Part shown: positions 1 through 64,000 of the stretch, in pieces | How the letters are laid out: each line of letters begins with the position of its first letter | How positions within the stretch are numbered: position 1 is the stretch's first letter | NCBI GenBank assembly: GCA_000310025.1 | Contig: FN649748.1 | Coordinates: 847,342-911,341, forward strand | Direction: 5' to 3' | DNA from: Ectocarpus siliculosus | Lineage: Eukaryota; Sar; Phaeophyceae; Ectocarpales; Ectocarpaceae | DNA length: 64,000 nt | The notes under the pieces: model-generated | Told to the model about the DNA's origin: nothing | Database searches by the model: none | Seen by the model: only the letters and a program-made list of their open reading frames with translations | Position numbers and translations under genes: made by a program

Positions 1-17
1 GGGGGGGGGGGGGGGGG
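1..17. mobile_element. G-run: edge of the poly-G-bounded repeat in copy 1
   Basis: The window opens with 17 G followed by CATGATGACGTGAA. The same junction occurs in copy 2 at 10399-10430, where the G-run ends a 0.6-kb repeat. The same repeat therefore probably sat left of base 1, in intron 6 of copy 1, and the assembly broke at the homopolymer. Confidence 0.6.
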
Positions 18-288
18 CATGATGACGTGAACTCCTCCCTAAAACCACGCGAACGACCACTACCCCCGTCTGTCAAGGGCTTCCTCGCGGGGATCTGTTT
101 TCCCAGTTTTGTGCAGGACTCTGAGGAGGATTCCACGAAAACCCAAGCCATGGTGAACGCGGAGTGAGCTTTTGATCATACTTGGAATATTCTTGCTGCA
201 TGACGCAAACACTCCGCCTGGTATCTAGCTTGCACTACATATTATGCCACAAACCGTCGAAATCAGTACGATGCCGTTGATAAAATAC

Positions 289-3215
289 CTGCGCCGGCGA
301 AGGCATCTCCGAGAAGCCCTTGGTGAACGACCACAGGTACTCGTCGTCTCCAGTCCACTTCTTCATCACAGGCTCCCCGATGGAACCCCACAACACCGCG
401 TGCGTCGTTAGCGCAGGGTCTGCACGGAAACGGGATGTTGGCGGGGGAGGAGAGATGAGGCCTGCATCAGGTGTGGCGGTAGCAGGGCTTTGTTTCTCTT
501 TCTCTTCTTACGGCCGCGACGAACCGCCCTTCCGCACACAGAGCAAACATGTCCAGGCCTTTCAACGCGCGGGCACACGGTCTCCAGGCGGCTTCCTCCT
601 CCGCACGACATTGCCAAACACAATTTATCAAGTCCGCCCCTCACAGACATGGCGCTGCCTTCAGCATCCCCCGCTCCCCAGAACAACACCTCATGTTGGG
701 TGCACGATGACGACAAAATGGCCAACCATATGGAAGAAAATCGATTGACAAAAACGACAACGACAACAATAACAACAACGGCAGCACCAGCAGCACCAGC
801 ACCAGCACCAGCAGTACCAGCAGCACCAGCAGCAAGGGCAACGCCAACGCCTCTGCCTGCCTGTCCAACAACAACTCCAAGATAATCTCGAACCGGTGCC
901 GTGACTCACACACGACAGCCACCCTTCTGACGTAAACATGTTGGTTGTCCAGGACAACGACCACCACGACAGCATAGCTGAACAGGAGCAAAGTCAGGCA
1001 TGACAGAGTCCACTTCATCGTCTCGTACTCGTTGAACTGCTTCCGGACCCATCTCAGCTGACGAGTGCACACAAACCTGATCGTGGCGGCAAGAGACACC
1101 AGAGGGCACACGGGACACATGAGGCATGATGCAGGAACGTGCAGGTAAGATTGCCGCCACCTTCGACATCACCACCAACAACAACAACAGCAACAGCAAT
1201 AACAATGACGACGACAAAAAATACCCTACAAGTCGAACCACCGACGTCAACGCCAACCCTTCCCTCTCCTGCCCCCATCTCACCAAAGATAGCACATGGT
1301 GTAGAACCCCACGACGTTCATCGCCAAAACCACGTTTCTCGAAGTGCTCGTGGTGTTGCACGAGTTGACAGCCTCGTCGAAGACGTAGGCACCGGGAACA
1401 AGCAGGGCAACCAGCGGCGGAACCAGGCTGATGCTCGAAAGCAACATGATCTGGTACCTGAAAGACGTGTTGTCAACACGGGCGAGGTAGGCCGAGTCAC
1501 GTCGACCTCGTCTCAACGCAAACGTGACGATGATAGCGTTTCAGAGAGAAAATCTGCGCCTCAGTACGTCTACGTTCCTCTACTCTGTGCAAGCCGGATG
1601 CCCCAGTCTCCAAACGTTTCGCGTCGGCGGTGGCCCAGCTAGCTCATACTAAATGGGCATGCTTTCGTCTCCAACGTACCATAATAACCCTAACTCTACG
1701 CCTCCACGTTATGTGGGGAAACCAATGCTGAAAATCGGCCCACAAGGATGTGTGACACCTTGCTTTGTTCACAAGATACAAATCCCTGTCCACAAGAAAC
1801 AGAACCCCTGCTCCAAAGCATCGAAGATGAGACTCGAAGGCCCTCCTACTTCCATCCGCTGTGTAGGTACCCTAGCAATGCCGCGACCAACAACGGCGCC
1901 GGAGCTCACTTTGCGGGCCACATGTTTTCGTCGTGCTTGACCAAAATCCTCCACATGCGGTACACCCGGATGAAAAACGCAAACATGTGGGTGCAAAGCG
2001 CCGACCACGCCAGGAATCTCTGGGGCCGCAGACAAAGCGGGCGAAAGGGCAGGAGGGGTGGTTGCAGACAGAAACGAGAAGCAACGGTGAACGAACGAGA
2101 CCAGAGTTACAAACGCTCCATGAGGGACCGGCCGACCAAACCACCGGCTCGTGAAAACACAATCGGGACACAACGTGGACGCAACCAGCTAACTTGCCTC
2201 GAATCGTCAACCAAGCAGTCGCGAATATCACATAGGAACTCCACCCGCGACGCGCCTGCCTTCAGGCACAAACAACTCTAAAATTTGTGATTGAGGCGTA
2301 AGTCGTCCCGTCTACCGTGGGAGTCAGTTTTTCATCCGGCTTTTTGCAGCGTGTCCGTTGGGGAAACACAGGAGCAAAGTCGCACAAGACTAGTTTCTCC
2401 CGCTGCATGCATCTTCGGCGACCCTCCGAGAGAGAGAGGCGGTCGCGCACCTCGAGGGGGCACTTGGCAAGAATGTCGCCCTCGGTCCTCCGGATTAGAC
2501 CGTTCTCCAGAGCGCCCGCGATTGTCCACGCGAATCCAGCGAACGTCTGGAGGAATGTAGCCAGCGGGATCGAGGACGGGGTGGCAGAAGCACGGAAAGC
2601 GCAAGAGACGGCGAACGTCGAGGGGGTGGGTCAAAGGAAATAGAGGGGAGAAGTACTCGTCTAAGGGGTCGATAAATAGAGGGATAGGGATGTAAGGGGA
2701 GAGAGAGGGCGAGATAGAGAAGAGAGAGAGAGAGACAGATAGAGACGGCTGGCGGGCGGTTGTTGCTTCACGAAGGGCAACTCATAGCGAAAGGTTCTGC
2801 CGACGGTAACACCAAGCAGGAAAACATTCTCCTTGCAGAACTATACCACCAACTTGCAATCACCGCGAGCAGCAGGTGCGGCGGAGGTCGTCGTTTTCTG
2901 CATCACCGCGTGGGAATGGGCGACGACGATGCACACAAGCGTGGAACATGAGTGGCGACGTGGACCCAGCCGTTCCCAAGATCGCGAACGAAACACTACC
3001 TACACATGGTCGAGTCAACGTGTGTCCAGTTTCGTCTACTGCCCACACACCATGACGATGACGATGTCCACATTCTTGGTCACGTACGGCGGCCAATTCC
3101 GCCAGATCAACAGGTGGACGCAAACGCCCAGGGCAAAGGCTTGGACGGTCCCCACGAACCCCAGCATGGTGTAGTCCACCATGGTCAAGGGCTCCCAGAC
3201 TTCTTCGTCCGACAT
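289..3215 (-). CDS. 7TM-RGS receptor-like protein, copy 1 (5' six exons; gene continues past the left edge)
   Basis: Six exons can be joined: 3215-3051, 2546-2451, 2019-1910, 1457-1284, 1076-910 and 419-289. Together they are 843 nt (281 codons) with no stop and GT/AG at every junction. The start is the Met of MSDEEVWEP, shared by all three copies. Hydrophobic helices lie in exon 1 (LGFVGTVQAFALGVCVHLL), exon 2, exon 3, twice in exon 4 and in exon 5; exon 6 holds a short seventh hydrophobic stretch and the linker ending MPSPAQ. The run of helices 4-6, with a conserved W-FVCTRQLRWVRKQFNEY segment between 5 and 6, is laid out like plant RGS1. The RGS exons seen in copies 2 and 3 must lie left of base 1. 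Exon 1 differs from copy 2 at only 3 of 55 residues, so this is the recent tandem partner of copy 2. A role as G-protein-coupled sensor with GAP activity is inferred from the family. Confidence 0.85.
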
Positions 3216-3515
3216 GTTCTGTGGGAGCTCCCTTCCGAGCGTGAGCGGTACAGTCAAGACTCTTTGCGGCTGCTAAGGCTGATGATGAACCTTGAGAGGA
3301 CACCTGCCACGCGCGAGACGGTAGCGGCGGAGAAGCAAGGTAGGGAGGGTTGGTGTACGTATTGTCCTACGGCAGGCATGCAGAGGAGTCCCACACGGTT
3401 CGGCATTCGGTATGTTTCATTGCGCCTATATGCGTTTCCCGTTTCTATTCTACATGGTACTGCTGTTGTAGGGGGGGGGCAAGCGGGAAAGTGGCCCGGT
3501 TGTGTTTGTTCGAGA

Positions 3516-4475
3516 GCGAGGTAAGGCATCAGGTTGGAGAACCTCCAAAACGCTGGGGCCGCAAATCAGGGAGGCGGCGTCTCCAAATCTAGTATAACAC
3601 AAACACGCACATCGAGACTCCAGTCGCTCCTTTCTTAGGGTTGGTGTAAAACTTACGCATTTTCCTTCCCGATTCAGCAGCCCTCCCTCGGTTGGGACTT
3701 CGACTACAGTAGTCTACCCCACGAGCATCCAATGTCCGTGCTGCACAACTTTTTCACCGTCACCAGAATAAAAAATAAAGACGACGACGACGACAATGGC
3801 CATACTCAACATGGAACCTGTGCGTATTTGGCGAAATAGTAACCCACCCACGAATGCCGGAGGCGTCTGAAACCAACCGCTGTTCGATACCAGGCGTAAG
3901 GTTTTTGGGACGATCGTGATCAGTTGGGAATGTTGCGACCGGGGTTCGAATGCTACTACGGTAGACTAATACTTCAGGGTACTTCGTTCAAGATTTGCCG
4001 AGCAGACATCGGTGGGCGCCGTACGCACGCAGCAATTGTTTTGGAGAAAAAAATGGAAACATCACAACTGGCACCTGGCAGCCGGGTGCAGATTTGACCC
4101 TGCTGCCTGCGTGTTATCGTACATCGCCCCCAGACGCAACCCCACACGTCGGAACGTTGGAACATTCCGAGTTCGTCGAGGTAGAATGGCCGACGTGTCG
4201 GGGTGTTTTTTTTTCGAGTTCCCACACATACCTACCTGTTGTTTTGGCCGTAGGGAGATGCGTAGGCATCCGTCGGTGCCGCTCACATGGGTACACCTGT
4301 GCAACATGCTACCTGCATGCCCTATGCCCTGGTCTGTGGTTAATTGTCACGCCGAGGATTACACGCAGTCACAACCATAACATACATCCGAACTCTTACC
4401 GTTTGCTCGGAATGCCCAACCAGAAACACGAGAGACAGTGTTGTCCCGCAAAGAAAAGTATCGTTGCGGAGAGAC

Positions 4476-4511
<36 letters not shown>

Positions 4512-5670
4512 GAAAATAGAAATAGCATTGCTACACAGTATTCTAACGACCGTGCTACGGGGTATAAGCCTCGCCCGCGTCACGCCCGCCGTACAGCAGC
4601 CAATCGCTATCTGCGTCATGAGCGGCATGACGGACATGAATCATCATCCGTCAACCATTGTGTGCAGAGATTTATGGGGACTTCTCGATACATTGTACAT
4701 TGCAGTGGCCTCTCAGCAATGACCGAAAGCACCAACAGACGTGCATGAACGGTCGACGTTCCTGGCACAGCAGCAGTCCAACACCTGAGCACTTCCATCA
4801 AGACCCACGTGCAGACGTGTAGACTGGGCGGCTTCGACAGCGTTCTGTCCGAAAACGTGAGAAATAACGCGAGAAGTTCGCATGTTTTTTTGTGACACAA
4901 TGACAGGATCAGGCCCCCTTCCGAGAGCAAGCGTGAGAGATGGGCCCAGGTGCTATCGAACGTGCTGACCTTTATTGTAAGCATCTCAGAACGACGCACG
5001 GGTAGCACCAGCCTGCAGCCTGCAGTGTGGTAGCCTCGCTCGTCGTTGTCTGTATCCGCGGGCGGTGGCGGACCTTCAGAAATGCGTATGTATGTGCCAA
5101 CAAGTTGTGCCTCTTGTTTGCTCAAGGAAAGATTCGGCGGAGCCCCCCTTTTTCGCTCAACACCCCGCGCTACAACAAGTAAGTGCCATTTACTTCTTTA
5201 GGCAAGGGGTGAGCTGCACAAAGCAAACAAACAGAGGGAAAACAGATAGACTGCTTCCATTAAAGGGTGTGCTCCATTTTTGGGAGCTCGGCGTGAGCAT
5301 ATATCGAACAATATATTGTTCGTAAAGATCCCGCTGCACGAATTGGCTGCAAGAAAGACCACGCCAACATACACGCGGATGTTTCGCCCACCATGTGCCC
5401 ACATCATATACTGCGGACCAGATGCTCACTACACCCAGAGAGCAAACTACCAACCCCAGCAACCGGTATCCTGATGATCTTACATAGAAAACCGGCCTGC
5501 CGTGGTGTCAAATCGCTGATGTTGTTGTTGTCTCCATGCTTGGGTTGAAAACAAAAAAAGCGTTGAGTTGGTTGTCTTGTTTGTTTGTTTGTTGTTTAGG
5601 GATATTTTCTGGGTTTTCTTGGTTGAAAGCCCGCCTGCCGCACGCACGCACGTGTATCATGTACAGTCGC
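3516..5670. other. Upstream region of 7TM-RGS copy 1, no gene seen
   Basis: Parts align with the upstream region of copy 2: AGACATCGGTGGGCGCCG at 4008 with 15202; GCCTCGCCCG..GTACAGCAGCC at 4569 with 16398; GAACGACGCACGGGT at 4990 with 16914. It is therefore duplicated along with the gene and may hold the promoter and 5' UTR. No supported exon. Confidence 0.5.
4478..4510. repeat. (ACGC)n microsatellite
   Basis: Eight uninterrupted CGCA/ACGC tetranucleotides. Confidence 0.9.
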
Positions 5671-6089
5671 GGTCCCGGTTTATTTAGCGGTCCCCTCATC
5701 AGCGGCATGCACTGAATAGCGGTCCCAAAATCTCGTCGCACGGCTGCACCTCGGTACTCAAACTGCAATATTACTGCCAATAAATTAAGAATATATCGGC
5801 CTATATCCCTATATCTATACAGAGATGCTTTTGTTTTCTTAGCACCAACTGGAATCAATCACTGATAACTCAGTGTTAGGCTTACACAAATTCAAAATAC
5901 GCCAAGTCTCCAGTCGGTTTCAGTCCACTTACTGAAAATACTTCACCACATCCCTTTCGACTGAGGTTATATCTCGAACGGGTAGTCTTTCTGCGAGGTT
6001 GTCTTTACTTTCTAATAAACCGGCGATGCCCTCAACAACAACGGTTACAACATTTAGACTATTGGCGGACCGCTAAATAAACCGGGACC
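5671..6089. mobile_element. MITE with perfect 23-bp terminal inverted repeats
   Basis: The left end begins GGTCCCGGTTTATTTAGCGG (5671) and the right end is its exact reverse complement, ending CCGGGACC at 6089. The perfect match covers 23 bp. The 419-bp interior is AT-rich with no ORF, which suits a non-autonomous DNA transposon. No convincing target-site duplication is visible. It lies between copy 1 and copy 2, and I see no counterpart in the upstream region of copy 2. Confidence 0.75.
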
Positions 6090-6229
6090 ACGCCTGCATG
6101 CGCAGCAGGAAGTACCTTTGATCTTGATGTTCGACACACTGATGACGTACGTACGTAGATATCTTTTTGTAAAGCACAACAAAGGATTTATTTTGAGATA
6201 CGAACTTGGGTCTTACCGCTGTTTCTATG

Positions 6230-7080
6230 CAGCAGGTGGCTAACGAATGAAAGGGGGTGCTTTGCCGGAGGAACCCCGTGTAGTAAAAAAAAGTAAATGA
6301 ACGCGCAGTGCAATCTGGAAGAAGACCCCCGTGAAGAAAACAACTCAATCCTCAACACTCTTACTAATTTCGATGCGGGGCAGCAAGTACTGCTGTAGCT
6401 GTTGTTGCTGTTGTCTTGGCTACAGGTATAGGAATGGCAGCCGTGAGGAGCGATCAGCTCCCTCAAGGCTACTAGATCCATCCTGTCCCATGTTCATCCT
6501 TCCATCGTGGAGATGCATCTCATCCCGCACCATTTAGAAGGAATCATTCTCTTTGTCCACGTACACATCTAGTCTAAATCCTAACACTAGCCCACCCTGG
6601 AGGTTCTCATACAAACATCTCTGAAAATACTTTTAAAACCATACATTAAACCTTGGAGCTTGACACGACGCCAAAATGAGAGTATCGAGGATGCGGGGCT
6701 CCAAAACAACACAACACCTACACTTCTCACTCGATGAGTCGAAAGAAAGACCATCGTTTGACCTCTACAACAAAAGAAGGTACAGGACCACGGCTTGTCC
6801 TGCCGACGACGCCAAGTGAAAGGATGTGCACACACACGCGGTGCAATCTGCAAGACCCCCGTGACGAGGAACTCACTTGGTATTAACTCGTGCGGAACAG
6901 CAGCTGGTGCTATTGCCTTGCTTCCAGGGAGGAATGGCAGCCGTGGGGTAGAGATCCTCAAGCAAGGGGCTACTAGATCCTGTCCCATCCTGTTTTATCT
7001 TTCCATCGGGGAGTTACGTCTCCCCGCCCCTTCTAGAAGGGATCATTCTCTTCTATGCGCCCCCTACACATCTAAATCCT
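6230..7080. repeat. Degenerate direct duplication, offset about 490 bp
   Basis: 6300-6590 (GTGCAATCTGGAAGAAGACC.., GGCAGCCGTGAGG, GCTACTAGATCC, GGAATCATTCTCTTTG) recurs at 6838-7080 with the same order of blocks. No gene is apparent. Confidence 0.6.
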
Positions 7081-8295
7081 ATGGAACCCGCAAGCATCGC
7101 GGACCCACAACCTCCCACACAGGCACGACACACACCGGCGAGCGAATGAATCCGTCCACAAGACCCGCCCAATTTACTTCACACGTTGGGTTCGCCACCT
7201 TCGTAGAGGAGTACGTTCTCCTTCCAGACGGGGTGAACAATATGGTAACCTTCCGCACACGCGTAAGAGACGCATCGACGAAAAGAAACAAAACTGAGAC
7301 AATAGCCATCCAACCCTCACCCACGTTTACAAACAATGATAATCAACTTCAAGTCCTCCTTCCGGTACAAACTGGGCGCTCCCCCAACGAATAACACCCG
7401 CGGAGATGGTGAAAATGCTTGGAGTTACCTTGTGCCGCCCCATGGGTGTTGTGAATTTGGAGGCCAAGCCGTTCGGTCCAGCAGCCTCCTCCGCACCTAC
7501 CCGCACCTGCCGGGGGGCTCCGCCAACAGTAACGAGTCCTCAACACGTAAGACCCACGGTTTTCATTGGTCAATCCTCTTCCACCTATAGACTACATTGA
7601 CCCGCTTCGAGTACAAGTTCCGCAACAATGCCCCGACGAATAGGGTACCATGGTACCGTGTATGCTGCATCCTGCGTACAGACCCCTGCAAGCACCAGCG
7701 ACGCCACCGCTTCGTTGTGGGAGGACACCATCGATGTTTCCTTAGGCACCATCAACCTTTCCTTAGGGAGAAAGACGCGGTCGTGCCAGCGCCTTCCACT
7801 CGCCTTCGGAGGCGCCTATCCGATATACATGCTGCCAGCGGTGGCTTCGTCACCAACATTTGCCGCACGAGCACCTCCCGTGCCACGCCGCCACCGCCAC
7901 CACGCTCCATCGTTGCCTTCAGTCTCAACAACCAGATCGCCATCCCAGTCGTGGCCCTTTCGCTCCACCGACATGATCACTCGCGGAGGCGCAGTCAGTG
8001 GACGCCCACACACGAGTGGGGCTTCTACCCATTCCCACCAATACCGCCTGCTTCAGCATCAACAGTAGCAGTCAGCATCAACAGTAGCAGCATCGACCTC
8101 TTGCACACCACCACCACTTCCCCGCTCCACAACAGCCCCATCGAATTTGCGTACCGCCACAGTAGACAAAGAAGCTTCAGCCTTCCCGCCGAAGGCTGAG
8201 GTCTAGCGATTCAACATCCATCCCACCAAGGGGCCAGCAAGCATGACGAGAGCCGCCTATAGGGGGCCCCGTCGGGAAAGAGGAAGCGGACGTCG
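7081..8295. other. Region downstream of 7TM-RGS copy 2, no supported gene
   Basis: A 200-codon open stretch at 7597-8199 is His/Arg/Ser/Pro-rich with repeated CATCAACAGTAGCAG. It resembles no family I know and is probably non-coding. The 3' UTR of copy 2 presumably starts at 8295. Confidence 0.4.
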
Positions 8296-11200
8296 TCACA
8301 CACTGGGCGAAGGCGGGGTGTCCGGCGGCAAGAAGCCCCCGGCCCGCAGGAGACGGTTCTCTCGCTGCTCTAGCTCGGAAGCATCGGCGATTCGGCGGAA
8401 CCCCTCTGTTTCTACGAACTCCCTCTGGAAGTTGGTCTGCGGTCATCGATTTCAAGTTTGTAGGGGCGGCGAAGAGACGGCGCGGAGAGAGAGGTGGAAT
8501 ATAGCATAGAATCCCTTACCAAAGCCGGCTGTGTGTCATGCAGCTTGGTCGATGAACAGCGCTGGGGTGCAAGACTGGGCGGTGGTAGCTTGGTTTGGGT
8601 GTCACGCCGTTGTTCGGTATATATCGGACGAAGAACGGCGCGAAAATCAAAGCGCTGGAAATACAAGGCAGCACGTTTCCGGCACAACATTACGTACCGC
8701 CTCATCACCACGGTGTGGCTATGGTCGGGCCACGGAGGTCACCACAAGACGAAGCACAAAAATCTCATTTGACAGCCAACGACAACGACAACGACAATAG
8801 GAAACAAGAGAGGTCTTCAGTCGAGCGATAGCCAGAGGCGATGTCGTGCCCATCTCGTCTTCATCCTTACCTCCATGACGGTCAGAACCTCAACTCTAGC
8901 GCGGTCGAAGATGTCGTACGCCGTCACGTCCGTCGACAAAATCTCCTCCCGGCACTCCCCCGAAATGTTTACCTGCCGCCGCGATCAATGACACACGCCA
9001 AATATCGTTACAAAGAGGGGAGGGGTGGGTCTTGCTTGCGTTGTGCTCTCAGCACAATAGAAGCGACGCACTATGCGAGCAACGGTTTAGACTGTCCATC
9101 ACCAGATAAATCAAATGCATTATTTGTCATCTTGAGGGACGCATACTGGTATTCAGTGGCACACAAACACGAGAACAACACCCACCTCTTCAGGGGCCCC
9201 TTCTTTGATATACTGCGCCACGATGCGCATCGTTACGGCCTGACAAAAGAACAAACACACGGTTAAGGGAGGGTGTCATTAACGGACGGCAGGTCTTTCT
9301 GTTAAAGCCGCCTTCGACCGTCTCATGGCATGCGGTGGGTACAAATGCTGAAGGAAAGGGTGAAGGATGTCGAGTGGTTCGTTACCTGTCTGGCGAAGTA
9401 TTCCTTGATCTCCTCCCTGTCTAGCGAGTCGAGGTAGAAGTTCACCAGCTCTTGGGCCACCCTAGTCTCGATATATCTCCGAAACTCGGTCCGGAGTTGC
9501 TCTACCGACAGCTGCTCTGCGAGGCTAGCCTTGAGCTTTCGGGGGGTTCAGTAGGGTGGCACAGGGGAGGGGCAGGGAGGGACGGGGTCAGCACACCCGA
9601 GATAGCAGTGGCAGACGGGGGAAGCGGAGAAGGAGGGATTGAAGACACCTAAGACCCCACAAGACGATGGTTCGACGTACCGACTACGGACGGTTTGGGC
9701 ACCGATTTTTTTTTCTCCAGTCATACTGCAGAATGTCTCGCTGTGGTACATGCGACAATTGTTTGTCGTGTGAGGGACCGATTTTCGTCCTGCGGGGGGG
9801 GGGGGGGGTACTCATAATCGTGCATGCCGTAGTCGTTAAAACATTGACCTCCCATCCCTACAAAGCCGGGACGGAGCACGCCGGGTTCTCACCGGACCAG
9901 GCTCTCACATCACCAAGCGCGAAGCGCCCTGAGGTATTTGGCGAGTCGCATGAAGGGTGAGCTGCATCCTGCTAAGGGTGTTCGGCATCTTGTGCTTACT
10001 TCCTTGCGTACGGATGACAGCTACGTATGACTTAATTTATTTTCTGGTGCTTTCACTTCCAGAGCAGTTGTAAGCACTGTGTAACTGCCTCGAGGAAGCT
10101 TGACCATTTTAACCACAACGTGGTGCGATCATCCCCCGTTGCGGCGGAGTGAGGTTTCTCGACCCCGCACAACATGATCTACTCGACCACCATTATGGTT
10201 ACCGCCAAAAAAAAAAAACGAGGTAAAAAAAAAAAAACGGTAACCTGGTTGCCGGAGTTCACGAAGTGAATTGGCTTGTTTTACAACGTCGTTGCCAAGC
10301 GACGAAAACCCAATCCCGATGGCAAAACACCGCGGAGGGCGGCTTGTTTTACAACGTCGTTGCCAAGGGACGAAAACCCAACCCCGATGGCAAACACCGG
10401 GGGGGGGGGGGGGGGGCCATGATGACGTGAAGCCTTTCCCTAAAAAAACGCGAAAAACCACTACCCCCGTCTGTCAAGGGCTTCCCCGCGGGGATCTGCT
10501 TTTCCTAGGTTACTGTCTGTGAAGGCCACGGAGATGGGACCCCCCACGAAATCAAGCCATAGGGAACGCGATTGATCATGCATTTTACGGCATGCGCAAA
10601 CGCGGCACCTGGAGTCTAGCTTGCACCCTTCTACAAACCGTCGGAATCAAGATAATATCGAATCAGGATGATTGGCACGGTACCTCAAGCCATCGGAAAT
10701 CGGTACGAATATCGACGCTCACAAAGTTGTGCTGAGAACGAAGAACGCGGCCATCATTAGAAGCATCACTTTTATTGCTGCCTCTGCGCTCCTTTCACTC
10801 GCTGCTGCAATATATAGCGGCATCCACCGGTCCGTGTGCAGGCTAACCGTCAAACGGAACCGCGTCTGGCCGAAGAGGGCAACCTACCGAAAGCCTCACA
10901 CAAGACACCACTTTCCTCGCTGGGAGTCAAGTTCACAAACCTCGACCTTTCGTGACATGGATAACATACCTGCGCCGGCGAAGGCATCTCCGAGAAGCCC
11001 TTGGTGAACGACCACAGGTACTCGTCGTCTCTCGTCCACTTCTTCAACACAGGCCTACCGATGGAGCCCCACAACACCGTGTGCGTCGTTAGCGCAGGGT
11101 CTGCACGGTAACGGGATGTTGCCGGGGGGGGAGAGATAAGACCCGCATCAGGTGTGGCGGTACCGGGGCCTTGTTTCTCTTTTTCTTCTTACGGCCACGA

Positions 11201-14200
11201 CGAACGGCCCTTCCGTTCTCGTCGCACACAGGGGAAGCATGTCATCCCCTGTGAATAGCCTTCCCCGCGCCAATGGCCAAACACAATTTATCAAGTCCCA
11301 CCGCCTCAGACGTGGCGCGACCTTCTCCAGAAAAAGAGATATAATATAATTTCTCTCCATTCGGGGAAACAGCTGCCTTCAGCGTCCCACGCTCCCCAGA
11401 ACAACATCTCACGCTGGGTGCACGAAGAAAAAAACAATGACCAACAATATGACAGAAAATCGATTGACAACAACGGCAGCACCAGCAGCACCAGCACCAG
11501 CAGCAGCAAGGGCAACGCCAACGACTCTGCCTGCCTGTCCAACAACAACTCCAAGATAATCTCGAACCGGTGCCGTGACTCACACACGATGGCCACTCTT
11601 CTGACGTAAACATGTTGGCCGTCCAGGACAACGACCACCACGACCGCATAGCTGAACAGGAGCAAAGTCAGGCATGACAGGGTCCACTTCATCGTCTCGT
11701 ACTCGTTGAACTGCTTCCGGACCCACTTCAGCTGACGAGTGCACACAAACCTGATCGTGGCGGCAAGAGACACCAGAGGGCAACACGGGACACATGAGGC
11801 CTGTTGCAGGAACGTGCCGGTAAGATTGCCGCCACCTTCGACATCACCACCACCAACAACAAAACAGCAACAAAAACAGAAACACAACAACAACAACAAT
11901 GGCGGCAATGACGACGGCTACAACGACAACGAAAAAGACAAACATACCACAAGTCGAACTACCGACGTCAACGCCAACCCTCCCCTCTCCTCCCCTCATC
12001 TCACCAAATATAGCATATGGTGTAGAACCCCACAGCGTTCATCGCCAAAGTCACGGTCCTCGACGTGTTCGTAGTGGTGCACAAGTTAACAGTCTCGTCG
12101 AACACGTAGGCACCCGGAACAAGCAGGGCCACTAGCGCCGGAGTCAGGCTGATGCTCGAGAGCAACATGATCTGGTACCTAACAGAGGCGTCATCAATAC
12201 GGGTGAGGCAGGGCGGCATCAATCGACCTTGTATCAACACAACACGAAACCAGCACACAGTATCTGCGCCCCGCTGCTATTTCCTTCTTCCCTGTGGATG
12301 CCTCATTCTCCAAAGATTTCGCGTCAGCGGTGGTCTAAGCGGCCCATACTAAATGGACTCGGTCCTCGACGCCTCCACGCGATATGGGGGTGTAGACCCT
12401 GAAAAATCGATCCGCAAGGAGCGTGCGACAACTTGCCGCTGGTCACGAGATGTAGCGTCTGTGCCCAAAACTCATCACCCCCGCCCCAAACATCGAAGAG
12501 TAGACTCGAAGGCGCAGCCCTTCATATTTCGTTCTCGAAACAAGTACCCAAGAAATGCCGCGACCAACAACGGCGCCGGATCTCACTTTGCGGGCCACAT
12601 GTTTTCGTCGTGCTTGACCAAAATTCTCCACATGCGGTACACCCGGATGAAAAACGCGAACATGTGTGTACATAGCGCCGGCCACGCCAGGAGTCTCTTG
12701 GGCATCGAAAAGAGCGAGGGACAGGGGAGGGGTGCAGGCAGGATGAGAAAAAACGGGTGAATAAACGAGAATCGGCAAGTCAAACGCTCCGTGAAGTACC
12801 GGCCGACCACACCACCGGGTCTTGAAATCACAATCGTGACACAAGGTGGACGCGAACATCAACACACAACTACCTTGCTTCGAGTCTCCAAAGAAGTGCA
12901 AAAAAACAGTCGCCAAGCCCCACGGCAACTCCACCCACGATGCGCATCTTTCCAGGCACTACAGTAAAAACTCCAAAGTTGCGCGTGAGGCATTCCGTCT
13001 ATCCTGAGCGTCAGTTTTTCGCCCGATCTCTTTGCGACGTGTCTACTGGGGAAACAGAGGAGGAAAGCCGCACAAGTCTCTTTCCTCCCGCTGCACGCCT
13101 CCTCGGGTGCATGCTTCCAACTTTTGAATCTCTGTTCCAACTTTTGAATCTCTGGAGGGGTTGAGCCATCTCTTTCCTCCACCGGCCATGAAGTCGTTGA
13201 AGAATGCAATAAGCCAACGTTACATCATTCCTACTACGGGCACCTCGTCAATATGACTCCCTTCGTCTGCATCAACGTTTTCGTGCTCTCCATTTATTGG
13301 TGTAAGATTCCTGTCAGCGCCAGGAGCTTTACCACCGCCAATACTAATGGCGCCTTTTTTCCACCGCAAACTCGCCGGCATAGCCTCTTTTTTCTAGTTT
13401 TCAGTTACAACAAGTGACAGTTCTCCCTTGGTGCAGTTCACGCTCCAGTTTACACTACCTTGAAAACAATGAGTCAGACTGATGCGTTTCATCCAACGTA
13501 TGTCTTTCGGTCGACTACGTCTTTCGGAATGTTCATGGTTCATGGAAGCACGAGCTGGGGCCAGACAAGACGGAATGGAACCAGGGCATCAGACGTGTGT
13601 ACGGTCCGGTTGCAACCACCCTCCGAGAGCGAGGGGCGCGCACCTCGAGGTAGCACTTGGCAAGAATGTCGCCCTCGCTCCTCCGGATTAGACCATTATC
13701 TAGAGCGCCCGCAATTGTCCATCCGAAGCCACCGAACGTCTGAAGGTATGCAGCGAGATCGAGAATGGGGCGGGAGAAGCACGGAAACCGCAACAGACGG
13801 CGAGAGCCAAGGGGGTGGGTCGAACGAGGCAAACGGAGAAGCACCAAGGGGCCGAGAAGTAGATGGAGACGGTCGTACGGTGAGATAGAGAAGAGAGACA
13901 GACAGACAGACAGAGAGAGACGGCGGGCCGGTCGATGTTGCTTCACGAAGGGCAACTCATAGTGAAAGGTTCTGCCGACGGAAACACCAAGCAGGAAAAC
14001 ACTCTCCTTGCAGAACTATACCACCAACGTGCAATTAGCGCGAGCACCAGGTGCGGCGGAAGTCGTCACCGCGTGGGAATGGGCAACAACTAAGCACCCA
14101 ACCTTGAAACGTAAGAGGCGACGTGGACCCAGCCGTTCCGAAGATCGCGAACAAAACACTACCTAGACATGGGCGAGTGTCCAAGCAAGCAACCAACAAT

Positions 14201-14419
14201 AGTAACAACAAGCAGGCATCAACGTGTGTCCAGCTTCGTCTACTGCCCGCACACCATGATGATGACGATGTCGACGTTCTTGGTCACGTACGGCGGCCAA
14301 TTCCGCCAGCACAACAGGTGGACGCAAACGCCCAGGGCAAAGGCTTGGACGGTCCCCACAAACCCCAGCATGATGTAGTCCACCATGGTCAAGGGCTCCC
14401 AGACTTCTTCGTCCGACAT
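8296..14419 (-). CDS. 7TM-RGS receptor-like protein, copy 2 (complete, short C-terminus)
   Basis: Ten exons: 14419-14255, 13739-13644, 12696-12587, 12178-12005, 11750-11584, 11100-10970, 9535-9386, 9239-9186, 8972-8871 and 8436-8296, giving 429 aa with all splice sites GT/AG. Exons 1-6 encode the seven-helix region; exon 4 carries two helices around a loop with a conserved Cys. Exons 7-10 encode an RGS domain: a first helix (RTEFRRYIETRVAQELVNFY), then MRIVAQYIKEGAPEE, then VNISGECREEILSTDVTAYD followed by IFDRARVEVLTVME, and closing TNFQREFVETEGF. The Asn of VNIS matches the conserved G-alpha-contacting Asn of RGS domains. The family binds G-alpha at the plasma membrane and speeds GTP hydrolysis. 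The C-terminal tail stops at PPSPSV, 34 residues earlier than copy 3. Intron 6 carries a poly-G-bounded repeat (9794-10416). Confidence 0.86.
9794..10416 (-). mobile_element. Poly-G-bounded dispersed repeat (in intron 6 of 7TM-RGS copy 2)
   Basis: The element is about 620 bp and starts and ends with long G-runs (9794-9808 and 10399-10416). It holds two direct copies of a unit of about 60 bp beginning TTGTTTTACAACGTCGTTGC (near 10276 and 10343) and two A-rich tracts. Its reverse complement matches 44069-44681 over almost the full length. No coding potential or obvious terminal repeats apart from the homopolymers. Class unknown. Confidence 0.7.
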
Positions 14420-14624
14420 GTTCTACGGAAGCTCCCTTCCAAACGTGAGCGATACAGTCAAGACACTCGAAGGGCTGATAATGTATCGTGAGAGGAATCC
14501 TGCCAGGCGCGAGACGGCGGCGGCGGAGAACCAGCGTAGAGAGGGTTGGCGAGCGTGTTATCCTCCATACGTCAGTCGCCTAGCGTTTCTACTATTGTAG
14601 TATAAGGGAGGGGGGTGTTTGTTG

Positions 14625-15146
14625 GGTCTCCCACACTTTCTTCAGTTTTGCTAGACCCCCCGCGGGGAACCCATGGGCTGCCCATGGGCACTTTGGTGTC
14701 CATGGAGAATGCCCACGGGCAAGCCCGTCGGTAGCCCATGGGCGGCCCATGGACCGTCCATGAGTGCCGTTCAACCGGAACCAGTGTACTCCCAAGCGAT
14801 AGAGTATCTGCTATGGAAGTGACATTATAACGGCTAAAAACACTTACGCTAACCCCGACCCTAACCACAAGCCCACACGATACGTGAAAGGTTGGCGCTG
14901 GCTAAGTTCTAGGTTGATGTGCCGATGGCTAAGTTCTGCTGTAGGTTGATATGCCGGTGGCGAAGTCCTAGGTTGAAGTGCCCACGGTGGGCACTTCGTG
15001 GGCAGTTAATTGGCTGCCCATGGGCCCACCCATGGGCAGCTCGTGGGCAGTCCATGAAGTGCCTATGGGCGGTCCAATGGGCTGCCCGTGGGCTGCCCAT
15101 GGGTGCCCGATGGGCGGTTTAGCAAAACACGCAGTAGTTTAGGAGA
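14625..15146 (+). mobile_element. Palindrome-rich foldback element, copy A
   Basis: The ends are imperfect inverted repeats of about 35 bp: left TCTCCCACACTTTCTTCAGT.., right ..ACGCAGTAGTTTAGGAGA, both running into TTTTGCTA(A/G)ACC. Inside each end are clusters of 8-12-bp palindromes around GCCCATGGGC (14668-14755 and 14990-15110). The centre holds GCTAAGTTCTAGGTTGATGT-type repeats. The same structure is found at 51164-51626. No ORF. Confidence 0.75.
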
Positions 15147-15278
15147 TTGTTTCTTGAGAGCGAGGTCAAGGTACAATGTCGAGGTGTGCCGCACAGACAG
15201 ACATCGGTGGGCGCCGCGCAAGCAATTGGATCTCGGGAAAATATCAAAACCATTTGCTTGGCGAGCAAGAACAAGGCA

Positions 15279-15500
15279 TTTTTTTTTTTTTCTGGATATG
15301 ACCCCAACGAACCCATCTCTAAGTCTAAGATAGATCAGCAATGGATTCATAGCGTCAGAGAAAGCTTCCTGTATTTCCACGGCTTCTCGAGCAGCATACA
15401 GCGATATCTCCCCTGTGGGTAACAGGCTCAACAAGACAGTTTGGTAGCCGTCGTGTGCATCTATCTGTCTGTATGTTATGCTGGGAATTTTTGTTTGGGT
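15279..15500 (-). mobile_element. Poly-A retroposon fragment, copy 1
   Basis: On the minus strand, CAACATAACAT-like sequence, then CTACCAAACTGTCTTGTTGA, GCCTGTTACCC and a body lead to a poly-A tail (T-run 15279-15291). It aligns over about 200 bp with 46680-46903. The head is not resolved. Possibly a second SINE-like family. Confidence 0.5.
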
Positions 15501-15589
15501 TGTGTTTGTGTCTTCTGACGATACTCTTGTCGAAAATCCTTCGCGATGCTTTGCTCGCGTAGAACATACTTCGAAGCACAGCAGTAGCG

Positions 15590-16140
15590 AACACGTTGTG
15601 ATTGACTGCGGGGAGTCCTCGGCGTGACAAACAACCGCAATTCAGAGGTCAGGGCATGCGGGTAGCATGCTGCATGTGTGCCCAAGTGAGTAGCATGCTG
15701 CATGAGCGGCACCGACACCCCCGGCAGCCGAAGATTATGCATACCATGTAGCCTACCGTATATGACACAAGATAACACACCCTCTTGACCGTTTTTCAAA
15801 GCTCGATTTCTCAACAGCAGGAAGACTCACAGCGCCGAACACGGCGGCGTTGGAACCGTCTCGTTGAGATCTTTTCGAAAATGTATCATTTCGTTTATGT
15901 ATCCTCTTCGTCATCGAGTAATCAAGCTTTGAAAATCGGGCCAGGGGGTGTGTTATCTTGTGTCATACACGGTATGTGGGAACGCGAAAAAAATATTCCG
16001 ACCCTTATCTCGGAATATTTCAACAGCGTACAAGGTGCCGCACCGTGTCTCTGGGTAGATGCACGATGAAAAAAAGCTGGCAGCAGGAGGATCAAACCCA
16101 CAGCAGTTTGACTTCTAGCTGCCAGTTGTGAGGTTTCCCC
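15590..16140. repeat. Block inverted relative to its counterpart upstream of copy 1
   Basis: 15605-15720 (TCCTCGGCGTGACAA..GGGCATGCGGGTAGCATG..GAGCGGCACCGACA) is the reverse complement of about 4270-4375. 16060-16135 (AGCTGGCAGCAGGAGGATCA.., CTGCCAGTTGTGAGG) is the reverse complement of about 4055-4130. Flanking blocks keep the same orientation in both copies. Confidence 0.6.
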
Positions 16141-16865
16141 CGAGAAGCAGCCCCACGAGAGACCTCCAAAATGTCAGGGGTCAGGAGACGCAGAATAATG
16201 GAAAAACTGCACAAACTGCATCCCGAACGGCAAGCAACATCACATTGCAGCAGTGACAACACGCTGTTGTCCCGCGACAAATGGTGGCACGTATGGTGGC
16301 ACGTACAACATGAACAGAGCGGACGTTGATGCTTACTAGACGATCGCGCTCTGCCAGGGCGTTCTGCTCCTCATTTTAGTGCACCCTTCGAAGCAAGCCT
16401 CGCCCGTGTCACGCCCGTTGTACAGCAGCCGCTCGCTACGTCTGCCACATGAGCGAATGATTGAGCCCATCATCCATCAACAACGGTTGTTTTTTTTGTG
16501 TGTGTGAAGATTTATATGTGGGACTCAAGTCGACATACCAGGTAGAGTATGTTGCAGTTGGCTTAGCATAAAGTACACCAACAGACGTGCATGGACCGGC
16601 GTTACCGGCACAGCAGGAGTAGAACACCTGAACATTTCGTCAAGACGCATGCGTAGCCACAGAGGCTTCGACAGCGCACCGATTCTGTACGAAAATCCCC
16701 CGTCAAATACATCGCCAAGAACGTTGAACGATTGTTTGCTTTTCATGTCTTTTCATGTCCTGCTTTTTTTTCTTTTTTCCATGTCCTAACATCGAGGGCC
16801 GCCTTCCGAGAGCAAGCGAGACGGACCCAGGTACCATCGAACTCGTGCTGACCTTTCTCACAAGC

Positions 16866-16942
16866 ATCACCGAACGACGTGCGGGTATAGCACCAGCCTG
16901 CAGTCTGGCAACCGAACGACGCACGGGTATAGCACCAGCCTT
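16866..16942. repeat. Short tandem duplication upstream of copy 2
   Basis: ACCGAACGACGTGCGGGTAT..AGCACCAGCC is present twice (16869 and 16911). The copy 1 counterpart (about 4989) has it once, so this arose after the gene duplication. Confidence 0.7.
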
Positions 16943-17352
16943 GTCGCAACCCCGCTCCTCGTTGGTTGTATCCGCGGGCCGTGTGTGTGCAGTGTACAGC
17001 GGACCGGTGGAAACGAGAATTGTTCTTTCTCGGCGGAGAGAAATCAGACGGAAAGATTCAAATTTGGCGGAGCCCCGTTGTTGTTGTCTTCACACTCGTG
17101 TGAGTCTTTTATTTTTTCCAAGACAAAATGAAGTATATCACATGGCGACCGGATATGGTAGACAGCATGTCACGCGTGTTCCCCATGTATGTGCCATGTA
17201 AAGGTTCATCCCAGTAAAAAGACACCGCAGCAGCAGCAGTATTGTAGTCTCTCTTCCGCTTCGTGGACGGCAGTATCTACTGCTGTTGGACCTCGAAATA
17301 ATACAGAACTTGAGCCAAAAAAAAAACTCAGAACTCGTAAAAAAAAAATGGT

Positions 17353-17976
17353 GCTCATCATCAGACCCATGTTTATGGTTTCCAAATCTTTGTATCTTCC
17401 TTTCTTTGGACAGATGTTGACTTTTTCGACCTTTTGGGCAGTCTGCCTCCCGAACGAATGCGAATCAGCTGTTCGACCTTTGAGAATATATTCACAGCTT
17501 TTCCTGAGATGTATACAGGCCGCCTATTTGGTTTCGCCAGGGTCCACGTTTGATNNNNNNNNNNNNNNNNNNNNNNNNNNNNNNNNNNNNNNNNNNNNNN
17601 NNNNNNNNNNNNNNNNNNNNNNNNNNNNNNNNNNNNNNNNNNNNNNNNNNNNNNCAGCAGAGCAAGATGTGCACCATTCGGCCGAAAGACCACCTCGGAG
17701 CAAATCTTGGGCCAAGATCTGTCCCAAAAAAGGCTGGTGTTGGAAAAATCTTGCGTGAAAATTGCGCACCTTGCAAAAATCAAACGTGGGCCCTGGCGAA
17801 ACATATAGGCGATCTGTAGACATCTCAGGCAAAGCTGTGACTATTCTCAAAGGTCGAACAGCTGATTCGCATTCGTTCGGGAGGCAGACTGCCCAAAAGG
17901 TCGAAAAAGCCAACATTTGTCCAAAGAATGGAAGATAAAGATTTGGAAACCATAAACATGGATGGGTCTCATCATG
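17353..17976. repeat. Long inverted repeat (foldback element) with the assembly gap inside
   Basis: The left arm (17353-17554) reads CCATGTTTATGGTTTCCAAA.. and the right arm (about 17780-17976) is its reverse complement with about 10% differences, over roughly 190 bp. Between the arms lie 100 N and the unpaired stretch 17655-17779. The outer ends are also inverted (CATCATCAGACCC / GGGTCTCATCATG). It is probably a non-autonomous foldback transposon, and the palindrome probably caused the gap. Confidence 0.75.
17555..17654. other. Assembly gap (100 N)
   Basis: Exactly 100 N, a conventional placeholder, so the real length is unknown. It sits within the long inverted repeat. Reading frames crossing it have no meaning. 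Confidence 0.95.
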
Positions 17977-19533
17977 CAAAGAACCCGCTTGAGAGCAAAA
18001 AGTAGATTATTAGTGTCATGAGCATTGGAAGCACGATACCTCGTTGGGATGGATAACGTAATTCAATCTGCTAAAAGAGAGCATTTGAGTACGCACCTTA
18101 TCTCGTTTAGCTTGGTTCGTGTGTGGGTCGCTGCCGCCGTGGCTTTCTTCGCTGCCGCTGCTGCCTTACTTACTGCTGGCTGCTTTCGCTTTCATGTTAG
18201 CGGAACTAAATACGATACAATACTACATACAGCAGAACTACTACAGCAGTACTACTGTTGTTGCTGTAGTCTAGCCTACACGTTGGTGGGTACTTTGTAC
18301 AGTACCCCATCGGACAAAAGAAGAAACAGGCCTCGGCCAACTCGGAGACGCACAGAAGGATAAATTCTGGCCAGTCAGTGTCGAACACGGACGAGTGAAC
18401 CTGGTACAGTTTTCTCCTCGACAACAACCAACCCGTCCGTGACGAACGTGCTTTCGGTGTGATATTATTTTATGGATGGAAACCAAACCGATGTATTGTT
18501 GTACGAAAACCGAGGACTTCACACACCCATCTTCGGATGTACTCCCACGGCCGAAGGTGCTCGCAGCGCTTGTTCTAGTCAAGGAAACCGCGCGAAGGTA
18601 ATGATCAATGTTGGGAACGTACCGCGCGGCAGGAACCTCACTTAAATGCACGACGCAGTTGTTTCAATCGCAGTCGGTTGTTGGATAGTTGGATCTAAAC
18701 CTAGGAATACACAAAGATTATCACGAATTATTTTACGTACAAACAGAGAGAGACCACCCGTTCGAGATATCACCACAGAGTCGAAGGGGGTGTATTGAAG
18801 TCTTTGCAGTAAGAAAGTGGAGAGAAACCGGCTGGGTACCGGGCTTATTTCAAGTCTGTTTTGAGCCTATACACTGATTGTTACGCCTGATTGTTATGCC
18901 AGTGATACCACCTGGCGGTAAGCATAAAAACGCCTGTCTTATTATTCAAAAGCTTTGGATAACAGAGGGTCTGGCCATATGTGCAGTGGTGTTGGTTGAA
19001 AAGGCTACACACCCAGATCCCACAATGTTTCTGGTTCCGGGTTATTCTTTTACAAAAGGTAGCCCACCACACACACAGTTTCAAATCGTTCCGAAGCTAA
19101 AGTAAAAGTAATTATATACGAAGTACTACAGCGGAAATATCATGCAGAGCGAGATGCGGCTGCGGCTGAGTGTTTTTCATAATCCTAGCAAACGGCAGAC
19201 AACGTCTTCGTGTGACCTGCCTTCAAGAGCAGAGCTCGTGCACGCAACTTTGCCCCGGCGGCGGCTAACTATGTTCATTGCTCTTCATCCGGGGTACCCC
19301 CTATGTAGACTTTCGTCGCTGGGTCGTTATCACGAGGGAGCGGACATTCCGGGCAGCAGGAGACACTGTCCTCGTCCCTTTTAGGCCATAACGAAAGCAT
19401 GTCCACGGGCACAGCGTGATCTAGGAATCTCGTCTAACGGATCGATTTTCGTTTTCACCAACACCAGCTACAGATCCAGCGAGTGCTCTCTATCCACACA
19501 ATTCTCAACGACATTTGCCCCACCCGCCCCCTG
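17977..19533. other. Intergenic region downstream of ctpA, no supported gene
   Basis: Open stretches are short and of low complexity. No splice-joined protein, RNA gene or repeat pair was recognised. Confidence 0.5.
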
Positions 19534-22500
19534 TCATATATCGCACTCGGCTGCATCGCGGCTTGCCGGGCACTCAATCTCCTTGTCCACCGGTATCCCG
19601 ACTTTGTTGATGTTGTGGTGTAGCGGCGTTTCATATCTGGGCAGTAGGGGTTTCGCATTCGTCGAACGCACGCACGAGCGGCGCGGGGGAACGGAGTCAT
19701 TCGTCGCATCTCTCATTTTTTTTTACGATGATGATATTGATGTTCTCTTTCCAGACTGAGCACTGCGCCTACTCCAACAACAACAACCATCTGTCGTCAG
19801 CCACGCTTCCGCCGTATGCTGCAGCGGAAATTTACGCCGATAACGTATTCCCTCCCCTCTCGCTGTCTCATGGATATACTGCAACTAGTCTGTCGCTGCT
19901 CTCTAATCAAATACTTTTTATCATCCGAGTGCATTCGTAGACGGCATTTCTTTCTTTTCTGCACCCCGGGATACTCAACTTCACTCGCCTCAAGGCTTGG
20001 GGGGCAAAACACCACACATCTCGCCTTTGAGCTTGTCCTGAAAAATCGAAATTGTAAAAAGTTACAACAACGACGCCCGTTCACCGCGGCGCAGCCAAGC
20101 CAATACATGTCATGTACCTTTTTTGCGCGGAATCCGAAAACATTCCCTCCTGACGCAATATTCACCGCTTACCTTGCGACTGTAACCGCCACGCCTCCCC
20201 CGTTGGTCAAAGGCTCCACCGTCTGGATGACACCCTTGCCGAAGGTGCGCTCTCCCACCAACATCGCGCGATCATTTTCTCTGCAGAGCGGCCGTGGTCG
20301 ATGCATACGCCGGGGGTGGGGTCAGCCTCTTGCGTGTTTAAATATCCCCTGAAAGATACAGATACATAGGCGAGCCATGTACGATCTCAGCGCGGAACAT
20401 ACGAGCGCACGTGGCACTGCACGTGATATCGATATGCTTTCCGGCATTGAATACACCACAGCAGGCTGTTCCTTGTCAATAAAAATAGATGAATGCCAAG
20501 AAACACCATAACCAACCTCCTCCCCACACGTGGCTCTCCACACGTGGTTGGAAAACGTTCGCAATACGATACACCGCTCATTCCGGCGAGACATTCTGCG
20601 ACGAGGTTGTATACGGAGATTTACAGCGCGGGTGTGATGGGCTTTCGAAACAACTCCGAAGCGTAGATGGCAAGCATCAGCCGCCGGTGATCCAGCCGTG
20701 ACGCCACACAATCCGCCACACAACCAGCGTGCCGACGCGCCTCTCTCACAGGACCTGAACTCTCAAAACGCATACAATCAACCAGGAGAACACATCAAGC
20801 ATCCACCCCGGGATATGCGATTCACATATGATGACGTATCGCCGCATCCGCATGCCGACCTTGCATCTCTCGGCGAAATGCACCGTAATACCTTACGGCG
20901 GCGGCGAACACTTCGGCAGCAGAAGCGGTGCCCTTGTCAACCAGAAGAGTCAGGGGCAGCCCCTGCGCCTGCGGCCCCGCCTCCAAGGTTGTCCGGCCTT
21001 CCACCGAGCCGTTCTTGCGGATAATGAACACCACGTCCTGTTTTTGACGGGAGCGGCCAGCGCGGGGAGAAGAGGATCGGAAACAGCTCCAATTTTCTCA
21101 TTATTCTCACTTTGTGGAGACTGCAACACATCCCTTCGGAAGGGGAATCATTTTTCGTAAGGGTAGACTTTTCTGTGACTATTAGCTTTCGTGTGTCGAG
21201 TAAGAAGTGGCATCAGTGGCACAGCCGGGAGACGCAGGGTGGTTCCGAGGTTTTCCGAGTCATGAGCACCACCGTGTCCGTCCCGTCCTGTCCCCTGTAC
21301 CACACCAACCAACAGGACAATGAAAATCGGAGTTAGAAATGAAGATACCGGGGTGCGTATCGCTTTGGCCTTACCGCTTTGGCGCAGAGAAGAGGTGGGC
21401 GCTAAACAGAGGTGAGCGCGTTGAGAAACCTACCAAAACAGTGCCAGTTGAACAGCACCGACGCAGGCAACAACACAAAAGAACGCAAGCGCACGCGCGG
21501 CCAAACTCAACGTTACCGCCGGACGACTTCCCGGTGTCGCACTCCACTGTGCGATGTACACAAGTGAGGGATAGACATACCCCCACCGGTTACCCTGCTG
21601 AGAAGAACGTTGCAATCGATTTCAGCCGCCTATTCTACTCGATCTCACACTTCCTACCGGCGCGAAATGCCGTCCTAGCCTCAAGAACAGAGTGCCGAAC
21701 ATCTTCGCTCCGTTTCGAAACCTCCCCCACTCTGTGCCAGACCAACCGTGTTGCTGAGCAAGCAATCTATAGGCTCCGAGCGGGGGGCGTGGGGCATACC
21801 TCACGCCCGGGAAGATGGTCTCACAATTCTGCAACACACCTCTTGGCGCTCTCTCAAACCTCACGGGAGCGAAGAGACAAAACGTGATCGGTAATGTGCA
21901 GCACCTTGTACCCATTCTCACGATTTTCCTCATACCTCTTGGCGCTCTCTCAAACCTCACGGTAGGCAAAAGCGACCGCTAATTTGCATTCCGAGCCCTA
22001 TGGGAGACGTTTTCCTGGCGTGGTGCCAACATTTGTGCAAAATTCGCAGGACAACACGCCACGAGCACGCTCCAAGCGCGCTCTCTCGAAGCTCACGGGA
22101 GGGCAAGAGACAAACGATCGCAATAAATAACTATTTCTTCACCAGATAGACCTTTCGTCGACTTGGTTCCAACGTTCGCGTCATGCTAGGGGCACGTAAA
22201 GGCGTTTGGAAAGGCGGTCGCTCACCTTGCCCGAGTCAAGGAATAATCCAGCCGTGTCTATGCCGCCGGGCAGTAGTCCGCCGACGTTTCCCCTAAGGTC
22301 TACGACGATTCGAGAGACTCCGCTGGACTTGAACCGCTCCACCGCGGCCTTCACGTCCCCGGCGGTGTTCGAGCTGAAGGACTTGATCCGCACTATCTGC
22401 ATGGTGAAGGCATGGCAAAAGACATGGGTGGATGGGTGGGTGATTTCTTCCATCTACTCTTGGCACTAGCCTACATACTTCTGCCATAGCAGCTGACACC

Positions 22501-24730
22501 GCAAATCAGCACAGGGGTCGGGCACACAACGGAGGCTACGCACCCGACCGCAAGCCAGTCCCCATCGCGACAAGCCTATACTGTACACAACACACGCGCG
22601 CATGTTTCACAGCGGAGGTACGAGGGCGAGGTGAGCCACGAACTGGTCCACAACGGAATGATGCCGAGTTGCGCCGTGAGTACCACCCATCAGGCAAAAC
22701 CAGGCCGGTCAGGGTTACATCAAGAACCCCGGGGCCTATCGCACCACGCTAAGACGACGCTTCCGCGCTCGTGATAATCTCATATGTTGGAAACGAAAGT
22801 GTACTGTCTCACAGCTGGTGCCACTTTCTGCCATGGCTAGGCCACAAGGCCGCCAAATCACACCCAATCAACACTTCGCAAGACGACACAAAAGTGGTGT
22901 TGTGGAAAATATATCGTTGGCTGAACTAGATGTGATGTTTGGGCCATTGTCTGTTAGTGGATTCAGATGATCGGTCTCAGAACTGCCTTGCAATAGCTTT
23001 CAGCGAGCAGCAGCGATAGCACGCTCGGTGTTCAGACCAAGCAAGAGCAAAACCAGAGAGAAAATTATCATTTGACGCAGGCAGACGCATTGCAGATTTT
23101 CAGTGGCAACCCGGGCAAGACATGACGTATGCAACACACAGCCGAAGTTCCGTCACCCGCGCCATCGCATTAAAAAGAAACAGCCCAAATCCCGGAAATG
23201 CTCGCGAATAAACGAACCGATAAATGCGTGTGAAGCAAAAAGGCACTGTTTTCCGGGCAAAGCCACAATGGAAAAAATACAGATTCTCGTTCGAACCTGG
23301 TTGCCGGTCTTGGTAACACCTTCACAGAGGTCACTTAGTGTCGAACTCTACCCGCTGTCAGCGAGTAGCCCGACCAAAACTTGACTTGCTCTCAAAGGTC
23401 TGCGGTCACGCTCAAGGCATAGAAGTTGTGCTCTTGCTCAGGTCGAAACGCGCACCGAATAGCTACAGCAGTTAACAAACAACGCAGACCACGTACCCCA
23501 ATCTTCCGGCCGTTGACCGTGGCTTCCCGCGGAATGACTCCCTCCACCTTGAACTTGCGTCGAGTAACGATCAAGTCCAGCTTCTCCCCCGCCGCCCCGC
23601 CAGAAGCTGGCCGCTCCGCGACAATACCGACCTTAGTGTTTTCCGTTCCCCTCAGCAAAGCCGCCGCGTCGTCTGGGGCGAGGCCTCGGCACTCGTCTCC
23701 GCTGATCTGCAGCAGAAGATCCCCCGCCTGCCGAGGAACGATCAGAGAAAAAATGGCGGGTGAATTTCCAGTAGTATTATTATTGCTCAAGACCTCGACT
23801 CCAAGACCGTTTATGGTGGTATTAGAGTGCTCGGCATATATATTCCACTATCATAAGCCAGTTGTCCCGTGAAACGTGTGATCATTACATTAGCCGCGGA
23901 GCTCCCACGGAAGATCGGCTCTTTGGTTGGAAGTGTGAGCGGGAAAACCGACGAGCTACTACGAGGCCAATTAATAGCACGCTTACCGCAGAAGTGTGCA
24001 CGAGCAAGGCTAGCGTCCTCACGAGAGGTACAAAAGTAGTGTGCATAGCCGATCGAAAAGAGTCAAAAGCGACTATTATAACGCTTGTGTAGCTCGTGTG
24101 CGGTTGGCAGTCAACCGCGAGAGCTGCATTACGTTTGTGCTTGCACTCGACGTAGCAATATGTAGAGATACCAACCAAACTCTAAAGGTGATTGATCCTC
24201 CTACCATGGGATATAGAAAGCGAATCTATCTCACCTTTACGGCACGCTGTTCCAACCTCGCGCGAAACTCCGCAAAAACCGACGGAGCTACGTCTGGACA
24301 AAGTCCCACCGTGCAGGATCGTTTTCCATTCGTCCAACCCACAACGGTGCTCAGCGAATCATACAAGCTAGCCCTGCGAGCGAAATTCCAAGCGATCAAT
24401 ACCTGCTCAAAAAGCACTGGTGGTGCTATCTTGAGCCCACGACCTCCTCTTCCCCCCCTCAGCGTTTTTCACCTGAAGGCCCGCCTCCGCCGCGGGCGTC
24501 CCGCTCTCGACCCCGACAATGAGTGGCAGATCTCGCCCACCGTCCACGGACAAAGACACCCCGACTCCCGCTACATCGCCTGACGAGGACTGCGGACATA
24601 TCGTGTGGAGGCGTTCCGGGTGGTGTGTGGGGACGGACGTGTATCAGGTCTCTTGGCAACACAGCAGCTGCCCCTTACGGCTACAACGGTACAGCCCCCT
24701 GCGCCAGGAAACCCTCTCAACGGATTTAAC

Positions 24731-24776
<46 letters not shown>

Positions 24777-27700
24777 GAGAGTGAGACAGAGATGTTGTGA
24801 AGGGAAGATTATCCGGGGACAAAATACAGAAAGGGTGCTATCGGAAGGCCTTGTAAGCAGAATCGCGGGGTACACGCGGGCGCATATTTCAATTGCTCAA
24901 CAAACATAGTCGACAATTAGGTGCAGAGGAGGTTTAATCAGTTTTATGTGCCAAAATCAGACCTAGCTGGTGAGTGTCGGCCGGTAGCGGGCGCTGCCCT
25001 CGTGCCCACACACGAGGGGGGGTCTTTCGGGCAATACATTTTTTCGAGAGAGATTGACCGACGCTACAGGAGACGGGGCTCGCTGCGAAATTGCGTCCGC
25101 CAGAGACACCTGCAACAGATACCAAGCAAGAACGGTTTTCGCCCACACAGGCAGAAACAAAATAAAATCCACTACCTTCAAAGATACAAAGCTTAAGCTT
25201 GACCAGGCTGAACACCGAAGCTACGTAACCATGGTACGCACTACAGGGGTACCATATCTTAATAGACCGCCTGTGGATCTTCGATTAGTCCGAAGTCTGG
25301 CTCGAGGTTTCTCCTAGATGAAGATGCTGACGAATGCAGCCACGGTTGTGGAAGATAAGATAGCACCCCGCCCTCTAACGCGTGGACTTGCTCAGCTTGG
25401 TTTCCCACCAAGACGAAGGGGGGCAAAGCCCAACATCTCCACGTGGTTTTTCCAATCGGCAAAATAATTGTCGCACTGCGGTCGGTGCTCGGTGTTGCCA
25501 CCCTCCCGGTCGGGGCCCCGTGGCTAGAACCGGGGGGGTCGGTCCGGGTAGGACATATCCGATCAGATCTACGTAGGTACCTGCACGATGGTGGCGTACT
25601 TGGCTGGGGGCAGGTACCGCGTGTAGCGATCACCAAGCGACGCCAGCATCTTGGACAACGCCGAGTTGAGGTCGGACTCTGTCATGCCCTTCGCAGCGTC
25701 CTGGGGGAAGAAAATCGTGTGCATGGAGGCAAAGAAATAGGCGAACGACATGGGACCAAAACCAAAAGAAGCAAAAGAAGCACCGACATAGCTATTTAGC
25801 GCGGATACGCTTCAAATGGGCGCTCCGACGGTCCGCCTTGCTACCAACCTGAACCTGCCGAACAGAACCATGCAAAACGGCACCTGCCGCAAGCGGACAA
25901 AGCACGAGTAACGATAGAGCCAGCTACTACACAACAGGAATCAAGTACCGAGGTCGGCATTGAACGCCACAATGCACGAACCAACTAGCGATCGTCCGAA
26001 AGAAAAGGTGTCGGGTGGTGCTCTACTGCTGTGTTTCCTCGATAGCTGGCAGATGCCGTCGTCAGACGCAAGGCGGAATAGCTGAACCGGGCAGCACGCC
26101 GCACAGGCGCGAGCTCATATACCTTTATAGGCAAGCATAGGTGTGGTCGAAAACGTTCTCGTCGGGGAAGGCAGCCTCCTTACTGGTACAGTACGGTAGA
26201 TATGTGTACGATGGTTGTGATATGAAAGAACAAAATGTGTGTGTGTCTGTCTGTATCATTAGCATCAACCAATACAAAAACTTCAGTCCCAATGAAGTTG
26301 AAAACACGAAACACTTCTAAATGCCATGAAGTGGGACCCCGTGACGGGGCGGCATGGGGGAGGCTAAGCTATTCTCCCGATTAAAGAAGTGTGTATGTGT
26401 GTTCGTCCCATCTGTTCTCGCGCCGGTTACAGGCCTCACGTATCAGCCGGAAACACAAGAGGAAAGTCACACAGGAGCTTTTTTTAACATATTTGTTCTT
26501 GTTTTATTAACCCACCTTTCTTTCCCCCTGCGGTTCTCGCCTTAGTCTTTATCGCGAAAAGGGTTCAGCCATCCCTTTCTCTCGTCGACCGTGAAGCCGA
26601 CGTTTGTTTACTCAAGACCTAAATCGCTTTCAACTCACCGGTTGCTGGAATAAATCCCGGGAAATAACCCTCCGGAAATAAAATTGAACCCACAACCTGC
26701 CGCTAGGGAGTCGTGAAGATTGTCCACTTTTATCACTTCCCGGGAGTCCGTTTCCAGCATCGGACGGCATCCTCCACGAGTCGGAGCAAAACTATCCAAA
26801 GCTGCATGCAGCGGGCCGTGTTAGCCAAAGCAGAAACGCCAATCAACTCACCTTGATATTTTGCTGGCGCAGACCGAACCAATCTTGACCGCCGAACGTC
26901 CGGTCGACGTACAGGCGGTCCACCGTGCGCTGTGTATGCACAGGGCAGACGGAGAGAAGGGGAGAAGGTCTTGAGATGGCGTGAGGCTCGCCGCAACAGC
27001 TTGTCGGCTACTGGTCCACCATACAGCAGGATCTTATGAGGTCGAGTAAACGGCTTGGTGCCACGAACCCATGCAGTGAAGATGGGACAGGGAGGGTGAA
27101 CCCACAATTCGGACTTGCCACGGTGAGACTAATCAGGATGAGAACGTACGTCGATCACCAAGAGATCACGGGGCCGTTGCGACGCAAAGCGAAAGATCTT
27201 CATGAACCAAAGCCGCGGCAACATCGGCAGACACGGGGACGGCGCACATGTTCATATCTAAAAGCAGCTGCTCCTGTAGCAGCAGACTATGTACCGCTGC
27301 TGTACGTTCACTGTACAAGACAACCCTTTGTTTTCACCAAGATACAACAGCAGTTGTACATAGTGCAGTCGCACGTGATACTGGAAGAAACAAAAGGCAT
27401 GCAACAGACCGACTGACTCCACGTCTCACCCACGTCTCCGCGATGGCTGCTTGCTCGGTGTTGAAAGTGGAAGCAGCAGCGCTAGGAACACCGGCAGAGG
27501 CGACGACCTGAGTAACGATATTCCTGCCCGTCGGACGTGGTGACTCCACCTCCAACCCAGGCACCACGCCGGTCAAAACAACACTGACTGCCAGCAAGGA
27601 TGAAAGCACAGCCTTTGCCGGTTGCGACATGCTGCCCGCGGACATGACCATCCTGTTACATCTGCTGCATGGACGCATGCGACGCCGAGGTTGTTGCCCT

Positions 27701-27846
27701 GTTGTACAGGTGCGGCCTCTTTGCTGTGGCGAGCAATCTCTGCGTTGGAACGCGCGCGAGAGGGAAACGCGCGGTGCTAGGGAATAAGCGACCTCATCGT
27801 GAAGTAAAATCACCAGCAACAGGCCGCACCAGTGTCTTCTCCCCAT
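19534..27846 (-). CDS. ctpA: C-terminal processing peptidase (S41 family, D1-processing type), plastid-targeted
   Basis: Nine exons: 27846-27430, 26929-26852, 25700-25581, 24589-24473, 23727-23497, 22396-22226, 21037-20892, 20280-20173 and 19636-19534, giving 496 aa with GT/AG junctions throughout. An upstream in-frame Met at 27903 exists; 27846 puts Met directly before the hydrophobic signal CGLLLVILL. Known function: CtpA trims the C-terminus of photosystem II protein D1 in the thylakoid lumen. The leader reads as an ER signal, then an Arg/Ser-rich transit segment, then a second hydrophobic stretch (VLSSLLAVSVVLTGVVP), as expected for lumen delivery through a complex plastid. Then follow RTVDRLYVDRTFGGQDWFGL, LASLGDRYTRYLPP, a PDZ domain (GVGVSL, ESGTPAAEAGLQ, DDAAALLRG), the core strand VSRIVVDLRGNVGGLLPGG, the nucleophile motif DKGTASAAEVF and the Lys motif GERTFGKGVIQ. 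Ser and Lys lie 25 residues apart, the spacing of the bacterial Tsp Ser-Lys dyad. The end motif is HNINKVGIPVDKE. Nothing looks broken. Confidence 0.92.
21838..22125. repeat. Three spaced direct repeats in ctpA intron 6
   Basis: The unit CTTGGCGCTCTCTCAAACCT CACGGGAG (near 21840), with GACAAA..GATCG following, recurs near 21939 and, more diverged, near 22075. Spacing is about 98 and 135 bp. Confidence 0.7.
24734..24773. repeat. (GA)n microsatellite in ctpA intron 3
   Basis: About 20 GA dinucleotides continue into GTGAGA variants. The tract lies between exons 3 and 4 of ctpA. Confidence 0.9.
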
Positions 27847-27903
27847 CGTTAACGTGTTTGCGCGGCAGCACAGAGCAGGCCGGCAAGCAGGCTCAGGGCC
27901 CAT

Positions 27904-28909
27904 AGGTAGGGCTAGCCGGGGACGTAATATATAAAAAATCGCGCGAAGCGCGAAAAAATGTTAAGAGGCGTTTGCACAGAGTTTGGCTGTTTTTTGTTTT
28001 TTTTCGGACACACCTCTGATCCACTGCTGTTGGTAGGCCGTTCTCCTCGAACTGTGAGCCGATTTAGAAACGGTTTCTCGCACTGCATTCTCAGGCACGT
28101 CTAGCATACCGTCCAACTCAATATCGTTGTTGAAAGACGGCAGATGGCGCCGGAAACAAAAAACACACCACACACACACACACACATCGCCTGGGCAGCC
28201 GTGGTGCTGTATCTGCTGCCTCAATCGTGGGCCGTTTGTAATTTCCTTTACCATCCAAAATTCTGGGCGACTGCCGTACAAGTAGTGCACTTTTAACTGA
28301 CCGAACTGCCTTTCGAACCGGTAGGCAAATATTTACATTTTTTGTAATGTGTCCAGCTCTTCTCGACCCGGCAGTACAGGCTAACCATCACCATCCTCCA
28401 CGTGTGCGTATGAGCCCTTGCATATTTCTCTCCCTCCTCCCCGGCCTGCCCCCCCTGTCCCTGGGGTAGGCCGAGGTTCCGCAAGTGGATCTAGACCTCG
28501 AAAGACCACCCAGCAAAGACGGATATACGGTCCCTAGCACTGTTGAGAGGGGGATCCTGAGTTTGGCGGTTGGGAGTTACTGCTGTCGTGAGATCGGGGT
28601 ATCTCGTGAACCGCCAGCTTTGGTAGCTGCAAAATGAGGCTGGATCCTAACGCCCCGGCTTGGACACCGGGGTTATGCAGCAATGCAGCAGCAGAGAGCA
28701 CGGTGAGGGTGGCGGAGTGACCGCACGCCGTGGGGGTATGCCCCAGAGAGAGGAAAGGAGAGAGTCCAGAGATGAAGGGCCACACCGCTCCGGGACAAGA
28801 AGACAACTCTATGGGAAACAAGGCAAGAACCGGGAGAACTATCATCTTAGCCCGAGTGTTCGCAAAAAAAAATTGAATGTGAAGACAACAACAACAACAA
28901 CAACAATAC
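27904..28909. other. Region between ctpA and the DUF6729-like pseudogene
   Basis: It contains the presumed ctpA promoter and 5' UTR; no clear TATA box. An (AAC)n tract after GAATGTGAAGAC at about 28875-28907 resembles the tails of the LINE and SINE. The large open stretch 28534-29358 is a compositional artefact over the GC-rich minisatellite. Confidence 0.45.
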
Positions 28910-29136
28910 ATCGCACGGGCAGGGCAAAAACGTCCTCTTTCTTTGCTTCGGGTTCCAGACTTTGTCCGACTCTGGGCGCCGCAAGCTCTGGTCCACTGAA
29001 CATTTTTTCGCCGGTTCAACGTCGGGCTGGGGCGCTGAACCTTTCGCCTTATGTCCACGGCGATTCCCAGGGTGTTCAGCAGGGTATGCACCCTTGTGGT
29101 ATCCGCATTCGGTGCAGGCCCTGAACTGCGGCACGC

Positions 29137-29225
29137 CGCCCGCGCCGCCCCCGCCGCCCCCGCCGCCCCCGTCGCCCCCGCCGCCCCTGCCGCCCCTGCC
29201 GCCCCACGCCCTGCCCGCTGCCTGC
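29137..29225. repeat. CCGCCC-type GC-rich minisatellite
   Basis: About 90 bases of imperfect (CCGCCCCCG)n and (CCGCCCCTG)n. It inflates open reading frames on both strands. Confidence 0.85.
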
Positions 29226-32150
29226 CCCCCCCTCCCTTGCCGCCGCCCTCATCGCCGCCATCGCGGCGTCCGCGACCGCGGCGGAAGCAGTCAGTACGCC
29301 GCCGCCGCCACGGTTGGGGGCAGGCATTTGCGGCGAGCGGACGATCCGACGGCATCATCGGGTTGCCTCAGAAGCCGTGAGCCGTCCAATCGGTCCGTGA
29401 ACGGGCCCGAGGGTGTTGAAGAAGTAAAACCAGAGCTCCCTCTCTGCAGGTGGAAGAGGAACGACGCCCCCCTCAAAGCCGCAATCTGGAAGGTCGCTAC
29501 AGGTTCCCGCCCACGAGGTGAAAACTGCCACTCTGCGTCCGCTCTGCACACCATCTTTCCCTCCACTCGATTTGGGTGATGCTCTGACGGAGGGAGCCGC
29601 AGGCAGCGGCTACCGCCTCCGGGTCGTACACGATGGCAGGGGTGAACTCCAGATGCAGCTGTGGCAGGAGCTCCAACTGAACTCCGGCGTCCACCTCGTC
29701 TTCCAGATAAAGACTGATCCACGTTGCCTCCTCAAACTCGCGAAATACCCGTTGCAGCAGTTGACGGTCATCACAGCAGTCATCTGACAAAGTTATGCGT
29801 CACGCGTCACGCCACGGGGCCGGAAAGGATTGAGGAGACAATACTGCAAAATCACTGCGAAAATAGCAGGCCTGACACCGGTCTACAACCTCGAAAAGCT
29901 AAGCAAGTCTACAATCATTTCGCAAAGTCTGTGTTCCACAGAGTAAGAACCTTGAAGCCATTGCGAACGAATCGCATGAAAAAAAGCTTCAACTCCTCCA
30001 CCAGCTCGCTCAAGGCACCCGTCTTCATCGGACGCTGCCAGACCACCTTCAAATAAGAACACACGTGTGTCACAACGAAATGTTTTTCGGGTCATCAGAA
30101 TGAGCGCAACATACTACGAGAATAATTTTTGGGGGATTGCTCCAGAAAACATGGCACCAACACAAAGGGTTTGGGGATGATTGAACGAAACAGAGACGGG
30201 AGAAAAATTCACCTGCTCATATTCATTGAAGACTATGAACAAGCCGTACACTGGTCTTGAGCGCTCCTCGTCCGCTCTTGCCCCGAGCCGGATGATCTTC
30301 GCAAACTTAAACGAAGCATCCCCATCCAGAACCTCTCGTGCATCAAGCGGTGCTGATACTCCTCCAGGGTCCAACTCACGCCATCCACCTCCAGCACGGG
30401 GAGTTTCGAGAAATACAACCGCCACACGTCCCGCAAATAGTGCTCCGACGGGACCGCACCGCCGTATTTTGTCGAGTCATCAAAGCCGAACCTCTCCGGA
30501 GTTTTGGCGAGGTTGGCCGAGCGGAAGATGCCCGAGCTGGTCCGCCGTGAGTTGACCAGAGAGGTGCACTTCAGCTGGTCCACCATGAACTTGGTCGTAT
30601 GCGCCTGCAACAGCATCACGAGGGCGACACGTTTTCGTTGTAGCACGGGTCGGCGCTTTTGAGATCCGGCATTTCCCGCAGCAACGTTTGCGGTACCATC
30701 CGAAAACGTTTTGAGCAGGCTAGGAAAGCCAAGACTAGACCAACCCGTTATATTAAGACGCTGCAGATGAGAAAATGCACATTCACCTGACAAATGTTCT
30801 TGGCAGCAGCGGAGAAGTCCTTCCCATGCACTAAATCATCTGCAAGCCGGTCCACCATGCGAATCTCAATGCCCGATCGCTTGGTGAGAAGGAAAGGGAA
30901 ATCCTTGGAGATGTACTTCGGGAGACGCCGGAGGCACCCAGCATCCCACGCGTTGAAGCTCGTCTTGCGCTTTCCCGCCTCCTGCTTGCCTTTGTTGAAC
31001 TCCGCGCACTTCGCACACTTGTACCTGCACATGCATGGGAGAAAACATGCACCACGAGCAATGTCGTCGGAAAACCACAACACCAACTCCAATCCAGAAG
31101 AAACCTAGAATTCGATGCCACGAAAACATGACTGATGAAGTTTATCGAGCGAAAACTCTTCATCGCATGCTGAACTTACCGAAACCCCATGATGTACGCC
31201 ACGTCGTGCTCCATGAACACCCGGCGTGGCCCCTTAGGGTTCCAGCCATCAGGTGCGCCCTTGCCCCCACATCCTGGACAAGGAACTGCCTGGAGCTCTG
31301 GGAACAAGAACTCCGGTATCCATACCAATACTGCCTTCTGATAAAACCGGTCGAGTTTCGGTAGGCCTGGGCGCGTAAAATTGAGGTAGATATGTCAGAA
31401 CATCAGGCACGCGAGAAAAAAAAATTAGCCTACCGGGGGACGGGATGTTTTTTTCCTGGACGATTTAATCCGAAAAGAACGATAGATAGGCAGAGCTATC
31501 CCCCCCCCCCCTCCAAAAAAAAACAACTCCTCTGGTGTACCTGGTGATGGTTGAAAAGTGGCACACTTCGGACGGACGAGCGGGTTGTCAAACGGGAACC
31601 GGCCTTTCACACCACCTCCCTCGTGGGTGATACTCCGGTCGATCTTGTCCTTCACTTCTTGAAAGAAGCGTTCCTGCGCACTGGATGTTGAAGTATCATC
31701 ATCGTCGGCCCCTCCACCGGCGGCTCCTTCAGCCCCACCTCCTCCTGCTCCACGACCTGGCGCTGCTGCCCGTCGCCCCCCTCCCCCCCCTCCCCCACGG
31801 CCGCTCATCCCCCCTCCTCTACCTCCTCCACGGCTGCTCAGCCCCCCTCCTCATCCTTGTTGGCGCGCTACGTGGTCTTGACGTCCGCTTGCTGCTGGTC
31901 TCGCCACTGCCGCCCCCGCGGCGGCGGCTACTTCGGCTGCTACTGCTGCGAGTTGTGCCGATGTTGCTGCCCCTGTTGCGGCCTCTGGTGCCGCTGACAT
32001 TGGCAGTGCTGTTGATGCTTGTAATAACCCCTCACCTATTTGAGAGGATAGCACTGCTCGAGCTGCCCCCCCGCGTACTTGGGAGGCTTCATGAGCACGG
32101 GCTTTACCCTTGCCTTTGCTGGGAGGGTGCGGGACGGGCACTGCCGCCAC

Positions 32151-32198
<48 letters not shown>
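32151..32198 (-). repeat. (CTG)n/(CAG)n trinucleotide repeat in the pseudogene N-terminus
   Basis: About 16 units. Read on the minus strand they give the poly-Ala run of the DUF6729-like protein's N-terminal part. Confidence 0.9.
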
Positions 32199-32202
<4 letters not shown>

Positions 32203-32698
32203 ATGTTGCTGTTGCTGTTGTTGCCGTTGTTGTTACGAGCTCTGTTGGTGCTGTGGCGGATCCTTCCCCTACGGTTGGGAATGGTGGTGCCCGAGCTTCC
32301 TCACCATCTACTCGAGAGTGGTCACCCTCATCGTCCAAGCCAGGAGGCGACTGCTGCTGTTGTGTACCGGCGGGAGGTGGAGTGGACTCGCCGATGGTGG
32401 GTGCCGCCGTGCTTGATGAACCACCAGAATCCCCAATAACGTCGACATCGCCGGCGGATGACGCGCTTCTAGCACCCGCACTGCTTCCCTCCCCACTCTG
32501 GTCTTCACTCACCCGTGGCCGCTTTGATGATGGCTGGGCTTGCGGGTTCCGGGAAAGCATCCTTGCCAACGCGTCCGCCTGATTCTTCTGCTGCGCAGCT
32601 ATCTTCTCCCTCTCCGCAGTCGTTTTCCGACCCGCTTTTTGTGCGCCATCCTTGGGCTTTGAGCCTTGATTTCGCCCCATGGGGAGCGCTCGCTCCAC

Positions 32699-33879
32699 GG
32701 TTGCTGGGTGGGAGGGCTGTTGTGCTTTCCGTTGTGGTCTGTGTTTGGTGTCATCATGTGTCTCGGCGGCAGCGGCCCAATTCGGGTGCTTTGGCCCAAT
32801 CAGCCGCCGTCGTTTTTCACGTCTCGGGGTCGTTTTTCATGTTGGGATGTGTTGATTGACCAATGAGATTGCGTCGTTTTTCATTTTTCTGGCCCTACCT
32901 ATGGGCCCTGTCCCGGCAAGCAGGGGTCTTGGGGGGAACGCAGATGAGCTCGGAAAAGAGGGGGTTGGTAGAGTTCATAGAGAGAATCGATGCCAAACTT
33001 GCAAACTCAACTACGAAACGGCACGGTGCCGACAATAGTTCAAACCGATGAAACGGTAAAAACACTGGCGCTTGCTTACGCCACGTGTTTCTACAGTAGA
33101 TATATCCATCCACACGGCGATACACCTAAGATACACACAGACTACCCATTCGAGACATATACCCACAGTCGAACAGGATGTGTTGGAGTCTTTTGTGTTG
33201 CACGCCTCTGCAAAAAAAGGTGTTGTGTTGAAGGTTCAATGTTTCACCGATTTCTGTGGACCCGCGGGCTCTCGTCGCTGACCAAATGGATCCCTCGCGG
33301 ACATTCAAACAAAGGTCGCACCCTTTCCCAGCTCGGATGACCACATCCGTGCTGGGGCGGAAGAAGCAAGATGCTGCAGAAATTGGAGAGAGCACAACAT
33401 CTTCAGGTGCAAGAGATTCGTCAACTACAATACAGCAGTTCAGACTCTGTTGTCTACATTCGAGAAGAGGTACCGTACAATAGAGAAGAGAAATCGGCCA
33501 CTAGTCTCGTGTAGGAAGATCGTGTCGAGGGCTCGTTGGGGTGAAATGGGCACAAGACCGAGCCATCACTAGAGCAGAAACGGAAAGCTAGGGTCCGTAC
33601 ACGAGACGAAGTCACCGGACTGCAGTCAGGCGTGAGAGCAATCGGTGGTGCAGTTACGTATTTTGCCGTGGAGCTGTTTGTCGTGTCATGCGGCGACGTT
33701 ACCTGATCCCGGACCGCTGGCCTGTTGTGGTACAGGGGTGGAGTAGTGAGACAAGTATCGCGTTACTCTCCACCCCGCTAGAGACGTTATTGTGAAGTTG
33801 TAGCGAAACCCTCAGGGGTACGCCTTGAACTCTCTGCGGCTTAGAGACGAGACGGCTCTAGCATCAGGTGGAGACATGG
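32699..33879. other. Upstream of the DUF6729-like pseudogene; no gene seen
   Basis: Two CGTTTTTCA(T/C) motifs at 32810-32880 are the only internal repeats noticed. Open stretches here overlap one another without a recognisable family. Confidence 0.45.
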
Positions 33880-34680
33880 CAGGTGGTAGGCAGCCTCCGT
33901 CACCCTGCTAATGTCGGGGCTTCCATGCACAAGCAGAGGCGGTGCGTGAATGCAAGTCCGTACATCTACAGCAGCTTGGTTTGGTTGTGTCGAACTGCGG
34001 AGAACGTATTTAGGATGACGCACACTTCCTCCCGAACGTTGGCGACGGACAACTGTGCTCTGGCGGAACCCATCTAAAGCCAACGATGCTCCACCTCAGC
34101 AGCGAGGGAGCAACGATGTACGGACGACCGCGCACGTCTTTCCACTGTTTTCCCTACCAGCGCTTGAACGCGGAGCATCAACAGAGGGTGCCGCGATTAC
34201 TTGGACGTCTACATATGTTCTCGTTGAATCAGCGCTCTCACAGCCGTTCCGCAAGAATGTCACTGTTGTTCGGTATTGAGCGATCTCTCGGGCTTTGCCG
34301 TCTCTCTCGTTTACGTTCACCGTCCAAACGTAGTGGCGGACCCAATTTCGATTAGCTGCTACAGTACGTTATACGCTCTCCGTATGTATGCATCACTTCT
34401 CTCACCATTTGGTTTCTTGCCGTCGCCCGCGTGCCGTTTGCGGTACGTCGATTGCGTGGGGTAGGTCTGATGGTTGTGTGTGAGTGGGCCAGGGGATGCT
34501 AGAAGGAGGTGGAGAGCACCGATGGATCTTTGTTCGTGGTACGGGGGGTTAAACCAACGATTGTTCCGTTGGTTAATATGGCCGCTTGAACCGAAATATG
34601 GGACTGTCAGTTGCCCGGTTGAAGCAAGCACCGGCTTGAGCCACGGCACCACTTCACAGGGTACCATCGCCGGATGAAGT
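33880..34680. repeat. Segmental duplication, copy 1
   Basis: It aligns in order with 36640-37400: GGGGCTTCC..AGCAGAGG, GCGCACGTCTTTC, ACAGAGGGTGCCG, GCTTGGACGTCT-type, GTCGATTGCGT, GCTAGAAGGAGGTG, ACGATTGTTC..TTGGTTA, ATGGCCGCTTGA and GACTGTCAGTTGCC. Identity looks moderate, roughly 65-75% by eye. No gene recognised. Confidence 0.6.
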
Positions 34681-36639
34681 GTAATGAACATTTTTTCCGA
34701 ACTACTCCAGAAACATGCCTGTGTCCTGCGCTTAAGCAACGCATGTTATCTGTATTGCTCATCTTTGGGGGGCAACCTTGCTAATGCAGGTATTTGTCGT
34801 TAGTTTTGTCCCCCTCCCCCCTTGGGCATTCTTGAGAGTTCGCCGATCGGGCCACTGCGTGTACCACGTCGTCATGTAGGGACACATTTTTCAGCCCGTG
34901 GGTCAAGACGAAATGCACAGGACACGGCTTGTGTGTACCGGCACCGTATAGACGCGCTCTAAACAGTTCATTCCGAGGGTAGAACAAGCTTGCTATTCTT
35001 CCGTGTACTAGAATGCATGAATCCTGTCTACCTTCACAAGACGACAAACGCATGACCCTGTCAACAAGAGATTGACGACCGCGCCCCAAACTCCGCCAAG
35101 CTAGGCCTTTCCCGGATGAAAGGTTCTCAGCCGAGATGGAGGCTCGATGCCGCTAACCTGGTGAACTGTGACATAGACTACATACCGAATAGCGGCCATA
35201 TTGCGTCGTGACAACACAGGCGTCGCTAGACCAGGGCCGCCACTGCACTGGAAGTATGCGCGCACTCCGTGACTGGCCGTGGCGTATATGCGACTCCACC
35301 AGCTTCCAGGACGTCGATGCTACTCCCATGGGAAGCGTGTTTGGAATTCGACTTCCGTCTCCACCAATTTGTCAATAAATGTGGGAGATCACCCACGGGG
35401 GGAAGGCTGCGCCTAGGACGGGATATGACCTTGGTTTGCAGGTGGAGACCGATGTGGTTCGCACTGGGTTGGGCGAGCTACTGTGGCGTGTGTTCTTATG
35501 CAAGGCTGGGTAGAGATGAGGCCTTGCTTGCACAACAGATGCTCACCAGGCGTATGAAACTATTGTTGTACTCGAGTACGGTGGTCAATATATACCTTTG
35601 CGGGATCTACGCCAGACCACCGGAGTGAGGGAGATTCGGGACTTGGGTAGAATGAATGGAGATCTCAACGACATTCGTACCGTTCGTTGTACTGTATCTC
35701 GGATAAATCGGCAAGTAGAGAAATATGAACAGAGGTGTGCTAACTGTGGATACACGGTCAATGTTGATGTGTGCTTCCTAGTGTGAATGTGCTGCTTCAC
35801 CTTACGCTGCAGCAAGCCGCAGTTTGCTTTGTGAGGGCGAACCTGACATGCGGCGTTACGACACTCGCCTTCGCAACAACGATGGTGTGTGGTCCTCTTT
35901 GAGCACGAGGCCGAAGAAACATACCGAGAGAGTGTATCGGAACGGAGAGTGTCTCGGAACGGAATATCGGTCATAATGGGGAACAAATAAGACATCCCAC
36001 GGCTGTAGGAATATCCGATGAGACAACGAACCAAAATATGTTCTCTGCCCCTGGTTTACCGCTTCCCTGCCTTGTGAACCGTGGTGTCCCCCCGCCCAGT
36101 GCTAACATTTCCGATCGGCGCTACTTCATCACAGTGGGCGAGAACGATGGGTTTGCGGTTGGAGCCAATCGAACGCATGGGAGGCACATACTGTGTGGCC
36201 ACATGATTGGTGACGACAGCGACCCCAACCATTGGTATCGATAGCTTCCGTGATTCGACACGCGATTCGACACGGGAAGAACCACAAAGAGGCTGTTCAA
36301 ATCTGTGAAATTGGCGGGCTCTGTGAGAGGTGGCGTGAAGATCATGGGTTTGTTTAGGCTACTGGGATACCTGTTCCAAATGAATTGGCGGCACGTCGCG
36401 TTACCTCACGACCCGTTGTCCGCATGTCCTCGTCTTTCACGACGTGGACGTGATTGGCCGCGTGACACCATATGGACATCTTGCCCAACCACCCTCACTC
36501 ACCACCGGCCACGGAAATGACGAGCATGGCCGTCACCAGAAGCTTTCCCCATGAAGATGAGCAATCACGTGCCCTGATTCTTCGATTCTGGCAATACACG
36601 AAGTTCGAGAGACAAGTGGGGCTGGGGTGTTTCTATCGG
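34681..36639. other. Spacer between the segmental duplicates, no gene seen
   Basis: No recognisable domain in any frame. A 119-codon plus-strand open stretch (35269-35628) has no family signature. Confidence 0.45.
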
Positions 36640-37400
36640 CTCGCCTGTTGATACATGTTGCGGCCGTCCCGCCCAGCTTTCGAATAATTTGTGGGGGCTT
36701 CCGTGTACACGCAGAGGAAGCATGTGTTTGCAAGTCTGTATATCCGATACAACGGTTTGATTGTATTCGCATTGCTGTTTTGATTATTGCGGAAAAGCAG
36801 GATGACGAACACAGTACTCCCGAACAATAAGTACATAGCCAACGATTCCACACCTTCGCAGCGAGTGGGCGACGGAACCATTGGTCGTGCATGTACCACA
36901 GCGCACGTCTTTCTACCCCTCTGCCCCTCAGCGTTTGGGCACGAACCTCAAACAGAGGGTGCCGGGATTGCTTGGACGTCTCGACTCTCATGAAATCACC
37001 GCTATCATAACCGTTCGCAATGTCGCCGTTCTTCTGTAGTCAACCATGTCTCCTGCTTGCCATCTACCTCTTTTCATTTCACCATGAAGACATCGGCACA
37101 AGGCGGGCCCGATTCGATTACCTGCTACAGCGTATCCCCTCCGCCAGAGCACACCACCTCTCTCACTTCATTTTCTCGCCGTCACTCATTTGCCATTAGT
37201 CGATTGCGTAGGTTAGGGCTGTGATTACTGTGCGTGAAGTGGGTGAGGGGGTGCTAGAAGGAGGTGACGAGCACGGGTGGATCCTTAGTCGCGATAGGGG
37301 CGTTGAATCCACGATTGTTCGATTGGTTAGATGGCCGCTTGACCCGAATGATGTGACTGTCAGTTGCCTGGCTACACTTCGCAGGGACTATCGCCGAATG
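36640..37400. repeat. Segmental duplication, copy 2
   Basis: Direct-orientation counterpart of 33880-34680, offset about 2.75 kb. It could be an old LTR pair or a duplicated gene fragment; no LTR-retrotransposon coding sequence is visible in the 2 kb between them. Confidence 0.6.
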
Positions 37401-37559
37401 AACCGTACTTTCCGTCTGTCCCAGAAGGTCCCAATCTATTATGCACCTTACGTTGACGTTGTTGGTTGTCTTCACTTTTGATGATCCGTTTCGTTCTCTG
37501 CTCAGTACCTTCTTATATCGCTACTCCAATACGCGCTCGCCTTCCGTTCAGGCACAGCT

Positions 37560-38140
37560 TTGAGGCTCTGGGTATCACACCGACCGCTGGGTACAGAAAT
37601 ATCTCTTCATCGCTCTTGTTTCGTGCATTCGGGCGGGTGACCAAAACTTTGATGCTCCGGCAGCGAACCCGTTCAGACTTACGAAACCGCCCTTATTCCA
37701 TTCACTACCATACAGCCATGTCGAAAAACACAGAGATCATACATGGAGAAAAGACCAGAGAGCCCGAGGCAGAGGTGACTCCACCGTTCACTAAATCATC
37801 CTTCTCAGTCATACCACCCCCCTCCGGCTCCCGTACCAGGTCGACCGCCGGGTACCCCAGACACCTTTGCCCTCCGAGTACCCCAACCACCTTTGCGTCG
37901 CTCTTGGTTTGTGCAATCGGGAGGGCGACCAGACATTTGCTCACCCTTGGAGCGATTCGTGAAGCCGTCCCTGTTCCATTCTGTACCATACAGTCATATC
38001 GAAATACACGAAGTCCGTGGCCTGAGAACGTCAGGTAGAGGAGATTTAATCGCTCACTAAATCATCACAACATACCACCCCCGAGAGGCCCCAGGTACAT
38101 ACCGCCCGCAGAGTACCCCAAGGAATCCTTCTACGGAGAG
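37560..38140. repeat. Two to three diverged tandem units of about 210-250 bp
   Basis: Blocks such as CGACCGC(C/T)GGGTAC, TCGCTCTTG(T/G)TT, CATTCGGG(C/A)GGG, CCATTC..TACCATACAG and CACTAAATCATC recur at about 37570, 37800 and, partly, 38050. Confidence 0.55.
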
Positions 38141-39236
38141 ACATATTAATCAACAGCACAACGGGAAAAACTTGAACCCAAAAATAGTCAAATCAACAAA
38201 TACATCGGCCAAAAGTCTCTGCCTTGAATAAGCCCCCGGATCACGCACCGAGATGAGCAACAGCGTGCTGGTTGGGGGCGACTTCCAAGTTTCAGCACCA
38301 TCTTCCGCAAGAGTAGTTACTCACTCGATCTTATCCTTGCTTTTTTTGGCATCGAAACGATTCCCCTCGGTAAAACGGTCATCATGTCTTGCTAGGTCCA
38401 AATGACGAAATTCCGACCGTCCGAATCCCCCAAGTATGCCGGCATCATCTCAACGAGTTTCTTCTGCCCTTCCCCCCTGTGTTGGTAATGAAATACGAAT
38501 AAATTAGCAATGCAGGACCTCTGTTCCAGTGAACACTCCGCAATGCTTACGTTTCTATTTCTGAGGAGGTGGTTTTATGGGTAGACTATGGCCTAAACGG
38601 GGAAAAAGAACAAAGTAGCACGACGACGCCATCGAGACATCAGCAAGAATACAAATATCCACAGCAAGTTGCAGCAGATACCCCCAAGCATTTACGCAGT
38701 CAGTATCTAGAATAACAGACACGGTATCGAATCGTATCAGATGCGCACAAGACTCACCAATATGGACTCTTCACACTCGTCCTGCGAACATCACCGTGTG
38801 TGAAGAATGAATAGAGCGACATCGTCTTGTTCGTCGAAAATTACCAATCCAAGACCCGGGGACATGGGGTAGCTGGAATATCTCCCACCCGGCCTGTAGT
38901 AGTAGCACTTGGGCACAAGGAGAGTCTCCTGCGTACGGAGTACCAGCTTTCCCCCCCTGCCAGCCCTGCAGTTCCATCGTCTCTCCCAGTCTGGATGCAC
39001 AGATCTCGTCCCTTTCGTGATCTCCCTTTTATCCCATCACGCCACCACCAGCGGCATCAGAAGGGACGCCGAGACCCTGAGTGGCCCTCCAAAAATATAC
39101 CAGTCTAGATTACACGTATTTTTAAAATTAAATACCGTGAAAAACAAAAAGCAAGAAAAAAGCTGACAGTCAATAACGACGACCGAAAACAGCACCACGC
39201 AGCCCCATACTCCTCCTCGCGATGACCACTATCTCT
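38141..39236. other. Region 3' of 7TM-RGS copy 3
   Basis: It probably contains the 3' UTR. An AT-richer stretch with AAATTAAATACCGTGAAAAA lies near 39120. No supported gene. Confidence 0.45.
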
Positions 39237-42200
39237 TCAACGAGACGAAGAAGGCAAAATTCTCCCCACCACCAAGGAAAAACGTGTGAACTTGTTCAAG
39301 AGGCCACTCTGAGGAGGAGTGACAGAGGAAGCGGGCGGCGGGCTGTTCAGCGTCGGCGAAGCATCCGCAACCAAGAAACCTTCTTTCCGAAGGAGGCGAA
39401 TCTCTTGCTGCTCCAACGCAGACGCGTCGGCGATGCGCCGGAACCCTTCCGTCTCTACGAAATCTTGCTGGAAGTTGGTCTTGTGTCGTGCGATTGGAAG
39501 GCCAAGGTCGGACACAGAGAGGGAACTGGGTGCTTTCAGTGAGCGTAATACGCGCTATGATTACTCGCTGGTCGTATGAATCCGCTCGGCAGGGCGTGTT
39601 TCAAAACGAGATTACGATGTGGCAATGTGGTTACGTGGGTTTGTGTCGAAGGGTGCTACTAACAGCGTCCAACGTAATGAGCCGGGGAGCGCAAAGATCG
39701 ACCGATTTTCTTTTTTCCCCAGGAGCGAAAAATCGGCTCTATATATGTCGGCCTGTTCGAACACGATGGGACCCAAGTTTGATTTCCGACTGGTGTCCGG
39801 GCGACCGAATATGCCCTCCTTTTCGACCAGAACGAGGTACAGTAGAGCACCGATTGAAGACCTGCTGGCTTCTGAAGAGGAAAACAAGTTGGGTAGGAAA
39901 ACCAACTAGTGCGCGAGGAACGCTCCCGAAGGCATCTTTCCATCGCAGCCCTTTCCGACATCGCCCCTCCCGTGGTTGTAGAGCGATCGAGCTGTGGAAG
40001 TTCGTATATCTTCATACTGTAGGAGTTGGGATCACTCCCGCGGTATCGGTTGTCGCTTCGTTTCGGAAAACGCCAACCGATGTCGAGGTAACGACCAGAA
40101 TGACGAATTTTGCTCTCTGAAACATAAGTTTACATATGTAAAACATGCTCAGATGATGCGGGAGATTTTCGGAGTTTACGAGAGGGGAGGGGCTCTGATG
40201 CTCAACAACAGCAATTATATTGTTTCCGAGTTATCACTGTACCTCCATGAGTGCCAGAACCTCTGCTCTAGCGTGGTCGAAGATGTCGTAGGCCGTCACG
40301 TCCGTCGACAAAATCTCCTCCCGGCACCGCCCCGATATGTTTACCTGCCCCTCGAAAACGACGCGACAGGAACAGGAGCGCATGAAAGGTCCCCCAGATA
40401 GTGGGCCGGTTTGCTGTGCTGCATGAGTGACAAGTGTGATCGATGATCAACTCGCTCGACTTCTCTGACTTCTTCCAGGACATCATCTATCGCCGCAAGT
40501 CATACCACACACCCCAGTGACATCTACACGTTTTTGTGTCTGAGATGGTATTACCATAAGTTCGTGAACCAATCATGTATCAGGGATGGTGGTAGAGAAC
40601 AATAACCAAACGTGCGTAGAACTTATTTGCACCTGCTCGGCAGCCCCTTCCCTGATGTACTGGTCAACGATACGCATCGTCGCCGCCTGCAGAACGAACA
40701 GGGATTTCAAGTGAGGTACATGCTGAATGGGTCGTTTGACTCCCTCCACCGCGAACAAATCAGGGGGGATATATGTAGCTTTGGAAAAAGACGTCGAGTG
40801 TGTGTTAAACGCTCGGAACGGTCGCTCAGATCTGTTTTTCCCCCAACAGTCTGTCCGTGTGAGTCGTGAACGCCACCGTCACAGACTATTTCTCAGTCCA
40901 CGGGAGATACATTCGTCGAAATCCCTCGTTGGCGCATACCATCAATCGTTCACTCCTAGTGAAATACTGAATGAAAGCGTGAAGAACACGCGGTACCCCC
41001 CTTATGATACAAGGTCAACAGACGAATAACAACGCCGAGCTTCTAAAAGGCGAGTGTCAACTCGCACCTACCGACTATTCAGGACCTCAGGCGGGGACTA
41101 CTGTCGGCCCCCCCACGACTGCTGCGTGTGGAGCCGCACTCAATTGGCGTGTAACGTACGGTGTAGATTTCACATCATCGGCGAGCTACAGGTCGAACGG
41201 CACCATTCCGACAAGCGTATGGCATCCCATCCGCCGAACCTCCACAAGGTGAAGTACCAGGTCCCCTATGCCACTAAGTGGGATGTACTCAAAAAAGGTA
41301 CGCCAATAAAGCCATATGTAGTGCAGCTTACGTCTCGTGTCTCGGATTGTGGGTCCTCGGAGTACGACACAGCGACAACAGAAAACCCACAAGATGAACA
41401 TTCGTGCACCAAGGAAGTGAAAACAGGGAACCGTCCCAGACAATCGCCGAGGAGATTGTACCCTTATGAAGGGGATCGCCGAAATATGCCCCCCCTATTG
41501 GTGTTCTTAGTTGCTCGAAGGTTGCTCGGGGCGACTGGATCCGGATTCACTTCTTCACAATCATTCGTGCAATATTACACTGGTCCGCTAAGTCCGCCAA
41601 GTCTTCGAAGTCCCATGGGTTCGATAATCTGTTTCGGCCCCCCGCTTTTTTCGTCTACTGTATGTTTTGGAAAAATATGTGGCCGGTGGCGAATTCGAAC
41701 CTGGGTTCTCTGCCATCGAAAGCAGACACCTCTTCGTCGACGCCAAGGTGATAACCGGGAACGTCCTCGAAAGATTTTTGGGAGATTGTACCTTTTGGGC
41801 ACGTATGTGGGTGGGTAGGTGGGTTAGCGAACGAGACGAAAACAAGTATATCCCTGTTGCTGCCGCTCTACCTGTCTGGGAAAGTACTCCTTGATCTCCT
41901 CCCTGTCTAGCGACTCGATGTAAAAGTCCATCAGCTCTTGAGCCACCTTCATCTCGATGTACTTCCGAAACTCGTCCCGGAGTTGCTCCACAGACAGCTG
42001 TTCCGCCAGGCTGGCCTTCAGCTGTATTTGGGCGACAGTGGTGCAAATCCAAGGTGCGGGACACCGAAGAACGGACAATGGAAGCTTAGTGTCCGCTGAT
42101 GCTTCCTCTGTCTCTGTCACTGTTTGTGTCACGGAATATAACAACGTTGATGAAGGCTCATTAGTGTGTCCGAGAGGGTTTGGGATTGGCAGGGTGCGTG

Positions 42201-45200
42201 CGGTATGACTCCCTTTCCATTTTCCCTCGTATCGCACTTCACACCATGAAGCCGGCCGCGTTATGTTGACCGGGAGGGAAACACCTATTGTTACAGTAGT
42301 TTGAGGGCGTGAATGTCAGCAGGAATACCCTTGACGACACCATACTGCCTGACGGATTACTGTCACATAACCCATGAATCACTTGCGCGAAATGGGTTTC
42401 GGAAAAATAGCGTCAGACTAGCCATACATGTAGGTCTTCAATGTTCCTTGTACTTTTCATCTCCTGCTGACAATTGCAACAACACCCTCCTGCAACGCGT
42501 GTAATCACGTTTAACGGTTGAATTTGAAGTCTGCCGAATCCGAAGTATCTCGAGCGATAACGTAGACACACGCCCGAAGAAACACCTCCTCTCATACCCA
42601 AGCGCTAACGGTAATACACATATCGCCCACAGGTCGCCGCGATTATACCACAATTCGCTGACATTGCACAACAACAACAACAACAACAACTATTGAAGGC
42701 ATTAGGCATGAGCGACAGCCCCCTAACCTGCGCGGGCGAAGGCATCTCCGAGAAGCCCTTTGTGAACGACAACAGGTACTCGGTGTCTCCCGCGAGCTTC
42801 CTCTTGATCGGCTCCCCTATGGAGCCCCAAAGCATGGTGTACGTCGTCAGCACTGGGTCTGGATCGTGTCATGACGGGAGGTGGAGGTAGAGGGGTGTAA
42901 GAAACCTAAGGGACAAGAAGTTTGTCACCACGGTGGCATCAAGATCACCAATGTTTTCGAGGCTAAAACGAGGAACGGTCACCCTTACTAACAGAAGCAC
43001 ACGGCAGTAACCATGGGTAGCAACACGAAGAAGGGAATAGGGACTCACGCACGATGGCCACCCTTCTCGCGTAAACATGTTGGTTCTTGAAGATTACGCC
43101 CACGAAGGCCACGTAGGTGATCACGAGCAGAGTGAGGCATGACAGGGTCCACTTGATGGCGTTGTACTCGTTGAACTGCTTCCGGACCCACCTCAGCTGA
43201 CGGGTGCACACAAACCTGTGAGCACCGGACAGCGCGGGCAATGAAAAGCAGGTGTTGGAGGAACGCACAGTGTTTGCAATCACCCCCAGTCAAGACAATC
43301 TACGACGAGAACGACGATGACGAAAAATAAGACCACGACCACGGCCACGGCCACAACCATGGCGACGGCAACCAGAAGGTGAACAACAATGAGGCTATAT
43401 CACGTTCCACTGTCACTCGGACTTGAAAGAGGTAAGAGAAGGGCGTCGTGGGAGCACAGCCTGCACGTTTAGTTTTTTGTTGCAAGATTTACCCAACCAA
43501 CATGAGGGTGAACATCAGCAGCGCAACAACAACAACAACAACCTGTCCCGCATCCAAAACGGGAATAGAAAGTGCCTACCTCGCGACCACGCTTGCTTGA
43601 GGAAATGACGTGCTCGGCCGTTTCGGCCTTCTAACATAAAGACGTTCACGGATAAAGAACTTCTCGCATGACCAAACGCAGATCAGAGCGCCACAGCTAC
43701 AGAGGACGGCATAGTCACACGTGGTGCGTTTTACATGAATTTAGCTTTCATCTCGCCAACAAAATGAAAGGCAATGATAATCTCTTGGTTACAAAAACGT
43801 TCGACTTCACGGTCGATCACGCGCCGGGCTCCAAAGTCCTTCTCGCCATTAACCACACACACCGGAGGAGCGAGGTGAAGAAGTAATAGAATCGCTTCTG
43901 TGACTCGGCTAGTACGTCGACATTTAACTGCCGAAAGATGCACGCTAAGTGAACAGATTTGATGACAAAAAGAAAAAAACAAAACACGGTCGTTCGTACG
44001 ATCACAACCAAGACTGATCACCGGTGGTCAACCCAATCTCCAGCTCTCGAAAAGTACACACACACACACCCCTTCCCCCGCCCCTGATGTTTGCCATCGG
44101 GGTTGGGTTTCCTTCGCTTGGCAACGACGTTATAAAACAAGCCCCCCCCGGTGTTTGCCATCGGGGTTGGGTTTTCGTCGCTTCGCAGCGATGTTGTAAA
44201 ACAAGCTGACCACTTCGTGAGCTCGGCAACCAAGTTACCGCCTTTGTTTTGTTGCCTTTGTTTTTTGTTTTTTTGTAACCATGACTTGTGGTCGAGTAGA
44301 TTATGTTGTGCGGGGTCGAGCACCCTCACTCCGCGCAAAGGGGATAATCGCACGTTGTGTTAGAATGGTCAAGCACCCTCGAGGCAGTTACACAGTGCTT
44401 ACAACTGTCTCTGGAAGTGAAAGCACCAGAAAATTAATTAAGTCATACGCATCTGTCATCCGTCCGCAAGAAAGTAAGCACAAGATGCCGAACACCCTTA
44501 GCAGGATGCAGCACACTCTTCATGCGACTCGCCGAATACCTCACGGTGCTTCGCGCTTGGTGATGTGAGAGCCTGGTCCGGTGAAAACCCGGCGTGCTCC
44601 GTCCCGGCTTTGTAGAGATGCGAGGTCAATGGTCTAGCGACTACGGCATACACGACCGACCATGAATATGCCCCCCCCCCCATCCCCGAAGATAACACCT
44701 ACACAAAGCCTCTTCTCCTCACCAAAGACAGAAAATTCCGGCGAACAATGCGGTACCCATGGCCATCATCACGTATTTCGAGGCCGGTGAAGTACCGCAG
44801 GAATTCCGCCTCTCGTCGAAGAAATACACGCCTGGATCCACCAAAGCCACCAGCAGGGGTATCAGGCCGATGCTCGACAGCAGCGTTACCTGGCACCTGA
44901 AGAGTCGAGAGTGTACAGAGAGACACGGCGTCTCGAAAGTTCACGCAATCTAGGATATGTTTGCGCGGCTCCACAACAAGTACCTTCATTGGAGAACCGT
45001 GGGGCTGACAGAGTAAGAAGTCGATTTCTGTGAGGTTTGCTCCTCAGGACTCTACCACAGCCGACACATTTTTGCCAACTCACTTCGCGGGCCACATGTG
45101 GTCGTCGTGCTTGATCAAAATCCTCCACATCCGGTATATCCGAACGCCGAACGACATCAAGTGAGCAAAAACGGTCGTCCACACCATGGATTTCTAGGGC

Positions 45201-48200
45201 AGGAAAAGGCGAGTAGGGCGGGGAGGAGAAGGAAGGGGGAGACACCGAAAATCAGGCGCACATCATGCTGAAAACGGAGGTCGGGGACAGAAGGAGAGGG
45301 CATGTAGACAAAGATGTTAACACGCGTACTCTTGAATGTAGTATGCGTTGAGTTGTTTCTGCCCTTTTTTTCGTGGTTTTTTGCCCCTGCCCTATTTTCG
45401 AATAATGGGAAACGACAAAGAAGGTGGGTTCCCACCCCTTTCACAGACAAAAAAAGTGGGTAGTCGAAAACGTGCTCGGCGGAGACCGCTGGTGACAGGC
45501 ACAACCACTCAAAATATCATTCCGATGCAAAAATCTGTGGGCAACCGTATATTTGACCGTCGAAACCGCAAGGGGGGACACTGAAAATGAAACGTGTCCC
45601 TTGCAATGAGGATAATCGATTTCTGTGCACCTTTCATGAAAAATTCCCATATACGTACCCAGGTGACAACGGAAAAATTGGGAATTCCGACAAATTCCGC
45701 TGAACCAGAAATCTGCACTTCAAAGAGCCAGCCAGCCACATCTATCTGCTGAGAGGAGCACGCATGCCGTCATTCCGTTTTTAGCTCAGCCACCTACCTC
45801 TCTTGGATTGCGGAGCTACTGTAGCCGGCATTTCGGATCCAGCCGTTGTGCGATACTAATCATCTCCGGTAGGACTTGAGGAGGACGGACTGTAAAGCTG
45901 TAGTAGTATACTGCACTGCGTCTGCTCCTTGCTGCTGCTCTTGGCTGACCCAGGAACTCCGAAAAATCCCCACAGGTACGAACAAACTCCTTTGTGTGTG
46001 GTCGAAGGATGGGCTGCGCTATGTACAAGCCCAACATGCCACCATGCACAACATAGTGCTGCTGCCTTCACCTGTCGCCGCCCTTCCACGTCTACCTGTC
46101 CATGACACATGCTGCCAACTGATGCGACAACACCGGGGTACAACACGGACAAAGGGAGTACTCCCCCTGCCCATAGACCGTCAAAATTGCTTACAAACTA
46201 GAACAACCTCTCATTCCTCCCATGCCAAGTACAAATGATGTAGCATGCATGAAATGATAGACCTTGTCTTTACTTGTGGTCCACGCTGCCTAATAATGGG
46301 AGAGGTAGCCATACCTTCTGCCTACGCACGGGTGAGATAGGTAACCATACCCACTGCATTTAACACACACCCACATGTCGGTGATGAAACCTCAACCATA
46401 CGCCTCTATCGGCGACCACGTCAGGAGGTAATGATGAGAGAATGTTCTCCCGTGCCATTTGCACATCTAACGACACGAAATTACTCAAAACGGTAAGAAA
46501 ATGGTGACACCACTCCCGTGTGTCCGCACATACTCCGAAATGCGTCCGCACATATGCATACCCGTTACTACGCGTACCACACTGAAAATACGTTTGAAAA
46601 CTGAGGGAGATGGCATGCCCTACGACTAATAGGGTGCCACACACAAAACGCCCGACTACCCAACAGTACCTAACACATTTATTCTGCACCTTCCCAACAT
46701 AACATATATGAGACACACAAGACAGCTACCAAACTGTTTTGTTGAGCCTGTTACCCGCAGGGGAGATGTCCCTATATGCTGTCTGGGAAATCGTAGACAT
46801 ACAGGTACTTTCTGACGCTATGGATTCATTGCTAATCTGTCTCAGACTCTTCTCTATGATAGAGATGGATTCATTGTGTCATATTAAGAAAAAAAAAAAA
46901 AAACATGGGCAGAGTCCATGCACAGCATGAACATCAACTTTTTTTTTTCTTTCGGACAGAGCCGCGGCGCACAAGGCCTCAACGGTTGCCCGATTTTGTC
47001 CGAAATTCTGCCCGAAAGAATCTACAAAGGCTTTCATGCACCCACCTTTGTCTGCTTTGTGACCTACTTTTGTCCGAAATTTCCCCACCTTTGCCCAAAA
47101 TAAAAGTGCCCACTTCTGCACAATTTTTGAAGCCTGCACGTCGTCACCGCATGGGAAACTTTTCCAATGAAACAAACGGACAAAAGTGGGTACATTTCGG
47201 ACAAAAGCGGGTCACAAAGCAGACAAAGGTAGGTACATGAAAGCCTTTGTAGATAGATTCCCGTGGGCATACCCACCGGAATTTCGGACAAAATCGGGCA
47301 ACTTTTGTTGAGGCCTGGTGCGCCGCGGCTGTGTGTAGGGTGAAGACGTGCCCGAAAGCTTAAAGAAAACGAACGATGCCCATGCTATGTTAGGGAGGAA
47401 ACAAGGGAAGGGAGCAGGTCCGCTGCTCCTTGCTGAATCACTCACAGTTGTTGTTGTTGCATTTCATGTTTTATCCTCTTCATACCTAAAACGCGTTCCG
47501 CGCTCACAAGTCGAGAGCGAGGACGGGGGTTAAACTCCTAGTCACAGTAACCAAAGACAATACAAAATAGCCATGTCATGCGAACAGCGCTCATACACTA
47601 GTTGCTCCGTTACACTCACTCGTCTACGCCCGACGTTCACCGAACATAAAAAGCTGCTGTTCTCAAGACGTGATTAGATATCCTTCATACTTGCCAGCGG
47701 TCGGCCACCATACTCGTCGATCCAGCACCGCTATGCGCTCACTGCGGAGCTGCTTTGTTCAAAGGTGAGAGTTCCATTCCATAAAGGCTACTGGTATTTA
47801 ATTTGGGCTCATCATCTGTATGCGTGATTTTATAGATAACCAGTGTCCAATATAAAATGACGTTGCTATTATGCTATTCTATCGTCCATTTCCATCACAT
47901 TACGCTGCATTTCTTACACAACGTACCTACCTACATCCGCCGGCTACGGCCTTGTGTTCCCGATGACGTCGTAAGTACAGCTCTGCGTCCAGTAACAATG
48001 TCATCAGTGCCGTCCCGCCTAATAGGCGGGCGGCCGCCATACCCTTTTACATACACGTTGAAAAATCAAAACTATCTCCACTACGCAAGCAAGATGAAGA
48101 AGACCCCCCCAAGACCCCCCGCGTCGCACGAACGATTCTACAGAGCCGCCGGCTCGCGTGACGTAAGCAGACGACGAGGGTGAGAGTTGACGTATGACCT

Positions 48201-49481
48201 CGGAGCCGCCGAGCGAACAACACGGCAAGCCGCACGAAACCTCGAGCCGCGTAGCACCATAACTTGGGGAAATATTCGTCATCGTCTTGCGCTACCTGGC
48301 ACATACGCCCGCCTGGCTCGCCGACCGCCGGCCCTTGACGTGATTTTCTGCTATGCTGACATTCGTTTTGTCTTGTCGCTCTACAAATGTCAACACACTC
48401 GCCGCGTTCGCAACAATGCTTCATTCAACGGTTTGGTGACTTCATCTCCTGTCGCTCCATAGAGGCCTATGACTACGCCGTGAGCCTTCAAAACTGGAGC
48501 AAGGCGAGAGGGGCCTAGGGTAGCGTGATCGATTCGTACTTGCTGAACCCTTACAGCACTGCCCAATTTCGTATTATTTTGTGACCGTGCGAAATACGGT
48601 ACCTCAAAGTAGCAGTTGGCGAGCAAGTCGCCCTCGCTCCTCTGAATAAGGCCGGTAGTTACCGCCGTCGAGAATGTCCATGCGAAACCCGCACATGTCT
48701 GCATGTTCAAGGGTAGAGGAAAATCGAGTGAAGAAGGAAGTACATAGCATCGAGAGCAAGTGGGGGCAGTTAGATCCACATGGAGAACACATTGGAAGTC
48801 ATGCGGACCAGGGAGGCAGGGGAAAAGGACACAGAGACGTAGGCACAGACTGTGTAAGCTGTAGAGAGTTGAAGGACATAACCTGAGCTAGACATTATTG
48901 ACATAGACAGAGACTGAGACAGAAAACGAAGAGAACAGACCAAACACCCAGTGGAATGAAGCGGGGCGGCGCAGAGATAGTAGTTCTGATGACGTTCGAG
49001 AAACCAGCAAGACGAAGGCCCACCGCAGGACAAAAAAAGAAGCGCCGGAAGCACGGCTGGAGGTGTGCACAATGATTGTGCATGTAGCAGTAATCAGAAA
49101 ATGATAGGCGGTTGACCAAAACGGCACCGGCAATGGCAACAGCAACGGCAACGGGTACAGCAGCAGGAAACAAACACAACAGCCGAAAAGACGGCGACTA
49201 CGTATTACACAGCAACACGAAAACAATGTATTTCATGTCATGTACAACTACAACAACAACCATTGCTACAATGACGACGACAGCGTCTTTCTCGTGCCAT
49301 TTGCATACATGCTCACCATGAAGATGACGAGGTCGACGTTCTTGGTGATGTATGGCGGCCACTTCCGCCAACGAATTAGATGGATGCATACCCCCAGGGC
49401 AAAGGCTTGGAATGCACCCACCATCCCCAGCATGAGATAATCGACATAGGTCAAGGGCTCCCAGGGTTCTTCGTCCGACAT
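39237..49481 (-). CDS. 7TM-RGS receptor-like protein, copy 3 (complete, diverged paralogue)
   Basis: Ten exons: 49481-49317, 48698-48603, 45193-45084, 44896-44723, 43215-43049, 42858-42728, 42021-41872, 40686-40633, 40344-40243 and 39479-39237. They total 1392 nt (463 aa), close to the length of plant RGS1. Lengths and phases of exons 1-9 equal those of copy 2, which fixes the model. The order is: short acidic N-terminus (MSDEEPWEP), seven hydrophobic helices in exons 1-6, then the RGS domain in exons 7-10 (LRDEFRKYIEMKVAQELMDF; MRIVDQYIREGAAEQ; VNISGRCREEILSTDVTAYD; TNFQQDFVETEGFRRIADAS) and a Pro/Ser-rich tail ending LPSSSR. Intron 2 is unusually long (3.4 kb) and holds a foldback element and a poly-A retroposon; intron 4 holds a poly-C-bounded repeat. 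The acceptor of exon 10 is AAG. GAP activity towards G-alpha and a ligand-sensing role are inferred; the ligand cannot be read from the sequence. Confidence 0.88.
44069..44681 (+). mobile_element. Poly-C-bounded dispersed repeat (in intron 4 of 7TM-RGS copy 3)
   Basis: This is the opposite-orientation copy of the 9794-10416 element. It begins in a C-rich tract, carries the two direct units (TGTTTGCCATCGGGGTTGGG at about 44088 and 44153), and ends in an 11-C run at 44671-44681. It lies in a different intron from the copy in 7TM-RGS copy 2, so it is an independent insertion. Confidence 0.7.
46680..46903 (+). mobile_element. Poly-A retroposon fragment, copy 2 (intron 2 of 7TM-RGS copy 3)
   Basis: It contains GCTACCAAACTG, GTTGAGCCTGTTACCCGCAG, GGGGAGATGTCCCTATATGC, ATGGATTCATTG and a 15-A tail (46889-46903). 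It is the opposite-strand match of 15279-15500. Confidence 0.5.
46961..47329. mobile_element. Foldback element with arms of about 150 bp (intron 2 of 7TM-RGS copy 3)
   Basis: The left arm starts GCCGCGGCGCACAAGGCCTC (46961) and the right arm ends with the reverse complement (GAGGCCTGGTGCGCCGCGGC, 47329). The arms share CCCGATTTTGTCCGAAAT, ACAAAGGCTTTCATG and TTTGTCTGCTTTGTGACC. Small indels separate the arms. The loop is about 60 bp. No coding potential. Confidence 0.75.
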
Positions 49482-50652
49482 CCTTCTTCACCTTAAGCCG
49501 TGCAGTTCTATCGCGTTAAGCTAACGAAACACCTTCCTGTTGAGGCCGGGGGGAGTTGGGCGGCGAATTCACTTGTTGATTGCCTTCGTCAGCCCAGGCC
49601 AGGGCTACAGTTTCGCGTGTACTTGGCTAGGAGGCCACACGTGACTCGTCGTTTCCTCCATTACCTCTCGGCCTCTAACGTTCTCTCTCTCCATCATCTA
49701 TGCGCGGAGGTGCCGTCGAGTCGGAATTCTGTGCGGTGCCTGTAGACTGGGGGGCTAAGCTCGGCGGGTTCGTTTGACATACGATAGAAGGAGATTCCAA
49801 GCAGATGGGCAGAAATACAGTAGGTGGGGGGGCGGCGTCGTGAAGTCGGCGTGATTGAACTGAGTCCCGGTGAAAATTCCTCGCTAATAATGGCGAGGGA
49901 AAATATGTGTTTCCCCTGGTTGCCGTTCCTATGATAGCGCCGTTAGGCATCCACCCACGTAGATGGAAGTATGCCTATATCTTTGAGATACAGAATGGGC
50001 CCGGAGAAAACAAACGTCAAAATCGAGCCTCGATTTCTAATTTTCGCCCGAAGGACCAGCCGAAGCCGGCCAATTTCTTCAAACGGATTTCGTAATTCCT
50101 TTGGGCTGTCGCATCGTTTTGTTGCTCTTATTTTAATATTTTCAAATTTCTGGCGAAGAATACAACAACACATCATGCCTTGTCATGCAGGATTTCAAAT
50201 CGACAGCTCGGTGGTGGCGAACATTGATCGAGGTTGTCGCCCTCCTGAACTTTCTGACACCCTTGATTTGTCGCAGTACAGCAGTACAGAAGCAGTGGGT
50301 AGCGCAGCCCGCGGGGGCGCGGGGGCGCGGGGGCGCGGGGGGCGCCGCGAAATAACCACTCTGCCCCCTACCAAAATATTTACATGGGCTAGGTACATTG
50401 TGATGGCAGCATGACAGCCGCAGCGGCGGGACGTTTCTTATTGGACACGCTTTCCCAGCTACCCGTTGTTTGTTGTGTTTCGGGGTATCGCACGATCGTG
50501 TTTCATATGTCGTGACCCAGATTGAGCTGGGTTTCTTCGCCCTTTTTTCTTTGTTTTCGTAAACATTTGAGCTTTTTTCTTCAACAGAATGTTTCTTAAT
50601 TGCGAGCCTGTTCTGTACTTGTCGTCCCCTCTCTCAAACCCTGATCGAACAT
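49482..50652. other. Upstream region of 7TM-RGS copy 3
   Basis: Presumed promoter region. It includes a GC-rich minisatellite (GGGGGCGC)n at about 50313-50348. No gene seen. Confidence 0.5.
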
Positions 50653-51090
50653 AATTTAATCAACGACAGGTAGCCTAGGACATTCCGCTCGCCTCCGCTC
50701 GCCTCTACTATGCGAGGTAACCATAGAATGAAAAAAAAGAAGTAAAAAAAAGGGAAGAAGAAATAGAAAAGAAATTGAAGAGAGCAGAGGGAGAAAACGG
50801 GAAGAGAAGGACGCAGACAAACACACACGCCAGAGCCACTACCGTAGCGACACACCCAACAAACAAAACAACACAAGACAACACAAAACAACAGACAACG
50901 GGCCACCCGAGCCAGCAAAGGCACGTCATCACTCGTGGGGGCGATGGTGCAATAGTGTAGTGCCGGGGGGGGGATACGTCAATCAAGGGGTTCAATCCGG
51001 CACAGCATTTCGCACCACTCGGTCCGCCTCGTTTGCTGTCTTCCCTCGCCGGTCCGTCTCGTCCGTCTGCAGTACGGTAGTGGTTCCGGT
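50653..51090 (-). mobile_element. LINE 3'-end fragment, inverted
   Basis: Its reverse complement matches 53760-54165 of the LINE: the ACTCGGTCCGCCTC / CCGGCACAG..TTTCGC block, the homopolymer (G-run at about 50963-50971), the purine-rich tract 50730-50815 and the CTATGCGAGGTAACC motif. The match stops after the inverted GTCGTTGA at about 50660. It is a 5'-truncated insertion facing the main copy. Confidence 0.65.
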
Positions 51091-51900
51091 GTGTCTTTCT
51101 CTGTGTCTGTTTTCTCCCTCTGCTTCTCTTTTCCTATTCTCTCTCTTCCAGTCTATTTTTACCGGATCTCCCACACTTTCTATGCATACATTTTGGCTAA
51201 ACCGCCCATGGGTCACCCATGGTTGACCCATGAACATACCCGTGGGTAGCCCGTGGGCAGCCCATGGGCGGCCATGAGTGCCCTTCAACCGGAACCCTAT
51301 AGATTATCTGCTCTGGAACGGGCAGTATAACGGCAAATACCCCTAACGCTAACCCTAAACCCAAGCCCACACGATACGTGCTACGTTGGCGCTGGGTGGC
51401 TAAGTTCTAGGGTGATGTGCCGATGGCTAAGTTCTACATGTGTATGTAGTTTGATATGCCGGCGTGGCGAGTTCTAGGATGAAGCGCCCACGGTAGGCAC
51501 TTTGTGGGCAGTTCATGGGCCGCCCATGGGCTGCCCATGAAGTGCCCATGGGATGGCGGCCCATGGGTGACCCATGGGTGACCCATGCGCGGTTTTTACA
51601 AAGCTGTCAGTAGTGTGGGAGGTTGCGTTTACCTCGCATAGCGTGTTAGAGGCGAGTGGAGGGTTCTAGCTGACTATCTGTCTTTGAGTTCTGTTGACTT
51701 GCACACCCTTCGGGTCCAATATATGTTTCATACGTTGTTTTTTGTAAGTTAGCCTGTGACCACGGGAATCAACCGCGCTAAGTGTTAGACTACATACAAG
51801 AGTAGGACTAAAAAAGGTACACACATGTACTGGGTAGAGAGTTCTGGACATTTTTTCTGTATGAAGATAACAACAACAACAACATAAACAACAACAACAA
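51090..51900 (+). mobile_element. LINE 3' tail fragment split by foldback copy B
   Basis: The CT-rich segment 51090-51163 resembles the LINE 3' region near 54000-54100. After the foldback element, 51627-51860 matches 54111-54300 (TTACCTCGCATAGCG, ACTTGC..ACCCTTCGGGTCCA, TTAGCCTGTGACCACGGGAA, AAGTGTTAGACTA). It ends GAAGATAACAACAACAACAAC, a microsatellite-like tail as RTE-type LINEs often carry. Confidence 0.65.
51164..51626 (+). mobile_element. Palindrome-rich foldback element, copy B, inserted in a LINE tail
   Basis: Its ends are CTCCCACACTTTCTATGC and the inverted ACTACTGACAG..GTGTGGGAG. It has the same CCCATGGG palindrome clusters near both ends and the same central block (CACACGATACGTG, GCTAAGTTCTAGGGTGATGT) as 14625-15146. 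It is flanked by TTTACC on both sides (51158-51163 and 51628-51633), a candidate target duplication, and it splits LINE 3' tail sequence. Confidence 0.75.
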
Positions 51901-52039
51901 CCATCCACGTCCCTGGAATCGCTACCCGGTTTTATACCCAACGGCCCAGCCCTCTACTTACAATTTTGATACATCCACATGGGTGTATTTCAGCTACATG
52001 GTTGGGTAGGTGGGCGTTTGGTTGATGCGCGAATATATT

Positions 52040-54340
52040 GATGTTCCATGTATTATGTAGAATACATGTACATATGCATTCGCAAACATTTGTCGTCCAA
52101 ACACATCCTCGTTGAGGTGTGGAACAGAGGAGAGATCCCCCCAAGAGTGGAAGGACGCAACCATCAAGTTGTTGTACAAGAAGGAAGGGTGACCGGTCCA
52201 ACTGCAACAACCGCAGGGGGGTCTCGCTGCTCTTCTACTTAGGCAAGGTCCCCGTCAAGACAATCACCAACCATCGAAGCGCCTTCTGCGAAACCAGCAA
52301 CATCCTCCCGGAGGAACAATGCGGGTTCCGACCTGGGCGATCCACCATCGACATGCTGTTCGCCGTGCGCCGACTCCACGAGCTGGGGCGGAGAAGGCAA
52401 ACACCACTCTACATGTGATTCGTCGACCTACAGAAGGTGTATGACTCGGTGGACCGAGAGCTGCTGTGGAAGGTGCTGGCCAGGGCCGGGATCCCCGAGA
52501 AGGTGATCGCCGTCATTCTCCAATTCCACGACGGAATGCGAGCCCGGGTGCGCATGGACGACGGAGAGTTTTCGGATTGATTCTGGGTCACACAAGAGGC
52601 CTACAACAACGGTGTGCACTGCTGTCCCCACTGCTATTCAACATCTTCTTCGCCGCGGTCATCGAGGTCGTTGTCATTCGATTCAGCGAGGATGATGATT
52701 TTCTGCAGAACCTGGTGTACCTGGAGGAGGGGACGGGAGCGGGGGCGGGGACACCACTTGACCACGTGCGAAGGGCGGTATGAGGGATGCTGTATGCCGA
52801 TGACGCCGGCGTTGTATCGAGGTCTGTCGAAGAACTGGCGAGAGTGATGGCCGTCATCGTGCAGGTGTTGGGGGAGTTCGGGCTGACGGTATCGGGGAAG
52901 AAGACGGAGACGCTCCTGATGCGCGCAAAGGAGAAGCAGACAACAACACCACGCCCCCCCCCCGTCGTCCCCGCTGATCATGGAGGCAGCAGGGCAGAGG
53001 TACGCCCAGACGACTGAATTTCGGTTCCTAGGCGGCCTCGTCATCGAACATGGCGACCCCACCCGGGAAATCACCTACCGGAGCAGAACAGCGTGGGCAT
53101 GCGTCGGGAGATATGGCCAGAAGCTCTTCGACAGGCCCGCAGCACCGTTTCGACTCAAGACTCGCCTGCTCTAGGCCGAGGCGATGGAGGTACTGCTGTA
53201 CGACTGCATGATGCGGACCCCACGTCAAGAACAATACCGGACGTTGCGGACGACACACCACCGCCTGTTCCTGCGATTTATCGGTTACCAACGCAAGAAG
53301 GGCACCTACCGGCAGCCTTCCTACGCACAGACTCTGAAGAGGGTAGGGCGCCAGAGCGTGGAAGCCGCTGTTCGGCAACGGCGCCTGAGCATTGGCAAGG
53401 CAGCCAGACGGACGGCTCCCTAAACGGTTGGTGCTTCGCAAGCTGGTGGGGGGGGAGGGCCCAGGCAGGGGGAAACCGGAGCAAAACTGGCTGACGTGTC
53501 TGGAGGACGACCTCAAGATGTTCGAAGCAAAGCACGGATCTGCAGACACCGAGCCATGCTTCTTCGGAGTCCCGGAAATAACTTGGATGGAAGCAGCGAG
53601 GGTGGAACGGGGTGCACCGTGGCATACAGGGGTACTGCGGGGAGCTAAGAGGTTCATGACCTCCTGGCACAAGAAGGAAGAGGAGGCTAGCCGACAACGA
53701 GCGCTCAAACGAAACAAGAAGCCCGGCAACAACACGGACACGGCAACAACCACTGGGGCGCGAGGGGTACAACAGGCGGACGAGACGACGAGGGAAGACA
53801 GGAAACGCGAGAGGCGGACCGAGTGGCGCGAAATACTGTGCCGGAGTGAACCCCTTACTTGACTTATGCCCCCCCCCCCCCCCCGGCACTGCACCATTGT
53901 ACCACTGCACCAACCCCCCACGCACGAGGACGCGCATTTACTGGCTCGGGTGGCCCGCTTTGTGTTGTGCTGTCTTGTGTTGCTGTTTGTTTGTTTTTGT
54001 CTCTTCGACGTGTATCTTTCTCTGTCTGTGTCTTTCTCCTTCTCTTCCCCTTTGCTCTCCGTCTGCTCTCTTCTTCTTTTTTTTCCTTTTTTCTCTTTTC
54101 CAAGCCTAGGGTTACCTCGCATAGCGTGCGGAGACGAGCGGATTGGCCTAGGCTATCTGTCGTTGACTTCAATTGACTTGCGGACCCTTCGGGTCCATTG
54201 TATTTTCGTATACCTTTCTTTGGGTAAATTAGCCTGTGACCACGGGAATCGACCGCGTTAAGTGTTAGACTATGTAGTACGGACAGAAGAAAGTACTGGG
54301 CGGAAAGAATGGAAGACCGGTTTTCAATCTGAAGACATCA
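52040..54340 (+). mobile_element. Degenerate non-LTR retrotransposon (LINE, RTE-like), dead
   Basis: Reverse transcriptase motifs are readable in mixed frames: finger motif KDATIKLLYKK near 52150; NILPEEQCGFRPGRST at about 52297; palm motif A as FVDL..KVYDSVD near 52419; motif C as MLYADDAG at 52787; then FRFLGGLVIEHGDPTREITY near 53019 and a C-terminal part (RRLSIGKAARR; KPEQNWLTCLEDDLKMFEAK) to about 53860. In-frame stops at about 52416, 52577, 53172 and 53419, plus several frameshifts, abolish any product. After the coding part come a run of 17 C, a CT-rich 3' region and a tail containing TTACCTCGCATAGCG and CCTGTGACCACGGGAATC, also seen at 51627-51860. The 5' end is not identifiable. Confidence 0.8.
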
Positions 54341-54351
54341 TCAACGTTGAC

Positions 54352-54425
54352 TCAGTGGTCTAGTGGTCAGAGCTTTCTTACACAAGGTTCCACACACGGG
54401 TTCGAATCCCAGTGGTCCACTTACA
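54352..54425 (+). other. tRNA-like sequence (probable SINE head, not a working tRNA)
   Basis: GTGGTCTAGTGGTCAGAGC (A box) and CGGGTTCGAATCCC (B box) are 36 bases apart, but the acceptor arms pair poorly and no good anticodon stem forms. It directly follows the LINE tail (which ends near 54340). Confidence 0.4.
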
Positions 54426-54574
54426 CAAGAACCGCCATTTGTTTACCAAACAGCAACGCATGGCAAGGGGTCCGTCCGCGGAGATCCCTACTCTCGATCC
54501 CAGAGACTATAAAAGCTTAACCCCATGTGATCCGGCCGGCCGGGTGCTAACGAGCTCTGAGCATATATCTTTGA

Positions 54575-54642
54575 TTAGATAAAATTAGACCATCTATCTG
54601 ACAAGTCAACGTTGACTGATCAGATGGTCTAATTTTATCTAA
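54575..54642. repeat. Perfect 21-bp hairpin with nested palindrome
   Basis: The arms 54575-54595 and 54622-54642 are exact inverted repeats (TTAGATAAAATTAGACCATC.. and its complement). The 26-base loop itself contains the palindrome AGTCAACGTTGACT. This could be a tiny MITE or a strong transcript hairpin. Confidence 0.7.
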
Positions 54643-54660
54643 TAACGCCGACTGTACATG

Positions 54661-55222
54661 GAAGTCGTACGAGTGTCGACTCAGTTGTGCTGCATCTTCC
54701 ACGCACTTCTGCCAGTGCTGGTTTGTTGATTGGAGTCTTGTAGGTCGAGATACAGCAGTTCAGTGGGATTCTCGGGTTGTGGAGGCAAAAGTGGACCAGA
54801 GCAAACAATTTCATGCATAGCTCGATTACTGCTGCTGTGTTTTTGCAACAGCAGTATGGACTAGACGCCGAACGACGTCCGCGTACTACCGCAACGACCT
54901 AACTGGATGGGATACTTCCTACCATAGTACAGTGCGATGCAATCATCTGTTCGTGTGTCGCGCGGCTGCCACATGTGTCGACGACAGGTACACGTAGAGC
55001 TCTCGCCATGTTGTCGTTACCGCGCAGGAGGACCCCTCGGAGATCTTCCACATGGTGCTACAAAGACAGCAGTACTACTGTACATAGATGTCGTAGGAGA
55101 ATGGAGTTGTGCTGTCACGGCATCTTCCACGCACTCTCCTACCGGTGCTTGAGTCGATTGGAGTCTTGTAGGCCGAAATACAAGAGTGGGTTGGGTTCAC
55201 GGGTTGTGGAAGCAAACCTGCC
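54661..55222. repeat. Direct repeat pair of about 135 bp, offset about 426 bp
   Basis: 54661-54795 (GAAGTCGTACGAG.., CATCTTCCACGCACT, GATTGGAGTCTTGTAGG, GGGTTGTGGA) recurs at 55087-55222 in the same order. Confidence 0.7.
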
Positions 55223-55410
55223 TGCAACAACAGAGAAGGCGGTGTTCTATTTACTAAATAGAGTATCCCGCTCAACTCTTTCTTTTTTTTTTGCGACATG
55301 TGGTTGCATATTTCTTTGCCACTGCCGAGAAAGACCGCTGGATCTTTACGCAGTCCACCTTTCGCAGTTATCATTTTACACCGAACGACGCAGGACGGGT
55401 CGACCTTCAT

Positions 55411-55412
<2 letters not shown>

Positions 55413-55440
<28 letters not shown>
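55413..55440. repeat. (TTG)n/(AAC)n microsatellite
   Basis: About nine units followed by TTTTCTTCACATG; read on the minus strand this is CATGTGAAGAAAACAACAAC, like the tails of retroposons elsewhere in the window. Confidence 0.85.
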
Positions 55441-55441
<1 letters not shown>

Positions 55442-56915
55442 TTCTTCACATGAAAAACCGTTCCGATCTCTCTCTACCCAGTAACTTCAACTCCGTATGT
55501 CCGTACTTACTTGTGGATTACCCATTATTGGAAATTGTGGAAATCCCTTCATTCCGAGAGAGCCACAGGTCGGCATCCGGCCTTTTCTTTTTTTGTATGC
55601 ACTTTTCTTATATGTTTTTTTTCTTCCTGTGAAGTTTTGACGTTGCGCTTGCCATCGTCGCTGAAGTGTTTGTGGCTTCAAATCTTCTCAGCCGGCCTTC
55701 AAACTTTTTGCTTGTTGATAAGTCTCCGTGGTAACTTCTCCGCGCATGAGTCATATGCAGTTTGTTATGACCTGCGCTTTGACTCTCACGATGGGTATTT
55801 TACCTCTCTGTCTTGCATTGGTGAGTACCTGCGTTATACGGAAGGATCGTTCCACGACGCAAACGTCGACGTCTCCGGTTTTTTTTTTGTTCCCTCCGCA
55901 CTCCTTCCTTGCGGCGGTTTTCACACCGACTTCGAACGTGGGGTGCAATTTCCTCTCTTCGTACCTTCTTCCTCGTCGGCCTTCTCCATCGTTATGTATA
56001 CATAATGTATATCTCGATTTTTCGGCTTAAAGTTTTCGGTTCCGATAGAGACAAGACTACGGACTGACATTCATTTCCCTTTCACCCCCGACGGGACCGC
56101 GCGTTCGTCGAGTGCCGAAATTCTTCACCACTTCCTTGCCTCTCCCAACACCGTCCCTTCTTCCCGCCCCAATAAATCTTCTCCGCTTCTTCTTCTTCTT
56201 TCCTTCCTCCCGGACACTCACCACCATCCGTCCTGGATGTTGGCCCCCAGCCCCATTGGGGGGCGGGGGGCCAATCCTTAACCCTAGTACCTTTTATCGG
56301 TGTTTTTCTGGAGTCTGTGACGAGATGTGACGATCTCTGACGCGGGTGTGGAGCTACGTAGTCCGACCACTGTGTGCAGGTTGGAGCCGCTCTGCTTCTT
56401 CAGTCTGTTTCCTTCCTTATCCTTCCTTTCTCTCTCAGTCGCTCGCTATCGCTCACTCCCAGGGAACACCAGGGAACACCAGGGAACACTGAGCAAGGTG
56501 GAACGCCTGCACATCGCTTGCTACTGCTAGTAACCTGACCGCTACCTGCCTAAAGTCGGAATACTAGGAATCTGGCCAGGTGGTCGGGGTTTTCCTGAAA
56601 GATATACCCGCCCAGATGGTATCTTAGTCCAAGGGTCCAAATACATACCATAACAGGTCTGAGCGGCACATGTAGACTAGTAGAGACTACTTGGGTGGGA
56701 CGGCGGGTGACGCGATGAGCGCATCGCGAAACCGTTGTGCACGAATGCATACACACACGCATACTACGAGGATTCGGCCAGTGCGACGGCTTCGCTTGGA
56801 GCCTAAGCTCCCAAACCTTGTCCCTGGAGGCATCGCTGAACGCCTGCACATGCCCATTCCTGTTGAAGGGAGGTGCCAAACGTCCCTCAAGAATGAGCAG
56901 GCTACGGGGAGACTA
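55441..56915. other. Pyrimidine-rich region, no supported gene
   Basis: There are several T/CT-rich tracts and plus-strand open stretches with Phe/Leu/Ser bias from composition. Three short tandem copies of CAGGGAACAC lie at 56459-56490. No recognisable domain. Confidence 0.4.
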
Positions 56916-57246
56916 TTTTTTTTTTTTTTTGTCTTCACTTCAAATCAGCGCTCACAGCACTAGTCTACATAGTGGCGTTTCCAACTCGTGGTCTCACAGA
57001 AGAGCCCCTCTCTACTCTCTACCCTCCCCTCCTGCGGTACGTTGCCTTCGAATTTTAATGCGAGAAGAATTCAGCACTCTCTTCCCTCTGTGTACACACA
57101 CGGTCTAGCGCTACCCACTAGGCCAGGAGCGGAAGCGAGAGAAAAACTCACTTTGCAAGAAAAGCTCGCTTGCGCCGGGATTCGAACCCATGACCTGTGG
57201 CCTCTAGAGGGTTTTGAGATATCCAACTAGATCACCGGGGCGACCG
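56916..57246 (-). mobile_element. tRNA-derived SINE, copy 1
   Basis: Read on the minus strand it begins GGTCGCCCCGGTGATCTAGT (polymerase III A-box-like), then GGGTTCGAATCCC (B box), then a body (AAGCTCGC..CTTTTCTTGCAAAGTGAG, GCGAGAAG..CACTCTCTTCCCTC inverted) and a poly-A tail (T-run 56916-56930 on the plus strand). Total about 331 bp. It matches 59445-59773 along its whole length. Confidence 0.78.
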
Positions 57247-57810
57247 GCTATTATCTATACTATACGGCCTGTTGTATAGGCTAGGGACTAAACCACACTG
57301 ATCCACTGCTTAGGCATGGCCCATAGCGAGGGGAGGGGTCTTTCTAGCGAGCATGGCTAGACTCACCCTCAAGGGACCGATACCTTCTTGCTGCGGCGCA
57401 CCCGCCGCGAGGCGTACGTAGTGGTAGAGTTGGGTCGGCACTGGTGCGTCAGGTACAAAATTGCAGATAGATGAGCGGGCCACATGGCCGTCGGTGTAGG
57501 CAGCAATGTCCATCTCAGTTTTGTGCGCGGAGGCAGACGCCATCAGAAAGGTGGACGGGCACTATGTACACGGCCCTAGGTTTGCTAGAGGGAGCTGTAC
57601 TGTCTCAAGAACCTGGCTTCGCCATCAAAGGGGAGGAGGGAACAGGTGGTGACGAACTGAATGGGCTGGTTGACCCTGCGGCGCAAGAATTTTTAGACCA
57701 AGAACCTAGTAAAAGTGCAACGAGGGAGAAAGCGAGGAACCGACTGGGAAGGACAGCAACGAGAGCGTGTACGGGCGGAGCGGGTCGATTTTATTCGTGC
57801 TAGGACTGGC

Positions 57811-57882
57811 CGCAGCGACACCGGAGCAGCGGCGCCGGAGCAGCGGCGCCGGAGCAGCGGCATCGAGCAGCGGCGCCGGAGC
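57811..57882. repeat. 15-bp GC-rich minisatellite
   Basis: GGAGCAGCGGCGCC-type units are repeated about five times, one with ATCGA replacing CGCC. Confidence 0.8.
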
Positions 57883-58179
57883 ACACGGACGACATCGAAC
57901 CGTGACGCACGGACGAACATTTTGTGTTGTCAAATATTTTCCTACTATCTCCTAGGGTTAGGACGTCACAACAGCAATCTGGCAGTTGGCAAGCGGCGGA
58001 CCTCTCGGGTTGTTCGCGGTGGACTGCAGAGATCCCCGTTTCCATTTGGCAGACAGATCTCCCGTTAAGACACACAGGCCATTTCTGTCCGGATTTGGGT
58101 TAGATTGGTTAGATCCGACTCTTTTATTCTTGTAACGAAATGTTATTTCGAGATCTGATTTCTTAAGACCAGTGTTGGA

Positions 58180-58315
58180 TATTGGTCGGGCAGAAGGGTT
58201 CGATACAATGCGCCAATCGTATCGAGAAAAAAACACAAATACCGATATTTTGTTCGATATCCCGAAAATGGCTCGATACGTATCGAGTATCGATACTCGA
58301 TATCGATACGGCTGT
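58180..58315. repeat. TATCGATA-rich island, copy 1
   Basis: Dense overlapping GATATC, TATCGA and CGATAC palindromes (for example CGATACGTATCGAGTATCG). A similar island is at 59325-59440. Confidence 0.6.
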
Positions 58316-59324
58316 TTTGAAGGCCTCAGGTTACAAGAAGAGCGAGCGTTACGCAACTACACGTACCCTGGCACACCCGAACCCTTATCTGAAGTATACA
58401 GCAGTGCGCAAGACGTGCGCGCATGGTCCGGCGGCATGCAAGTAGTGGTGTTTGCCAGGTGCCAGGTGTGTGCAGTTAGTTAGTTGAACATCACGGGCAC
58501 AACAACAGCGGGCACACGTTGTGACGTGATGTTGTGCATACAAAAAAAAAAAAAACTGCATCGTGCAAGAGGCAGGAGTTGGTTGTGTAGCTATGTCCAC
58601 CAGATATATTTTACATTTTACAGTCAGTGTGCCTTGTACTACCTTCAAAGTTATGCATGCAAAATTCCACCCACCAGTTGTGGGTGCCCAACAATCAGCA
58701 ATGCACCTCGAGCGAGTATCAACTCTAGAAAAACAAACAGCCAAAAGGAAACAAAAGAAAAAACATGGCGAAAACATTATGTGCGAAAATCAAACGCTTG
58801 CCAAACTTGAACACGACGACATCACCTACTACCTCTATTCATCACACGCCCAAGTGGTCGGACATGAAATCAAGCACACCTTGCCATTACGTATTACAAG
58901 TCCCAAAACCAAGTTCACACAGCATAAATTGTCCGCAGGAGGTACGGCCTCTGTTCGCACTAATGTAGCAGTTCTACTTACTGCTGAAACTGCGGGAAAC
59001 GCCAAATCTACATAATAAGGAGGCAAGCTGACTCTAAAATTAACGGGTATAACTGCTACACTACTCATTCGGCAGAGGCAGCGCTATCGCCGGCGACAAA
59101 GCCGAATTCTTGAAGACTCATGTTGCACACCGATGTGGTTCTCAGGAGCTGAGACACAGGCGCTGTTGGTGTGGTGTGTGGCTGGCAGGGGCTGGTGTGT
59201 GTGTGGTGTGTGGTTGTGATGGCAGTGGGGGGCGACAGGAGTGGGCGCGTAGCAGGCGCCTTCGGGGAGCGAAAAAAGGGGGTAGACAGCTGGGAAACTG
59301 ACCCCCCCCCGGTAAAAAGGGGGC

Positions 59325-59440
59325 CAAAATACCGATACCGATTCGTATCGACAAATATCGGCGTGGAAACCGGCAATACCGATACTGCGTATCGGCGATA
59401 TATATCAGTTTTGTATCGATATTCGATACCCAATATCCAT
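59325..59440. repeat. TATCGATA-rich island, copy 2, abutting the SINE
   Basis: AATACCGATACCGATTCGTA and related units end with CCCAATATCCATACTGCC, which resembles the inverted TTGGATATTGG at 58167. The SINE at 59445 begins directly after it. Confidence 0.55.
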
Positions 59441-59444
59441 ACTG

Positions 59445-59773
59445 CCGGTCGCCCCGGTGGTCTAGTTGGTAGCCTCGTAACCTTCTAGAGGGCAGGTCGG
59501 GGGTTCGAATCCCGGCGTAGGCGAGCTTTTCTTGCAAAGTGAGTTTTTCTCTCGCTTCTGCTCCTGGCCAAGTGGATAGCGCTAGTTCGTGTGTACACAG
59601 AGGGAAGAGAGTGCTGAACTCTTCTCGCATTAAAAATTGAAGGCGAAGTACCGCAGGAGGGGATGGTAGAGAGAGGTCTTCTGTGTGTCCACGGGTTGGA
59701 AGCAACGGCACTAGTGCTGTGAGCGCTGATTTGAAGTGAAGACAAGTGAAGAACAAAAAAAAAAAAAAAAAAA
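59445..59773 (+). mobile_element. tRNA-derived SINE, copy 2
   Basis: It begins GTCGCCCCGGTGGTCTAGTT (A box), has GGGGGTTCGAATCCCGG (B box), the body CTTTTCTTGCAAAGTGAG.., and a poly-A tail (59755-59773). A tRNA-like head, unrelated body and A-tail define a SINE. It lies about 2.2 kb from, and inverted to, the first copy. Confidence 0.78.
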
Positions 59774-60409
59774 CACTGGGTAAGACCCAAGTCGTAAGAC
59801 CTACCCTTTAATCTGAAGACAACAACAACAACTGCTGTACCGACGAATTTGATAATTGACTGGAGATCGAACAAAAGAGGGTCCGAACGCTGAGCGCGTT
59901 CACCCCTTATCCTACAGGCATCTTACACATTGTGCCCTGTCCTCACACAATCCTAACAGGGGGACTGTGCAATGAGGCGGGCGTGCTTGCCGGTTGTCAC
60001 CACTGGGCCCTCCGGCCAGATAATTTTTCGTGAATTTGTATGCAAACCAACCACATGGGTCGTACTACAATTTGTACAGTAATGCCGACCTGCCTACCTG
60101 CTGACTTAGGACTTACCTCCAATCGCCAAGACACGGGGTAGCAACGGCCACAAACGCCCCAGCCTCTCTCCTCCCTTTTTGTCACCGCCAGCGGTAGTCT
60201 CTGTGTTGGAGGTGCAAACGAGGAAGTACAGAGTTGGGAGCCCAATTTGGTTGACCAAACTCCAAGCCAAGAAAGAACAATTCGGTGTGCCACTTCGATA
60301 TACATACATACCAGTACCGTAGTGCTGACGACTTTTGGTCGAAAGCGGTGGTCTTCATGTCGGGATACCATTTCTTGGAACATTCCTTGGGTCGGTGCAG
60401 CCCTGCGCG

Positions 60410-60690
60410 GCAACCTAGCTTTTCACCGTACAGCAACCTACAGCGTTCACGGTGCACAACAACCTAGCCCTGACACCGTACAACAACCTAGCGTTGACGG
60501 TGCACAACAACCTAGCCCTGACGGTGCACAGCAACCTAGTTCTTAACCCCTCCTGCGCCGCGGCTTAGCCTAGCTAAACGGGACAGCTGCAACCTAGAAC
60601 GCAAACGGTGCAGCAACCTAGCTTTTTCACTGTGCAGCAACCTAGCGTTGCCGCGGCTCGGCCTAGGCTTGCTTGGTACAATGACCTAGC
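60410..60690. repeat. CAACCTAGC minisatellite
   Basis: About eleven CAACCTAG(C/T) motifs at 18-30-bp spacing, many preceded by CGGTGCA(C/G)(A), with CCTAGCCCTGACGGTGCACA units. Small palindromic blocks (GCCTAG, CCGCGGC) interrupt it. Confidence 0.8.
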
Positions 60691-61409
60691 CCTTTCCAAT
60701 GCCGTAGGTTTGGGTCGGGTCGGTTGGGTTGATGGGGTTAGGGTTAGCGATATATCCTAGCTTTGAGCCGTGATAAAAAAAAGTGGTACAGCGCACGCAC
60801 CGGGTTCGAACCAGCAACCAGTAGTTCCGAAATTCAGATCAGATGTTCATCCATCGGTGTATAGTTTCGAAATATAGATGTTCTCCATCGGTGTATAGTT
60901 TTTCCGCCGTCCTCCGTCCTGCCCACCCACCCACCAGTGTATTCTCGGGCTATATACTGTAGCCCTGGTGGTGAAGCCAGGAAGTTTCCTATTGAAAATT
61001 CCCTTCAACCATTGCTTTCGACCAAGTCGTTAGCACTACGCATTTCTGACCATGAATAGCAGATGATTGGCTATGGTAGCAGCAGCGTTTGGTTAAGCAT
61101 TTCTGATGCATCAGGGGGCGCTGCTGATTTCGCAGTCGGTGTCCCTACATTACTCTCTGTTCCTGTGGTGTTTCCTTGAATTAAATGTGATCTCTGATCG
61201 GGTTGCATACATGTGTCGTGTGCTTGTGGTGATGATTATAGCAGGAAGGATTGATAAGCACATGGGGGGGACACAGCGGCACCAGGCCCACGCCTGCTTT
61301 GTTGGCGAAATATATGCACAAAATCTTGTGCTCCATGGTTTGACAACCTACAGGGGGATACTACTTTGTTCGTCCCCCGGCACTCACACGTCACGGACTT
61401 AATAACACG

Positions 61410-61815
61410 ATTTCAAGGGGATCCATCTTCCCGGCACTGCCAACGATTCTGCGAGCTTGGGGCGTTTTCCCGGTCGGTGATGCGGTTCTTGGCCGTGGTG
61501 ATGGTCAGCCTGGCCAGTGAGTAGTCACGGTCAACTTTACATTTAGCGCACGACAAGTCGATTCCCGTAGATCGCCGCAACATGTGCATGCGTGCGTGCG
61601 GAAGCTACGCGCAAGGACGCTCGCGCGCATAGAACATCGACACGGGTGACTTGACTCCACCATAGCCCAGAACCGCCACCAGTTCGCCGGAAGAGCCTGA
61701 AACCCGACCAAGGAGCGTCTGTCGCATGAGATGGATTGTTTCGATTTCCAAAGCCGCTCCAATGCCCTCGACATGTTCTTCAAGCACAATATACATCCTT
61801 CCCGGTTTCGCGACA
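61410..61815 (-). other. Possible exons of an unrecognised gene
   Basis: After a good acceptor (TTTGCCAG, 61816) an open stretch reads KPGRMYIVLEEHVEGIGA, ALEIETIHLMRQTLLG and GGVKSPVSMFYARER. A second frame at about 61585-61415 reads STGIDLSCAKCKVDRDYSLA, then LTITTAKNRITDRENAPSS and a stop. Composition looks coding, but I could not find the connecting donor and I do not recognise the protein. Confidence 0.3.
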
Positions 61816-62282
61816 CTGGCAAAGCATATTTGGTGAAAAATGGCTCTCACGATTATTTGTGAAAACTGATGCACGCTATCTGAAAATTTCACTTCACACA
61901 CGCATGTGGTTCACTTCATCATACCTCCTATTCACTTGCAACCGTGTGTCGTTATTTCCACCATCCCTCAAGGTTCAATCAAAACGCCGTTGATTGGCGG
62001 TTCTAGCGTATGGTTTGCATGCCGCAGTTCACCTTCTTCTAGGTTGGCACCAATGCACACCCTACATAGTTCATTCACCCACCCAGGTCCTCATCTGGGA
62101 CGAATTCACTCTACGCAATAAACTTTAATTCACACCATTTCCGCGATCCGCCGAGGAAAGTCATGCCATATTATTCTGCATGCCTTGTGAAAATAGATCA
62201 ACGCAATGAGTATCTTCGTCGATGGCAGTCTGAAGCAGTTGCTGGTATTAGCTGGTAGCCGCGGGGTAGATTAGACGGCCGG

Positions 62283-62850
62283 TTGAGTTCACTGCAAACA
62301 GATCACCGCTCGATGGCGGACATGGAGGGCCGAATCAGGAGGTGCAGTGAACAATTGAAAATGGGGAATGAAGTTAGAGAGATCCGCCGGTCACCGTCAT
62401 GTATTCGCATTTACACTCTTTCGTCCCGGTCGCTGCCCAGTCAGTACCTTCGAAGGGACGGCTTCTGTGGTCACAAGCCGAATACAAGAATGTATGTCGC
62501 GAGCTTGCGCGAGCACCTAAACTTGTGCAGGATATGTTGTACCCGAAAGAAGTGGTACATGGTCAAAATCGAGCACGCACGACAACGATTAGTAGACCAC
62601 GATGCAGCCGCGAAAGAAACAGGATCGCCGGAGGCAACGGCGTAAGTTTCCTACGGTACAGCCGTACCCGGCACCTAACGACACCACCCTGCTGAGTTTT
62701 GGAAAGGCTGTGGATGATGATGTACTCTGCATGATGTCTGTGTGTGGCGAGAGCGGGGGCAGAGGGACTCCGCACGCCAACGGATCAACCGACAGCAAAA
62801 CAAATGTCTCCGCATATCATGGCAACCGCCTTCCAGACCATCGCTAGTCC
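62283..62850 (+). other. Overlapping open stretches, possibly a short gene or its remnant
   Basis: Three overlapping plus-strand frames cover this region. LLWSQAEYKNVCRELARAPK (from 62458) and FPTVQPYPAPNDTTLLSFGK (from 62649) look protein-like but lie in different frames without a clear intron. Function unknown. Confidence 0.25.
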
Positions 62851-63309
62851 GAACTTTGTTTGAAAGAATTTATCGGAAAGCGGACAAGGAAAACGGCCAG
62901 CCGTTCAGAAGAGAGAAACCGCGACATGCTGGCACACACGGAACGCGAAAGAAACTCATCGGATCTCTGAATGCGTTCGTTCTCCGTTCTGTATAAATTT
63001 GTGTAGGCGTGTGCGCATGATGTGCAGGGGGATGTGCAAAGGAAAAAATAATCTGTTGCATACGATGGTGATGATGCGGACCCTCTACGATATAGTCTAC
63101 AAAAACAAGACGACACAAAATGGTATGCATAGCATACAATATAAGTACATTAGTTGCTGCCACGGCCGGTGGGGGAAATAACGCATCTATCTACGATTTG
63201 TGGGCTGCTAGTGCCGATAGCCTCTTGCTCACCCCACGACCTGGGTCTCGGTACACGAGACTCCGATCGATGCACATCCAACATGCAGCGGGGCTTGTAC
63301 ATTTTCGTA

Positions 63310-64000
63310 CTTTTTCATGAAAATTTTCATGGAAGTCCATGGAAAGTCCATGGAATTTCATGGACTTCCATGGACTTCCATGGTCTATCATGAAACATTT
63401 CATGGAATTCCATGGAAGTCAATGGAATTCCATGAAACTTTTCACGAAACTTTTCACGGCATTCCGTGAAAAGTTCCATGGATGTCCATGACATTTTTGT
63501 CATGAAACTTTCCATGAAATAATTTTACTCCTTGTCATGAAACATTTCATGTTTTAATTTCATGGACGTTCATGACATGCTTTCATGAACGTTCATGACA
63601 TATTTCATGAACGCCCATGAACGAACGTCCATGGAATGTTTCATGGACGTCCATGGTCTTTCATGAAATATTTCATGAACATCCATGAACGTCCATGGAA
63701 TGTTTCATGCACGTCCATGGTCTTTCATGAAATATTTCATGAACATCCATGAACGTCCATGGAATGTTTCATGCACGTCCATGGTCTTCCATGAAATATT
63801 TCATGAACATCCATGAACAACGTCCATGGAATGTTTCATGAACGTCCATGGTCTTGGACGTTCATGAAACATTTCATGAAAGCCCATGAACGTACATGAA
63901 ACATTTCATGAATCCATGAACGTTTCATGAACATCCATGAACGTTCATGAAAAGTTTCATGAAAGCCCATGGACATCCATGAAATGTTTCATGAACGCCC
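63310..64000. repeat. CATG-palindrome satellite, 64-bp period, running off the right edge
   Basis: There are about 690 bases made almost wholly of CATGAA, CCATGG and TTTCATGAA palindromes. From 63657 the unit TCTTTCATGAAATATTTCAT.. recurs at 63721 and 63785, a 64-bp period; earlier units are shorter and more varied. No coding potential. Confidence 0.85.

Follow-up and report, generated by a model that had tools for sequence, protein, structure and literature searches.

The window, a stretch of 64,000 nucleotides from the 189-Mb genome of Ectocarpus siliculosus (C23:847342-911341), contains three minus-strand genes, A, B, and C, that probably encode seven-helix (7TM) membrane proteins with a C-terminal RGS domain, namely receptor-GAPs of a known kind that have multiplied by tandem duplication. 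Their sequences point to membership in a larger, tandemly duplicated 7TM-RGS family, whose tandem array is the notable part. As 7TM-RGS proteins, large families included, are already known, this family is a new representative of a known protein kind. A brown-algal description of it was not found in the open-licence literature searched, and it may be annotated elsewhere.

The first-pass annotation had reported identical exon lengths and phases in the three genes, and both were re-derived exactly. Exons of 165, 96, 110, 174, 167, and 131 nt occur with identical phases in all three copies, those of 150, 54, and 102 nt in the two copies where they are visible (B and C), and GT-AG ends are present in all 23 introns whose two flanking exons lie within the window. 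Copies B and C are complete (Table 1). Copy A adjoins a 7,190-base run of N (C23:840152-847341) that ends at the window's left edge, so that its RGS exons are unreadable. In the 7TM part, protein identity is 90% between A and B, 63% between B and C, and 64% between A and C, and in the RGS part B and C share 80%. At the DNA level, the six exons that can be compared between A and B have equal lengths and identities of 87-96%; for the five introns the identity is 70-87%, and 13-56% of the aligned columns are gapped. Judged from the sequences, the likeness of the three genes is homology and not chance, and splice sites and conservation together argue that exons 1-6 and 7-10 encode one polypeptide.

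The window also holds several repeats. A mobile-element-like stretch of ~620 bases in intron 6 of B (9796-10415) recurs in opposite orientation in intron 4 of C (44069-44681; 87% identical). Related repeats in which GCCCATGGGC-like words abound (~14600-15140 and ~51250-51610) match each other in several frames, a dense short tandem repeat (~63190-63999) has six frames that match each other on both strands, and an inverted repeat (17141-18062) flanks a 100-N gap at 17555-17654. Of the larger open frames in other parts of the window, 10 were compared with Pfam, and none had a hit over a cut-off.

Table 1. Coordinates of the 7TM-RGS genes (window positions for A, B, and C; contig positions for the others)
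Feature	Location	Strand	Content
Copy A, exons 1-6	289..3215	-	7TM part, 281 aa, open; joined exons
A, single exons 1-6	3215-3051, 2546-2451, 2019-1910, 1457-1284, 1076-910, 419-289	-
Copy B	8296..14419	-	complete, 10 exons, 429 aa, 7TM + RGS
B exon 1	14255..14419	-	165 nt
B exon 2	13644..13739	-	96 nt
B exon 3	12587..12696	-	110 nt
B exon 4	12005..12178	-	174 nt
B exon 5	11584..11750	-	167 nt
B exon 6	10970..11100	-	131 nt
B exon 7	9386..9535	-	150 nt, RGS part begins
B exon 8	9186..9239	-	54 nt, RGS part
B exon 9	8871..8972	-	102 nt, RGS part
B exon 10	8296..8436	-	141 nt including stop; RGS part ends, short tail
Copy C	39237..49481	-	complete, 10 exons, 463 aa, 7TM + RGS
C exons 1-5	49481-49317, 48698-48603, 45193-45084, 44896-44723, 43215-43049	-
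C exons 6-10	42858-42728, 42021-41872, 40686-40633, 40344-40243, 39479-39237	-
Array gene D	C23:837391-826102	same as A, B, C	splice-aware model
Array gene E	C23:819220-812289	same as A, B, C	splice-aware model
Array gene F	C23:798905-792612	same as A, B, C	splice-aware model
Array gene G	C23:788491-781926	same as A, B, C	splice-aware model
Array gene H	C23:778199-771629	same as A, B, C	splice-aware model
C8a	C8		exons 1-5, N beyond
C8b	C8		exons 1-9, in-frame stop in exon 4
C8c	C8		exons 4-10, N upstream
Divergent single	C9		7TM pieces only, N beyond
Divergent single	C15:4.44 Mb
Divergent single	C489

The family is much larger than the three members first counted, and the local expansion proposed at that stage proved more extensive. 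A search of the alga's own genome with the C protein returns 93 matches, and splice-aware models place A, B, and C in a same-strand array of eight genes that spans 125 kb (C23:771,629-896,822) in the order H, G, F, E, D, A, B, C. Complete ten-exon models were obtained for seven of the eight; in these, exons 1-9 have equal lengths, apart from exon 5, which measures 170 nt in two genes (D and E) and 167 nt in the remaining five, and exon 10 varies between 135 and 441 nt. Because the exon finder was seeded with the window genes, requiring AG and GT/GC and lengths within 12 nt of theirs, the splice sites and lengths of D-H are fitted and not independent; their open frames and identities were not built in. 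All readable exons are open in the eight genes. A second cluster of three genes lies on C8, and with three divergent singles the family comprises at least 14 members, 11 of which show both the 7TM and the RGS parts. These counts are lower bounds, since runs of N conceal parts of A, C8a, C8b, C8c, and C9. A weak RGS-exon match on C5 (E 8.8e-4) with three stops was left out. Haplotype duplication was ruled out, as the copies are serial on one contig with dS of at least 0.18.

Other RGS loci were encountered in the genome. Those at C10:1486500-1493500 (Pfam 6.9e-6) and C15:1089000-1095500 (8.5e-7) have hydrophobic open frames upstream and are perhaps a second 7TM-RGS subfamily; they are excluded from the count of 14. 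At C14:1828500-1834500, a PAS_9 match (5.9e-18) lies near RGS-matching frames (3.3e-6), and both PAS and RGS seem to be repeated. The PAS domain carries a flavin-site-like GRNCRFLQG motif, of a type that we take to denote LOV, and the locus possibly encodes LOV-RGS light sensors.

The RGS assignment made for exons 7-10 is borne out by Pfam, which reports matches over the curated cut-off for B (1.9e-11) and C (1.7e-10) at residues 290-398, and likewise for D, E, F, and H, making six of six complete array proteins that were compared. In all of these the domain is C-terminal to the 7TM part within the same joined-exon protein. Among PDB sequences, B matches 23 distinct entries at E<=1, the best being RGS2 (7.6e-6); 22 of them bear the name of an RGS protein or of GAIP, and the remaining one that of CG5036. 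Comparisons with Arabidopsis used a single working AtRGS1 sequence of 459 residues; the RGS profile matches this one target at 1.7e-12. An hhalign result for the same pair (E 2e-7) was discarded, as it aligned one column. All 10 members in which the exon is readable retain the Glu of the E-L-x-x-F-Y motif, and 10 of the 11 readable members, C489 being the exception, retain the Asn aligned with the "N[IL]" position of AtRGS1 and RGS2. Both are residues that, going by RGS4 structures, presumably touch G-alpha, and GAP activity is predicted for the domain.

The seven-helix part is less sharply defined. With a 19-residue window and a threshold of 1.3, the hydropathy scan reaches seven segments only for F; A, B, E, and G show six, and C, D, and H five, TM3 and TM7 being weak. 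The N terminus is short, TM1 starting at about residue 14 in the eight array members, and an ectodomain is absent. Pfam 7tm_3, the class C GPCR family, aligns with D almost end to end (residues 17-238, model 11-237 of 251, E 4.4e-6), and this best member scores 27.0 bits, below the curated cut-off of 33.5. Only two of 12 members scanned (all but C8b and C9) match 7tm_3 at E<=10, A, B, and C returning no match, and none of eight block shuffles did. Searched against the PDB at E<=10, the 7TM profile finds five chains, all of them GPCRs (three mGluR7, two CX3CR1), with a best E of 0.23 that is not significant. Conserved Cys residues sit at the top of TM3 and in the TM4-TM5 loop, as for a GPCR-type disulfide. 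Taken together, a seven-helix topology has moderate support, and the 7TM part is probably GPCR-like and perhaps class C-like, with the same weak match of D's helices and the same mGluR7 chains among its best PDB profile matches. It differs from class C receptors by lacking a Venus flytrap, by its RGS tail, and by a score under the Pfam cut-off. The earlier claim of seven helices and an RGS domain in one polypeptide thus stands for the RGS domain on Pfam and PDB matches, and less firmly for the helices, given five to seven hydropathy segments and a 7tm_3 score short of the cut-off. No match to PF05462, the cAMP-receptor GPCR family, was found in the genome; control genomes also gave none, so this does not establish its absence.

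The array copies are kept under purifying selection. Nei-Gojobori estimates give dN/dS of 0.25-0.41 (median 0.31; 28 pairs, eight genes) for the 7TM part and 0.14-0.37 (median 0.23; 21 pairs, seven genes, without A) for the RGS part. In the nucleotide tree, A and B, D and E, and F and G are paired, and C and H stand apart. Values of dS in the 7TM part range from 0.18 to 0.95, so most copies are old and not recent. It is very unlikely, then, that the array consists of recent tandem copies, serving dosage or decaying, of which a single one works while the others drift: the in-frame stop of C8b and the stops of the C5 match would fit such drift, but all eight array genes are open over their readable exons and all 28 pairs show the constraint just given. 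The 7TM part could instead be a mere anchor, making these proteins membrane-tethered GAPs without a ligand whose copies differ in the time or place of expression and not in sensing. Such an anchor would suit the short N terminus without ectodomain, and exon 1 (TM1 and the first loop), with a mean pairwise identity of 0.85, is, together with exon 9, among the least variable. Yet divergence is greatest in exons 3 and 4 (mean pairwise identity 0.58 and 0.59), which cover TM3-TM5 and the second outer loop, where a receptor would vary, and purifying selection extends over all seven helices, which makes the anchor reading unlikely.

How the family relates to plant RGS1 is a separate question. The resemblance to AtRGS1 in size and layout claimed at first sight holds, with 429-463 residues against 459 in the AtRGS1 sequence used and the same domain order, and the label "plant-RGS1-type" suits the layout and the RGS domain; for the 7TM part it finds no support, the match to this AtRGS1 sequence being at chance level. 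The 7TM profile scores 1.1 bits against it, a value reached or exceeded by 186 of 986 block-shuffled controls, hhalign gives a probability of 0.1, and the AtRGS1 sequence returns no match with Pfam 7tm_3. These results speak against orthology with plant RGS1 by descent from a common eukaryotic 7TM-RGS ancestor, as opposed to an independent joining of 7TM and RGS parts. The shared domain order and length, the RGS similarity in that one comparison, and two outer Cys in the same columns as two Cys of the working AtRGS1 sequence speak for it, and we would put orthology at slightly under an even chance.

The first-pass annotation had all receptors acting on one G-alpha, a claim that the genome does not support. 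A PF00503 search reports five multi-exon G-alpha loci over the cut-off, on C1, C3, C7, C19, and C479, and a single exon fragment on C11, left out of the locus count as 4,880 of the 7,001 bases there are N. The presence of five such loci makes it probable that the family encounters more than one of these proteins. DVGGQ and the glycine of switch I occur in every one of the five. At the switch I position of AtGPA1 Thr194, two loci (C1 and C7) carry Thr and three (C3, C19, and C479) carry Ser; in grasses, Asn at this position is reported to weaken RGS coupling (PMC3386157). Six G-alphas have been reported for Ectocarpus (PMC3879662). Outside the 7TM-RGS family, a class C GPCR 7tm_3 exon (C17:1175605-1175802, E 4.7e-6) exceeds the cut-off with its neighbours, and this exon and a GRK-like gene reported for Ectocarpus (PMC3307776) suggest that further receptors may exist.

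Among known systems, plant 7TM-RGS proteins share with the algal ones the order of 7TM then RGS, a length of about 430-530 residues, a similar RGS domain, and, on the face of that domain, the conserved Glu and Asn. They differ in the 7TM part, where no similarity to the working AtRGS1 sequence is detectable. They also differ in number: plants mostly have one such gene or none (PMC3386157) and Brassica two (PMC5794992), against at least 14 here. Naegleria fowleri likewise has a large 7TM family with C-terminal RGS domains beside many G-alphas. PMC9283941 gives 28 7TM-RGS genes, GAP activity of isolated RGS domains, and overlapping action of these domains on several G-alphas; several members have large outer domains (EGF-like, lectin), whereas the array members start with TM1. 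The fungal MoRgs7 and MoRgs8 (PMC6405168) and Aspergillus GprK (PMC10794492) also combine 7TM and RGS with a proposed receptor-like behaviour, but in MoRgs7 and MoRgs8 the order is reversed, the 7TM part being C-terminal.

If A, B, and C are receptor-GAPs, each would begin with a short N terminus (~14 residues), continue through seven membrane helices, and end in a cytoplasmic RGS domain that would speed GTP hydrolysis on G-alpha. The GAP would be held at the membrane by the 7TM part, and an outside cue would most likely tune it. Self-activating G-alphas are described for plants (PMC3386157) and for some Naegleria subunits (PMC9283941); should the algal G-alphas also load GTP unaided, the cue would take effect by holding the GAP back or withdrawing it, leaving more active G-alpha. 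By analogy with Naegleria, several RGS domains may act in an overlapping manner on several G-alphas. A GPCR for ectocarpene has been proposed (PMC3879662), and the array might conceivably, though we think this quite improbable, be a chemoreceptor repertoire for several cues, perhaps ectocarpene-type gamete pheromones or surface cues, working through GAP switching on several G-alphas and not through nucleotide exchange. If the copies are ligand-tuned, an independently multicellular lineage would be using receptor-GAPs as its receptor repertoire. This would bear on G-protein signalling before exchange-type GPCRs dominated, and would put names to candidate receptors in a group with no known pheromone receptor.
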